64,000 bases of DNA, from NCBI GenBank assembly GCA_023078685.1, contig JALGAS010000010.1, forward strand, positions 434,001 to 498,000, given 5' to 3'. The notes beneath the pieces were generated by a model. That model did no database searches. It saw nothing but the letters and a program-made list of their open reading frames with translations, and was not told the DNA's origin. The position numbers and the translations under genes were made by a program. Each line of letters opens with the position of its first letter. The first letter of the stretch is position 1. Positions 1 to 64,000 of the stretch are shown piece by piece. Source of the stretch: Neopestalotiopsis rosae (taxonomy: Eukaryota; Ascomycota; Sordariomycetes; Amphisphaeriales; Sporocadaceae).

Positions 1-1
1 A

Positions 2-523
2 CTGAAGGACTACTTCGCACATTTGACTGTCGTATCTTACTTCGAGATATACAACTCGCACAGACGAACCAAATGCAACCAACTGGCACCATTCGACAAG
101 ACAACACTTGAGCGTTGGGATCGGTGGAGTATGATGATCCGCCACTTCGACGAGATAGGCGGACAGCCAGACTATCCTTGGATGGAGAGAGAAACTTACA
201 AACGCCTTTCTTACTGGGATACTAACACTTGCGACTCGAGGTTTCGATACTGCATACATTCATGCATACCCAGCATCCCCAGAGTCATTGAGGAGGCGGG
301 TAACTCAAGGCAGGCATCGGTATCTCATGTCACGAAAAAGGTGAAGTCAAAGTCCGGCGTCATTCATGTGACGGTCAGCGATGACGATGTTGATGATAGT
401 GACGACGTTCATGATCATGACGGGGAGGTGCAACAAGAGGCCGGAAAGGAAGAGAGCTCCCCAAGCCCCGCGGGCGGGTTTTGCCTAAGTGTTGATGATA
501 TATTGCGTGGGGCTGGAATTTAG
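2..523 (+). CDS. 3' end of an unknown gene, cut by the window edge
   Basis: The reading frame is open from the first bases of the window to a TAA-type stop at 523, so this is the C-terminal part (about 173 residues) of a gene that starts outside. The visible part has an aromatic- and Trp-rich segment (residues about 1-95), then a low-complexity tail with a Lys-rich stretch, an Asp/Val acidic run and a Glu/Ser/Pro run. The acidic tail looks like a nuclear or regulatory protein, but I recognise no domain. No cluster motif occurs near it, so I treat it as flank and not part of the catabolic cluster. Confidence 0.45.
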   Translation: MKDYFAHLTVVSYFEIYNSHRRTKCNQLAPFDKTTLERWDRWSMMIRHFDEIGGQPDYPWMERETYKRLSYWDTNTCDSRFRYCIHSCIPSIPRVIEEAGNSRQASVSHVTKKVKSKSGVIHVTVSDDDVDDSDDVHDHDGEVQQEAGKEESSPSPAGGFCLSVDDILRGAGI

Positions 524-898
524 CTGATCACGAGTAGCTCGTCTTAAATATACTTGACCTGCACACTTCAAAATGAATGGATCTCGATGGCATAAAGCTG
601 ATAGATTCGACAATACTAGACACATATCCTCGCTCCCTGTGTTCTCCCTTGCAATCCTCCCTAGGCCGCACGCAAGCAGTGCAGACAGGACCACCCCGCG
701 AAGCAGCAGCGTGTCCCACCAACCTCAGAAGCCTCGTCACAGGGGGATAACAGACGGTATATCGTACCAGCCTGTATTGAATCAACAGTGGCGCCGTCGA
801 CATCACCATGTGCAAGTATTACCGGGAAGGGGAAGACATTTCTTTCGGCCTTTGGCTAGCTTCCGCACAATCTATGCAATAAAACGCATGCACACACT
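524..898. other. Intergenic, convergent 3' ends
   Basis: This stretch lies between the stop of the partial gene on + and the stop of the receptor gene on -. Several overlapping short frames occur on both strands, but none has a coding look. I see no RNA gene, repeat or regulatory motif. Confidence 0.4.
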
Positions 899-2550
899 CT
901 AGCTGATGCTGCTGTGCTCGATTGTATCCCGCAGTTCGACTTGGGACTCTGGAGTGTGTGACTGGGGAATGTTTCGACCCTCAAGTATCGAAAGTCTTGT
1001 TGTATCGCCTCCTGTAGATTTATATGTGTGCGACTTGCGGTTTCCGCGAACGTCTCGTAAGCCAGAGTTTGTAAGACTTGCGCCCCTTCGCTTGCTGTAC
1101 GGCCATATTGCGATCCAACAGGGCACAAGAACATATTTTCGAAAACATGGAAAACATTGGACCATGATTGCAAGATCTATTTCGAGGGCTGACCACTTCC
1201 CAAGTGCTTGTTAGTCTAAACACTTGCACTTGGATCGACAGGTATTTACTTACTATGAGGACGTCTGTAAAGTCCCAGGTGGGGTTCTTGGTTTCGTGGA
1301 ACAAAACGATGAATCGCAGACGAAGACAGCTTGTAATAATCAAGAAAATCCCTAAGCCGAACATTGTCATGACTTCTGCCTTCTTCTTCCAAGACATGGA
1401 CAATTTGAGTACGAGTGGGAATGGCAGGGCGAATATGACCAAGTCGTAGAAAATTGTAATGGCTGCATTGGCTGTGGTCAATGCACCGATATCGACGCAT
1501 GTGTGAGGAACAGCATTCCATGTGTCGTGCCAGCCCTCCCAGTTATAATCGATTGGCAGGCATTGAAGAAGCTGACAAATTATGAAAACGAACCCATTCA
1601 GAATTATCAAGAATATGAGATACAACGTGAATCTTTGTAAAGCTCTGCTTGGGAAGATGCGGCGAAACAAGGTCAACAGCATGACTTTGGTTATCGTCGC
1701 CAAGCTGAGGTATAATGTTTCTTCGACGTAAAACAACTAAATATGTTAGATTGCCATAATTCAAGTTGCGCATCACTTACTCTGAGATTCTTAGTTATAG
1801 TTTGAAAGTCAACCATCCAAATGTCGCGGCCGAAGCCATCAATCATACCTAATGCACATGCGCCATGAGAATTTATCTTCCGTGCCGATTAGGTGGACTT
1901 GACTATGAAAGTAAGAGAGGTCAAGAATGATCACTTACAGTAAGCCGATATTATAGCAAACGGAACAAAAGTAACCTACCGCCGTGAGCTACGTTGTCAA
2001 CCATTATTTCTTCGAAAGACTCAATTTGAAACATACACCAACTATTGGCATCAAGACTCTGTCCAGATGCCAATCATTATGGCTAATGGAATACCAGACA
2101 TGCGTGGCCGTGAAGATGATTGTGAACATTCCGATCGTTATCAGGGATATTACGTCCTTGGTTCTGTTTCTTGGTGGAATGCCACATAGCTCGGTCATGA
2201 TTCTTAGCGATGCTGAACGAATGTGAGAAACTTTTATACAGCATTAGAGAAGTAGGACGGTACTCACACAATGAATCCATAATTGTACAATTACACTGAG
2301 CAATAGTCATGGCGATCTCTGAAGGTTCACTGACACATTGGCAAGGGTCGAGAACACAGAGGTTCGTCGACGGTAACCTTGCGATACAGTTGGCCTATGA
2401 CCTGCTCAATCTATGCGCCGAAATACATAGCGACGCAACGAAAGCAAGGTGACTTACCACACATGCTGGTAATTCGGCAAGTTCTTCTGGTGCTGTAGCA
2501 CTAAAAGCACGCACGATAAAAAGGAAGAGTAAAACCGTCATTCCGATCAT
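899..2550 (-). CDS. CFEM-domain PTH11-like G-protein-coupled receptor
   Basis: The protein begins at 2550 with a signal peptide (MIGMTVLLFLFIVRAFSA), followed by a CFEM domain assembled across an intron. Its cysteines lie in LPACVANC, LCVLDPCQC and AQCNC. After that come the seven-helix rhodopsin-like segments of PTH11-type fungal receptors. Recognisable blocks are a helix near 2004-2190, the FGRDIW segment near 1815, the long helix-rich exon 1250-1736 and a final helix (LEIDLAIMVQCFPC) near 1150. The C-terminal tail ends at 899. There are about six short introns; the junctions near 1780-2000 are not fully resolved. Family members sit in the plasma membrane and sense surfaces or host cues through G proteins. 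It lies at the cluster edge, and its upstream region has no exact cluster motif before 3423. Confidence 0.8.
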
Positions 2551-4307
2551 CGTGTACGCATTCGCGGCTGATGCAACTTAATGAGTTTTCAGGCTCTGTA
2601 GTGACTTGGAGAAGAAAGACGGCAGGGGAAGCTGACAAAGCTCTTTACGTGGAGCGTCGGCGCATCCACAATTATAATAAATTACTTCCACCATGTTGAG
2701 TCGTCGTCTTGCCATTATGTTATATAACTCAAGGAATATAGCTTGGATTCCACATAATGTCGCATCGGAAATAATATTCAACTTTGTCATGATATCCAAA
2801 TCCCAGGATGCGTGCACAGACTGCACGAAATGCATGCATGTGCATCATGCCAATCCCGGAGAACGCGGGGAAACAAGGGGCAATGCAGCCAGACCATGTT
2901 CTCACAGTATTCGGCTAGAAGGATAGGCATTTGAATGAAACGCCATGATTTTGCTTGACACGGCAATGAGCTCTGTGCGCAAATCGAAGTCGTGTTTGTG
3001 AGGGCTACATCAACGTGACATGTTCATGCGCCAGGCTCATCCGAAGCCCTGTTTCTCTCCTTCCATCATCCTCGCTTATAGTTCCATGCTTGTTGTCGTG
3101 CGAGTCAGTCACAACTGAGTCATCCTTATTGTATAAGAGAACGGCTTAAAACCAGAAGTATGGTTTGACACGTGACAAATACCAACTGGCAGCAATTTGC
3201 GACCAGAAGCTTAAGATGAATCACGTAGGTTGGGCAATTATTCTCTTATTGTCTCCTTCGCGCAACATAACGTGTTTTGAGTTGGGATGACCTCGGCAAC
3301 AGTTCGGCTATAAGAAAGAAGTGAGTCTCTTCGCTAAATGATGACGGTGTATGGGTTGGTGTATCATTCTCCCAGTCTTTTCGCAGAGACCATATCAGGA
3401 GAAACGCCTCAATGTGGAGGAATGTGGGGTATTGCCCGCCCCCACTTCCGTTCAAAGTTATCAGAAGAAACACACAAAAAGACGTGTGAAGTTGCGCTGT
3501 TAAAGCCACACCCTTCAGCCACATAGGTATGTGGGGAGCTTCTACTTTGGCCAAGTCGGCATAACAGACGTGACATGAATTGTATGAAGTAGTATAACCG
3601 AGCTAAACACCGGCTATCTGGAACGCCAATTTGTGCTATTATCCACCAATGCATCTTCCTAGTAGATTCCTCAACGGACTCGTAAGCTCGCGGGCCTTGA
3701 TTTATCTACGAATCGATTGCCGGAATTGGACATTCGCGTAGTGGCCATGAGGCCCCTGGGTTTCATGACCTAACTTGTGCCAGTCACCTTGATGAGGGAT
3801 AGAGATTGACGAGACGAAAAGCCAAGAGCAACATTAGGTGCGATGTTCTGAGTAAATCTCGGCACCTATCGAGAGCCGTCTTTTACGACAACAAATGTGT
3901 ATTTGGATTTGGGCTTACCGCTCTGTAAAAACACCCGCTTGGCACTTTATGACCAAGCGACTGCGAGCCTGCGCTGTCCAGTCTAGATGCGTAATTGCCC
4001 CAGCGGCACCCGAATATTGTGTGGGGTAATTATGCATAGTCAGTATACTGGAGTTGAAGAACATGAGAGTAGGTAATCAGTCTAATGACCATCAACTTGT
4101 TCTTCCATATATTGCTTCTCCGCAAAGAGTGCAGGAATCAGTGATCTGGAGCTAGACAGCACTGGGTAGATATAGACTTGGAAAACAGATTCAAGCCGGG
4201 CCAGGATCGTATAAGCCCATTACTCAAAGTTTGTATTGCACCATCCTTTGATTTCTCGTTATGAATTTGCTTTCGAAGCGGTATTGATCAATCTGTCAGG
4301 TGCTGAA
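2551..4307. promoter_or_regulatory. Long intergenic promoter region with cluster motifs
   Basis: No convincing gene is seen in this 1.76 kb. It carries the first copies of the cluster element: TGTGGGGTA at 3423-3431 and 4020-4028, and a TGTGGGGAG variant at about 3532. The copy at 4020 is about 290 bp upstream of the P450 start. This is where the motif-bearing region begins, so it probably marks the left boundary of the co-regulated cluster. Confidence 0.55.
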
Positions 4308-6060
4308 ATGAATACTTCGGACTACAACATGGCCTTCCAAGAGATTCAGAATCGTTTCGAACAGGCGTTGAGGCGGAGTGAATCTTTTCACACTTACACT
4401 TGGATGCTAACTGCCATTGTCGCTCTCCTCTTCATCATTGCCTCATATCGTTTACTCTTTCATCCCCTTGCTCACGTGCCTGGTCCATTCCTCGCGAAGC
4501 TGACTGGTCTCTGGCGCGACGCTGGATACCGCCGCGGGAAGTGGCATGATGAGATATTACAGATTCATAAAAGATACGGCCGCATTGTTCGTATAGCTCC
4601 CAACGAGGTATCCATCGTGGATGAGTGGGCAATGAAGAACCTCTATGGCCACGGACACAACGCGCCCAAGACTGATTGGTACTCTGTCTGGGATCCCCCA
4701 AGGACAGCACCACAACTGTTTTCAGCATTGGATAAGAAGGTGCACGGCTTCCTACGCAAACGTGTATCAGGCGCATACTCAATGTCGGCAATTTTAAAAT
4801 ACGAGAGCTACATACAGAACTGTCTTGATCTTTTGCTCCAAAAGCTGACACATCACGCTGTTAAAGGCCCTGTGGATATGTCGGACTGGACCAACGCTTT
4901 TGCCTTCGATGTTGTTGGTGAATTAGGATATGGAGCCGAGCTGGGGATGCTGAGGACCGAAAGCGACGTCAACAATATCAGACGGGACATCTTCGGTGTC
5001 TTCAAGCTGCTGTCTTGCTTGGGCCACTTCCCCGGACAGGCGTGGATCCTCAACAATGCTGTTTCGACTGTTACCTTGAAGTTTCTTAATGCATCACCAC
5101 CGCTCACATCCTTTCGCGACTGGACGTTTAAGCAAGTTCAAGATCGTTTGGATCACATCAATGAAAGCAAACGCGAAGATATGCTCCAGCACTTCTGCCG
5201 TATGAAAGATGCGGATGGCAATTCAGTAAAGGTGGAGGAAATAGCCATTGAAGCAATGAACCTAATGTAAGTCATTCATACTGAATCGTGCTTACACAAC
5301 AAATCTGACAAATATCGCAGAGGCGCTGGTGCTGATACGACGTCTATTGGGATGCGAACATGCCTGTACTATGTGGCATCGAACCCCGATTGTTATCAGA
5401 GACTGCAGAAAGAAGTAGACGCGTTCTACGACGACAACAATCTCGACGCTCCGTTGACTTACTTGCAATCACAAAAGATGCCATATCTGCAGGCTGTCAT
5501 CAAAGAAGCCACGCGATTGCTGCCTTCTATCGTCTTTCAGCTCCTCCGATATACCCCACCCAACTTTACCGTACGCGGCGTGCATATCCCCGAAGGCACG
5601 ACTGTTGGGATCAGTCCCATAGCTCAGAACAGAGATACCGAGATTTGGGGTGACGATGCCAATGAGTTCAGACCGGATCGATGGCTTGAAGACACGGAAA
5701 AGGCGAAAGTCTTCGAAAGCGCTTCAATGACATTTGGAGGTAGCGGGCCAAGGACTTGTGTCGGTCGTAATATCGCCCTTGTATGTGAAAGCCCTTCATT
5801 TCTTTTTCCGCCCTTGAGTAGCGCCCGGCATTGATTACTTATTCAAGAAACCTTACTAACAATATTTTGCTGCATAGGTTGAGTTGCACAAGTTTCTCGG
5901 ACAATTCATGCGCAACTTCGACTTTGAGTTTGCAAACAAAGAAGAACCGTGGAGAATCATAACCTTTTGGTTTGCATACCAGAAGGATTTAATGATGCAT
6001 CTCAAACCACGAAAACACCTCAGTGAACAGCAAAGTCGTGAGGTCCACCAAGATACTTAA
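4308..6060 (+). CDS. Cytochrome P450, microsomal (paralogue A1)
   Basis: Exons are 4308-5266, 5321-5780 and 5878-6060 (533 residues). An N-terminal membrane anchor (about residues 25-45) is followed by the Pro-rich hinge HPLAHVPGP, the I-helix AGADTTS just after the first intron, the ExxR pair in KEATRLLP, a PxxW-like segment at DRWLED, and the haem loop ending RTCVGRN. The haem loop reads FGGSGPRTC, one residue longer between Phe and Cys than the usual FxxGxRxC. The closest relative in the window is the P450 at 35473-37242, with the same hinge, NEVSIVD block and I-helix. An upstream in-frame ATG at 4236 would add 24 residues; I prefer 4308 because the anchor then sits nearer the N terminus. 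The likely role is hydroxylation or demethylation of an aromatic substrate in the ER. Confidence 0.87.
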
Positions 6061-6639
6061 ATGGGTAGATTATGGCGTCGCATTAACTCTTGGCTTCGCT
6101 GTGCCTGTTTCATTTTCTTCTTAAAAGGAAAAGAGCAAACGGTAGTGGCCTTGAAGGAAAACTGAATTCAGTCATACCATTGATATATTTGTTTTACGCA
6201 CAGTGATCCACTACTATGCGGTTTGCGGAAGCAGGTAGTCAACTAATTACATACATGCCATGATTGGGAAGATGATCACCCGTCGTTACAATCTGGGTGG
6301 CCTCGTAACTCAATTGCTATGCTTTATCTGACTTTATAGAAGCTGCCATATGGAATCCTCTGCTCATATTTTCCCTTGGTCAATCTTGGAGTCGCGAGAC
6401 CGTGATATGAAGATCAAAAGTACTGGGTAGATCACACAGTCACATTTTGAGTCTTAATGGGCTTTTCAAGTGGGAACAATTTGAGGGCTAGAATATCTTA
6501 ATAACGGTTCCCCAACAAGTACCACAACTGTGGTTGAAGACTGGTGCTGGTGGACCCCCCTGCACCTAGTATGTGAGCCTTTCCTACCATCGCAGTATTC
6601 TAAACTTGTCGACAACCACTCCCTCATTTCGATTGCGTA
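6061..6639. other. Intergenic between convergent P450 and transporter genes
   Basis: This 0.58 kb separates two converging 3' ends. A short + frame at 6530-6733 overlaps the last exon of the transporter on the other strand and is a shadow. I see no motif or RNA gene. Confidence 0.4.
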
Positions 6640-8480
6640 CTACTTAGCATTCACCTGTGAATCGTGCCACCAAAGGCGAAGCCTTTTTCCATACTTATAT
6701 AAGGGGACTGTCGTCAAACAGAAGGCAAGCTGAATTGCTCCGACGGTACAGAAAAACTTGACTACGCCCCAGCTAGCAATCCAATCATTGATGAAAACTG
6801 CGCAATAACCCATGGAAATGTCAGTGGATCGTTTGCGCCTGGGGTTTGATTTGTGGGAAGGTTGCCTGGCTTACATGAGAAGCCAAAAAACAAGAAGTTT
6901 TTAATGACCATGGTCACAACAAAAGCTTCAACGGCGACATATCGGTAGGCGTCGACAATGTAGGCTCCCACGGCAGCCATACATATCTGTCCTGCGGCGG
7001 TGGCAATGCCGTACATGGTAGAAACAGCCACAGCGCTAACACCATCCCTGATCATGAATCCAAATGGAAAATATGCCGCAATTGTTAGTACTAGTGCGAG
7101 GCCGACCAGGAACAATCGAAACTCGGGTTCGTAGAGGCCTCCGTTCTTGCGCGCAAAGAGCTCAATCATCGGGTCTGAGAGAATGGCGCAGAGCAATGAG
7201 CCCAAAGTGCCACCAACAACAGCGCCCGCCGACATATATCCCAGCTGGGCTGTATCAAGCGAATACGGCGGCGCAACGAATATTTGCGCAATGAGCAAGT
7301 TGAAAGCGACAAGCCAAAGGACAGGAAACGAGAAAAGGAATATGGCCCATATTACAGCTGGATCATAGAGGACCAAAAAGGGTTGCATAGTAAGCCTCCA
7401 GAATGGTACTGTGGAGTACGTGCCTGACCACAACTTTAGGCGTGCCCAGTACGTCTTGCGTTGTATCAATCTGCTGGTGGAAGTCTCCGTTCTGGCAATC
7501 CTCTCGGGATGCTCATTATGGGTAGCACTGGGCAAACCCAGCTTCTCGTTCAGCTGGTCAAGGCCCTGAAAAGAGTCAGTACGTCTCTTCTCATGTTAAC
7601 ATTGGAACGGAAACAAGATTAATCACCATACATTCTGAGAAGCGGTGTCGGTACTGTAGATATCTTCGCGCGTATAAGCAGTTTCAAAGCCGAAAAAAGC
7701 GGCCCACAGGACTCCCACACCCATAAACACAGCGAGAAGCAAGAAGATCCACCTCCACCCCAAGACCTCGGCGATCTTGCCGGAGGCCACTGGAGGCAGG
7801 GCACCCAGGCCTATGATTGCCGTGGTGACCACAGCGACGCGAACACCACGCTCATGAACATGGTACAAGTCTCCGACAATGACAAAACTCAAAGACTCAA
7901 ACATGCAGACACAGAATCCTTGAATGATGCGGGCACCGAGGAGAGAGTCATAGGTGTTGGCACGACCTCCCCAGAGGCATCCGGCGAACCCACAGCACAT
8001 TGAGAAGACGAGGGGGATCCTCCTCCCGAACTTGCGTGCAATGGGAGATATTATGATACCGAAGCATGCAGTGGCAAGCAAGCTATAGCCGGTAAGCAGC
8101 GAGACCTTGGTAAAGGGAACACCAAAGACAACGGTGAGTTCATAGGCGATTGGAGATATGATGGGGCCGATGCTATGGGCTTGTATCAGTCGCATCTCTC
8201 CTTCTTGGGAAGATCGCAACACGAAGACTCACCCGCCAACTGTAAGGATGGTGCAGTACGTATAGAGCAGGAATATGAGATCTCTCTGCCACAGTGGCCA
8301 ATTCAACGGGTCATTTGGATCATTTGAAGGCTGTGGCACGAGAATGATGGTCCTGCCGCCGTGGGAAGTCTTCTTGAGGTGATCGTGATGGGCCATAGAG
8401 TCTTCGACAGACTCCTCGAGTGGTACCGTGGCGGGTACATGCGCCGAGCTCGATCTGGGTTCAAAGATACCCCAAGCCAT
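6640..8480 (-). CDS. MFS transporter, DHA1 (drug:H+ antiporter-1) type
   Basis: Exons on - are 8480-8233, 8172-7632, 7565-6875 and 6797-6640. All junctions keep frame, and the last exon restores the helix FINDWIASW. The N terminus has the NDPLNWP signature of fungal HOL1-like DHA1 carriers. About twelve hydrophobic segments follow, with a long cytosolic loop around the start of exon 3. The conserved loop between helices 2 and 3 is RKFGRRIP. I chose the start at 8480 (MAWGIFEP), the usual start of this group; an ATG 27 bp upstream is possible. It probably moves the aromatic substrate in or a toxic intermediate out across the plasma membrane. The motif TGTGGGGTA at 9047-9055 is about 570 bp upstream. 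Confidence 0.87.
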
Positions 8481-10580
8481 GACTACGAAACCAGTGAACA
8501 GAATCAATTAACCTAGGTGTGTGATTTGTGATCTTCGGAAACAGTCCTGTTTTGATGTTCGTCGAAGCAATGGGACCTCGTATCAACTTCAGCAGCAGTG
8601 ACCACAGTATTTACAAGTATGATCACGTTCCAGTAGTCTATACACCAGAGAGATACAGCCATAATCCGGGGAAGCCATCTAGGGAAGCATCTCATTCGTG
8701 ATCTTAACAATCTGGGGAGCCAGCGCAGGCGTTAGATCACCGCCCTCATGGCCCAGACCCAACCAATCACATGTCGCTGGGGGCATCTGAGGGACTCATC
8801 TGATAGCCAAATTCGCTCCGTTGGTGACTATAGCACTTTGTTCTTTCCGTAGACCTTTGGACTAGCTTGACCATGTTCCCTGATAATCTGCTCTCCTTGG
8901 CTTTGTGCGTCTCGTATCTGTGCATTTGGCCTTTTATGCTCGTCCTCATGTAGCTAGAGTCATGAACAAGTATTTTCAGCCCCGACGATTGCCACCAAAA
9001 CTATTGTTTATACAGTTCTACCTCCATACATTCGCTACTCGCTCAATGTGGGGTACATAGTGATGGTGTGTAAAATGTGCATGCAAAGTTTCCCCTGCAT
9101 ACTATGTGTGTGGGGAGGTGAGGGCTCACAATTCTCCATCAATGCACTCTCCTCGGTGGACGTTCGGCCGCATGTACATGAAGCATAAACTTTGTTCCGT
9201 TGCAATTGATTCAATTATGTTATTAAGTGGCTGTCGATATGATATGGATCATCCTACCAGGACCGAGTGTATATCAAACTACCATCGTGAGTGTTCAGAG
9301 CCTTCTGCGTATACTAATTCCAAGCCACAATGCATAACACCTGTTACGAAAGCACGCATATACAATCGGGCCACAAGAATATCGAACACCTATGGAAGTG
9401 TTGGTTTCATCACTAGGAGCCTTGGGTCTGCTACTGGCGGCGAAATCTCGTTAAGAAATTGCCGAGCCATGTGCGACATCTGGCCGAAGGCCGTGGAAAA
9501 ACTCCAGACCTTGAATACAATTAAAGTCCATGCATGTACCGGGTGCAAAGGGGTCATTGAGCAGTCGGAGAGTTATCCCGAAACCGACGATCCATACCCT
9601 CACGGGTATCTGAACGTAATGTATCTGTAGAACATCATTTCTTCAACAGTGCCGCAAGGTGTTAACGCTCGAGATTTCTGCTTATCACAACTTCAGCTCA
9701 GTATCTAGTCTAGTGCCTAACGCCCCCTCGACCCATTAATACCGGAGAAAGATGTAACCTTAGTTTATAATAAATATCTGTTGCAAATTCTACAACACTC
9801 GCGTCGTGACACTTAATCGGACTAGTGACGGAGAACTGTTAAAATGACGGGTTATTTTGCTACAATCATGCTGCGTGTCGCCGCACAAGACAATCATAGA
9901 AAACATCATGTGCCGGATTATGAACATGAATGAAGGGCCGGTATCGATGAGTCAAAGCAGCATATTTCAATCGTGACGCTGTTGGTGGTTCGGAGACGAT
10001 TTTGTATCAACAGCGACCCGGAGCCAAAGACGTCCACCCGCCAATTGGCAAACCCAGATCAAACCTTGCTCATAAACATTAAAGATAGACGTGGCTTACA
10101 TATTCCCCACAACAAGCATGCTGGGCGCAAGACTCCCTAAACCTGCGGTAAGTCAGTCAGCAGATGGTGGGGTGCAAAGTAAGAAGAACTCTATAAAAAC
10201 CGAGATCGCCATCATTTGCCTACACCCGACGTTGAGAACTGTCAACGACTAGTCGCCGGCTGCTGACTGAAGGATTTTTCCAGAATTCAGGGCCTTGCAA
10301 GATTACCCCAGTGGCGCTTTGAATGCAACAATGCCAAGTGACGCCTAGACGTTGGGGAGTAAAGTCTAGGGTAATGTGGCATGCGGGGTGACCAATTACC
10401 ACGGCGCTGATTCACGTTCAGCATACCCCATGGTTCTCAACCCTGGTTCTTCCCCCGCAAGTCGCGCCGAATGCAAAGTGGCATCGTGCCTGACAAACCT
10501 GGGGTTGGCGTCGATCCAGTAGGTATGTGTTCAAACTGTGTACCGTTCTCTGTGGCACTCAGCACTATTCTTAGGTAAGT
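8481..10580. promoter_or_regulatory. Divergent promoter region of the transporter and C2H2 regulator 1
   Basis: This 2.1 kb region holds many copies of the CCCCAC-core element: TGTGGGGTA at 9047-9055, TGTGGGGAG near 9110, TTCCCCACA at 10103-10111, GGTGGGGTG near 10165, TACCCCA at 10304-10310 and 10424-10430, and a GCGGGGTG near 10384. A TATAAAA box is at 10192-10198. The density just upstream of the regulator suggests autoregulation. A 174-codon frame at 9106-9630 starts in this region but has no recognisable domain, and I do not call it a gene. Confidence 0.5.
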
Positions 10581-10812
10581 ATGAGCATGAGCCGCTGGTG
10601 GTAGGTGCTAAGTAGGTTGGTAGAGAGCTAAGGGGCCCGCCCCACTAATCCCAGCTTGCTTCCCATGCTGAACGATTACACTGTGGTCCCCGCCTCTGTG
10701 CTTTCCATCTTCGTTGTCTGTCCGCTGGTCTGTTACTCTCCATGTAAGACACATTTCTGTGTGAACGCGATCTTTCGGAACACCCTTCGACATTGATGAT
10801 AAATCTACTCTT

Positions 10813-13800
10813 TTGACGTATTGCTTCATTGTACACTGCATCGCGTGCTTGTCGTTCCTACCAACGAACGACGTGTCACCCGCTGCGGAAACAGTCGACA
10901 ACATCCCTGTAGTCCCTCGCAGGCGTCGACCAGGCGGTCAATACCATTGTAAATATTGCGTCAAGGTCTTCAAACGAAGTGAGCATTGTGTACGTCACGA
11001 ACGTAGCCACACATCCGAGAAGCCTTTTTCATGTCGCTACTGCCACAAGTCTTATGCTCGAAAGTAGGCATCTTATTTCATTAATGTCTTTCAACAGTCA
11101 CAAGTCTTCTTTTCCCCCAATTGCCTTAGACCATTCGTTACGAACCTACTTGCTGATTCTCTCATCGTATGAAAAAGGGACCTGGTGACGAGACACGAGC
11201 GGACGCTTCACGCCGCCGAACATGCCGAAGTGCTGAGCCGAGCGCAAAATTCGCGCCCTGAAACTGCCACTACCAAGCCAATCACCACCTCGGTGGAGGC
11301 AGATAATACCAATGAGCAAAGTCAAGACCCAATCCCCGAGAACTTTCCTTCGCCAGCAAGCGCCAGGTCGTCCAGGCATAGCAGCGATGATGTCGAGTCA
11401 GACTCCGCAACGACGGTCAGCGACGGCAATATAGATTGTGCTCCGGTGAGCGACATTCAGTGCTCAACTCAAGACCAATTCTCTGTGGTTGAACCAGCTC
11501 CAGACGCAAGCCACCCTTTGCCTGAATGTATCATGGGAGATACGCCGCAGTTTTCGATGATGAGGCCAATGGACGATTTCTGGGATTATAACTCGGCCAC
11601 ATTCAACGACGTCAACATGGTCGATCCTGGCGCAATGGAGGCCACTCAAGAAACAATTCCAAATCAAGAAATCCACAACAATCAGCTACTCTCTCCAGGA
11701 CAACAACAGACAGCGCAAAATCCGCAGTCCAACATTCCTCTTGCATTCTCGTCATCTTTGGGCCTCGGCTCAGGTTCAATGTCAGCCTATGGTATGCTTA
11801 ACAATCAGACGGTACCAGATCTCGATCTCTCTATGTGGTTAGGTTCTGCACCACCGCAGGACCTGAGACAAGATCAGGGGCCGAGCAGCAATTCAAGAGA
11901 GCAGAGTAACGTGGTCTCAAACGCACATCGAGATAACCTGCCCGTCTTGGAAAATCATATCCCAGGTCCTGCCTTTGCTCCATGCTTAAATAATGACACC
12001 TTTGCCTACATGTGTGCAGATCTTGCAGAGCGCCTTGAGGCACGGGACATCTCGCGAGAGCTGCCTAACGCCAGAATATGTCAGGGCTTCTTATCTAGCT
12101 ATGTCGAGTGCTTCCACGGTCATCTTCCAATCATTCATTGGCCAACCCTATCACTATCAACAACACCAAGTCCTTTAATTTTAGCCATTTGCTGCATTGG
12201 TGCGCTTTATCGCCTAGATCGCCGACGGGCACGGAGTCTATATGACATTGCGATACGGGCTCTATCACCAGTAAGTCTAGCTCCAAATCCACAGCTTTAT
12301 CACTGCCAAAGCTCATGTCAGAAAATGATTAGACTCTCGGAGCACAGTCCACGATCACAAAGAAAGATGACTACCCCCTGTGGGCCGTCCAGGCAAAGCT
12401 ACTTTTGTCTTATTTTGCTTCATTGAGTGGAGACCAGGAGTTAGCGTCTGCTATCATGGGCGAGCACGCCATGTATACCCTCGTAAGTTGGAGACCAAAT
12501 ATAAATTGAGTGTAGCAATATACGCTGACATCTCTGAAGATTTATGAAAAGAAAAGGCAGATTCTTGCAAAGGATAGCAGTGACACAGCCCGCCTTGATT
12601 GGTCCAGCTGGGCACATCGCGAATCATGGAAGAGGCTGCTTGGTGCAATGTATGTGCTCAGCGCCTTGTACACGATTATCTACGACGTGACGCCCAATTT
12701 CAATGCCACACAAGACCTGGCGATCGAAGTTTACCAAGAGAAACTCTGGAATGCCAACACAGCCATAGACTGGTCGCAATTGAAAATGATGGGGCAATCA
12801 CAGAATCCACTCACACTGAAAGAAATCCTGGAAGACATCATGGCTGGCAACAATAGGCGTCGCGGACTTGAAGCTGCGCCATACCAAGTTTCGCCCTTCT
12901 CTGCACTTGTGCTCATGCATTCTATGATCGTGCACATATGGCACGTCATGCAAGTAGCCCGTAGCTATGCTCAGATGTCCTCTACTTCAGATCCGTCTTA
13001 CGACTCGTTTGGTTTGAGCATCTTGGATGCCGAGTGGCGACGAATATCGAGATGTGATACACTTCTAAAGAGCAGTCCGGAAGGACTCAGTCATGGCTTG
13101 GAAGAGGATGAGGTGGCTTCGCTAGTGTTCAGCTCCAAGGCGATATTGCGCGTAGCCTTTACTAGGCTCTGTGGCGCTGGTTCGGCCTTCAACCGCCTCG
13201 CTTTTCTGACTCCAGATCCCGACGCGCTCGAAGCGGCCATCTGCTCATTTGCGAATGCCGATATGCAAAGGTCCCCACAGCTCCTGCGAGCGATCGCAAG
13301 TTCCATCGAAGGGCTCAGCATACCGATCAAGATGGGTCATATGGTCATACGCAAGACGGCAGCATTCCGGTGGAGTTTCGAGCAGGGCGCTGCGTATTGG
13401 GATATTAGTAAGTTCTCACTTTGTGATCGGATTCAATCGCGCAGAAACCAACAATAATCACGTATTCAGCTCTGTTTGTCACGAGATGGGTGCACTTACT
13501 TGAAATGGATGAATTGAGGGGAGTCGAACCAAACCCGGACGAGAAAGAGCTGATGACAACGCTGCGAGATCTTCTCCAGGAGGTTGACTACGACCCTGGA
13601 TGCGGAGAGTCTCTAGCAGCTGGACTGGCTCAAACATTTTCTTGGTTTCTTAAAGATGTAAGTACTTGGGAGGTTTCAACCATCTGAGAAACAAATAACT
13701 AACTCATATACAAAGGTCTGGGTTTGGAGCATCACACCGAGAATGGGAGCAGTGCTTGAGCAACTTGGAAGAGCCTACGAGAGTGCTCAATCAACGTATC

Positions 13801-13871
13801 GCCGCCAGTATTCCCTTAGCGCGCATACAGAAGCCTGCATACATAGATCTTTGGTTGTAGGCGGCATTTGA
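10813..13871 (+). CDS. C2H2 zinc-finger regulator with fungal transcription-factor domain (copy 1)
   Basis: Two adjacent C2H2 fingers (CKYC...H and CRYC...H; helices RSEHCVR and RKDLVTR) lie near the N terminus. A Ser/Pro/Gln-rich linker follows, then a fungal-specific transcription-factor domain (about 11980-13420). Introns include 11064-11177 (splitting the second finger), one after 12270, about 12483-12539, 13408 to about 13470, and about 13656-13716. The stop is at 13869-13871. The first 10813 codon is not ATG, and no in-frame ATG precedes the fingers in that exon, so the true start must lie in a small upstream exon. Candidate ATGs with compatible splice phase are at 10581 and 10665. The paralogue at 25471-28522 shares exon structure and all helix contact residues. 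It is a likely nuclear activator or repressor of this cluster. Confidence 0.83.
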
Positions 13872-13911
13872 TGACTAATTGTTTGAGTGGTTCACATGGC
13901 ATCTAGCTATG

Positions 13912-14366
13912 CTACGCAAAGCACATTTTCCAGGCTTGTGGCACTAACTTGACAGCATTGATGACCTTTTCGGCAATCTTGAAGCCCTCGAGGCCGGCAG
14001 GCATACCGCAGTAAATTGTCGCCGGAAGCAACGTCTCCCGTATCTCGACCTTGCTTGCCCGTTAATTAAGGCGCCCCGGACGTGGACTGCAATTTCCGGA
14101 CCCCTGCTCAAAGCACATAACATGGGAATATTCAGCACAGAGCGCTGTTGCCTTTCCAACTCCGGCCTTGACCAAACCGATCCTGAGCAAGCTTCCATTA
14201 CAGGCTCCTGTATCGGTCTGGCGAGATCAGAGGAGCCAGCCGCGAGTGAGGTGCCAACATATGCAGGTCCGGCGACCTCATAGCGAATTTGTAGTCCAAT
14301 GTCGAAGATTCTCTTGTGTGCTGCAGCAGCATCGCCGGTAGTGGTGAGCGCCTCGGCGGGTGCCAT
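13912..14366 (-). pseudogene. Frameshifted carboxymuconolactone-decarboxylase-like gene
   Basis: From the ATG at 14366 the protein matches the intact gene at 29440-29889 closely through IRYEVAGPAY, SVWSRPELERQQRS and HVRGALIN. At about 14058-14060 one base is missing compared with the intact copy. The frame shifts and ends in unrelated sequence at 13944. Read in the other frame, the rest of the family (conserved IYCGMPAG and GFKIAE segments) is still present and stops at 13912. So this is either a pseudogene or a single-base sequencing error. It is convergent with C2H2 regulator 1, with about 40 bp between their ends. The family decarboxylates gamma-carboxymuconolactone-like products; many fungal members have unknown substrates. 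Confidence 0.75.
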
Positions 14367-15877
14367 GCTTGCGAGTGGGGATAATGAATTGGCTTCGACG
14401 GAGTTCGTGATAAGAGCCGATTCGGATCGGCCAGTCTCGTTGAAAAGCAACTAGCCAAAGCGGCAAGGAGCGACTGTGCAAGCTCGAATTGCCTCTGTTG
14501 ATCTTATAGGAATGCGTGCTGCGTTACTATTGGTGCGCAGACATAAACGACCTTCTCCCCATACGCACGACAAACACGAAGTGGCCAATCCCGACTCATT
14601 CCACGTTGCCTCAAGGTCGATGCATCAAGACAAATTAAGTGATGGGATATTTAGCCTAAGATTAGGCCAAAGATGCAGGATCAACTTTAGAGATGATGAG
14701 TCCATTGAGAATAGATCAATGAATGCGAGAAATAAATCAGCAAATCTGACAGTAATGATTAGGCATGTTATTGCATCTTTGCGCTTTCTACGACATGCGC
14801 GGTAGTCACCTGTTATCTGGGTTCGATCCATCCACATCCAGCTTGGCGGCGATAGACAAACAGACGCTATACTATTCAGTACCGTTGCCCTTCTCACCCA
14901 TAGCATTGAGTGTGTGGGGTAGTTCTCCTCCTCCACCGCTGCAAACGATACAATAAGAGACGTCTTCACTAATCATGGGGCGTTTGAACAACTGCTATCC
15001 TACAGTAGCAAGCATCTCCCATCTCTACATCGCGGCTCTTTCTCTCTTTCTTGCGCGCACCTTGCTATTTCCCAAGGTCAATTAGAAATGCTCAGTGCCC
15101 GCGAACCGCATCCGATGTTGCCAAGCTGCCCCTGTTTAGAACAATTCCATCGCCGTAAGGGCTCTAGCGTTCTGTCTACCTAGGTACTTCCCCCACATTC
15201 TGCACATTAAACACTGAGTGTCAGCCCCAGGATTCATATACTCAAGCCGGTATCTACCCCACATCATCACAATTACCCCACAAAGCCTTGAGAGGGAATC
15301 GTGGGTGCGGGTGCGGGAGCATGGTTTAGGGCTGTGGGAAGCAGTCGCACAACACTTGGACCCTTACAATGACACCGTAGCCGTTCGACGACGTGATGCT
15401 TTCCCAATGAGGTTGACGACGGATCTGAACATGCATGTCGTATTGATCTATGATGCCTTCCCCCCCCCCACCCCCCCTGGTATGAATGTGAGGTGTGGGC
15501 TTCTGTGGGTGGTTGCGTTGCTTCCTCGCCTTCCAACACATGTTTTATGCTTCCGCCAAGTTGCCTGTTTTTCAAGCACTTGGAGTGGTGAGATATTTCA
15601 GCAGCGCCGAGAAAGGCGAGGGAACATGACGGTCCTTGCGTGGGTTCGTCATTTGTTAGATGAAAATCATGTTACGCCCCGAATTGAGACTTTGCGTACA
15701 GTTTGTACAGCGGATAACGTTTTGGCCACGTTTGGGTTTATCTTCACGCCACACGAAGAGAGCTGAGATAGCTGCGTGTGATAGAGAAAGTGGTGGGGGG
15801 CGAATATGCATGAATATCACGAATGCCTTTTCCTGCTCGTTCTATTACAACATAACTCCCAGTGTAGAGACATCCTA
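14367..15877. promoter_or_regulatory. Intergenic region with three exact cluster motifs and a C-tract
   Basis: TGTGGGGTA lies at 14913-14921, and TACCCCACA at 15255-15263 and 15274-15282. A TCCCCCACA variant is near 15189. A C10-A-C7 tract lies at 15460-15477. The region is upstream of the decarboxylase pseudogene and downstream of the P450 on -. The 182-codon + frame that runs from 15218 through these motifs has no family resemblance, and I take it as chance. Confidence 0.5.
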
Positions 15878-17734
15878 TCAGTTCCGATATTTGAGCCCTT
15901 CCTTCATCGCGGCTTCATATGACTCGCGAATCAGCTTCTCGTGTCGCTGAGAACGACACATGATATCACACTCAAACATTTCGGGAACACTCAAAAAGCC
16001 AGGCATCATGACCTGATTCGGCTCAATAACCGACCCGTCTCGGCCAATTTTCTTGGTGATGTTGAAACCCCACAGCGTGCGGGTAACAACGATGTATAAT
16101 GATTTTTCTGCCAAGTGTACACCGGGACAGACGCGCCTGTGGTGGGAAAAGTCAGTAACTTCCATGTGAAACTAAGTCCATTGCACTTGCCTGCCTGCTC
16201 CATAGGTGAAATGGTCTCGATCGTTAGGATCGTTGGTGTTGATGTACTCGGCAGCCGTGAGTGGGTAGCTTAGATAACGTGATGGGTCAAACCTCTCGGG
16301 ATCGGGATACCGCTTCGGATCAGCGTGAATAGCCCTGAGGGATGGTGGATTAACAGACGGTGGCGAGAAGTCAGTGAGTGATACATACCACCAGTTCAAA
16401 ACCACGACAGAATCCTTGGGGATGAAGTAGTCGCCATACCAGCTGTCCTCCGACGCAGCATGGTACATGCCAAATTTGTTCACGGGACGCCATCGCAGCG
16501 TCTCCTTGATCATTGCGCGGACGTAGGGGAGATCCTGCTCATCTTCCCAAGTGGGCAATCGGTCGGGACCAACGACGCGGTCAATCTCCTCCTGGGCCTT
16601 TCGCATGGCTTCAGGGTTGAGAGCCATGGCGAGGGTCCAGTTGTTGATGGTGGTGGCAGTTGTCTCCGAGCCGGCTTCAATGAGGCCACCGCAGGTGTAC
16701 GCCGCGAGCAAGTCGTCGATGCCATTTTTCTCGGGATTATTGAGATAGAAGTCTTTGCAGAAGGAATCTCGGGCTGTATCGTTCTTGATGGCTACTTTGA
16801 GGTTGTCCCAAAACTCGAGGTAGATCTTACTGTCGTGGGTAAAGACCTTTTGCCCCCACGAACGCCAATTCCCCAGCATGAATTGGGGCAGAGCAGCCAG
16901 TGCGGGAAACGTTTCCACCAAGAAGTGACCCGGTGCCATCATGACCGACAAGTGTTCTAGGACTTTATAAATCTTGGTAATCATGGGGTCGTCGAAGGAT
17001 GGTATGCGGTGTCCATACGCGACCAGCATGATGACTGAGGCCGAGTACCGCCGATTGATCGTGTAGAACTCATCGGGGCTCTCTAGAAGATCCCGAAGCA
17101 CCACTTTGGATTCAAAGTCTTGCACTGGCTGGTACTGCTTTGAAGCGTTTTGGTTCAGAAGTGCATGACTGTGTTTTCGTAGGTTCCTCCACTTTGTCCC
17201 GTAGGGCATGAAAAGCTGACGGGACTGCCCACTTGCCACATCCTGGGCAAGAGGAAGGTAGGGCCTCGAGGAAAAGATGGCCGATTTCTTGTCCATCAAA
17301 TCCTTGACTGCTTCCGGGGAAGACAGCCAAATGTAGTCTGTTGTGCCTATCTTGGTGTGGAAGACATCGCCGTATTGCTGATGCCACTCGCGAACTTTGA
17401 CGCGGACTTGCTCAGAGTCCTTCAAGTCGCTGTAGTTACCGAGCAGAGACCACCTACGGGGACCTGGGGGAAGTTTTCTTCGTCGCCTATCCTGAATGTC
17501 GCACAAGTCAGGTTCAGGTTGTCCACTTTTCATACACAAGGGTCCGTAGTGTGAAAACAAAAGAAGAAGAGGGAGGAATTAGTGAGGAAGCGGAGACTGG
17601 ATACTAACAGTAATGCTGTTCGGGACGAACAACAGGTAAGAACCAATCAGCAATACGACTGAGAGGAGGGCACCCTCCAGAAGGATGTAGTTGACCCCAT
17701 GGATAGTTGAGTGAAACAGCGCGAGTTTGGCCAT
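15878..17734 (-). CDS. Cytochrome P450, microsomal (paralogue B1)
   Basis: Exons on - are 17734-17609 (membrane anchor), 17491-16389, 16334-16191 and 16136-15878 (543 residues). The first exon encodes a hydrophobic anchor; splicing at a GTTAGT donor joins it in phase to a basic DRRRRK hinge and PPGP. Hallmarks are the I-helix AGSETTAT, ExxR in KETLRWRP, and the haem loop GAGRRVCPG, which is completed across the last intron. That intron (16137-16190) has a GC-AG junction (GCAAGT donor). The intron 16335-16388 is 54 nt, in frame and without a stop, so retention would insert 18 residues. The closest relative in the window is 41901-43743. Both resemble the group that holds phenylacetate-hydroxylase- and O-methylsterigmatocystin-oxidoreductase-like fungal P450s; the substrate is unknown. 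Confidence 0.87.
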
Positions 17735-18369
17735 GGCTCGAATACCCGTGTGAAGGATAATATGAGAGCGAAGCTGATTTGGAAATCAGGTGTCACCGTA
17801 CGAAGACTAAACTAAACAACCCTTGGGTGGTCAATTGTATGTGTACGATTCTGTGAGTGTGTGGAGTCAAGCCATCAGGAGATATGCTGTAGCATGTATA
17901 GTCCAAGTATTCCCCCACAAACCTGCCCAATCACTATCATCTGCGGGGCAGTTCTAGCGGTCCAATAGTGCCAGGAATGCCAGGAATCATTGTGACGCTT
18001 GATCACCTTTAGGATCTACGGATTCTGCCAAGTCCCGACGTTCGCCACGGCATCCTCTTGTCTACCATCTAATCCTTCTCTGATCGACAGTCACTCATGC
18101 CATTCACGTAAAGACGGATGCATTGAGTAGATCATGTTTCGAAACTAAAAGACAGTGGGATAAGTGGTATCTCACTGGAAGAATCCCCCACCCCACATTC
18201 CCCACTGACCTTACCCAGCAAAACACCTAGCTACAGTGATGACAATGCATGCAGCGCATACTGTTCCACAACTTGTATAGTTGTTCATATCCGTCTTGCA
18301 GTGGACTAGTCCTACTGAACTCCTTCATGCTGGTTATCAAATTACAACTTCGGACCATGTTTACATAAA
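17735..18369. promoter_or_regulatory. Divergent promoter between P450 B1 and the Zn2Cys6 regulator
   Basis: Cluster-element variants are present as TTCCCCCACA near 17910-17918 and a dense run CCCCCACCCCACATTCCCCAC at about 18185-18205, which holds three overlapping CCCCAC cores. The run is about 165 bp upstream of the Zn2Cys6 regulator start. Confidence 0.5.
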
Positions 18370-20610
18370 ATGTTGTCTACAACCCCGCCAGGTACCAGCG
18401 TCGTCACTGGGGACGTGTCCGACACGCTGAGTGAGCTTCCAGACGTACGAAGCCATGAAGCTCAAGCAGAGGAGAAGAACGGAGGAGAGGGAGACCCAGG
18501 AAATCTGGCAAGAGCATCTTCGCCGAAATCTTTGAAGAAAAGAAAACAGAGAACACAACGCGCCTGCGAAAGTTGCCGCGAGAAGAAGGTATGGTGCGGA
18601 GGTGGACTGCCAGCCTGTGGAAAATGCATTGTCGCGAACCGTACCTGCAGATACTCACCCTATCGACACCATTTTGACCAAAAGAGAAGTCGAACTCATT
18701 GCGGCCAAAGAATAAATGGCAAATCCACGAAGTTCAGAGAGGACGCGGTTATGCCAATAGATTTGACGCAACCTTCGGAATACTCAGCAAACAACATTCC
18801 AATACCTGAGACCAAGGCCGTGTTGCCGCCGCAGGAAATACAAGAACCTGACTTATGGAACGGCAATGTCGCAACCCCTTTACAGTACGACAAGCAACAA
18901 CACGCGAAGCGGACCATGGGTGAACAACACTGGCAGCAAGTCACGATTCAGTCGGACATGAGTAGTCAAAATGAGAAAACCTTTCAGAAGCAACCACATC
19001 AGAGTCAAATTCTGTCAGGTACACACTATCCGTCGCCAGATTCATTTTTTGACCTCAACCACACCATATCTCCGCCTGTTGCACCGGGCCCTGGCCCCGT
19101 GATGGAGCACGAGTCTGCGAGTTTGCCGGACAATGCAGTCGGGTTACTCGACATATATTTCGCCTACACCGACTCGTGGCTTCCGATTGTCAACAAGATC
19201 GCAATGTATCGAACGGCGCTTTCATATTCACAAGGATCTAAGGGGGTGGTCCCCAATCAGCACAACGCTGCATCGCATGCAACTCTCTGGGCGGCTTTAG
19301 CACTTGCATCGCAGGAGGAAGGCTCCCAAGACCCAGGGAATCTTATCCAGCTGGCACAAAGACTCATTTCTTCTGTACCAGAAGATTTTGAACTGGAGCA
19401 TGTTCAAGCGCTACTACTACTTGGACTGGCCCACCTTCGAAACAAGTCTTTTCGAGCATGCTCATCGTTAATCGGACAAGCCGTGCGGACTACGCTACAC
19501 CGAACACTATCTGACACAGTGCTCGGTAGCCTCCAGGAACCCGCACTAGGTGACAAATGGAGACGTGTTTTGTGGGCATGCTTCATCCTCGATACTCTCC
19601 TCGCAGCTGCATGGGGTTTCCGGCCCCATCTCAGATCTGCAGACATGGAGAAAATCGGCAACGTGACTGAATTAGACACGGACGGAGTTGCGACATGGGG
19701 TCTTTCACCCGTACCGGGCAGTCGTCGCCCATCAGCCATCTGTCAGGCCACCAGTCAATCCGGCCGAGCGCTCAACAGGACCAAAGACCTCGTGATGATT
19801 CTAAACGATCTCATATGTACTAACGGCCATGATATCGATAGCATGGCACAACGTGGCCGTCTCTTGCACATCTACTTCCGGTGGCATCAAGACATCGTTG
19901 GGAAGAACGATGTTCTCAACCTCGACGTTCTCAAACAGCCTCATGTTCATCTCTTCAAGAAACTGTTTGAAATCACAATGAGTCTCATGAAACTGAAGTT
20001 TGATAGGGGGCCCAACGACATGTTGGATATTTTGATACAGGCTATGGGCGCCCACGCGGTCGGTTTATCGTCAAATGTCTACACTGGTTTATCAGAAATG
20101 CGAAAAGCTCTTGGAGCAAGCCACATGCCGGCCGCTATTGGCTTTGTAGAACTCATCGCGGCTCGATTTAAGTTTTAGGAGAATGCTCAAGATGTCCAAT
20201 CCCCAGACACAAGCAATGGGAATTCCATAGGCACTGAGGTCGTGTTGGCTGATCCTTCTTTCAACCCAATAGCGACCGACGACCGAACGACCAACATGGT
20301 TGGAGAATTTGAACCAGATTCTCGCATGGCATTCGCAATGTCTGAATCCAGTAACGACCAATCTGTGGACCGCTGCGCACAAGCGGGGAGCGACTTATTC
20401 ACTCCCCAGCACGTTTGGAGCGCGCCTGCTTGGGCCGATTCCTACAATGGTGCCAATCAAGCGGGTGGGTTTAGAACCGCGAACGACTTGGAAGTGAAGG
20501 CTCCTGAGCCGCTTCGGGACGAACAGTCCTCCAAACCCTTGGGATACATTTCGCCACCTTTTGGCGAGATGGATGACATGTTGTATAGTATGCTGGATTC
20601 AAGTGACTGA
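18370..20610 (+). CDS. Zn2Cys6 regulator with an in-frame TAG
   Basis: The gene is a single long exon from ATG 18370. The Zn2Cys6 cluster is at about residues 63-92 (CESCREKK, CGGGLPACGKC, NRTC), followed by a basic region, a Gln-rich linker and a fungal-specific regulatory domain. The frame meets a TAG at 20176-20178 after 602 residues. The same frame then stays open for 143 further codons to 20610, with coding-like sequence and an acidic C terminus (PPFGEMDDMLYSML). The codon is TAG followed by GAG, so a CAG-to-TAG change explains it. Outcomes include a truncated but active protein, readthrough, or a sequencing error. The regulator is divergent to P450 B1 and shares its motif-bearing promoter. 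Confidence 0.8.
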
Positions 20611-21034
20611 GAGAAATTGATCCGAGGGTCCAAAAACGGCGTTCCGTATCCCGAGACATGCTTTCCATCGGCCGGCAAGTGTTATATTCTCATTCTTTAG
20701 AAATTTTGTACTCTTAATGTGGACAAGCATTATATCACACAAGTTTAAGCCGTAATATCCATGATTCCGAGCGTTGCGTCCCCTCTCTAACAACCGAAAG
20801 TTTGCCCGTCTCTATAGTAGAGGGTGGGGTACGAGATACATGTTCAAGTCCCAAACCCTCTGGCGCGAAGGGCGCCCACCCAAGTGCTGAGCACGATGCC
20901 TTCATTCTGCGTCGCCGACCCAGATTCATACTCACGATTCTCTTCACTTTAGATAACTATCAAGACCGACACCAAGAGGTCCTTTTTACTTAATGAATCT
21001 CAGACACAACATTTCCAACAACCTCAGTCCCTCA
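20611..21034. promoter_or_regulatory. Intergenic with one TGGGGTA element
   Basis: A GGTGGGGTAC element occurs at 20823-20832. Otherwise I see only sequence leading into the tRNA gene. No protein gene is supported. Confidence 0.35.
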
Positions 21035-21105
21035 GCATTAGTGGTTTAGTGGTAAAATCCATCGTTGCCATCGATGGGCCCCGCGTTCGATTCGCGGCTA
21101 ATGCA
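21035..21105 (+). tRNA. tRNA-Gly (anticodon GCC)
   Basis: This 71-nt sequence folds as a cloverleaf. The acceptor stem GCATTAG pairs with CTAATGC and is followed by discriminator A. The D arm contains GGTTTAGTGG. The anticodon loop carries GCC at 21067-21069 between paired ATCG/CGAT arms, and the T loop has TTCGATT. It is intronless. It lies in the sense-strand gap between the Zn2Cys6 regulator and the intradiol dioxygenase, so it is embedded in the cluster. tRNA genes are common insertion or recombination points. Confidence 0.95.
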
Positions 21106-21231
21106 ATCATCTCTTTTTGTCGTTTTTGACTAGATTGCTAGAAAGCACTCTTGGAATTCTTTTTTATAACATGCCAAACAAACGCACATTTAAAGAAGGA
21201 CTCAGAGTGAATCGAATCATGACGTTTCTAT

Positions 21232-22385
21232 TCAATCCAGACCTGGTACAGGTAATCCATCAATTATATCGAAACGAATGCCCAAATTCCGCAACGCTAC
21301 GGATGATTGAAGAAGTCGCAATTCCTTTGCTTCCACCTCATTGACCAGCACAAAGTCGTACTGTAGAAGCGACCAGTCTCTTACTCGGTCCAACTCCTCG
21401 GGAGTGAGATATTCGCGAGCCGTTCTTTCGTCAAGACTAGTCATGTCCACTATGAGACTGTCTTTTACCCCAAAGACGGCGTCGGACTCGATATACGGAT
21501 CCTGTCGATCATACACAGCCCTACAGTTCGTAAACAGGTCGGGTTAGCTGCGACGTAAACGTGCGATTATCCTTTTACAAATGAATTTGGCACTCACGTG
21601 ATTAGATTGTCATAGCCAGCCTTCTCGAACATGAAATGCATGTGAGCTGGACGGTAAGGGTGGCGATGCAACTTCTGTAACAGTGCTCCAACAGGACCAT
21701 CGTGAGGAATCGGATAGCTGACCGGCTTGATGGCCTTGAACCAAAACTTCCCACTCTTGTCGCTGTACAAGACGCATCTCCCATCGGGGCCATTGTAGTC
21801 TGTGTGCTGAACATCATAGAACCCCGACGAATCCGTCTCCCACACATCAATCTTGACCCCTTCCACGGGCTGGCCATTGGTGTCGCGGATGTTGCACAAG
21901 ACCAAGAGGGGCGAGCCCGCCGAGTCCTGAGATATACTCGCGCCTGAGTTAACAACAGGCGTGTGGTCAACGTGGAATGGCCCAAGGACTGTGCCTTCGG
22001 TGGCCGCCTCTGGCTTGGGATGGTCGATGGAGTCTACCAGTAACGAGAGCCCCAGAACATCAGAAAGCAAAATGAATTCCTATCGGGTTTGGTTGAGTTG
22101 CGATCCAAAACTGTACACTACTTGGTAATGTGGGTGACATAAGCTTACCTGCCGGACGTCTGAGCACATCTTGCCGACTGCAGTCAAGAACTCTATGACC
22201 GCCATCCATTCTTTCGTACTCAATCTGGTCTCCCTTGCAAAATCATGCAGATGCTTGACTGCACGGTCCAATAAGAATTTTGATCTGGGGTCCGGGTTGC
22301 GGGAGTTTATAGCGATGGTATTTTGTGTTATATTGTCCGCATTGAGGTTTAGTATTGCTGGGGTCTTGGGCTTTGAGAAGTCCAT
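21232..22385 (-). CDS. Intradiol ring-cleavage dioxygenase (hydroxyquinol/catechol 1,2-dioxygenase type)
   Basis: Exons on - are 22385-22149, 22079-21598 and 21520-21232 (335 residues), all in phase. An N-terminal helical dimerisation domain (about residues 1-100) is followed by the intradiol signature (VEGVKIDVWETDSSGFYDVQ, about residues 155-175). The Fe(III) ligands are visible as Tyr in GFYDV, Tyr in VSYPIP and the two His of RPAHMHF. The enzyme cleaves 1,2-diols between the hydroxyls; hydroxyquinol gives maleylacetate. The next gene is a maleylacetate reductase on the same strand, so hydroxyquinol is the most likely substrate, though catechol is not excluded. Cytosolic: no signal peptide. 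A TGTGGGGAG element lies at 22624-22632. Confidence 0.9.
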
Positions 22386-23163
22386 GATTTCGGAATGACT
22401 GGACACACTTCGCTTGGCCTCGAATAATAGTGAGCTACAGTATGAGCTCATGTATAAGCGAGTAAACTGAATAGAACAGCAATATCCTTTCGAAACGATA
22501 TGAATTCGCGAAGAACAGTGCCGCAGCTTCTGTAATGAAATATTTGCGCAAGTATCATCACAGCTACCTACCTACGTACGATTAGTGGTCTGGTGGGGGA
22601 TCAATAGCTGCCTATCGTCGCCATGTGGGGAGCCTGAGGGGTGGTATCAGGGCGTTGTGGAGGGCCTAAACACCCAATTTCAGCACGCATGGTCGCGGCC
22701 AAAAGCTTGCTCTGTCATGAGATCGGCTACATGCAAGACATTCTGCAGCATTTTATCATATCATTACACTCGAAAATGTAAAACTTTGGCCTTCTACAGA
22801 TGGTCTTGCATAATCACCAATTAGAACCGGAATGAGTGCATTCCCTCTTTTTCTCGACTTCATCTTGAATGTTGAGAATTTTCAAGAACTTTGAATAGCC
22901 ACACCGCATGCTTTAAAATTGTGTCAGTTGTTTTCACATACTTAGATACGCCATCGCGTCTGGCGCGACATCTTATTCTTGAAATAATAACAGTATTGGA
23001 TACCGAAAAAGTGTCGTCTACGTGGGAAGCCATCTCAATAAAGGAGAGTAGTTTGGCCTCCATAGTACTCAAACAATGATATTTCAATGGGCTTTACTTT
23101 CAATTTGCTGTCCGTCTCTTCCGATAGTGCCCGCTCATGTGTATTTTCCACGATCATCAAAGA
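22386..23163. promoter_or_regulatory. Promoter of the intradiol dioxygenase
   Basis: This 0.78 kb lies between the dioxygenase start and the maleylacetate reductase stop, both on -. It carries a TGGTGGGGGA at 22591-22600 and TGTGGGGAG at 22624-22632. Short frames near 22585-23087 have no coding look. Confidence 0.4.
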
Positions 23164-24300
23164 TCACAGACTACTTGCGCGTTCTCCAGCCCACGCACGT
23201 CGTATAACCTCACGGATAGATGCGAGTTCCAGAGGCTGAGGGTTCTTGTACGGATGCGCAACCGCAAGCTCTGCGGCTTCAGAAATGCCACCTTCCTCCA
23301 TGCCCAGATCGCGCAGACCAGACGAGATACCCAGACGATCATACAGCGCATTCAAGCCCGTCAATGCATCTCCGTTCGAGTCTGGCAGAGAAGCAGCCAG
23401 CTTCTGCATGGCTACCGGGCAAGCAGGCATGTTGTAGGCGACCGCGTGTGGCAAGACCATTACATGAGTCTCTGCGTGGGGCAGATTGTATGTTCCACCG
23501 AGCGTATGGCACAGCTTGTGGTGAAGGCCCATGTCTGCACTGCCGAGACAGTAGCCGGCAAGCCAGGCACCGTATAGTGCCTTGTATCGTGCTTCTTCGT
23601 CCTGCAAATTCTCTTTCAAGATGGGTAGAGCTTCGGCAATGGCCCGGATGGACTCGCAGGCCAGAAGCTCAATGATGGGATTGCGATTTTCGGCATACAA
23701 GGCCTCGACTATATCGAACTGTCAGACTTCGCCTCATGTTGTGTCACCGTATTGTACTGGAAGCTTACTTGAGTGAGCGATGGCATTAATGCCACTATGA
23801 AGACTGAGCTTGAGCGGCAGTGATGTGGTGAGTTTTACATCGTAAATGATGGCGTTGGGAAGTATCTTGCTGTCCCGTCTTGTCTTCTTCCGTCCGTCTT
23901 CCGTCTCACCCAAGATCGGTGTCATTTCACTTCCAGCATACGTCGTAGGGATGCAAAGATGGGGCAGGCCCGTCCGGATGCTCAACGCTTTGCCCAAGCC
24001 AATTGTACTCCCGCCACCTACGGCGATAATGCCGTCGGCGCCATGCTTCTTGATCGCAGACAGAGCTTTTTCGGTGACATGAGTTGGAGTGTGCATGGTC
24101 GCTTCGGTGAAGACGCAAGCGACTCCGGTGCCGATGATGTCTTTTGTCGTTGCCGCCAGGTCACGCTGCTCTGGCGTGGAGAGGACCGCTGGCGCAGCAA
24201 CACCAAGTTCTTTCAGCATCGGGAGCAACGCAGTTTGCAATGTGCCCCTGCCAAAAGTTACTCTGTGCGGGCTGCTGATATACTCGAATGCATTCATCAT
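23164..24300 (-). CDS. Maleylacetate reductase (iron-containing alcohol dehydrogenase family)
   Basis: Exons on - are 24300-23769 and 23708-23164 (358 residues, the usual family size of 350-360). The N-terminal dinucleotide domain has the loop GGGSTIGLGKA, and the segment IPTTYAGSEMTP is typical of maleylacetate reductases. The metal-site helix NAIAHS is split by the intron. Downstream, HHKLCHTLGG and LPHAETH supply the His residues of the C-terminal domain. It reduces maleylacetate to 3-oxoadipate with NAD(P)H and so follows directly on the intradiol dioxygenase at 21232-22385. Position and family together make this the best-defined step in the cluster. Variant motifs are at 24727-24735 and 24778-24784 upstream. 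Confidence 0.92.
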
Positions 24301-25470
24301 AACAGTTGCAATGCAGAACAACGCACTGTGGTGATGATTTATGCTTTGCAATCTTGGTAGCGTTGACCAGGAAGAAGAACGTGAATCCAAGATGATGATG
24401 AAGGTACCAATCGATTACTTTGAAATTGAGCCGAAATGAAAGGTTGCTCAAGTCGTCTCTACGGTAAGATAGCGAGAAGCCTTTCCTTCTAGCATTCCAT
24501 CTTATTTGCATCCATGCTCTAAAGTATGACTTCGGACATTCAGGGATACATATGCGTATAACGAAGGTGGGGGTTTGGGTGCGAAATCAGCTGGATGATC
24601 CTACCACCGAAGCCATGTCTACGTTCAATCAAAGAGGAATTGCAATTCTTCACGGTTTGAATAGAATCGCTAGGCTAGCAGGAACGTGCAGACTATGATT
24701 TGTGTAGTTTCAATCACTGCCCAAAGATCCCCACATGCGCACCATCATTAGATGAGACTATGCGGGGCACCAGGATTTGGGGTAACAAGTGTCCCTGAGC
24801 AGGTCAGTCGCAAAGGACGAATCAACGTTCTAGGTCAGGCAGGTTATAGAACACCAGACCTGCAATAATATAACTAGCCACATTTCTCTTGGGCCAAAGC
24901 TCCAGGATCCGGCCCAAGTATACAAAATCATGGCATCCTTTCGATCCACACCCACAGTGACTGCGTTTGAAATCAGGCGCTTGTCCAGTGTACACTTTGC
25001 CATCTGGAATCTAGCTTGACAGCCCAGCTCTCGCGGTTCATCCACATTATTTTTCCCCCTTCACACAAGTCCTTTTGAGTCCCACCACGATTTTGTGAGG
25101 GATCGTATCTATGTGCCAACGAAAACATGTGCTGGGGCGGGTAGTGGTGTCCATGTTGTTCACCTTGAGAATGATCTTCTCGAAGTCGAAGCCATTGAAA
25201 CAACTCAACAGATATCATGTAGTCCACAATGAAAATTGGGGCCAGGTAATTAGTGTAATTCATGCGACACATTGGACGAGGTCTCGATTCCGACGAAGAC
25301 TGGATGAAATACAAACTTTGATGGTGGTTGTCGCATATCATGTGCTTGGGCCATTTGGAAGTGCCCGGCACGATTTGTGGAAGCGCTCGTACGCAGATGC
25401 GAGCTGGTCCAGGACAGCACCTAGTCGGGGAGTGATACCCCACACCCATACCTAAGAGGCGACATTTGAA
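24301..25470. promoter_or_regulatory. Promoter region of maleylacetate reductase
   Basis: The region holds ATCCCCACA at 24727-24735, TGGGGTA at 24778-24784 and an exact TACCCCACA at 25436-25444. Open frames at 24973-25449 (-) and 25111-25455 (+) overlap each other and show no domain. No gene is called. Confidence 0.45.
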
Positions 25471-28400
25471 TTAGAGAAACGAGGATACGCAAGGGGAACG
25501 GAATGAAATAAACTTTTCATCGCGACAGTTTTCTTTGCTTATAATTTGAAACTTATCTTGTGTCTTTTTTCCCCTCTTGGATAGCAAATAGCTCCAAACG
25601 CGGCGGTAGACAGGGGAGAGGAAAGAAAAACTTACGTCGCGAAGAAGCCAAGACCATGTGCGGGCCATTCCCGCTGCAAGTGATTGCGTATGCTCCAAAT
25701 CGATATCTGTTTCGCTGAGGATATTGCGGACTTCTGTCAGAAGATCACATTCTGTTGAAGTGATTTCCACATTGCGCAATGCATCCATCTCTACACAATG
25801 TACCCACTTGGTGATGAAGAGTGCTGGATCGGCAGATGTTCAGATTAGTCTCGTGGTTCCCAAAAGAATCAGATTGCAGGAAACTCACCGGTGTCCCAGC
25901 ATGCTGCAGCATGCTCGACGCTCCAGCGAAAGGATGCAGTCTTTCGGACCAGCATGTATCCCATGCGGACCGGCACGCTCAGTCCTTCGAGCATATTCTT
26001 GAGCACATCGACAAGTTGTGGGCTTCGCTTCATGTGGATGGGTTCATTTGCGAATAGGGAAAGCTGAACGTCGATTGTACTTGAATCCTGCGCAAAAAGA
26101 TTGAATCGATTGAAATTAATGGCTGTTTTGAAGAGTTGACTATATGCAACTCTCAGAACAGATTGCGAGGCGGATATTGGAGATGTCACCAAAGACTCAT
26201 CTGGAGGGTCTAGTTTGTCTTTGGTATTTCCTGCAAGAAATGCTTTGCATCTCCCCAGAGATGTTGCCCCTAGATCAAGAATACGAGACGCGAACGTTTT
26301 GCTTTCGTCGGGGGATAGATAGGCGACTTGAGTGCAGGTTTGCATGACTTGAACAAGCTGCCAAATATGGACGACAACGCCATGGGTCAGAACAAGCATA
26401 GCAAATGGCCAAACATGGCCCGGCTCTGCTTGACCGTCCGCGTTGCCGAGCAAAATGCATTGGAGAACATCCTTCATTGTGCACACGCTCTGGTTCGACT
26501 CGTTGACTCTCTGTGCACGGAGCTCGAGCCAGCTGGAAGCTGTCGTTGCGTTCCAAAGGTCCTCGTCTTCCAAGGCTTCGTACTCCAAGTCGGTTGTTGC
26601 ATTGAAGCACGGATTAATACCGTATATAATCATATAAAGTGTACTCGAGATGTAGATGGCGCCGAGGACTCGTTTCCAAGTTTCTCGCCTGGTCCATTTG
26701 GTCCAGGATAGTGTAGACGATTGCATGTTGTCTTCTGCGAGTGATTGTCTCTGCTTACCATAGACCTTCGGGCAACAGTTAGCGAGTGAAGGTGAGAACG
26801 TGGGGGTTTCGAACAAAGCCTTCTGGTCACATCCTTGGGAGAAACTCACCAACGTATAAAATGCATGGTCATTCATCGACGATGATGTCAGATCCTCCTC
26901 GCCACTCAACATGGCAAACATGGAAAGAAGAACCTTGGCCTGCACTGCCCACAATGGGACATGTCGTGTGAAGGTTTCGTGTGTTTGTGTAGAAGGAAAA
27001 GTCTACATGACTGTCAGTGAGGTATCTCATAGGCCGTCGTATTGTAACAAGTACAATAGCTGCTTACTGTGGTGAAACCTCGCAATGACAAGTCATAGAG
27101 AGCCCGAGCCCGCCGGCGATCAAGTCGGTAAAGAGCTCCGATACTGCACATTGAGAATATCAAAGGACTGGGCGTCGACCCTATGTCCAGCGTTGGCCAG
27201 TGAATCATGGGGAGGTGTAGATCGAAAGATTCAATGTAGCTACTCAGGAAACTTTGGCAGAGAAAGGCGTTGGGCAGCTGCTTCACCCGATCGTCACTGT
27301 CAAGGCGACACGCGAGGTCCTTGCTCAAAACTGCGAATACGTCCTTGTCGAGTGTCAAGTGTGGTGTTGAAGATGGACTGTTTTCGCGCAGGCGCGGCAA
27401 AGGCCGCACTGGCTTTTGCGCAATTGATGCACGACCACTGGCCTCCGGAGGTTTCTCATTTCCTTGCGTCACATGAAAGTCTGGCCGATCAGAAGTTCCG
27501 CCGAAGAAGCTGGGAGTATCATTGTGCCCTGAAAGTGAGGAGGATATCTGTTGGTGAGACTGATTCATGTCTGCCGAGAATGAAACCCCTGGTGCACTGG
27601 CAGAGCCTATCTGTTCTGCCATCGTATGAGATAGAGCAGGTATTTTCGATGCAAGAGACATCGAGGCTGGGTTGAGTTGGGCCGAATCCTGCTGTGAATG
27701 AAGTTTGGGACGCGTTTCTGGCAGTTCTCCAACCGTAGGTATTGTTTGTGGCAGATTGTCGGCTGAGGTATGTGCTGTTGTATCATGATCATACACGCCG
27801 AGACCATCCACTCCATCGAAAACGAAATCATTGAGATCGTCGAGAAATGTTGAAATATCTGGCCCCATGGGCAAGATGAGGTCCTCATGAGATACCAAGC
27901 CCGTTATTTCAAAATCCATATTATCAATTGGCGTCGGCAAAGTTTGACCTGGGGCATTGATCGAAACGAAGTCATCTGTGGAGCGCTGGTCGGAATTGGC
28001 GGTTCGCGTGCCTTTCCCCTGTTCTCGTGAATGCTGCGGCGATTGATCGGGAAGCACCGAATGAGCGCCTGAGGTTGGTGAATGATCTTGTGTAGAGCTC
28101 GGGCTGGTGAGCGAGCTACCACTTGATCGATTATCATTCTGCTCTTGGGCGTGAAGCGTTCGCTCGTGTCGGACGACTAAATCCCTACAGGGCGGACGGC
28201 AGAGCTCTGGTCAGCTATAATGTGCTACAGTCTAGGGCCCATGTACCCAGGTATGCCTGCAAAGCTTGGTGAGGGAATGATGGAATGACTGCATCGTAGC
28301 CTAAACTTACTTTCTTGAGTATGACTTCTTGCAATACTGGCAGGAAAAGGGTTTCTCGTGGGTGTGCGTACGCTCATGGCGCAAGCGGTGCTCGCTGCGT

Positions 28401-28522
28401 TTGAATACTTTTGAGCAGTAGTCACACTTGTACTGTCGACCTTGCCGGCGCCCGGTGCCCCTTGCCTTGACCCCTGGTTGCGGCGCTGTTGCCGGGCTCG
28501 GTTCTACAAGCGCGGATGCCAT
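25471..28522 (-). CDS. C2H2 zinc-finger regulator with fungal transcription-factor domain (copy 2)
   Basis: Exons on - are 28522-28311, 28184-27068, 27002-26850, 26765-25889 and 25823-25471. Two C2H2 fingers (helices RSEHRLR and RKDLVVR) occupy about residues 33-85, with the first intron inside finger 2 exactly as in copy 1. An acidic, Ser/Gln-rich linker follows, then the fungal regulatory domain with the shared blocks SSYIESF, HLPMIHWPTL, IGALYRLDRRRAR and LWAVQAKVLLS. The last exon of copy 1 has no clear equivalent: after TWSWLLRD a GTAAGT donor is present but no matching acceptor is obvious, so the frame is read through to 25471. The 3' end is therefore uncertain. It is a likely DNA-binding regulator of the cluster. 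Confidence 0.85.
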
Positions 28523-29439
28523 TTTCAATCAATCAAACGTCAGACAGCCTGCAATTAATACTTATGGGCTAGAAGTTCTTCTTGCTTCCGCCGCATTCAG
28601 AGTCTGCGCAACGAAAGGGAGCAAGAATTACGAAAGAACAGAGGAGCCCTCGCATTGTTACAAGTCCCCGACAGACCGTGGATGCTGTCAGTCCTTGCTG
28701 GGCTGGTCGCGCAGTGGTCAGTTGGTGTGAACTGCCGCAGCTAGGGCGGGAATCGCTAAGTCTCGGAGATCTAGTGCTTAAAATGGCGGGGAGAAATTGC
28801 GGGGAAATGCATCGCGCTTGCTGATTTAGTAGGAATTACTAGGGTTGTTGAGATTGTCTAGTGCTTCTTCAGCGCTGGGTGCTGAATAAAAACTGACCAA
28901 GATTTGAGTGAAGTCTAGGAATCATACTCGAACCAATTAGAGTTGACATTTTCCTGGCTGATAGCTGCCGTGCATTGAGATGATTTCAATTTGATGTTCG
29001 TGACAAAGCAATTACATTTGCGCAGCTGACCTCGCTTGTACGCGTGAAGATAGCATGTCGGAGGTTCGGGCAGAGGACTGAAGACTATGACGTTCCTGTC
29101 ACACTAGGCTCCGTGTGCGGAATTCGTTTGTGTTCCGCGGCGATCAATGCCACCCATGCAATTTGATACGGCTGTACAGGTATCTCCACTACAGCTTGCC
29201 AACCAGTAGGATATCGCCAAAAATCAATTATACTACTACATAAGTATGTATATGGTCACAGCGATTCAACCTTGTCAAAGTCTCCAACGGTGTCTATATG
29301 AATGCTTTCAACGGAAGGTTGAGTAGCGATGCTCCACGGCCATATCTTATCGACCAATATTGATGGGCCGAGACTTGTCCGGGACGGCCCTGCCGAGCAT
29401 TCCCATTTGTTGCAATCATTTTCAATCTGCCGTCTAATA
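28523..29439. promoter_or_regulatory. Upstream region of C2H2 regulator 2
   Basis: Unlike the promoter of copy 1, this 0.9 kb shows only weak GCGGGGA sequences (about 28785 and 28800) and no TACCCCA element. No gene is seen. The contrast suggests that the two regulators are controlled differently. Confidence 0.35.
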
Positions 29440-29889
29440 CTATAGAACTTTGGTTTGCTCCCTCTCCTTCTTCATGGCCTCAATCACGCGTTCAGCAATT
29501 TTGAAGCCCTCAATACCGGCCGGCATCCCACAGTATATGGCTGCCTGTAATAACGTCTCCCTAATCTCAACTTCGCTGGCGCCATTGTTGAGAGCGCCGC
29601 GCACATGAGCCGTCAACTCGGGACCCCGGTTCAGCGCGCAAAGCATGGCGATGTTGAGCAGCGAGCGTTGTTTCCGTTCCAGGCCCGGGCGCGACCACAC
29701 CGAGCCCCAGCAGGCCTCGGTCACGAGCTCTTGCATGGGCCGCGCAAAATCCGAGGAACCTCCCTCGAGGGCGGCGTTGACATAAGCCGGGCCGGCGACT
29801 TCGTACCGTATTTTCAGGCCTTGTTCGTAGAGAACCTTATGAGCCTGCATATCGCTTTCGCGATCCGAGACTGTCGCTTGGGATGTCAT
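29440..29889 (-). CDS. Carboxymuconolactone-decarboxylase-like protein (intact copy)
   Basis: This is a single exon of 149 residues. The family fold is visible as IRYEVAGPAYV, a central RSLLNIAMLCALNRG helix, TAHVRGALNNGAS, and a C-terminal block with IYCGMPAGIEGFKIAE. It has the size of stand-alone members of the family. In the beta-ketoadipate pathway, members convert gamma-carboxymuconolactone to 3-oxoadipate enol-lactone, but fungal relatives in clusters act on other cyclic acids, so the substrate is inferred only. The gene is next to C2H2 regulator 2, as its frameshifted twin is next to regulator 1. Upstream elements are at 30165-30173 and 30221-30227. Confidence 0.88.
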   Translation of the reverse strand: MTSQATVSDRESDMQAHKVLYEQGLKIRYEVAGPAYVNAALEGGSSDFARPMQELVTEACWGSVWSRPGLERKQRSLLNIAMLCALNRGPELTAHVRGALNNGASEVEIRETLLQAAIYCGMPAGIEGFKIAERVIEAMKKEREQTKVL

Positions 29890-30355
29890 ACTGAATGAAA
29901 CAGCAAATAGGAGCGGTCTGGAGGGTGTGTCGCAAGCTGTATTTGTGTCACGTCGACAAAAGATCGTTCAACCGATTCGGCAGTCACGCAAAGGGAGATG
30001 ATTCTTAGTCGTCGTGCTACGCCGCCGAATCGTGGATGCAGTATGAAAAAAGCGATGAGGGAAAAAATTTCGGGCGATTATAAAAATTTGAGGACAGACA
30101 TCAAACCCGAGGTGGCATACAGTGGTGAATACATGAGAGTCGAATATGGTGCATCTTCATCGTGTACCCCACATCCTCTCCATCACCCCCACTGAGCTCC
30201 AAGTGGGAGGTGATCTCGTTTGGGGTATCAAGTATCAAACGTCAATGAAGTCAATTGTAGTCAATTGATTGGAACCAGATTTCTCAAGACCGCATTGTCG
30301 TACAAATTCTTTTGATGAGTCAATGCCAATTTTCCATTACCAGGTCAATGAGAGC
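29890..30355. promoter_or_regulatory. Promoter of the intact decarboxylase
   Basis: An exact TACCCCACA occurs at 30165-30173, about 275 bp upstream of the start, with a CACCCCCAC variant near 30183 and TGGGGTA at 30221-30227. No gene is seen. Confidence 0.5.
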
Positions 30356-31321
30356 TCAGCTGATTTGCCCGGGGTAAAAGGCGTCTGGATTCGACTGGGC
30401 CCAGATCGCATCGTGCGCAAGCACTATCTTGAAGTCGTAGCCACCGTCTTGCGCATCGCACAGCCATCGCCGCAGCGTAGTCAGTGTCTTCTCGGTCTGC
30501 GATCTGTCGGCATGTATGCAACAGACCCGCCCGGATGCATCCTCCCACTCTGCGATATCCTTCTCTCCCGAAAGAAGCCTAGAGTCGTGGCAGGCATCGC
30601 CCGCTAGAAGCACCCATCTATTCGTCCCAGTGTGCACAAGAACCCCGACATGGCCACTTAGATGGCCGGGTAGATCCACCACGTACACGGACCCGTCGCC
30701 GTGGAGATCCAGTAGGAAGAGTCCCCCAATCATAATCCAGGGTACTGAAATATCATCCGCGTGCTTGTCTTGAGACGTAGGAGCTGGAAATTCTTGAACA
30801 TTCAAGCCGTCAAATAAGTCGGACTGAAAGTGAGAATGCGCCAGGTGTGAGTTCAGGCCTGTTTCCAGTAGTGACAAAGACCCTGCGCCCACTCGAAATT
30901 GAGATTCTCTGAAATCCAAGGGTGTTCCGATATGGTCCCAATGAAGATGGCTCAAGATCACTTGGTCGATAGTATCGGCGCTTGATCCACCTTTGATCAA
31001 ACTCTCTCGTACATCTGGAGAGAGCCTCATCGGATGGCGGCTCAAGAGATGATCCTGGATCGGTTGTTCGAGGGTGCTGGTATTTTGGCGTAGACCCAAG
31101 TCGAACAGAACATGATTTGGCCGTTCATTCCCATCGTCGCGGGTGATTAGAAATACCAATGACGGAACGTAGCTTCTCTCGTCTTCGGGAACATCGGATA
31201 TGAAGAATTTGAGGGGCAGAGTAAACCAGCCGCCGTTTAGAGCAGAGACTCGGGCATGTCTCTGGCTGCAGGATTCAAGATGGGCAAATGCCAACGAAGC
31301 ATCGGCGTGATAGTCCGACAT
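30356..31321 (-). CDS. Metallo-beta-lactamase-fold hydrolase, lactonase type (MBL-1)
   Basis: This single exon of about 321 residues uses the ATG at 31321. The metal motif HLHWDH (HxHxDH) lies at about residue 120. Further ligands follow as His in LPGHLSGH, Asp in LLAGDACHD and His in VLAHDAIW, the order seen in N-acyl-homoserine-lactone-lactonase-like proteins. No signal peptide. The fold hydrolyses lactones, lactams or thioesters; I infer a lactone or muconolactone-type substrate from the context. It is immediately upstream (same strand) of a second MBL gene with about 30% visible similarity, arranged as tandem paralogues. TCCCCCACA lies at 31510-31518 upstream. Confidence 0.87.
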   Translation of the reverse strand: MSDYHADASLAFAHLESCSQRHARVSALNGGWFTLPLKFFISDVPEDERSYVPSLVFLITRDDGNERPNHVLFDLGLRQNTSTLEQPIQDHLLSRHPMRLSPDVRESLIKGGSSADTIDQVILSHLHWDHIGTPLDFRESQFRVGAGSLSLLETGLNSHLAHSHFQSDLFDGLNVQEFPAPTSQDKHADDISVPWIMIGGLFLLDLHGDGSVYVVDLPGHLSGHVGVLVHTGTNRWVLLAGDACHDSRLLSGEKDIAEWEDASGRVCCIHADRSQTEKTLTTLRRWLCDAQDGGYDFKIVLAHDAIWAQSNPDAFYPGQIS

Positions 31322-31883
31322 ACTGTATGGACAGGCAACGATGATTGTAGCGAGGGGAAGAACCAGTCCACAATGATATGCGCTGCTCAAGGTCTGCTAG
31401 ATGAACGCAAAAGTCACTTCAGAAGACTTGTAAGCAAACGAATAATTCTCGATTGAGGGGTCAGTCAATCTCACCACCTCACTTCTTCAACATATTCACA
31501 AACCAATAGGTCCCCCACATGACATGCGTCATTGCAACTTGCGCCTCCAAATTCCTCCCTGCACTCTTCCACTATAAGCCTCTTTTCTAGGAAGACAGAA
31601 TACACCCATGCATGCAGAACTTAGACAACCCGGCAGTGGCCATATGACAGTCTTTATAATCCTGTACCTGATAGAACTCTGCATTAGAATTATGTACGTT
31701 TCTGGTATTAGTTTCCTATTGCCTGTTGCAATTCACTGTCATGCGAAAAAGACTACTGATGTATAAACCGTATAAAGGGAATTGGAAAATATCATTGATA
31801 CGGATCGGTTGCTGGCTCAGCGTATGTAATCAGGATGGCATTGCGCAATTAGTGATCTCGCGGCTATTTATGACTAGAACCCC
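31322..31883. promoter_or_regulatory. Promoter of MBL-1
   Basis: This region contains TCCCCCACA at 31510-31518. No protein gene or RNA gene is supported. Confidence 0.4.
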
Positions 31884-33078
31884 TCAGGGTTGTCTTCCGT
31901 CCCGTATGCGATCAAGGCAATTATCATCAAAGTAAAGCGGAAGCATGGACATGAGGACCTCGTTCTCTCGCAGTTGAATCCATTCGCAATCGTGCGTCAT
32001 GGCAATATGGATGCCAAACTTTTCCTTGCATTCTTTCAACTTGCGTATCGTCTCTCTGGCAGCCGGTATATCTGCGTGCAAGCAGAACGTGGAGCCGTCT
32101 GGCAGCGGCAAGACGGCCATGTCCCTGCGGCCCAGCAGAATATCCCTGAATTCCATGATTGTTTCGTCGTTAGCGACAAGAACCCACATACCCAGAACAA
32201 ATGGAATTCTCTGACCACTGCCAAAGCAACACACGGGATCTTCAGATTTCACGAGACTTACATTGAATGGCAGCAGTCGCTAGATAGCATAATGCGCTCG
32301 CCGGACTGCAGACGTACACACGCAGCGAGATTGCCGGGCATATGACCAGGGGCTTGAACGACCATAAAACTCCCGTCGCGGAAAAAGTCCATGGCCAGAT
32401 CAAAGGGTCCCCAAGGAGTCCACGGGCCGGCGAGCTCTTCAAACGACTCTGTCTTTACCTCATCGTCACCAAAATACCTCGAGTCCCATTCTACCGAGGG
32501 TAAGACCTGGCCATTGACAATATGGCCAGGCGAACAATGTTGGCTGGTGCCGGGACCGAAATAAATCTTTGCATTGGGGAACTGCGCGCTCGCGGGGCGA
32601 CAGTGGTCCCAGTGAGCATGGCTGGGGAACGATTACATCTTTGAATCGAGGGAGCGGGTGGCACGAACATACCTGAAGATGATGGTAGTGATATCGGTCG
32701 CCTGAACATCCAGAGCTTTCAATTGCTCTTGCAGCGACAATCGTGGCCCCGTCGGGTTACAGAAGCGAAAATGATTGTTCACGACAAAGGGTGTATAGTC
32801 GGCGTTGTCCTAACGGCTAGCATTAGCCGGACACCAGTTTTATCGCCTTGGGAGGATGACGTTTGGAGTATACTAACACCGCTCAACCCAAGATCCCACA
32901 GAACCTTTTGCCCGCTCGAACGATGGTGAATATAAAAGCACCAGTCGTAAAGGTAAAACGGCCTCTCGTGTCCGTCTTGGTGCAATCTGGTGTCGTCGGC
33001 AGTGGTGAATCCACCGCCATCTAGTAAGACGACCTCCACATCGCCACTAGCAGGTGGAAGGGGTGCCAGAATTGACAT
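31884..33078 (-). CDS. Metallo-beta-lactamase-fold hydrolase, lactonase type (MBL-2)
   Basis: Exons on - are 33078-32878, 32809-32673, 32622-1 to 32262 (32621-32262) and 32145-31884, giving 319 residues in phase. The HxHxDH motif is SHAHWDHC and spans the second intron. Later ligands are His in APGHMPGN, Asp in LSSDCCHS and His in AMTHDCEW. It is more intron-rich than MBL-1 and clearly diverged, so the pair is not a recent copy. No signal peptide. Fungal relatives open lactone or lactam rings of plant or fungal metabolites; the substrate here is unknown. Two cluster elements, TACCCCGCA (33250-33258) and TACCCCACG (33272-33280), lie upstream. An ATG at 33120 is an alternative start. Confidence 0.86.
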
Positions 33079-33478
33079 GCTGTGGGATGAAAGCACAGTT
33101 CTGGTCAGGTACGTGAGCAAGGGATTCCAGTCACAAGTTACGTAGAATTATGTATAGATGATCGACTCCTATTCAGATAAGTAACGGGATATCTGTTCAT
33201 TGTCAATTGCTCACGCCGCACCGTGGACACCTGAAATTTGAACACAAGATACCCCGCAACTACCGACAGACTACCCCACGATCACTAACGGCGAGAGTGG
33301 TTATAGTAGGTACCGATCTCAATGCAGCCCCATCTCCATCAGCCCACGCTACTGATGCCAACCAAAAGATGATGGAGACAATCAATTGACTTCTGTCTCC
33401 TTGACAGATGAATAATACTGCGTAAAGTCATGCTGAAGATTCTTGACCGACTGTTGCGAGACCTTTAGTTGACTTACT
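33079..33478. promoter_or_regulatory. Promoter of MBL-2
   Basis: Two close variants of the cluster element occur 22 bp apart: TACCCCGCA at 33250-33258 and TACCCCACG at 33272-33280. The 22 bp distance is about two helical turns. No gene is seen. Confidence 0.5.
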
Positions 33479-34879
33479 CTACAGTTCTGTTTCAAAGGGC
33501 AAATGGGTCCTTACATTCTGTAAATCTCTAGAAAAGTCCTCATCTTTGCTTGCCTTGTGCGCCATCTGGAAGAATGGATCCTGTTCAACCGCTCGCGCTG
33601 GGTCAAGTTCAAATAGTCGCGTAAGGTTGGCGCTTGAAATGGGGTCGACAATCTCGAGGTACTTTTCGCGCCTAATATCGCTGTACTTGTCGAGAATAGA
33701 GGGATCCATCTTGTTGTTGTAGATGCCCTTGAGACAATCAAACAAGTTGCCAACATCAACGATGCCACCAGTAAGACCCATACCTCCGCTGAGGGATAGT
33801 AACGTTTCTTTGTTAGCAAGTTTCATAGATGTAATCATTCTTCAAGGTGATACTTACAACGGGTTGCACAGGTGGGCAGCGTCCGCTGCGAGGAGGAATC
33901 GACCGACGCGCATTGACTTGGCCAGGCGTTGGTGTACTTTGTAAGGACTAAAGCTCTTGACCTCGTACTCGTCAGGCCCTGGATGACCTGGAAGCATTTG
34001 TCTGAACTTTTCAGGCTGCCTTGCAATCAACTCTTCAGCTGTTAGACCAGACGTTTCGCCATAAGTCACTCGCCACAGGCCGTCTTTGGTGATTCTAGCA
34101 GCCATGAACCAATGCTCCGGGTGTACAATGAAATTAGAGTCATTCCAGCCGAATTTGTCAAAGTCATAATATGTCTGCGCAGAGTCAGCAATTAGTGCCA
34201 CAGTGGATCAATCTGAATTTGTTATGCTTACATTGGTGGCTATAATTTGTTGATCCCAGGTCTTACCGGGAAACTCCCAATCCCCAAAGAGCGACCGGCG
34301 AATCTGGCTATTGGCGCCATCACAGCCAACGATATAGTCCGCTTTCAGTGTTTGTTCGCCGTCGGGTGTATTCACGACGATCCAGGCTTGTTGATCATCT
34401 TGACCGAGGCTTGTCACCTTGTGGTGGAAGAGCACCTTTGCCTTGTCCTGTTTCGCGACATGCTCTTTGAGTATCTGCCCCAATTGATCAAGGGGCAAAC
34501 ACGTCATGCGATCTGGGTCGTCGCCGAGAACGGTTGCATCAAGGCCAGCTAGAATCTCGCCGTCGATATTGCGCCAGCTCACGCCGGCGGGTAAGAACCC
34601 CCTGGATCGAAGCTCGTCGCCGACGCCTGCGCGGTTGAGCTCGTACATGGCGGGAGCAGCATAGTGGGTAGCCCTGGGGTTGGTGTCGAGGTCACTTTGC
34701 TGATCTATAAGAGTTACGTCGATGCCATCCTTTGCCAACAAAAGAGCCAGAAGTAAACCCGAGGGTCCAGCACCAACGACTATGATCTGCAGTTGGTCGA
34801 TTTAGCACTTATGTGGGAAAGACGTCCCGCTCGACTGGATGTGGTGACTTACGCTGTTGAAACCTGGTTCCCTACTCAT
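33479..34879 (-). CDS. FAD-dependent aromatic monooxygenase (p-hydroxybenzoate/phenol hydroxylase fold)
   Basis: Exons on - are 34879-34853, 34786-34232, 34174-33858 and 33788-33479 (402 residues). The FAD-binding GxGxxG is VGAGPSG, formed right after the first intron. The DG motif is in IVGCDGANSQIRR, and the second FAD motif is FLLAADAAHLCNP, with the Gly of the usual GD replaced by Ala, followed across an intron by FGGMGLTGG. There is no C-terminal thioredoxin-like domain of the kind found in phenol 2-monooxygenases of about 600 residues. It probably hydroxylates a phenol ortho or para with NAD(P)H and O2; it is the best candidate for making hydroxyquinol or a related triol. Cytosolic. Confidence 0.87.
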
Positions 34880-35472
34880 GATCGGACGTGTCTGAAAGAG
34901 TTTTTGGATAACCAAATTTGGACTATAAAACAAGGTAACAATGATTTGGCGGATTAAACATACTTCAAATGTGACAATGAGAAGAACTTTTGGGGTCGAA
35001 TGCCGGTATTTATCTTCTAAGTAGCAGAGTTGGAACTCATTTAGGCGATAGATCACCTAGCACTTTAGGGGCCGTCGCCTACAGAGTACGCTGTTCACAG
35101 TTCACCCCACAATGAACTACTGGCCGCAATGCGGGGTGATGGCGGCCAGTGGCCCTGACACGTCTCTCTGTATCCGCAGGCGCATAAACAACCCCTTCAC
35201 TCACATGAGGTTATAGAATAGACAAAATACTTGAATTTCAAGCGTGGATTAATCTCACACTTTTCTTGGGTGAGTCCAGTTTGTGAGGGAGTGGATCGAG
35301 TGATTTCTAATGTACAGTTGCCACGAGAGCATGAATTTTTGTAACTACAAGGCGCTATTTGAACGATGATTTGGTCGGGACGAGTGGGAGACAATTTCCA
35401 GTGCTAATTTAATCCTTGACCGGCGCTCACGTCGGCAGCCACAACAACCGAGAACAACAAATGTACAAGCAA
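34880..35472. promoter_or_regulatory. Promoter of the FAD monooxygenase
   Basis: CACCCCACA lies at 35103-35111 and GCGGGGTGA at about 35131-35139, in opposite orientation. This 0.6 kb separates the monooxygenase start from the P450 A2 stop. No gene is seen. Confidence 0.45.
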
Positions 35473-37242
35473 TCATAGCCGCAGCTTCAGACGGACAAAC
35501 ATGTCATCTTGATATGAAAACCACTGCGAGATGACTTTGAATGGTCTTGACTTGTTGACAAACTCCGCATCGTACCGTTTACAGAACTCGGCAACAAAGT
35601 GGTTGATTTCGACTAAAGCAAGGTTACGTCCAACACATGTGCGTGATCCGTATCCGAACTGGAGATAAGTGGAGGTTTAGCGTCGTTGTTCTCAGTTTCA
35701 TATTGGATTGAAGTTTTTGGGTCGTGAAGGGATGCGATGAACTTACAGTGACATTGTACCTGTCCATCTCCTTGATGTTTGCCTCAGAAACCGTCTTACT
35801 AGGCAGCCAACGGTGGGGATTCCACTCATTTGCATCCTCACCAAAAGTTCTAGTATCGCGATTCTGAGCTATGGGACTCATGCTGATGGTGGCGCTGGAG
35901 GGAATAAAGTGATTCGCGATCTCAATACCCGCGGCAGGTGCTTCGCGTGGCAGTTGCCAGAGTATACTCGGATGCAGGCGCAGGGCTTCCTTGATACAGG
36001 CATTGAGGAACGGCAGCTTGTCCAAGATTGTGTACAAGAGGTGTCCTGAGTCTTGAGTTCTCGCTGCCTCATCCACTTCCATTTGTACACGGCGGTAGTC
36101 CTCGGGGTGAAGGATGAGCTGGGCGAGAACAGACCGAATTCCGATAGATGTGGTGTCAGCACCAGCGCCAACAAGATTGCCGACTTCTGCGTGAATAGAC
36201 GGCAGGTACCCAGTGGAACCGTCGACCTCCTTCATGGAGATGTAGTGGTCAAGCATGTCTCTCTCACGCTCCTCGACACCGGCCTTATCTGATGATAAAC
36301 GTCCCTGCACGGTCTGCACCATCCACATCCAGAATGACATTGGCGAGACGCGGCCCATCACTTTCTGGACAAGTCGGGTCAATGGGTTATTGAACCACAA
36401 TATCTGGCCCGGGAGATATCCCGTATTGGCAGATTCCCAGAATCCCTGGCAGATTGAATGGATGATGCCATCGACGTCTTTGCCTTCTTTGACGAAGCCG
36501 ACAGCCTGACCGGTGCCAAGCTTAGTCACCACATCGAATGCGAAGAAGCCAGCCCAGTCGTGGAGAGCCACCGGTTGCGATTCTTTGGCCAGATTATCGA
36601 GTTGCAGCCACAGCAAGTCACTCAACTTTACAATCTCGGATTCGTGCGAAAGGATGTGGGACATGCTGTAGACTGCCGACACCCGCTTTCGGAGAAATGC
36701 ATGTTCGGCAGGATCGGTCGAGTTGAAGAACTATTGCCGTGGTGTCAGTGTCCTTGACTAGTCAACACATCCAGTAATTGTTTAGTACTTACACTGTTGG
36801 TCAATCCCGGCACCTTCCAGACGTCGTACCATGATGTCTGCATGCCATGTGAGTAATGCGCGTGTGGCGCAAGAACGAGCCAAGTGCTTCAATTGAGGCT
36901 TACCTTTCGAGTCCCTTTCCCATGACCAAACACTGTCACTAGGGCGTCCCTATCGACAATACTCACCTCATTAGGTGAGAGACGCACCACTGGCCCATAG
37001 CGGGTATGTAGGTCGAGAATGTCTTGGTGCCAATTTCCCAGCATGTAACGCCGCGTGCGCCATAATTCCGTAACTTTGGCCAATGATGGGCCAGGAACGT
37101 GGCGAAGGGGGTGCAGGAAGTAATTGTAAACCGCGTTAGCAGCAAAATAGAGACCAACGAGTAGTATCAATAGTTTCGGATCGAATTTCTCTGCCAAAGG
37201 CAAAGACTGCACATGGCGTGCGAGGCTCGGTAGCTGAACCAT
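35473..37242 (-). CDS. Cytochrome P450, microsomal (paralogue A2)
   Basis: Exons on - are 37242-36904, 36837-36793 (15 codons), 36730-35747 and 35658-35473 (517 residues). An N-terminal anchor (about residues 22-42) is followed by the hinge HPLRHVPGP, I-helix AGADTTS, ExxR in KEALRLHP and haem loop FGYGSRTCVG. It aligns along its length with P450 A1 (4308-6060), with shared NEVSIVD, FLRKRVS.YSMS and SPIAQNRDT blocks, but has two extra introns in the first third. The haem loop here has the standard length, unlike A1. The promoter is shared with the dehydrogenase at 37862 and contains a perfect inverted repeat of the cluster element. Confidence 0.88.
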
Positions 37243-37861
37243 TTTGGAACGCCACAACGGATGAACTTGTCGTATCGGGATTAGAGTGAGCGCGATGTTA
37301 CAGAAGGATGACTATTGAAATGATCAATAAGAAATTAGAAAGCAATGTTTACTATACACTCCATTATGCCTCAGACACTACCAACGCAACAATGCGGCCC
37401 CATCATGAGATTGGACTGTATACCCCAATGTGGGGTAATACACTGTGTAGTATACTCCTCCGAATGTGGGAAGGACCCCATGTAGTAGGGGGTTCGTGGG
37501 GTAGCTACAGCAGCCGCCGTTAGGGACCCCAACTACCCCCCAAACCATCAGTCAGCTTCAGCCAGTTACCGACGGGATGACGTCGTCGTGCTTTGGGTAA
37601 ACGAAAGGCACAGACTCCACACAATTATGCATTTGGCAGTGGTGGCTAGTATTCCAGCCACAAATGAATGAGTGTCTGATCCTGTTACTCTTTATTTGGC
37701 CTACTGTCGTTCAGATTGTGTGGGTTTCTGACAAAGTGGATCTTCATCAAGCCTGACGATTTGGCCGAGCACCCACATGGTAGCTGAGTTCGTCAAATAG
37801 TACAAGGAGTGATCCAACAGACATTCATCGAGAGACGACTGACCTTGTCGCATACTCCAAG
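37243..37861. promoter_or_regulatory. Divergent promoter with a perfect inverted repeat of the cluster element
   Basis: TACCCCA-ATG-TGGGGTA spans 37421-37437: two 7-base arms, 3-base spacer. CGTGGGGTA follows at 37495-37503 and TACCCCCCA at 37534-37542. The region lies between P450 A2 (-) and the dehydrogenase at 37862 (+), so it can serve both genes. It is the densest and best-formed set of sites in the window. Confidence 0.6.
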
Positions 37862-38880
37862 ATGCCGTTTCCAAAATCTATAGGCTTCATCGGCCTCGGA
37901 ACCATGGGATTGCCCATGGCCAAAGTCCTCCGAAGGAAATGTGCCGATTCACACCTATATGTCTATGATATCAATGTGAAGGCGACGGAAGCATTTGTCG
38001 CTGAAGCGTCAGAAAGTACCACAGCTTGTTCGAGTCCCAGGGATGTAACGGATAGGGCAGTAAGCTACGCGGACACATGTGCACTAACATTCTTTCACAA
38101 GTCGCTGATTCTTTTACGACATAGGACGTGATACTGTCCATGGTCCCCGCAGGACCTCACGTGATCGAGGTATACTTGAACCCAGATAATGGTGTCCTCG
38201 CCGCAAACGTTGCTGGAAAGCTATTGGTGGACTGCTCAACCATTGATGTGGCAAGCTTCGATCGAGTCCGCGGAAAAGTCACGGAATCGCATCCCGATAC
38301 TCACTTTTATGATGCACCAGTTTCTGGAGGCTCTCTGGGAGCAGAGGCCGGCACTCTGACGTTCATGGTGGGATGCTCCGAACAAGACCCTCTCTGGAAT
38401 GACCTGCACGCGCTGCTCAAGTGCATGGGCACCTCTATCTTCGCATGTGGTGGCCAATCGCTGGGTCTGACGGCCAAGCTTTGCAACAACTACTGCTCGG
38501 GGCTCATCGCCATTGCCACGGCAGAGGCCATGAATATCGGCATGCGATCGGGCATGGACCCTCGAGTTATGGCCAGCATATTTGCCACGTCGACGGCGCA
38601 AAGCCGAATCTGCGACAAGTGGAACCCGGTGCCGGGTATCTGCCCAGAGGCGCCTTCGAGCCATGACTATCGCGGAGGCTTCAAGGTGGAATTGATGAAG
38701 AAGGACTTTGGTCTCGCCGTTGAGGCGGCAAAACAGGTCGGGTCGCGTCTCTGTCTCGGTGATGCAGGGCTCAAGACTTACGAGGAAGCATCGGAGGATC
38801 CGAACTGTGTTGGTCGCGACTCACGGGTTGTCTTTCGACACATTGGTGGAAAGGAGGATTGGCAAAGTGATAGCAAATAG
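37862..38880 (+). CDS. 3-hydroxyisobutyrate-dehydrogenase-like enzyme (beta-hydroxyacid dehydrogenase, copy 1)
   Basis: Exons are 37862-38059 and 38125-38880 (317 residues). The Rossmann loop GFIGLGTMG is at residues 8-16, the substrate-binding block is DAPVSGGSLG, and the catalytic Lys lies in AKLCNNY. It has the full family size of about 300. Enzymes of this family oxidise or reduce 3-hydroxy acids (3-hydroxyisobutyrate, tartronate semialdehyde, 2-hydroxymethylglutarate) with NAD(P). In the cluster it could act on a small acid from ring cleavage; this is inference. Its paralogue at 38933-40014 is convergent, with only 52 bp between their stops. Confidence 0.88.
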
Positions 38881-38932
38881 AATTTCAGGTACTATATGAG
38901 AAATATTGTTCCGGAGAGCAGGTACATAGGTA

Positions 38933-40014
38933 CTATTCAGGCCCCCCTAAATATCTATACACCACTGATGCATCGCGGTCCTTGACAAAGAGTTATGAGT
39001 AGGCGAAAATATCTTCTGGCTGAGACGGGCAACACTCACAATGCAACGCTCATCTAGCGCAACCTGTTTATAGACTTCTAACGCGGCTTTCCCAATACTC
39101 GGTTCGATCCCGACACTTTGGGCAGCATCAACGCCGAGACCAACGTCTTTGGCGAGCATTTGTGCTTTGAAACCTAGCTTGTAATCGTTGCTACTAGGTG
39201 CATGTTCAACGACCCCGGGTACCGGACAGACGTGGTCTGCCATAAAGTTTTGTCCTGTGGATGCCTGTATGACTCTGTGCAGGATATGTTTGTCGAGGCC
39301 GAGCTTCAGTCCAGTTGCCATGGCCTCCGAGTTGGCCAGCAGGATGGTACAAGACAGGTAGTTGTTGCAGATCTTGGCCGCCAGACCCGAACCCAGACCA
39401 CCGCAGTAGAAAATCTTGTTTGGATTTCCAAAGTACTGGGTAGCTCGTTTGAGTCTGTGGGACAGGCCATTGGGTATATTTTTGTCCTCGATACCGAGCA
39501 GCAGGCTCAGACTGCCAGTATCGGCGGCGGGCACACCCCCAGACACCGGACAGTCGATGTAAGTACCCATCCCGTTGTCCCTCAAGGTATTTCCAACAAG
39601 CTGCGCTGTCGCAACATCGATCGTGCTGCATTCTATATATAGTCTTTGATCGTCGTTCACACTAGCCGATTTCGCAGCAATGACACCAGTCTGGCTGTCG
39701 AGGTAGACACTCCTGACATGTTCAGCAGCAGGAACAATAGAGAACACTGTTAATGCTTCTGATGCCACCTCTTTTGCACTGTTGGCAATCTTCACCGGGC
39801 CGTAACCTGTCAGCTCTTCCACAAACCTCGCACAGGTACTACGATCAACGTCGTTGATGAGCAAGGTAGCCTCTGCTTTCATCCGTTTCCGGACATTTTT
39901 GGCCATTCCGAAACCCATGGCTCCAAGGCCTTTGCGGGGTGGCCTCTTGTCAGCGATGGAGGATATATGACTCCGGGAAGAGACTTTACCAATAAATCCT
40001 ATTGCTTCCTCCAT
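38933..40014 (-). CDS. 3-hydroxyisobutyrate-dehydrogenase-like enzyme (copy 2)
   Basis: Exons on - are 40014-39990, 39929-39040 and 38980-38933 (320 residues). The first intron splits GFIG from LGAMGFGMAK, so the dinucleotide loop only forms after splicing. The last exon of 16 codons restores the family C-terminal segment (DRDASVVYRYLGG), which matches GRDSRVVFRHIGG in copy 1. The active-site blocks are DCPVSGG and AKICNNY. The different intron positions and moderate similarity suggest an old duplication. CACCCCACA lies at 40154-40162 upstream. Confidence 0.87.
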
Positions 40015-40386
40015 ATCGAATCTTGCTCGCTAATTCACTTGGATCTGTCAAACACCTTGTGGGCTCTATGCCGATTAATCACCTCAGAGGATGCACCAAT
40101 ATGGTTCCATGAAATTTTGCAATGATCGCTGTTATGTCTATGGCCAAATCCTCCACCCCACATGGACACTGAGTCGTAGCGATCCTTGGTATTGTCTCTC
40201 GCGGGGTCAGAATCTTGGGGTTGTATGTGGGTGGGAGAAGCTCGTTTGGGTTGTCTTACCCCGCCAGCATAATCCAGGCGACTATGTATTCACTGTCGAA
40301 ATTGTCTTGACACAGCTCTCCACAAGCATAGTCAATATCTGAAAATCGATACGTTCGTTGACAGCTTCACCAAAGTGAATCTCGAC
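40015..40386. promoter_or_regulatory. Divergent promoter between dehydrogenase copy 2 and the epimerase-like gene
   Basis: CACCCCACA lies at 40154-40162, GCGGGGTCA near 40201, and TACCCCGCC at 40257-40265. No other feature is seen. Confidence 0.45.
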
Positions 40387-41400
40387 ATGGCACTTAAGAC
40401 AGGTGTAATCGGGCCCGCTGGTTTCGGTGGCTCCTATCTGACCGTAGAGTTACTGAACCGCGGTCATTCCGTACGCGGCATCTCGAGAAACCCAGAAAAG
40501 ATAGGAAAGCGTGACGGTTATACAACTTACCCAATTGACATTGCTGGGTGTCCGATTGAAAGTCTTGTCCAAGCATTCGCCGGCCTTGACGTGCTTGTGA
40601 ATGAAATTGGACCACACACCGCAGGCGAGACTGCTCTCGTATATCGTACGTATGCACGTGCCAATATGTTCTAACAAACCGAAGTTCATTACTCATACAT
40701 ACACGGGGCTAATACAAAGGAAATAGAGGCATTCATCGAATTGACTAGAAAAATCATCATTGCTGTCAAGGCAGCACGTGTCGGCTACTTTATCATGGTT
40801 GGAGGTTGTGGATCATTACAATTACCAGGACAAACACTACAAACCTGCTTGGAGAGCAAAGATTGGTGGCTTGCATACCGCAGAGGAATCGCCGACAGCG
40901 AGGCCCATGTTGTCTACATGGAAGAACGACTGGGCTCACTCGGCTCGTCCTTGCGCAGCTACCGCCAGGCGCGACTGCACGTGAAGAGCGGCAGCGATGG
41001 CGGGGACAATGCCGCCGCGCAGAGGACCATCGAAGAGTACGAGGCTGCGGTTCAGAAAAATGACAAGGCCTTGACGTTTGTCACTGCGTGTCGGACGAGC
41101 TACATGTTTTTTGACGGAAATACATCCTTTCGTTGGAGCTTTGTCTCCCCGTCTGCTCTGTACCGCCCGGGAAAGAGGACCGGCCACTACGAGGTCGTCT
41201 TTGATGAAATACCTTTGAAGCCTGCAGGGAATAATGGGAACAGTGAGTCGCTGGATGGAAGGCTTCATGGCATAACTGCTTCGGACCTTGCAATCGCGAT
41301 TGCTGACGAGGTCGAATGGAAGGAGAAAACCTTCAGGCATTGGAGCGCTTTTGGAGACCTCTCGGATGATACTCCCACATCCTCATACGCCACTTTGTAA
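40387..41400 (+). CDS. NAD(P)-binding epimerase/NmrA-like protein
   Basis: The first exon runs from ATG 40387 to about 40638, and the second from about 40720 to 41400 (roughly 310 residues). The N-terminal Rossmann loop reads GPAGFGGSYL, followed by a basic RGISRNPEK segment typical of NADP-binding extended SDR and NmrA-like proteins. The block GYFIMVGGCGSL is the usual serine-like strand of this family. The C-terminal half has an unusual insertion (about 40900-41060, rich in Gly, Arg and Ala) before the substrate-region segment TFVT...FRWSFVSPSALYRPG. The exact donor is uncertain: GTATAT gives a phase-0 junction and the stronger GTACGT does not. Function in the cluster unknown; a quinone or enoyl reduction is possible. 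Confidence 0.75.
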
Positions 41401-41900
41401 GGATGCTCTTGGACAATGTATGGTTCAATTCATGTTCTACTTGGTGTATCAATCCGTGATTGTTCCCTCTTCATCCGCCAATGTCAAGTGAAACTTCTGA
41501 TAGGTGTGTATCTTACGAAACACAATATGCCAATTGCACCTAAACGTTTTGCCGGAAGTGCGCGTTACCCCCCATACAACTTGTCCGCCTAGGTGGGGTC
41601 ACAGCACCCATTAACTGTTATCCCCGCTGTACCCCCCTATAATGCATTCCCCGCAAACGTTCCATGCGGCACGCGGATCGACCCGCGCATTTCGTCTTGC
41701 GTGCGACGCAGCACACATCGTAATACCAATTAGTTGAGTTCTCAGTGGGCAATTTCTTGGAAAAGGTGAGTTCTTACACAAGATACTTATCTTGGCTGTT
41801 TATATCTTTACCCACGAGATTCCATTTTTCTAAGTTTGTCCCAAGTCTCTTGGTAGAGTCGATTGATCCCAAGTACACGATACACTGTACACAAAACGAC
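41401..41900. promoter_or_regulatory. Promoter of P450 B2
   Basis: TACCCCCCA is at 41566-41574, GGTGGGGTC at about 41592-41600, TACCCCCCT near 41630 and TTCCCCGCA near 41648. No gene is seen. Confidence 0.45.
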
Positions 41901-43743
41901 ATGGCAGAGTATAGCATAACATCACTTGTTCTTCCGGGGATAGCCCTACTCGTTTTCCTGCTGGCGACATGGTCCCCATGGCGACGTTCCAGTCTTGATA
42001 CCATCCCTGGTCCAAAAGGTCTGCCTTTCATAGGCAATGCTCACCAATTGACCAAACACCCTCAGCGAAAGTTCTTGGAATGGGCTGCGGAACACGGCGA
42101 GTTATTCAAGGTGCAGATGGGATTACAAAACTGGGTCTTTCTCAACAGTCCTGCCGCCGTCAGGGAGATATTGGATAGACAATCTGCAGTCACCTCGGGT
42201 CGTCCCGAGATGCCAGTCGTATCTGATCTAGTCTCGGGAGGGCAAAGATTTCTGCTCATGACATAGTAAGTCAATTTGGGATGGAACAATGTTTTGAGGT
42301 CTAGGCAATGTTTTACTCACACGCCCCTGTTCATAGTACACCAAGATGGCGGAAACTGCGCGCCATGGTTCACAAGCTGCTTACACCCAAAGCCTCGGAG
42401 ATCTTCAAGCCTAGCCAGGAATTTGAGACCAAGCAACTGCTTTTTGATATTCTAAACGACAATGCAGACCAGGAAAGTTTCTATCAGCACGTCCGACGAT
42501 ATACTACGTCGGTTGTCATGACGAGTACCTATGGAAGAAGGGTTCCAGTATGGGTAAGTTTGGTTTGTCCCAATTGCCCCAACTTGTGTTCACGGTATCT
42601 AGAACCAAGAAGAATATTGACTCTCATCTCAATGTCAGGACTGCGAAGATGTGCGTGAGATATATGGACTGATGAAGGAGTTTTCGGAGAGTGCTGCACC
42701 CGGTCAATACATCGCTGAGCTGATACCCGCCCTTGCCCGCCTGCCGGTGTGGCTGCAATGGTGGAGAGCCTCAGCGCTTGAGTCCTATCGTCGACAGCGA
42801 CATATTTGGATGAAGTACTGGAGCAGACTGCAGGAACAAATAGGTCAAGGATGCGCCCCAGATTGCTTTGGCAAACAATTTACCGAGAGTGACTACCAAC
42901 AGCAAGATATCGATGATGAACAGGCGGCTTTTGTAGCTGGAAGTAGGTTCTCTCTAGATTGACACCTCTCATGATTCGGGACTTGCGCTGAAGCAGACGA
43001 CAGCAATGATTGAGGCTGGATCGGAGACCACGTCTTCGGCGCTGAATACGGCAATCAAGTACTTGATAAAGTTCCCAGAAGCCCAGGCTCTAGCACACAA
43101 GGAACTCGCAGCGCAGATCGGGGACAATCGACTTCCGAGCTTTGACGACGAAGATGCTTTGCCGTACATCCGGGCGATGGTCAAGGAGGTACTCCGAATC
43201 CGACCAGTCACAAACATTGGCTCGCCCCATTATACCACTGCGGATGTCACGTACAAGAATTATGTCATTCCAAAAGGCACAGTCGTCACACTTTCGCAGT
43301 ATTCAATTCATTATGACCCTCGGCGGTGGGAAAGACCCGAGGAGTTCATCCCCGGGCGGTATCTGGGCCATCCTCTCAAAGCGGGTGCGTATGCTGCCTC
43401 GGGAGACGCGGAAGGGCGGGACCATTTCGATTTTGGTGCAGGCCGAAGAATCTGTCCGGGAATGCATCTGGCCGAGAACAGTCTGTTTATCACCTTGGCC
43501 AGCATCTTGTGGCTGTTCAATGTCAAAGCCCCTCTAGATGCAGATGGGAATGAGGAGTTTGTTGATGTCTCGGATGACGCATACGAAGACGGAGCAAACA
43601 CACTGCCAAAGCCATTTCGAGCAAGATTCGTTCCAGTCAATGATCAGAGGGTCAGTACCTTGGTAGAGGCGTGGGACAAAGCAAAGTCGGCTGGATTCAT
43701 GTTGGGAAATGTCAAAGTCGACGAAAAAGGCGTGGTTGTTTGA
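41901..43743 (+). CDS. Cytochrome P450, microsomal (paralogue B2)
   Basis: Exons are 41901-42265, 42337-42553, 42639-42932 and 42997-43743 (540 residues). A short anchor at residues 9-26 is followed by the hinge TIPGPKGLPFIGN, I-helix AGSETTSS, ExxR in KEVLRIRP, and haem loop FGAGRRICPG with HLAENSLF after it. It pairs with P450 B1 (15878-17734): the same I-helix, GAGRR.CPG.HLAE and C-terminal R(F/M)..(E)A segments. For the third intron I used the donor after QAAF because it alone keeps the phase. Upstream ATGs at 41745 give a non-hydrophobic extension and were not used. Substrate unknown, probably aromatic. Confidence 0.88.
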
Positions 43744-45127
43744 AGTTGGCGGTAGGAAAGGAGCGATAGTTTTTCATTAATGCGTCCTGACCGGAGAATT
43801 AAGGAGACAGAAATAAGTCCGACCAGGACTGGTGGAGTAGAGCGGACTTTAGCAACGGCGGACTCTACTGTGTACGCATGATTTCTGAAAGACAATGCGC
43901 GCACCTTGCCAACCTCGAAATAAACATGAGTTCTGCTGTAATATAATCACTAGACGACTCTCTCCATCATAATAAAATGTTCAAACCAGTGAAGATTGTC
44001 GATCCCCGGGTTCTTTTGCCAATCGAGAGCCAGACATTACGAATATCGACCCTGTAGCCCTGGGACTTTTAAGGAGGGCGTCGTCATTCAATGCACCGCC
44101 CCAAGAATTTCATTGGTCAATTGGTCCCAAGCGACGGCACTTTGTTATTAGTCCTCCCGACGGGTATTCCGCCGCTACTTTTTTTTGTGGAGGAAATATG
44201 CGCTAGAATTGTTCTCTGGGGCTCAGTAAAGTCCCGGCGGTTATATATGACAAGAGAGGCCTACATGACAGCTGTCGCTGAACAATTATTCCGCCGCTTC
44301 TGTACTCTACGAGTAGATTAAAAAGAGCAACAAAGAAGTAGGAAAACATCTTGGTGATTATATGAGGGCGCACATTCCCATGGGTTAGGTATGTTCTGAA
44401 CCGCGCCTCATACTGGTTGGTTGACATTGATTCGTTCCCCTTGCCAACAAGGTTAAAATGCCCCGGTGAGCGTGTGGGTGCCTGATTCGATGAAATACCG
44501 CAGACATCCTCTTCCCTTTACTCCATCAAGTCCAAACCAGCCTAGACGTGGCTTTTGCGGAACCCAAGGCGTAATTGGACTCGCCATCAGGTTCAAGGGT
44601 TACGTACGCACGCATCTTTCTAGCGCTGCCCCCAACAAATCCCCCGGTTCCATGTGTAGTCTCTACCAAGAGGCGGTCCCGGGCCTAGCAAGTAGCTTGA
44701 TTTGAATTCTATGATCATAACAAAGCAGAGGCTCATTATTACGTTGGTGGCTAAGCCCTGCCCAGTACTGGACCTATTAAGTGTGTTTCAATTAGATTTA
44801 ACCGTAGTTTCTTAAGTCTCTGTGGACCTGACTCTATCTCCATATTCCACCAAAGCCCGGGGGCCACACAAGTGGTGCGCAATCGCCAGGCGATCCCATT
44901 ATGAATCGCGGCCATCTGGACGGTCAACGTTGACCGGGGCTATGGGCGACGCGTACATGCCCCAAAGTACTGCCCCTTCATTGAAGGGTTTTTGAGGATG
45001 AATATGGATATATAGAACAAGATCTTCGCAGAGACAAGATCAACATTAACAATCCACAACAATTCTTCAACGGTCGTTTACATTTCATTCATTCAAGTTT
45101 GCTATTACTATACCCCTTTCGTTCAAA
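43744..45127. other. Long intergenic region without cluster motif
   Basis: This 1.4 kb has no convincing gene. Frames at 44091-44321 and 44466-44705 have no domain. A TATATAG box lies near 45009 and is probably the promoter of the secreted dioxygenase. No TACCCCA element occurs here, so that gene may be outside the motif-based control. Confidence 0.4.
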
Positions 45128-46478
45128 ATGGTCGCATTTTCAAAAGTTGCTATTGCTGCCTTTACCGGCCTGGTTGCAGCTCACCCTGGCGAGAAGCACG
45201 ATGCCCACCACCTGAAGCGTGAGATCGCTGCCCGCGACAACTACGCCCGTTTCGGTGCTCGCTCGCTTGCCAACTGCGCTGGCTCTACCCAGGCTCAGGC
45301 TCTCAAGGCCCGTTCGATTGAGCGTCGTGCCAAGAGGGTGGATAACCTGCGCCAGAAGCGCGGTATCACCGGTGGTAAGTCTAATATAGTGGCTTTGCGG
45401 TCCCCGTTATTCCCGCCTACACCACCCATAACCACGGGTTTCAAAACCATGCTAACCTGTTCCTCGTCCAGCTGCCCGCAAGGATAAGCGCACTCTTGCC
45501 GACCTCCAAGCTTGGGAAGCCATCAACCACAACCACACTGGTGAATACACCTACGATTCGTCCACTTCTCCCGAGGACATCTTTGGCGCCAACACCAGCT
45601 GCATTCTGGCTCCCGAGGTTACCGATGGCCCCTACTACGTCGAGGGCGAATACCTTCGTTCCAACGTCAAGGAGGACCTGTACTCGGAAGGAGTAGACAC
45701 CTACCTCGAGGTTCAGTACATTGACGTCACGACCTGCGAGCCCATTGAGAATGTAGCCGTCGACATCTGGAACGCCAACGCCACCGGCGTCTACAGCGGC
45801 ATCTACACCAGCGGCAACTACGCCGCCGACGGCCTCAACTCGACCTACCTCCGCGGCGTCCAGCTCACCGACGCCGAGGGCGTCGTGGCCTTTGAGACCA
45901 TCTTCCCGGGTCACTACGACGGCCGCGCCGTGCACACGCACCTGCTCGCCCACACCAACGCCTCGGTCCAGTGCAACGGCACCGTCTCGTCCTGGGACGC
46001 AAAGGTCGCCCACATTGGCCAGCTCTTCTGGGACGAGTCCCTGCGCGCCGAGGTCGAGGCCACCTACCCTTACACCGAGAACGAGCAGGCCCTGACCGTC
46101 AACGACGACGACATGTGGTCCATTATCCAGGCTGATGAGACATATGACCCTCTTCCTCAGTGAGTACTCCATTATACAAGCACTTCAATTGTTGAAAGTT
46201 TGACAAAATGGCTAACCCGTCCCCCCTCCAGGTACATCTACCTCGGCCCCTCGATCGAGGACGGTCTCTTTGCCTGGATCCAGATCGGTATCAACGGCTC
46301 TGCCGACTACACCGATGATGACTACTACGGCATTGCCGCCTACCTTACCGAGGATGGCGGTGTCTCCACTGGCTACACCGTCGGTGGCGGTGACGCTGGT
46401 GGTGATGCCGGTGGCAACGGTACTGCTCCTACCGGCACCTTTTCGGGTTCCATGCCCACCGGAACTGCCACTGCATAA
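45128..46478 (+). CDS. Secreted intradiol dioxygenase-like protein
   Basis: Exons are 45128-45374, 45472-46159 and 46232-46478 (393 residues). A signal peptide (about residues 1-18) is followed by a Lys/Arg-rich propeptide with KR and RQKR sites for Kex2-type cleavage. The intradiol fold follows: APEVTDGPYYVEGE, VDIWNANATGVYSG (first Tyr), FPGHYDGRAVHTHLLAH (second Tyr and the two His). The C-terminal tail is Gly/Asp- then Thr/Gly-rich. Such secreted dioxygenases act on extracellular catechols or lignin- and tannin-derived phenols. N-glycosylation sequons are present. It differs clearly from the cytosolic dioxygenase at 21232-22385. Strong third-position GC bias (many GCC/ACC codons) suggests high expression. 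Confidence 0.9.
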
Positions 46479-46920
46479 GGGCATTTGATATTTTGTTTCG
46501 ATTCAATCTTCATGTCGGACCTCATGGATGGAAAATGATCCATTTGTTTTATAAGCCAGTACAGACTTGCATGGTATTAGGACACGCGTAGAATCATTTG
46601 TTGGAGACGGCGCATTTAGTCAGATATCACTTAGAAGAACAAGATTTATATATTACTATATTCTAGACAATTTACGGAGGCGCGTTTCTTCTGCCTCATG
46701 CCAGGAATTTTAGTCGATCACGAAGTCACTGCATTTAATGTCTGCAGGACAGAAACCCACAATGAGGTGCTGCGGATCATGTTTCTATACTCTATTCACC
46801 AATTGTACCTTGTATCAAAATAGCGCTCATAATTGACATTGGTCTGTAATGACTATCTTAGAATGGCCACAATCCTTGTTTCAAAAGATTATAACATTGT
46901 GTATGTGGAGATCGATGTTT
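46479..46920. other. Intergenic, convergent 3' ends
   Basis: This 0.44 kb is AT-rich sequence between the stops of the secreted dioxygenase (+) and the FAD oxidase (-). I see no gene or motif. Confidence 0.4.
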
Positions 46921-48480
46921 CTAGGAGTAATTGCCTCCCTTGAAAGCACGATGACAAGGAAAAACCTCCTTCGGATCCCATTTTTCACGAATCTGTGAGA
47001 ATCTTGCGCGCGCAGAATCCGTCCAAACTTTGATCTAAAAGATATATGTAAGAATTCATTGAAATTTCTGCGCCAGTGCGAAACATACCTCGGATGATTG
47101 TACAGAGCTCAAACTTGGGTCAAAGTCAGCAATATACATGCCGCCAGAGACCAAGTCTGCCTCCTTGTACGAGGCTCTCATAGTCTCGAGAATACCAGAT
47201 CTGAGCGCTCTGTCTTTCCACCCACTAAATGTGGATATGTAGTATTGCTGCGGTAGGCTGAATACGGCATCATTTTCATCGGGGTCAAGAGTATCGGCCA
47301 TGTAGATGCAGCCGTAGGACGAACGCGTGGGAAGATTGCACATTGCAGGTTTGATACGTTCGATAAGCTAGCGCTCTTGAATTAGTTATCGAATCGGTAG
47401 TAAGCGATGACAACGCATCAAATAAATTCTTCGTCTTACCTCATGTTGAGGGATCTTGGGATCACTGAGAATACTGTTGATACCCCATTTTTGGTCCGGG
47501 CTTTGCGGGTTCATGCGATGCTGAAGCTCAAAGAACTCATCCCAGTGCAGTAGCGAGGTAGGTTTAGCTTCAACGAGGCATTCCTTGATCTTGTCTGGAA
47601 GCTGATCCCAGGCGCTCAAAAGGGTTTCCGCCTCGACCAAGCGGTCCGCATAGGCCGAGAGATGGATCGAAAGCAGTAGCTTTGAGCCGTCGGGAATCTG
47701 CTCGTCTGACGACTGATCATCGAACAACTGGGGATACAAAGTGCAGACGGCAGTCTCGGTAAAGCATCGCGGTGTGGCCTTATTGCGGTCAAATGCGAAT
47801 TCCAGCAAACTTTCAAATCGATCTCGCACTTCGAATAAGAACGAACGGCCAAAGAGATTTCTCTTGGGGATCGTGCGGCTCCAGAAGCGAGTGACCACCC
47901 CGAAAAAGGCTTGACCGCCACCACGGGCAGCCCAGAAGAGATCAGGATTCTGGGTACGACTAGCCTCGAGGACTCTTCCGTCCGGAACAACAATCTCCAT
48001 CTTTACAATCCATTCCGTGACCGTCGCACCCCAGCCTCTCATGAAGAACCCCTGCCCACCTGCGAGGCAGAAGCCGCCCAGGGCAACGTCCGGAGCATGG
48101 CCAAATGGGAAGAAGCGACCCACGCGGTCGAGCGCTTTGCATGCCTCCTGGACTCGTACTCCTGGCCCAAAGCACACCTCGTGCGTCTGAGTATCGTAGG
48201 TGAGTTCACGATTCACGGCGGCCACATCGATCAGAATGCCGTTGTGCACCAGCGACGGTTTGGAAGGCAAGTGGCCGCCTGATCGCACGCCGACCTGAAC
48301 TTTGAGCTCCTGCGCCCGTTTCAGAGCTTTCGTGACATCATCTACACATTTCGCAATGTGGATCTCCGTAGGAAAGCGGTCCGTCTGCTCTTGATTGAAA
48401 TATTGCTTCAGACTATCATCGTAGGCCGTCGAGTCGCGGTAGAGAACCACTGCCGGATCGATAGTGTCTGATTGGCCCAT
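46921..48480 (-). CDS. FAD-linked oxidase, berberine-bridge-enzyme (BBE/PCMH) type
   Basis: Exons on - are 48480-47440, 47367-47089 and 47034-46921 (477 residues), all in phase. The FAD domain contains RSGGH, whose His is the flavin-linking position of the family, then GPGVRVQEAC and the PDVALGGFCLAGGQGF loop. The last exon carries the BBE C-terminal motif (VWTDSARARFSQIREKWDP, ending KGGNYS). No signal peptide is visible, so it is probably cytosolic, unlike many secreted BBE proteins. These enzymes oxidise alcohols, phenols or sugars using O2. The exact element TGTGGGGTA is at 48734-48742 upstream. Confidence 0.87.
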
Positions 48481-48878
48481 GATTAATAAAGCAGGAGGCA
48501 GTTTGAATTATGACAGACAAATACGGGATGAATGTATTGTAGATAAGCTAAGACGTTCTGGAAAGAAGAGGGAAACAACGCTCCAGGGAATGGAATACTA
48601 TTTGTTCTGCTGCATGGTACAGCTATGTAACGTCCTAGTCGCATGGTTTCCGTTGCGGTGTGGCGAGACATGGGGTACTTCATTGTCTATAGTCTCGGTC
48701 TCAATTCAACCCCATACTATATGCACGACATGATGTGGGGTAAAGCGGTGACTAAACCTAGGTTTCTACTGCGGAATTGCTTCAATTACGCCTTTGGGTC
48801 CCATGGCTCATGTTCACATTTTGGGTGTAAAATTTCGAGGCTGAAGCAAGTCAGGGCCATGGTGGCGGTGCATTGCCT
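48481..48878. promoter_or_regulatory. Promoter of the BBE-type oxidase
   Basis: TGGGGTA lies at 48671-48677 and TGTGGGGTA at 48734-48742. No gene is supported. Confidence 0.45.
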
Positions 48879-50693
48879 TCAATTGAGCAGACTAATACGG
48901 CCTGCTGCCAGACTCTTGAATACAGGGTCTAATGATGACTTGTCCATACGGTCAAGGATTTCAACCTGTTCCATCCTTCGCCGGAGGCTCACTCCTTCTC
49001 GAGCCAATGTACCGGAAGTACCGTACGGGCCAAAAGCGTAGTCATACGTTTCAGGGTGCCATAGTGACTCGGCATTGAGAAATTGAAGCCATTTGTACCG
49101 CATTTCTTGCCCTGTCCGTTTGGCCCCAGGATTCGTGTTCATAACGAACCCATCGAACAGTAATAAGAGATCCACGGCATGATGTGCACCAGAAGAAGGC
49201 TGCCACGGATTGGTCTCGTCGACTAGATAGCGGTAGACTGATTTGTTCGAGTTCTGCCAAAGCCGTTGCAGGCGATATATGGGGAGAACGAATTTGTAGT
49301 CATTGATGAAATCGAGTGCTCCGAACCGGCAGGATGCGGACCGCCCGGGGTGGATATGATAGAGATCTCTGAGCCGTACGCTGTCTTCACCCCCTAGGTC
49401 AAACGCAGCAATGATATCTCGGTCGTCCAGATCATGAATTCCCGCTTGCCATATGGCGGACTGCACCAATGTCAGCGTATTGAATCGCCGACACCAAACG
49501 CAACTCACCTCTTTCTGCACATCACTCAAGAGTAAAGACTGTCCTTCGCCAAGTGCCTCCTCCCAATTTGCGAAAGTCGAATCGTCCTCGAGGAAAAAAG
49601 ACTGTACTTCAGAAAGCTCTATAGCACGGACGAGCTGAGTCACTGTTGCAGAACTCAAGTTCGCGCCAGGATCGAGTGTCTTCAGCTTTTCCAGAATCAA
49701 CTGTCGCAATGCTGTCACATTCTGAGCAGGCTGAGGTGGTGAAAGATGCAATGACCCTGACAACAAGGCAAACTGTTGTAAACGGGCACCTGTGACCATG
49801 TGGGCATGACAGTACACAGCTCCGGCACTTTCACCTGCCAATGTAACTTTATCCTAACATGCCGCGCCCAATTCAGCATTCCAATTTTTATTCGCGTTGA
49901 CAACAACCTGGTGCATGAATAAGTACTCACGGGATCTCCGCCAAAATCAGCTATGTGCCGCTGAACCCACTTCAATGCTGACGACTGGTCTTGCAGTGCG
50001 AGGTTCTTTTCGCCATTGCCATCTCCCAAGGCGAAAATGTTTAATCTGTATTGCACAGTGACACAGATGACCGGTTTCCCCGCGGTCACCGAGTCCTCCA
50101 CAAGTCTTGTCATGTCTTTTTTTCCACGATCGCAGTCAGAACACACTCCAGTGGGGGACTCGCGCTCTCAATCAGACATACCGCATACACCAGATGCACT
50201 GCTGCCAAATGTTACTGCTTGCGAGCCGCCTGGGACTTCTATTAGCAGATATCGAGACAGACGCAGTTTTGCATTTGCTTACCATGAATCCAGACCAGGA
50301 CGGGCAACCCATTGCCATCATGGGGATTCTCGGGTACGAATACATCAAGGTTGGTGCATCGAAATTCATCTTCAAGTTCAGGCGGAGGCGATTGTGACGG
50401 TGGGATGCGCAATAGACATCCAACGTCTAGCTGAAGTTGAGGGCATCGTGGACTAGACAAGTCATGATGAGTGCACGTTTTCATTTTCCGCGCAAGCGCG
50501 CTTTGAAAAAAACGAGGCCGTACCCGAATTTGGTGCAGTCGAGGCTTTTCGGGTAAGTCTGTATTGGTTCGCACCGAGCAAAGCGCCGCGGAATCGTGCC
50601 GTAGGGTATCCCACGGAACACCGTCACCGAGGGCGACTGTTCTACCCCACTGAGGCTGCTGTTCAGAGTGGTGTGGTAGTGGGAAGCCGACAT
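48879..50693 (-). CDS. Type-B carboxylesterase (copy 1)
   Basis: Exons on - are 50693-50524, 50452-50283, 50229-50182, 50115-49931, 49853-49509 and 49460-48879 (499 residues, usual family length). Features are the VFRGIPYG start block, PVLVWIHGG oxyanion hole split by an intron, an YRLNIFALG block, and the nucleophile elbow GESAGAV. The later Asp/Glu and His regions are in the last exon (QPSSGAHHAVDLLLLF supplies a likely catalytic His). No signal peptide is seen, so it probably works in the cytosol. The likely role is hydrolysis of an ester-linked aromatic. It shares the divergent promoter with the homogentisate-dioxygenase-like gene. Confidence 0.86.
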
Positions 50694-51151
50694 TGCGTAC
50701 AATGACCAGGAAATATTGAAATGCTGGGCAGTTTCTCGCGGCTTACCGGTATATCACAAATCCTCAAAAGGAACCATGAGACCCCATGTTTGTGGGTAAT
50801 ATATGCTGATTAAGTTCTTGTTAAGTATGGCTCGGTATGCTTGATAAGTTCTTGCTAAGGTTATTTTTGAAACCGGCCCCCCTCCCCCCACATAGCATCT
50901 GCCGTAGTTTTGCGGGTAAATCGAAGCGAACGAGCATTCTGTAGCCGTGGTTGGCGTATGGTGGGGTGTTGTCAAGACGCTAACATCGCGGGGATAGAGG
51001 CGCAGTGGCACGGGGAGTTTGACGGCTGACGGCTCTCGACATGGCCATTGAAGAGATATATGAATCCGAAGTTGCCGTGAATTTCTCTCGCATTTGACTG
51101 TTCATTGGAACCAGACAAGTATCCGTCACAAGGCATAGCAAGTAGTCCACA
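50694..51151. promoter_or_regulatory. Divergent promoter between carboxylesterase 1 and the homogentisate-dioxygenase-like gene
   Basis: TCCCCCCACA lies at about 50883-50892 and GTGGGGTG at 50961-50968. No other feature is seen. Confidence 0.45.
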
Positions 51152-52655
51152 ATGTCTTCACAGGACTTTCAAAATATATTCCACTGGGCTTCTACGCAAA
51201 AGGATGGAAGCATCCCATCCTTTGCCACACGCCCAAATGACCCATACAAGTATCAGCCCGGCTTCAACAACAACTTCGAATCCGAGGCAATCCCGGGCAC
51301 AATTCCTCGCGGCCAGAACAGTCCCAGATCGATTCGATTTGGCCTGTATGCTGAACAGATGACGGCGTCTGCATTCGTCGCGCCTCGTCACCTCAATAAA
51401 AAGGCCTGGCTGTACCGCTCCCGGCCGGCTGTGGCGCACCAAGGTTTTGTGAGTTCAAGAGTCGAAACCATCTCTAGTAGTTCATAGCTAACTCGAACAA
51501 ATCACACAGACTGAATTGCCAGACAATGCCGACACAGAATCAAGTTTTCTTCCATTGAACTCTCGTGTCCATATCTCGCCGACCCAATTGGCGTGGAAGC
51601 CATTTGAGATCCCATCTGGCCAAGACGTGGATTTCGTAGACGGCCTTAAAACTATTGCCGGCTCCGGAGATCCCACGCTGCGTGAAGGCCTGGCAACTCA
51701 CGTTTTTCTCTGCAACAAGAGCATGACCAAGCGAGCCTTTGTCAATTCCGACGGTGACTTTCTCATTGTGCCTCAGCAGGGTGCCCTCGACATCCAGACC
51801 GAGTTTGGTTTTCTGTACGTGCAGCCGGGCGAGATCTGCGTCATCCAGCGCGGACAACGATTTCGCGTCAGCGTCGAGGGTCCGACCCGAGGCTACATCC
51901 TCGAGGTCTGGGGCTCCTGCTTTGATCTGCCCGAGCTCGGCCCCCTCGGCGCAAACGGCCTCGCCAATGCCCGCGACTTTTTGCATCCCGTTGCCGCCTA
52001 CGAGGTGACCAAGGACGACCCTTGGAACATCGTCTACAAGCTGGGAGGCAAGTTCTTTAACAGCACCCAGCGGCACTGCCCCTTTGACGTGATTGCGTGG
52101 CACGGCAACTACGTCCCCTACAAGTACGACCTCACAAAGTTTGTCAATGTCGGCTCCATCTCCGTCGACCACATTGACCCGTCCATCTTTTGCGTGCTGA
52201 CGGCCCGGTCGCGCGACCCCGCCGCGCCCCTGGCCGACTTCCTCATCTTCTCCCCGCGCTGGGACGTCGCGTCGCACACGTACCGCCCGCCCTACTACCA
52301 CCGCAACTGCGCCTCGGAGCTCATGGGCCTCATCTACGGCGACTACGGCGGCCGCTCGGATGACTTCCAGCCGGGCAGCGTCTCCTTCGAGTGCGGCTTC
52401 GTCCCGCACGGCGTGGCCTATGAGCAGTTTGCCGAGGCCTCCAAGGCGGACCCGCCCGTGATGCAAATCTCCCCCGCGTCCATTGCCTTCATGTTTGAGA
52501 GCAGTCGTGCCTTTACCATTACAGATTATGCCTGGAACAGCGACAGGAAACATGAGCATGACCCCAAAATGTGGGATGACTTGGTTGATAACTTTTCAAA
52601 CCACAAGATTGAAGTGGACGAGATCCTGGCTAAACTTGGTAAGGGCAGCGCTTGA
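51152..52655 (+). CDS. Homogentisate-1,2-dioxygenase-like enzyme
   Basis: Exons are 51152-51448 and 51510-52655 (480 residues; typical family about 440-450). The cupin fold shows the family blocks WHGNYVPYKYDL, VDHIDPSIF.VLTA and RPPYYHRNCASELMGLIYG. The three Fe(II) ligands are kept: His of YYHRN, Glu of SELMG and His of VPHG. Where true homogentisate dioxygenases have PHGPD, this protein has PHGVA, and the sequence around it (GFVPHGVAYEQF) is diverged. No maleylacetoacetate isomerase or fumarylacetoacetase is in the window. So it may cleave another 1,4-diol (a substituted gentisate or hydroquinone) and not homogentisate. The downstream SDR and alpha/beta hydrolase could process its product. 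Confidence 0.87.
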
Positions 52656-53062
52656 AATGCCATCACACAACTCGACACTCCAGTCCGGGAGGATAACAGT
52701 GTGCTGGATCGACATGATGCAACGAATTGAATCCCATAGGGAATAGAAACGAATTTGTGTTCTAGAATAGTGTGATCTGGAATTTTTCTTATAATCAATT
52801 AAGCTCAACGTTGAATACCCATGCATGTGCTTACACAACTGACTGACTCGGTATTTGTATACCTCGCTGTACGAAGTTAAACATCCCCCCACTCTACCGA
52901 TTTTGGTAGGTTCCCCCACTACCTAGGTTAGAAGTATTCAGTTGTCCCAAGTCGCTGAGTACACTTGAATTTCATATAAAGCTCCGGGACCCGTCGAGTT
53001 TCTCATGATTTGCGCACGAGTGGAGGACATTGAGCGTTATAGACAAGAAAATTTATACCAAG
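52656..53062. promoter_or_regulatory. Promoter of the SDR gene
   Basis: ATCCCCCCACT lies near 52883-52893 and TTCCCCCACT at 52911-52920, about 145-180 bp upstream of the SDR start. No gene is seen. Confidence 0.4.
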
Positions 53063-54192
53063 ATGACGACCTACGTTTTCCATGACGATGAGTTGGAATC
53101 TTTGAGGGACAAGTCTGTTGTTGTGATCGGATGCGCAACAGGGATCGGCCGTTCTACCAGTCTTATAGCTCACAGTACGTTGAGAGTTCCCTATATCGTC
53201 ATGGAGAGACTCTGACATTTCATCGACAGAATACGGAGCCAAGCTCGCCCTGGGAGATTGGAATGAGGAATTGGGGGGCGAATTGGCCGCGGAGCTAGGA
53301 GAGTGAGTGCTGACAATAGTCATCTACACCAGCCTGAATTGACTTGAGATGCACGATGCTCTAGGCAAGTTCTGTTCCGCAAGTGCGACGTTTCTGTTTG
53401 GACGGATGTTGTTGCACTGTTTGAAGATGCTTGGGAGCGTTTTGGCCGCATTGATGCAGTGGTGTCGAACGCTGGTGTCAACAATGAGGATTTCCTAACC
53501 TCCGTCATTGACCCTTCTACGGGTCTTTTGTCGCCGCCGGACCTCAAGCCGCTCGAGATCAATCTGACCGGTAAGTCGAACAATGAATGTTTTTCGGGTT
53601 CAAAGGCAAAGATCGCCGTCTGACACAAATTCTTGTAGGAATGATCTATGCTGTCAAATGCGCCGTGCATTATTTTGCCAGGCAACCCGACACGCGGTGC
53701 CAGATCATCATGACTGGGTCGGCGGCATCATTTTTGGATACACCGCCGCTGTATTTGTACTGCACAGCCAAGGCAGGTCTTCTTGGGCTTATGCGCGGCC
53801 TAAGAAGTCAATTGATCAAGAAGAACATTACAATCAACCTCGTTTGTCCGTGGCTGACAGGTGGGTAATCATATTTACCGGTTCTTGTTAATGCGACTCG
53901 GTATGGCTTCAAATTCTTGCTAATTTACACTTTCTTCTTGCCAGTCACACCCATGCTGCTGCCCGAGATGGTGTCCGTCTGGGATGGGCTACCCTCAAAT
54001 GAGCCCGAGGGCGTTGCGCGTGCGCTACTGTTGCCCATCTGCCGACCGGAAATCAATGGCAAGGCCTTCTTCGTTGCCGGAGATGAGATTGTCGACTTTG
54101 AGGACACTCTGGTGGCCGCGCAAGATCAATGGATGGGGGAGCAACTCAGTCGCAATATCAATGAGGGGCAGCGAAGGTTGCTCAGCGAATGA
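53063..54192 (+). CDS. Short-chain dehydrogenase/reductase
   Basis: Exons are 53063-53174, 53230-53302, 53365-53570, 53639-53860 and 53945-54192 (286 residues). The cofactor loop is GCATGIGRS, the NNAG-like motif is SNAGVNNED, and the active site is Ser of MTGSAAS with YCTAK. Acidic Asp in LGDWN at the end of beta-2 suggests NAD(H) preference. It is a classical cytosolic SDR. Lying directly downstream of the homogentisate-dioxygenase-like gene, it may oxidise a dihydrodiol or reduce a ring-cleavage ketone; this is inference. Confidence 0.88.
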
Positions 54193-54839
54193 GCCGCTGC
54201 AGAAAGCAGTCTTGTCAGCTCCCAGTCAAGCGCTGGGAAGCCTTCAAGATACCCGACGGCCAGCTAATACACCACCATAACCAATGTTCCAACATGTGTT
54301 TAACCCGCGTCATAAGATCATACACCCTTTGCACTCCTCCGCGTCGATGAATTAAATGGCTCCATCGCATGTCTTCCAATTGTTCTTCATTGCTACCCCA
54401 CATGCCAGGTACCGGTTGCTGGTTCATACCCACCGGAAGATACCCCACGATGTGCCTCACCTGCCCCCGCCAATCGCCAAGACCACATATTACCCCACGA
54501 ACTGTTACCCCCCATTGGCGATTCCAGCTGTACCGCAAGTTGGAAATTTCTTGAGCCTGCAGTACCGGGGGCCGAGGTCAAGACCCAAGGGCTTGAGGGT
54601 ATGGTTTGTATCGCTGTTCAATCGCCATACCTTTTGGAGAGTACGTAGGTGTGCAATTATTGTGGTGTACGTTGAAAGCTCAGCCGTAGTCTGGTCGGTT
54701 CTTAGTATCACAGATCTTGGAAAGATCAGTCATGATTGAGTACGTTGAGATAGTCCAAGCCACGGCCCCAGCGACCGTAGAACAATAGGTGCGAAATATC
54801 ACAAAAGTCGCTATGGCTTCTTTGTCCCTATGTTCTGGC
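54193..54839. promoter_or_regulatory. Cluster of motif copies between convergent genes
   Basis: TACCCCACA (54394-54402), TACCCCACG (54441-54449 and 54491-54499) and TACCCCCCA (54505-54513) occur within 120 bp. They lie between the 3' ends of the SDR (+) and the alpha/beta hydrolase (-), where no promoter is expected. Frames at 54356-54739 show no domain. Either an unseen transcript starts here or the sites act at a distance. Confidence 0.5.
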
Positions 54840-55706
54840 TCATGCTTTCCTCATTTGCAACGAATTATAAAATTCCAGAACCAGCTCCTGGCATTCTTTG
54901 CTTCCAGTGACAAAAATCTCATGGCCCGGCGCATCAATGACCTGCACCTGTGCCCCGCGCACCTGCTCGCCCACCTGGAGCATGGACTCCACGCTTATGA
55001 CGGCGCTATTCTTGGGCGCCAGTATGAGCATCGGCACGCTAATCTTTGGCAGAAATGGCCGCGCATCAAGGCTCGACAGGAACTCTGCATAGCCAGCCAA
55101 GCCCTCTGGGTGCGATTCTGCCACTCGGTCTATCCACCACAGCGTGTAGGCCGCGTCTGTCGAGGCCATTGTCCCGGGCAACTTGACCAGGGCCTCTGCC
55201 CAGCCGCGCGACCCCAATTGGCGACAGGCAGTCGGCCAGTCGCTGCAGCCAAAAGCAAACGTCTTTAGGGCTGGCGGAGGGAGGTGAGTCGGCGACGAGC
55301 AGATGGTCAGCGACAGCAGCCGGTCAGGGTAGAGAGCCGCCAGCGCTTCGCCGAGCATACCGCTGGTCGATTCACCTATGAAATGTACCTTTTCAATGCC
55401 GAGCTGGTCCAAAGTATCGACAATTTCTCCAACGACTGTCTGCAGCATATAGTCGTAGCGTGCTGACGCCGCGGGATAAGACGAGTGCCCATGCCCACGC
55501 AAATCCCGCCGGATGACCCGAAAGTGTCGGGCAAGGGCCGGGACCCAGTGGTACCAGTGCTCCACGGTGCGGCAGAAACCGTGCTGTATGAGGATCGTAT
55601 CATGAGCCTTCCAGGGATCAGCAAAGTCGTCCGAAATGTAGTGTGACTTTTGCCCGTTGGCATGCTCCACGAATGTGCGCCCGTTCTCGTCCCGGATCAA
55701 TGGCAT
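54840..55706 (-). CDS. Alpha/beta hydrolase (enol-lactonase / ring-cleavage-product hydrolase type)
   Basis: This single exon of 288 residues carries the oxyanion-hole segment LIQHGF, the GHGHS loop, the nucleophile elbow GESTSG, the acid in the LAPKNSAVI region, and the catalytic His in PGHEIFV. It resembles 3-oxoadipate enol-lactonase and meta-cleavage-product hydrolases in layout. No signal peptide. It follows the SDR in a convergent pair and shares a motif-bearing divergent promoter with carboxylesterase 2. It probably hydrolyses an ester, lactone or C-C bond of a ring-cleavage product. Confidence 0.87.
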   Translation of the reverse strand: MPLIRDENGRTFVEHANGQKSHYISDDFADPWKAHDTILIQHGFCRTVEHWYHWVPALARHFRVIRRDLRGHGHSSYPAASARYDYMLQTVVGEIVDTLDQLGIEKVHFIGESTSGMLGEALAALYPDRLLSLTICSSPTHLPPPALKTFAFGCSDWPTACRQLGSRGWAEALVKLPGTMASTDAAYTLWWIDRVAESHPEGLAGYAEFLSSLDARPFLPKISVPMLILAPKNSAVISVESMLQVGEQVRGAQVQVIDAPGHEIFVTGSKECQELVLEFYNSLQMRKA

Positions 55707-56030
55707 GATTGCTTTTGCATCGCTAGCTTACAGGACGTAACCAGTCATCCGAATATTGCAACCAAAAGAGTGTACAATAGAAGCTTATATGCCATACCAT
55801 ATGCCTGCGATACGGAAGTGCCATTGAGATACTGCCCACACAGATTTGGGGTAGATGGCGACCGTTAGTGGGTAAACCAGGGTCGTGGGGTGGTAATGCG
55901 CTGTAATCTGCCTAAAGATTGAGGGCCCCCCACACTGGGGACTGGGACAGGTTATAAGCAGTCCGATTCAAACGAGGAATTGCTTACCCAGCTAAACCTA
56001 AATACTTGCTTCGAACCTCGAATAGCAAAG
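55707..56030. promoter_or_regulatory. Divergent promoter between the alpha/beta hydrolase and carboxylesterase 2
   Basis: TGGGGTA is at 55847-55853, CGTGGGGTGG at about 55884, and CCCCCCACA at about 55925-55933. This is the last promoter in the window with the element, so it marks the right edge of the co-regulated block. Confidence 0.5.
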
Positions 56031-57861
56031 ATGTCGGCCATGTCCTGGCCTCCTACGACACTGCTCATTCACCCAGACTTTGGCGACGCGACTGGAGTGA
56101 ATCAAGTCGACACCACCCAATTCCGCGGCGTCAAGTATGCGAAACTGAAGGACCGCTTCTCGCCAGCCGAATTGCAAGGGCCTGACGGTGTTGGTCTGGA
56201 CGGCCTCAAGCATGGGTACGTGAAGACATGTAAGGTCTGCGGACCAAACAATTAACTTATCAAATTCTCACACATCATGATTCTTTAGGCCCCAGGTCAT
56301 TAGCCCGCCGATGGGCTTGGACATGGAGTTTTCCTTTATTCAGCATGCTCTGCCCAAGCCCGAATTTCCAGGCATGAGCGATGTGGATGGACTCAACCTG
56401 GTCATCACCGTTCCCAATGCTGCGGCTGGAAAATCCGACTACAAGAATCTGCCGGTACTGGTCTTTTTGCATGGCGGTGGTTATGCCCTCGGAAGTAATT
56501 GGTGGCCGCAGTATGATTTTACTAAACTGGTGCGCCTTTCCGTTGAACAGGGCCGCCCCATTATCGGTGTCAATGTAAACTACCGGCTGGGAGCTCCCGG
56601 GTTCATGACGTCGCCCGAGATGCGAGAGGCAGGTTACAAGCCCAACAATGGGCTGTCAGATCAGCGGACAGCACTGCGATGGGTCCAGAAGTATATCGGC
56701 GGTTTCGGTGGTGATCCGAACAATGTGACGGTCATGGGAGAAAGCGCGGGTGGTGGTAAGTCATAGTCAGCTTTGAAGACGGCAGGTCTGGACTGGACCA
56801 TGAAGAAAACTCTTGGCTGACTCTTCCAGTCTCTACCGGATATTTGTTGCTCTCCAAGGAGCCACTTGCCAAGCGCCTCGTCTGCCTAGGAGGATGCCCA
56901 CCTCTGCTTGGACAGCTGCCTTTGCCGGTGGCTGATGCCGTTGCGGAAAGTGCGAAAGGCCATTTGGGTATGGACGGGCTTTCCTCGAAGGACCTGATAC
57001 AAGCCTTGAACGACCAACCCAAGGAGAATTTCTTCTCGAAGATCCCACCCAGCGTTCCCTTTACACCCGTGGTGGATGGCGACATTATCCCAGAAGTTCT
57101 TAAACTGGACTCATGGGCAAGTTCTCCGACGCTACCAGGCAACAAATTCATCGACGCTATTCTTGTAGGAGACTCCAAATTGGACGTAAGTATTTGCTTT
57201 TGAAGATGGCATGCCCGACATTTTGAACAAGCTAACAGGATCTCAGTCCAGCATCATGGGTCATATGCTTGCCGCGCGCAAGTCTGGACTCGGCGCCGCC
57301 TTCCGTGCCGTCGCGACCAAGACCCTCGGCCAGCATCCCAAAGCGCTCTCGTCAGTGCTGGAGCACTACTATCTGACCGAGGAAGCCGAAAAGACTCTGA
57401 CAGAGGATCAGACTTTCCGCAACGTGCTACAGTACATTTCGGATGTCGCATTTCTTGCGCCCGCTATACTAATGGCTGCCGGCTTCCCAAACACCTCATA
57501 CGTGTACGCTTTCAACGAGCCGAATCCCTGGGAAGGCGCGTTCAAGGGCGAGGCGTCGCACATTCTCGATGTGGCCTTCATCTTTCAAAACTTTAACGAG
57601 CACTTGAATGAATCTCAGAGGGCAAGCGCCGTGACATTTGGTCAAGACATCATCAAGTTTGTGAACGGAGAGGCTCCGTGGAAGCCATTCAGTCCAGGCA
57701 ATCACGGCTCCGCCGTATACGAAGGAGGTTCGCGAGCGTACGCTGAGCCACCTGAGATAGCCGCAACAAAGAGAGACTCGTTCATCTTCGACTTGATAAA
57801 ATCATCTAATGGAGTCACGGCAGATGATCTTATGCAGGTGTTCAATAGTCTGATGATGTAG
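56031..57861 (+). CDS. Type-B carboxylesterase (copy 2)
   Basis: Exons are 56031-56215, 56289-56755, 56830-57185 and 57247-57861 (540 residues). Blocks are FRGVKYA, VFLHGGGYALGS (oxyanion hole), VNYRLGAPGF, and the nucleophile elbow GESAGGV formed across the second intron. A late His (NEHL or SPGNHGS region) supplies the triad. No signal peptide. It is distantly related to copy 1 (48879-50693), with different intron positions. Together they suggest an ester-rich substrate. Confidence 0.88.
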
Positions 57862-58124
57862 GGGTGCCAAAGTTCGAATTAGACATAACGTTCTGTATGG
57901 AATAGCTATGCAAATACAAAAGGTTATACTATAGAACGAAATTCTCAATTGTCGTGAAATTTTGAGTCCTGTTGGAAAAGCCAAAGAGAATTTAATCTGT
58001 TTACTCGTCTGTTATTCGTATAACGATATGACGATGTCCAGCCACGTCATAAATGCGAAGCTGGACATTCTACATTGCGCTCAAGCTACCATAGTGTGTA
58101 GATACAGATTTTCAACCAACAAGC
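57862..58124. other. Intergenic, start of the right flank
   Basis: AT-rich sequence with no gene and no cluster element. Confidence 0.35.
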
Positions 58125-58925
58125 ATGTACCACAACGAGCTACGAATCCACGAGTCACTTGGCATTCAGGAAGCACTTGGTATCCTGAGGAAAATTGAAG
58201 TCATGATCCAAGGATGCGAGCCCGAGCCTGGCAAACCCTGCAACCTGAATCACAGCACAATCGGCGACTGCTGCAGGCGTTTTACCCAGCTGGAGAGTGA
58301 GCAACTCAACATGCTTTCGCCGGATGAAGCGAGGATTGCGGAAGATTCGTCCAAATTGAGGGATGCTTATAATCTCGGAAAGCGTCTGTCAGTCTTCGTT
58401 GACATTTTCGGCGAGGGTTGCATCTTTGTGTTTCCCTGGGCCGAGATTGAAGTGGCCTTTCAACGATCAAGGAGACAAGCCAGTAATCCCCAACCCGCTT
58501 CGAATTGAATACTATCTAATTGTACATCTAGACCTCAAACAACAATATCACAATCCTGGTCGAGCTTTTCAAAGAGCGCCCCGCCATCACAGAGTTTCTC
58601 AAGGAGACGAGCGCCGGGCCGGGCAATGATCTCGAGAACATTCTGGACGCCCATGAAGAGGACCTGGGCCAGAACCTTTTTGCATAGCTCGAGGATGACT
58701 TGGATATATTTGCTCTGCAATATCTTATTGCAGGGCCTAGTATTAAGCTCAACCTTAGTGCCCGTATAAATTTGGACTTTTGGCACCCGCTTGCTGCAAG
58801 CCTCTCAAGCTCTAATGATTACGAGGTCAACGAGATCTAGGAGCAAGGACGGCATTATCTTCTAGACTTTGGAGCTGATAAAGAGCGATGGCTTTTATTG
58901 CAGGTTTACGAAGTGGGGTTTTCAG
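58125..58925 (+). pseudogene. Decayed reading frame with in-frame TAG codons
   Basis: A 127-codon frame starts at 58125 and ends at 58508. After a likely intron (acceptor CTAG near 58532) a second coding-like stretch follows, with ITILVELFKERPAITEFL and NDLENILDAHEEDLGQNLFA, then TAG at 58685. The same frame goes on with coding-like sequence through a second TAG near 58838 to a TGA near 58939. Both TAG codons can come from CAG by C-to-T change, as repeat-induced point mutation would do. I recognise no family. The following 100 bp (58920-59060) is strongly AT-rich. Confidence 0.5.
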
Positions 58926-59041
58926 TTCTTAGCCTTTGAATAGGATAAAATTCTAAAGATTTAGTTTTATAAATATTTTTATAAGGAAAATATTTAAAAT
59001 AAAAAAATGTGGAACAGAAATAGCCTTTAAATAATTAACTA

Positions 59042-59827
59042 TTATAATATTTTTATGAAAATATGTCTCGTTAAAAAGTTCCAAAAAGATATAGGCGAGG
59101 TGAAATCGAAATACCTCTCGCTCTTATTTTGTTGGGCGTAGCCCAATGCCCAGTATCTCCGGCCAGACTTGCCTGCAACTGTGGCCGCGTCGTCGTTTTT
59201 GGTGGCGCTGCTCGTCTGGTAGGTTCTGGGTTTGTCGCCACCGTATCGGGCCTTAATTCCATCCCCAAGTTCTCTCAGCAGGTTGAAAATGCTGTCTGTA
59301 GGTTGCCACTGTGTTGAGCTACGCCCAACATATTCGCTTAATACCAAACTCTGCGGCTGGCCGCAGTGCATGAGACAGATACCATGCAAAATAGTATGAA
59401 TGCCACAATCGGTCGTGGCGTTGTCCCGCGGGACTCTTGCATACTGCATCATGAAACCGACTTCCCTGGGCAGAAACCAGCGGAGCACATGCTCCAGGCG
59501 GCGTTTCGACTCCTCATTTCGGTCCAGGAACGCATCGTAGACTGCCGCGGTGAAAGCATTGAAGGAAGCCGACTGGACTCTCTTCAAACGGACGAGAACC
59601 CGACGTTCGCGCACATGAAGGTCCCCGCACTCATAATTGAGCATTATTGGGAGGACATACCCATGCGCGGCGGGATTCATATCATTGTCGTCCCAAAATG
59701 TGCCTTCAAGCTCGCATGCAGAGTCGCACATGTAGATAATAGCAGGCTTGATGACCGTGCAGCCATTCGTCTTCTTTATATACAGCGTGTAGAGAACGAT
59801 ATTATTGGCGAGAAATAATACTTCACT
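59042..59827 (-). pseudogene. Ulp1-protease-like fragment, probably a mobile-element remnant
   Basis: The frame is open from about 59827 to the stop at 59042 (about 260 codons); the largest ATG is at 59731. The segment YMCDSA fits the Asp strand, and VPRDNATTDCGIHT fits the Cys loop, of Ulp1/C48 cysteine proteases (usual VPxQxNxxDCG). The usual His-Trp and Gln positions are not evident, so it is probably inactive. Ulp1-like domains are common in fungal DNA transposons. Next to it are an AT-rich patch and a decayed frame. I therefore read it as a remnant and not a housekeeping SUMO protease. Confidence 0.5.
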
Positions 59828-59948
59828 ATGGATTCATATTTGTGCTTGCTATTATATATTGGGTATATCAAGAATGCCGACTCCGGACCTTTTGGAGTTA
59901 TCGCCATCGCCACCGAGACTGGTGTCCAAGACTTTGGGGAAAGTCCGC

Positions 59949-62062
59949 CTACCACTGTAATCTGAGACTCAGCTCAAAAGTTCCAGCAGCTGTGAGGCGC
60001 TCTTGCTCAAACAACTCGAGACATTTGCGAACATTTGCAGAATCGAGCAGGAACTGGTCTTGAAAGCTCGTCGATTTTGCATACAGGGACTGACTGGCTT
60101 CCTCTCCCAGCCTGCGCAGACCGAGACCCCCTTCTACCCAACGGTAGTATTTCAGCTTTGTGAGACTGGGTAGCGTGTTGTGTCCGTTGACGACGGCGCC
60201 AATCAATTCCTGAATCCCGCCTAAGAAATAATGTCCATGAGTCCAACCTGCACGTGTGAATATGCCGAGTATAGAAGCGTATGACTGCAAGTAAGTGTGC
60301 AGAGAAGGATGCGATGCAGCGCATCCGGATTGAATTGCGAGGGAGCAAAGTGTGGCAGCTGAGATGGCGATGAATGCAATCGTGGCAGGTGAAATGCTGC
60401 CAATCAGGCCAGTGCCGATTTGCTCGAGCCGCGGGAGAATCTGTGGATTGGTGAGTCAGAAACTTGTTCCTTGCATTAAGGATGCTACCAACCTCGCCCA
60501 TGAGAATAGCATGGTCTACGGCTCCGACGTATTCCGACGTCCTGTGCCATTCACGGTTGTGTATTATGTCAATTGGATCGTGTGCGTGATCTGCATGAAA
60601 ACAAGGTTAACAAGCGAACAGCCCTCAGAACTCGCTCGTAAGGTCAAGTAGGCGTCTACTCACAAAGCAACTGATGTATTCCGTGCACCCAGATCATTGC
60701 TTCAAGCTGATATACTAGAGCGATGGATGTAATGGTCATCAGACTCTCTGGAAATTTGATGTAGTACATCTCGAGGGCACGCAGATCTGCATCTCGGGTT
60801 TTTGGATTCCTGGGTGATTGTGCAAGGGCGCTTCGAAAAATACTGAGCCTTGTTAGCACGAGAAACAGGGTGTCTCGATGCGCAGAGAACTCACGGCAGT
60901 AAGGGCACGAAAAGCGCACCGAATCCCGTTCTAGAGCCCGACAGATTTGTAACAGGCAAAATCATGTCGGCTTCTGGTGCTAATATCGCCTCATCGGTAG
61001 AGAACGGGGGCAATGGGATGGGCTGGCTGTAGAACAGAAAGCCTCGAATGCTGTACTACTCAGAACTGTATCCAGAAGCATGGCACAAATGATCAAATTA
61101 CTTACAGATTGTTCATATAGACCAGAACAGACACACTATGAAGGTTATCAAAAGCAACGATCCCAGGGTGCAGGCATACTTACTCTTCTATCGTTTTGCG
61201 CTGAGCGTCTGTTCCTTGGGCCTTGGCGTTTGCTTTTACCTCGTCCAAAATCACGATTGACAATCCGGACCATCGCTCTGCGATATCTGAAGTGGTCAAG
61301 CTGAAATAGCTTAGTGAGCTCAATATGGTCAGTGAGTATGCATCGCCAATGCGAAGCGGACCAGCTCTCCAAGTGAGAATAGGAATATCAGAGATGGCAT
61401 ATATACAGCTGTCTTCAGCAGCCAGCAAACCTTGTTCTACGGCATCAGCGTCAAGTCGCACAGCAAACGCCAACAAAGCAAGCACCAGTGCCGGACAGAG
61501 CAGGTCGTCCGAAAGATCATCCAATTGATCGATTTGATCATGAAAGAAGCTCAGCAGTCCGACATGACCCATGGACAGGAACAAATGTTCCATTAAGCGT
61601 GTTGCGTAGGGTCCATCCACGGGCAGTTCACGCGCCCGGGCCAAGACCCGTTGGACAGGAGAGGAATTGTCTTCATCTAGGGAAACCTCGCGCGAGGGGA
61701 CCGAGGTAGTCTACATTTTTGTTTTATCTTATGTCAGAGATTTCTGGCTGTATAAAACGTCAAGCTTGGATAAAGACTTACAGTGGTGTTTTGTAAGACC
61801 TGGACCTCAGAGGGTGCTTGGTGTCCAGTGCGATCATCCTGGGGGGCCCTGGGCGGTCTTCCCCGCTTGGGAACAGGCCGATTCCAGGTGCAGTCTAGCC
61901 CGAGCCGAGTGCAGCGGCCACACGCACCACCACCCTCAGCCACACTACATTTGTATTTCTGTTTCGTCGCATGAGTCTCACGTGACGTTGAATGAAGGAA
62001 GACTGGGCCACATCCAAGGTCAAACTCACCAATCTTGCGCACGTATCACATGAGCGCGCCAT
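59949..62062 (-). CDS. Zn2Cys6 regulator with fungal transcription-factor domain
   Basis: The ATG at 62062 starts a Zn2Cys6 cluster that is split by the first intron: CDTCARL joins KYKCSVAEGGGACGRCTRLGLDC. A short basic PKRGRPPR stretch follows. The regulatory domain spreads over exons at about 61180-61720, 60860-61050, 60660-60850, 60420-60590 and 59949-60440. Segments such as LPVDGPYATRLMEHLF and a helix-rich C terminus ending LSLRLQW are consistent with the fungal-specific domain. About six introns; inner junctions are approximate. No cluster element lies in its promoter, so it may belong to the flank. Confidence 0.78.
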
Positions 62063-62607
62063 AGTGGATTTGCAAAAACAGATCTTTGGAAATGGGGCAG
62101 AGAAGGAAAAGACGCCGGCGGAGGATTACCTGTAACGTTGGGCGCTCCAGGGCTATATCAATTAGAGATACTAGCCGGGGGCGCTAAAATGGTAATTGCC
62201 CGCGGGCACCGGCCGTCCCTTGGCTTGGACGGGACTACGTAATGCCCAGGGTCTATCAAGTCGAGCCCTTCTATTGGGAGTTGGAGCCTTTCTTCCTCTT
62301 GACATGGCTGGTCCCTAGATCCAATGCCAACAGCAATCAATACAGTAGAAGAGCACTATCGCCTTGACCACTACACACTGTTCTAAATCATCAGCGAGTG
62401 CGGACAGAGACTCTGCCCAAAAGCTGCCAAAATGGACAACATGGAAGTGGAACAAAGTCAACCATCCTTGACTCCCAAGCAGTATCAAAATTTTCGACAC
62501 TGTAGGCCCGAGCACCCCTTCTGTCCCCACCCTTTTGTGATTGCGATTGTAGTGTAGTAACCAGGATTTTGACAGTCGTGCGTATCTGTCGCAGCGCCTT
62601 TGTGGCC
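62063..62607. other. Divergent promoter between two regulator genes
   Basis: This 0.54 kb lies between the Zn2Cys6 regulator (-) and the next regulator-like gene (+). A possible upstream exon of the + gene opens after an AG near 62505, but no zinc cluster is visible. No cluster element is seen. Confidence 0.35.
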
Positions 62608-63807
62608 ATGAGCAACAGCGGCCTACCTCTGATTGACGAACTGCTCCCGCTATGCTCTGGAAATCCCGTCGTTCTACACACGCTTTTGGCTCTGGCATCA
62701 CGGCGAGACATTGACCATCTCGAAGCTACTGGCGCTCCCAATCCCTATGATGCAGCTTTGAGCGAGGTACAGCGCCATGTCTCTTCCATGGACGACGGCG
62801 ATTTAGCGGACCCTCTGCGCATCCAGGCCTCCATCTCCACTGCCCTTCTGTTGACGCTACTGTCCTTCTCGGGGCCCAGCGATGACTGGCATCACCACAC
62901 GTCGCGTGTCGTCAGCTTGATTGACTGCATTGAACTGACCACCATGAAGGCGACACGCTCTGGTAACTTTCTCCTCATGTGCGCGGCTCATCTTGATATT
63001 CCAGCCTTTTCCGTAGGCAAGATGAGATCCTCGATACATGCCTGGCGAAAGTGGGGCATGTCCAACACAAATTGGCAAGCTGCCAGACAGGGCCAGGGCA
63101 ATCAGGAAGACTCTCCATTCTTGCCCTTTGAGGTTCTGACTGGGTATCCTGCTTCCATCGTCTCCCTGATATTTGAGGCAAGTATGTCTGCCGACCGCAA
63201 CAGCGTTGACTCTCTGGAGCCCCAAGACCAGAGATACACTGTCACGGCGGACGGACAGCCCATCGAGGAACGCGATGCAGAATGGAAGCTTCAACTAGAT
63301 CTAGAAAGGTGGTGCATGCCTCCTATACCTCCCAAGATGACCCGCATCGAGCGACAGGCACTTCTCACGGGCTGGAAAACTATGCACAAGTCTGTCATGC
63401 TATTTCACATGCGCCGCAAGGGATTTCGCTCGAATTTGTTAGTCATGCTGCCGAACCAACTGGCAGTAGGTGCCCGCGGGCTGGTGGAAGATATCGTCAT
63501 CGGAGTCAAGTGGCTGCTTCTGTCTTGGGAGTCTGATCAAGTACCCATGGCCAACGCCATGGCATGGCCTCTGGCTGTTGCTGGCTGCGAATGCGGCGTG
63601 CCAGGACTCGAACCGATGACTGAAGATGTGACCTGGTGCTTGGACACCATGATGAAGTACTTTGGTATGAAGCATTTGGCTCACTTGAAGACACTGCTCC
63701 ACCTTGTTTGGGCACAGAAGCAGAGGCATCCAGATCAACATCAAGGACACTTTATGAGTCTGGAGCTTGCGGCGAACTTGAAACAGCTTACTGTTCCTCT
63801 CTTCTGA
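62608..63807 (+). CDS. Fungal transcription-factor regulatory domain protein without visible zinc cluster
   Basis: A single open exon runs to the stop at 63807; the same frame is open back to about 62506, so ATG 62608 (399 residues) is the minimal start. The block LIDELLPLCSGNPVVLHTLLALASR is typical of the start of the Fungal_trans_2-type regulatory domain, and the long helical C-terminal half fits (WKTMHKSVMLFHMRRKGF, VEDIVIGVKWLL). I find no Zn2Cys6 cysteines upstream to 62100, so this is a DNA-binding-less form, an N-terminally truncated gene, or one whose zinc exon I missed. Confidence 0.65.
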   Translation: MSNSGLPLIDELLPLCSGNPVVLHTLLALASRRDIDHLEATGAPNPYDAALSEVQRHVSSMDDGDLADPLRIQASISTALLLTLLSFSGPSDDWHHHTSRVVSLIDCIELTTMKATRSGNFLLMCAAHLDIPAFSVGKMRSSIHAWRKWGMSNTNWQAARQGQGNQEDSPFLPFEVLTGYPASIVSLIFEASMSADRNSVDSLEPQDQRYTVTADGQPIEERDAEWKLQLDLERWCMPPIPPKMTRIERQALLTGWKTMHKSVMLFHMRRKGFRSNLLVMLPNQLAVGARGLVEDIVIGVKWLLLSWESDQVPMANAMAWPLAVAGCECGVPGLEPMTEDVTWCLDTMMKYFGMKHLAHLKTLLHLVWAQKQRHPDQHQGHFMSLELAANLKQLTVPLF

Positions 63808-64000
63808 AATAGTCAAGCTTGAACATCGCCATACTATCAGCTTGACACCTTGGTACTGCATTGTGGCTGGTGGTATGCAATTAAATCCAGTAAGACTGTT
63901 ATTCAATCACCTCATGGCCATGAGTTATTCTCCAACGAGCTAATGACTCCAGGTCGAGACCTTTGTAAGCCTTTCCAATAAACATATACAACACAAGGGA

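Follow-up and report, generated by a model that had tools for sequence, protein, structure and literature searches.

A recurrent nine-base element and two candidate C2H2 regulators in a catabolic-looking gene cluster of Neopestalotiopsis rosae

Genes of the cluster

The window, the whole 64,000-nucleotide stretch analysed here, contains a gene cluster with three putative transcription factors among a larger set of enzyme genes. The genes look catabolic, with hydroxyquinol dioxygenase, maleylacetate reductase, homogentisate dioxygenase and P450 candidates pointing to aromatic breakdown. The nearest solved structures to a piece of the intradiol dioxygenase (21597-22079) are hydroxyquinol 1,2-dioxygenases, and those nearest to a piece of the Fe-ADH (23167-23721) are an iron-containing alcohol dehydrogenase followed by two maleylacetate reductases. 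The nearest proteins to the homogentisate dioxygenase-like product are from Dactylonectria (89%) and Colletotrichum (88%).

4308-6060, plus: cytochrome P450a
6644-8480, minus: MFS transporter
10900-13947, plus: TF1, two C2H2 fingers and PF04082; exon to 11063, intron, resuming at 11178; predicted start provisional
13944-14450, minus: carboxymuconolactone decarboxylase (CMD) copy, frame broken
16172-17533, minus: cytochrome P450b
18370-20607, plus: Zn2Cys6 transcription factor, third cluster regulator
21228-22400, minus: intradiol dioxygenase
23035-24297, minus: Fe-ADH
25836-28450, minus: TF2, two C2H2 fingers and PF04082; exon to 28311, resuming at 28184; ends approximate
29440-29889, minus: carboxymuconolactone decarboxylase family protein (CMD)
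30356-31321, minus: metallo-beta-lactamase-fold (MBL) hydrolase 1
31884-33230, minus: MBL-fold hydrolase 2 (MBL2), 25% identical to the first; ends approximate
33515-34879, minus: FAD_binding_3 monooxygenase
35473-37242, minus: cytochrome P450a2, 40% identical to P450a
37862-38880, plus: 3-hydroxyisobutyrate dehydrogenase-like 1 (HIBADH1)
38933-40029, minus: 3-hydroxyisobutyrate dehydrogenase-like 2
41745-43743, plus: cytochrome P450b2, 40% identical to P450b
45128-46478, plus: intradiol dioxygenase-like protein whose start, judged from the sequence, resembles a signal peptide
47056-48480, minus: FAD_binding_4 oxidase
48879-50742, minus: carboxylesterase (COesterase)
51152-52655, plus: homogentisate 1,2-dioxygenase-like (HGD)
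53063-54192, plus: short-chain dehydrogenase (SDR), named from similarity to the satellite SDR described below
54840-55706, minus: alpha/beta hydrolase

Abundance and placement of the element

The 9-mer TACCCCACA is found exactly at all 11 positions reported for it in the earlier note and nowhere else in the window, with six copies on the minus and five on the plus strand. These copies and selected matches to the shorter word TACCCCAC are located as follows.

3423-3431, minus: TACCCCACA site 1, upstream of P450a
4020-4028, minus: TACCCCACA site 2, 288 bp upstream of the P450a start
9047-9055, minus: TACCCCACA, divergent gap between MFS transporter and TF1
14913-14921, minus: TACCCCACA, upstream of the CMD copy
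15255-15263, plus: TACCCCACA, upstream of the CMD copy
15274-15282, plus: TACCCCACA, upstream of the CMD copy, 19 bp from the 15255 site
20824-20831, minus: TACCCCAC (as TACCCCACC), convergent gap between the Zn2Cys6 factor and intradiol dioxygenase
25436-25444, plus: TACCCCACA, gap between TF2 and Fe-ADH
30165-30173, plus: TACCCCACA, 276 bp upstream of CMD
33272-33279, plus: TACCCCAC (as TACCCCACG), gap between MBL2 and the FAD monooxygenase; TACCCCGCA at 33250
37429-37437, minus: TACCCCACA, gap between P450a2 and HIBADH1, within a 17-bp palindrome formed by TACCCCA at 37421 (plus) and 37431 (minus)
37496-37503, minus: TACCCCAC (as TACCCCACG), same gap
48734-48742, minus: TACCCCACA, 254 bp upstream of the FAD_binding_4 oxidase
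50643: TACCCCAC inside the COesterase gene
54394-54402, plus: TACCCCACA, between apparently convergent genes; TACCCCACG at 54441 and 54491

The 11 copies in the window compare with a mean of 0.38 in 100 dinucleotide shuffles, none of which reaches 11. The whole genome (53.77 Mb) holds 244 copies, every one of them placed, compared with 307 copies of the pattern read backwards, and TACCCCACA is therefore not a general promoter element. At the cluster the 11 copies lie within 51 kb, and the best other non-overlapping 52.5-kb stretch holds five; with 0.23 copies expected per 52.5 kb, the Poisson probability of at least 11 is 1.7e-15. The element thus survived the genome-wide check of whether its word is as common elsewhere, its enrichment being concentrated at the cluster.

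The enrichment is also confined to a narrow word. Among 1295 8-mers tested by word counting, TACCCCAC ranks first, with 18 occurrences in the cluster and two in 211 kb of flanks, and in non-coding DNA only the counts are 16 and two (28-fold). Of the 27 one-base variants of the 9-mer, each is present at most four times in the cluster. The surrounding bases vary from copy to copy, which indicates that the copies are not derived from one repeat. Promoters of the duplicated gene pairs are scarcely alignable, and the best alignment among all gaps compared, that of the CMD pair (25 bp, E 0.023), starts at the 9-mer in both.

All 11 TACCCCACA copies lie between genes according to hand-corrected gene models, as had been claimed, with none inside the gene bodies, which span 34 kb; under a cruder coding mask, one of the 11 comes out as coding-like. 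The further proposal that variants occupy almost all remaining promoters is reasonable though imprecise, as TACCCCAC, YACCCCRCR or TCCCCCAC (loose classes modelled on the earlier note's own variants) is found within 1 kb upstream of 19 of 24 approximate gene starts, compared with 7.0% of random 1-kb flank stretches, and TACCCCAC alone at 9/24 compared with 0.7%, in a tally that leaves out the satellite SDR, counts divergent-gap sites for both genes, credits HGD with a site within the neighbouring esterase gene and includes COesterase2, just outside the cluster. No site of any class lies within 1 kb upstream of Fe-ADH, TF2, P450b2, the secreted intradiol dioxygenase or COesterase, an exact TACCCCACA copy standing 1.1 kb before Fe-ADH, and the gaps upstream of TF2 and of several other genes have no listed site. 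Four of the 16 intergenic TACCCCAC copies (20824, 54394, 54441 and 54491) are in convergent gaps (2.5 kb), and in our gene models the density of the word per kb is 1.61 for convergent, 0.78 for tandem and 0.61 for divergent gaps. Its density in promoter-bearing gaps is not above that in convergent gaps, which speaks against a pure promoter rule. Taken together, there is good support for a regulatory element shared across the cluster because the enrichment is concentrated at the locus, in non-coding DNA and on one narrow word; its designation as a promoter element is not fully borne out, given the sites in convergent gaps.

The window flanks (0-3 kb and 56-64 kb) are free of TACCCCA, in agreement with the earlier note. 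The 52 kb given there are probably not the limit of the regulon. Beyond the left end of the window, two TACCCCAC copies are found at -13402 and -13281, and since both lie upstream of an SDR gene that shares 43% identity with the SDR of the cluster, the regulon likely extends to this satellite gene, about 17 kb left of the first cluster site.

Candidate regulators and competing explanations

TF1 and TF2 are 38-42% identical and carry two adjacent C2H2 fingers at the N-terminus, with helices, read across splice junctions, of RSEHCVR/RKDLVTR in TF1 and RSEHRLR/RKDLVVR in TF2. PF04082 profile scores are 25.7 and 20.1 bits for two pieces of TF1, the second below the cut-off of 23, and 34.1 bits for TF2. 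TF1 is the only close relative of TF2 found in the genome, and the closest relatives of TF2 are on metagenome contigs. TF1 matches structure 2adr, as does the Adr1 finger region over residues 1-59. The DNA-contact set of Adr1, R, E, H and R in finger 1 with R, D, L and R in finger 2, is the same in TF1 and TF2. Further finger proteins of the genome may share these residues; outside the cluster there are 34 finger matches, of which 12 were examined, three of these ending within finger 2.

The enrichment of the word, its specificity and its placement between genes, together with the finger residues and the gene content, suggest that TGTGGGGTA/TACCCCACA is probably the binding site of TF1 and TF2, the two-finger C2H2 regulators that the cluster itself encodes. 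With R, E, H and R at helix positions -1, 2, 3 and 6, finger 1 would read GGG, and finger 2, with R, D, L and R, would read GTG, so that both fingers together would recognize 5'-GTGGGG-3', the reverse complement of CCCCAC, with the outer T and A of the site adding specificity. An aromatic substrate or intermediate could serve as the inducer, with the PF04082 domain of TF1 and/or TF2 permitting activation of the genes adjoining the sites, across the cluster and at the satellite SDR about 17 kb away, possibly through a division of labour between the two factors. A more specific and rather doubtful reading is that TF1 and TF2 are diverged paralogues that use one shared 9-bp site as a two-input switch (e.g., activator and repressor, or two inducers) in a partly duplicated cluster. 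In such a switch, genes would retain the site while the remaining promoter diverged, including the gene about 17 kb beyond the cluster.

Carbon catabolite repression offers another explanation, as sites for CreA/Mig1 are expected in a catabolic cluster and GTGGGG is compatible with their consensus, SYGGRG. The genome encodes a protein at C1:565523 with helices RLEHQTR/RSDELTR, presumably of the CreA type from this signature. However, SYGGRG hexamers are not enriched as a class in the cluster. GTGGGG is strongly enriched (p 1e-7, against a background of 211 kb of one contig, as for the other enrichment P values, and for a word already singled out in the earlier note), GTGGAG shows a weak excess in non-coding DNA (20 vs 52, 1.64-fold, p 0.041 uncorrected; overall p 0.13), and the other six are not enriched. 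Among the four GGGG-type hexamers GTGGGG alone is clearly enriched, with p values for GCGGGG, CTGGGG and CCGGGG of 0.059, 0.063 and 0.58, or 0.16, 0.14 and 0.54 in non-coding DNA. The GGAG-type hexamers GCGGAG, CTGGAG and CCGGAG show no enrichment, nor do AACCCCAC and GACCCCAC, which for CreA are equivalent to TACCCCAC, and CreA sites are an unlikely account of the element. The TACCCCAC copies near C1:565523 resembled a second regulon, a reading set aside because the protein there is the one with the CreA signature and the stretch examined at that locus spans 8 kb.

The sites could also belong to the wider regulon of the genome's Adr1-like protein (C1:3511802), whose contact residues, REHR/RDLR, are identical to those of TF1 and TF2, and the Adr1 site is given as NRCCCCM in the available part of PMC10653825. 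A global factor would use the word genome-wide, yet the genomic copies are fewer than those of the backwards control and there is one very dense locus, which makes this quite unlikely.

Zn2Cys6 proteins usually read CGG triplets, and CGG is at 1.02-fold in the non-coding DNA of the cluster and absent from the 9-mer. Binding by the cluster's Zn2Cys6 factor is thus very unlikely, the more so as the cluster also encodes a C2H2 pair whose contact residues match the site, although Zn2Cys6 proteins are the usual fungal pathway-specific regulators (PMC5746545, in part).

Chance or compositional clustering without function is hardly credible given the Poisson probability and the concentration in non-coding DNA on a single word. 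In its favour, the second-densest 9-mer group (C11:4463055-4507644, five copies) indicates that small groups may lack a regulon: in the 55 kb examined there the CCCCAC core is at background (19 vs 83 in 211 kb of C2 flanks), and no regulator was seen and no C2H2 finger pair by pattern search. TACCCCAC (6) and TACCCCA (12, where the C2 flanks would predict about 5) are nevertheless somewhat high in that stretch, and such counts at a locus lacking a C2H2 pair weigh against TF1 and TF2 as the binders.

Significance and relation to known systems

A pathway-specific C2H2 regulator is termed unusual in the accessible text of PMC5746545, fungal pathway regulators being generally Zn2Cys6, and the sites of the C2H2 regulator HxnR are described in excerpts of PMC8478523 as predicted, not experimentally determined. 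The locus offers a natural candidate site with strong statistical support, TGTGGGGTA, for the HxnR/Adr1-type C2H2 class together with a sequence set for testing, and the motif can point past the apparent edge of the cluster to a likely member of the regulon. The titles and abstracts in a partial literature search report no CCCCAC motif in any fungal catabolic cluster, which does not prove absence; PMC3774644 contains the letters CCCCAC once. Judged from its sequence, the cluster most likely adds a clear new case to a known fungal mode of switching neighbouring genes together, with the tag as the docking site of the two zinc-finger regulators encoded within it.

In Fusarium graminearum, cluster-specific promoter motifs are reported for 19 secondary-metabolite clusters (PMC4198257, excerpts), a likeness in that a word is over-represented in the promoters of one gene cluster. 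Those clusters are biosynthetic, whereas the present one looks catabolic and its candidate binder is named from finger residues. TACCCCA fits the Adr1 site of Saccharomyces and Candida. However, TTGGAG, contained in the ADH2 site that serves as an Adr1 probe (PMC2527678, in part), is not enriched in this cluster (0.96-fold; TTGGGG 1.26-fold). The Adr1 targets named in the accessible portions of PMC10653825 and PMC2527678 are ethanol, glycerol, fatty-acid or sterol genes, whereas TF1 and TF2 are located in the cluster that they are thought to control. HxnR, which regulates the nicotinate-inducible hxn clusters of Aspergillus nidulans, shares with TF1 and TF2 the architecture of two C2H2 fingers and PF04082 and is likewise encoded within a catabolic cluster; its predicted site, 5'GHGGGG, is present in most target promoters (PMC5746545, PMC8478523, both in part). 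The present cluster differs in its two paralogous factors and its aromatic instead of nicotinate breakdown genes, and in that GTGGGG is enriched while GAGGGG (1.13-fold) and GCGGGG (1.46-fold) are not clearly so and the outer T and A are fixed.

Enrichment of the element at the locus

The repeated 9-mer, TACCCCACA, is a real element and specific to this locus. The 11 positions listed for it by an earlier note are all exact, with no further copy anywhere in the window, and dinucleotide shuffles of the window contain a mean of 0.38 copies, none of 100 shuffles reaching 11. The window covers bases 434001-498000 of contig C2, and its genes point to a filamentous ascomycete. The whole-genome count (53.77 Mb, 17 contigs) is 244 versus 307 for the backwards control, and the word is thus not a general promoter element. 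All 244 copies were located, split by the following base (47 T, 57 C, 67 G, 73 A), and the element withstands the comparison of its genome-wide frequency with that at the locus: a sliding 52.5-kb frame finds 11 copies in the cluster, five at the next separate place and 0.23 expected. The second densest group, with these five copies (C11:4463055-4507644, L025-L030), has 6 copies of the 8-mer form TACCCCAC and 12 of TACCCCA in 55 kb, over which CCCCAC is not in excess and no C2H2 pair was seen; it may be due to chance or be a weaker group of another kind.

The cluster (3.4-55.95 kb) was compared with 211 kb of flank, including 100 kb fetched on each side; this single stretch and the whole-genome counts for chosen words are the base of comparison. 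TACCCCAC is the top word among 1295 8-mers tested (18 cluster vs 2 flank, p 3e-11; 16 vs 2 in non-coding DNA only, 28-fold), and TACCCCA is the top word among 5504 7-mers (28 vs 18). Each of the 27 one-base variants of the 9-mer has at most 4 copies in the cluster versus 11 for TACCCCACA. Directly 5′ of CCCCAC in the cluster, TA is favoured, CA (p 0.019) and TC (p 0.026) are mildly enriched, and AA, GA, TG and TT show no enrichment.

Gene content, site placement and limits of the proposed regulon

The cluster genes look catabolic for aromatic compounds. For a segment of the intradiol dioxygenase (21.2-22.4 kb) the nearest solved structures are hydroxyquinol 1,2-dioxygenases, and for one piece of its neighbour, an iron-type alcohol dehydrogenase (Fe-ADH), an iron-containing alcohol dehydrogenase followed by two maleylacetate reductases; taken together, these structural matches suggest that the cluster encodes the hydroxyquinol branch of aromatic degradation. 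Further genes include homogentisate dioxygenase-like (HGD), carboxymuconolactone decarboxylase (CMD)-family, MBL-fold, HIBADH-like, FAD_binding_3 and FAD_binding_4 members, as well as esterases, four P450 genes and one transporter. Several form diverged pairs (identity 38% for the regulators TF1/TF2, 40% for P450a/a2, 40% for P450b/b2 and 38% for HIBADH), and the CMD pair is 72% identical over 88 residues. The CMD copy beside TF1 (13944-14450, minus strand) matches the one at 29.4 kb over 88 residues (about 72% identity), then shifts frame, and looks broken. The upstream gaps of paired genes scarcely align: in a comparison of 19 gaps (E up to 1), the top hit is a 25-bp stretch shared by the two CMD gaps (E 0.023), which begins at a 9-mer in both. 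P450b and P450b2 share 17 bp in their gaps (E 0.31), also on CCCCAC sites; matches among unrelated gaps have similarly weak scores.

Gene models came from a home-made predictor hand-corrected with Pfam hits, and gene starts are approximate. By these models all 11 copies of the 9-mer lie between genes, as had been claimed (a cruder mask makes one coding-like), as do 16 of the 18 TACCCCAC copies, and the 34 kb of gene bodies contain no 9-mer. Nearly every cluster promoter was also said to have a site. Of 24 starts, 9 are preceded within 1 kb by TACCCCAC and 19 by TACCCCAC, YACCCCRCR or the looser class TCCCCCAC, versus 0.7% and 7.0% of random 1-kb flank stretches; the five starts lacking any such site are those of Fe-ADH, TF2, P450b2, the secreted intradiol dioxygenase and COesterase. 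Fe-ADH has an exact 9-mer 1.1 kb upstream, and the site counted for HGD sits within an esterase gene. Against a strict promoter rule, convergent gaps (2.5 kb in total) account for four of the 16 TACCCCAC copies between genes, or 1.61 per kb versus 0.78 in tandem and 0.61 in divergent gaps. Three of these four (54394-54491), all in the same orientation, lie in the gap at 54193-54839 between two apparently convergent genes, where a gene may have been missed or wrongly oriented, or an antisense promoter may be present.

The sole TACCCCAC copies in the 211 kb of flanks, at -13402 and -13281 (negative positions being left of the window), are 274-395 bp ahead of the start (-13676) of a short-chain dehydrogenase (SDR) gene, which also has one TCCCCCAC 197 bp before its start and whose protein is 43% identical to the cluster SDR over 229 residues. 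To its left, a divergent monooxygenase and P450 have two TCCCCCAC in between.

-18595 to -13676 (14-19 kb left of the window; L009, C2:414001-424000): FAD_binding_3 monooxygenase, P450 and SDR genes

We read this satellite region, from its sequence, as an outlying part of the same regulon, and the cluster may extend to these genes, with sites near the SDR and perhaps near the other two. The regulon border would then not be at 3.4 kb: of the 52-kb regulon described earlier, enrichment over the cluster stands, and the left limit is passed by the satellite SDR with its two TACCCCAC. This gene, discovered through its sites, is excluded from the tally of 24 starts (10 and 20 of 25 with it). Right of the cluster, no TACCCCAC occurs in 108 kb.

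Candidate binding proteins

The cluster contains two paralogous PF04082 regulators, each with a pair of C2H2 fingers encoded by an exon that precedes the Pfam-scanned part:

10900..13947, plus strand: TF1
25836..28450, minus strand: TF2

A regular second finger results from one junction in TF2 and from one of two possible junctions in TF1, the alternative removing five helix residues, DLVTR. The resulting helices are RSEHCVR and RKDLVTR in TF1 and RSEHRLR and RKDLVVR in TF2, and the chosen junctions are supported by the Colletotrichum homologue P0006 (RSEHCIR and RKDLVTR). Residues at -1, 2, 3 and 6 are R,E,H,R in finger 1 and R,D,L,R in finger 2, a contact set identical to that of Adr1 (RQEHLKR, RRDLLIR); the Adr1 finger region matches structure 2adr, as does TF1. 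In the zinc-finger recognition code, R,E,H,R specifies GGG and R,D,L,R specifies G-T-G. Finger 1 would thus read GGG and finger 2 GTG, giving the target GTGGGG; the outer T/A of TGTGGGGTA would add specificity. The element is most likely a site for the cluster's own Adr1/HxnR-type pair TF1/TF2, whose binding is predicted here from finger residues.

The genome has 37 finger matches, 3 of them in the cluster, and 12 of the other 34 were read; in three of these (L032, L038, L041) the sequence stops within the second finger. CreA-type and Adr1-like proteins were picked out by their fingers and named after the signatures of those factors. Both TF1/TF2 contact sets also occur in the Adr1-like protein, 1 of the 12 read outside the cluster, and further proteins may bind the same core; the only close relative of TF2 found in the genome is TF1. 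Elsewhere, TF2 has a 78% identical homologue, P0002, on a 102,951-base contig, as well as homologues in Colletotrichum and Coniochaeta. Use of the sites by a global factor such as the Adr1-like protein would account poorly for a single dense locus. CreA should also use GCGGGG, CTGGGG and CCGGGG, yet none is enriched at p < 0.05 in all or in non-coding DNA; GTGGAG, which CreA would also use, shows weak enrichment in non-coding DNA (p 0.041). Over all DNA, AGGGGG (p 0.017) and TGGGGG (p 0.035) are weakly enriched; these three p values are uncorrected for word number. For the Zn2Cys6 factor of the cluster, CGG triplets would be the expected target, and they show no enrichment in its non-coding DNA. 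On another contig, a C2H2 gene (C10:7098357-7098945, L032) has a finger-2 intron like that of TF1/TF2 and, roughly 450 bp ahead of the exon with its fingers, a copy of TACCCCACA that may be there by chance.

Comparison with Adr1 and HxnR

The TACCCCA of the cluster fits the Candida Adr1 motif NRCCCCM, backed by ChEC-seq and reporter disruption (PMC10653825). The yeast Adr1 ADH2 probe (PMC2527678) differs in containing TTGGAG; neither this word nor TTGGGG is enriched in the cluster versus the 211-kb flank, and the cluster site would therefore be a GTGGGG-preferring variant of the Adr1 type. A perfect 17-bp palindrome (37421-37437, TACCCCA-ATG-TGGGGTA) in the divergent gap at 37243-37861 recalls the paired Adr1 site of that probe. 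HxnR, which shares the architecture of TF1/TF2, controls the Aspergillus nicotinate clusters; according to PMC5746545 and PMC8478523, its site is predicted by the authors to be 5′GHGGGG and has not been determined by experiment. The locus is most likely an unusually clear new example of this already known fungal arrangement.
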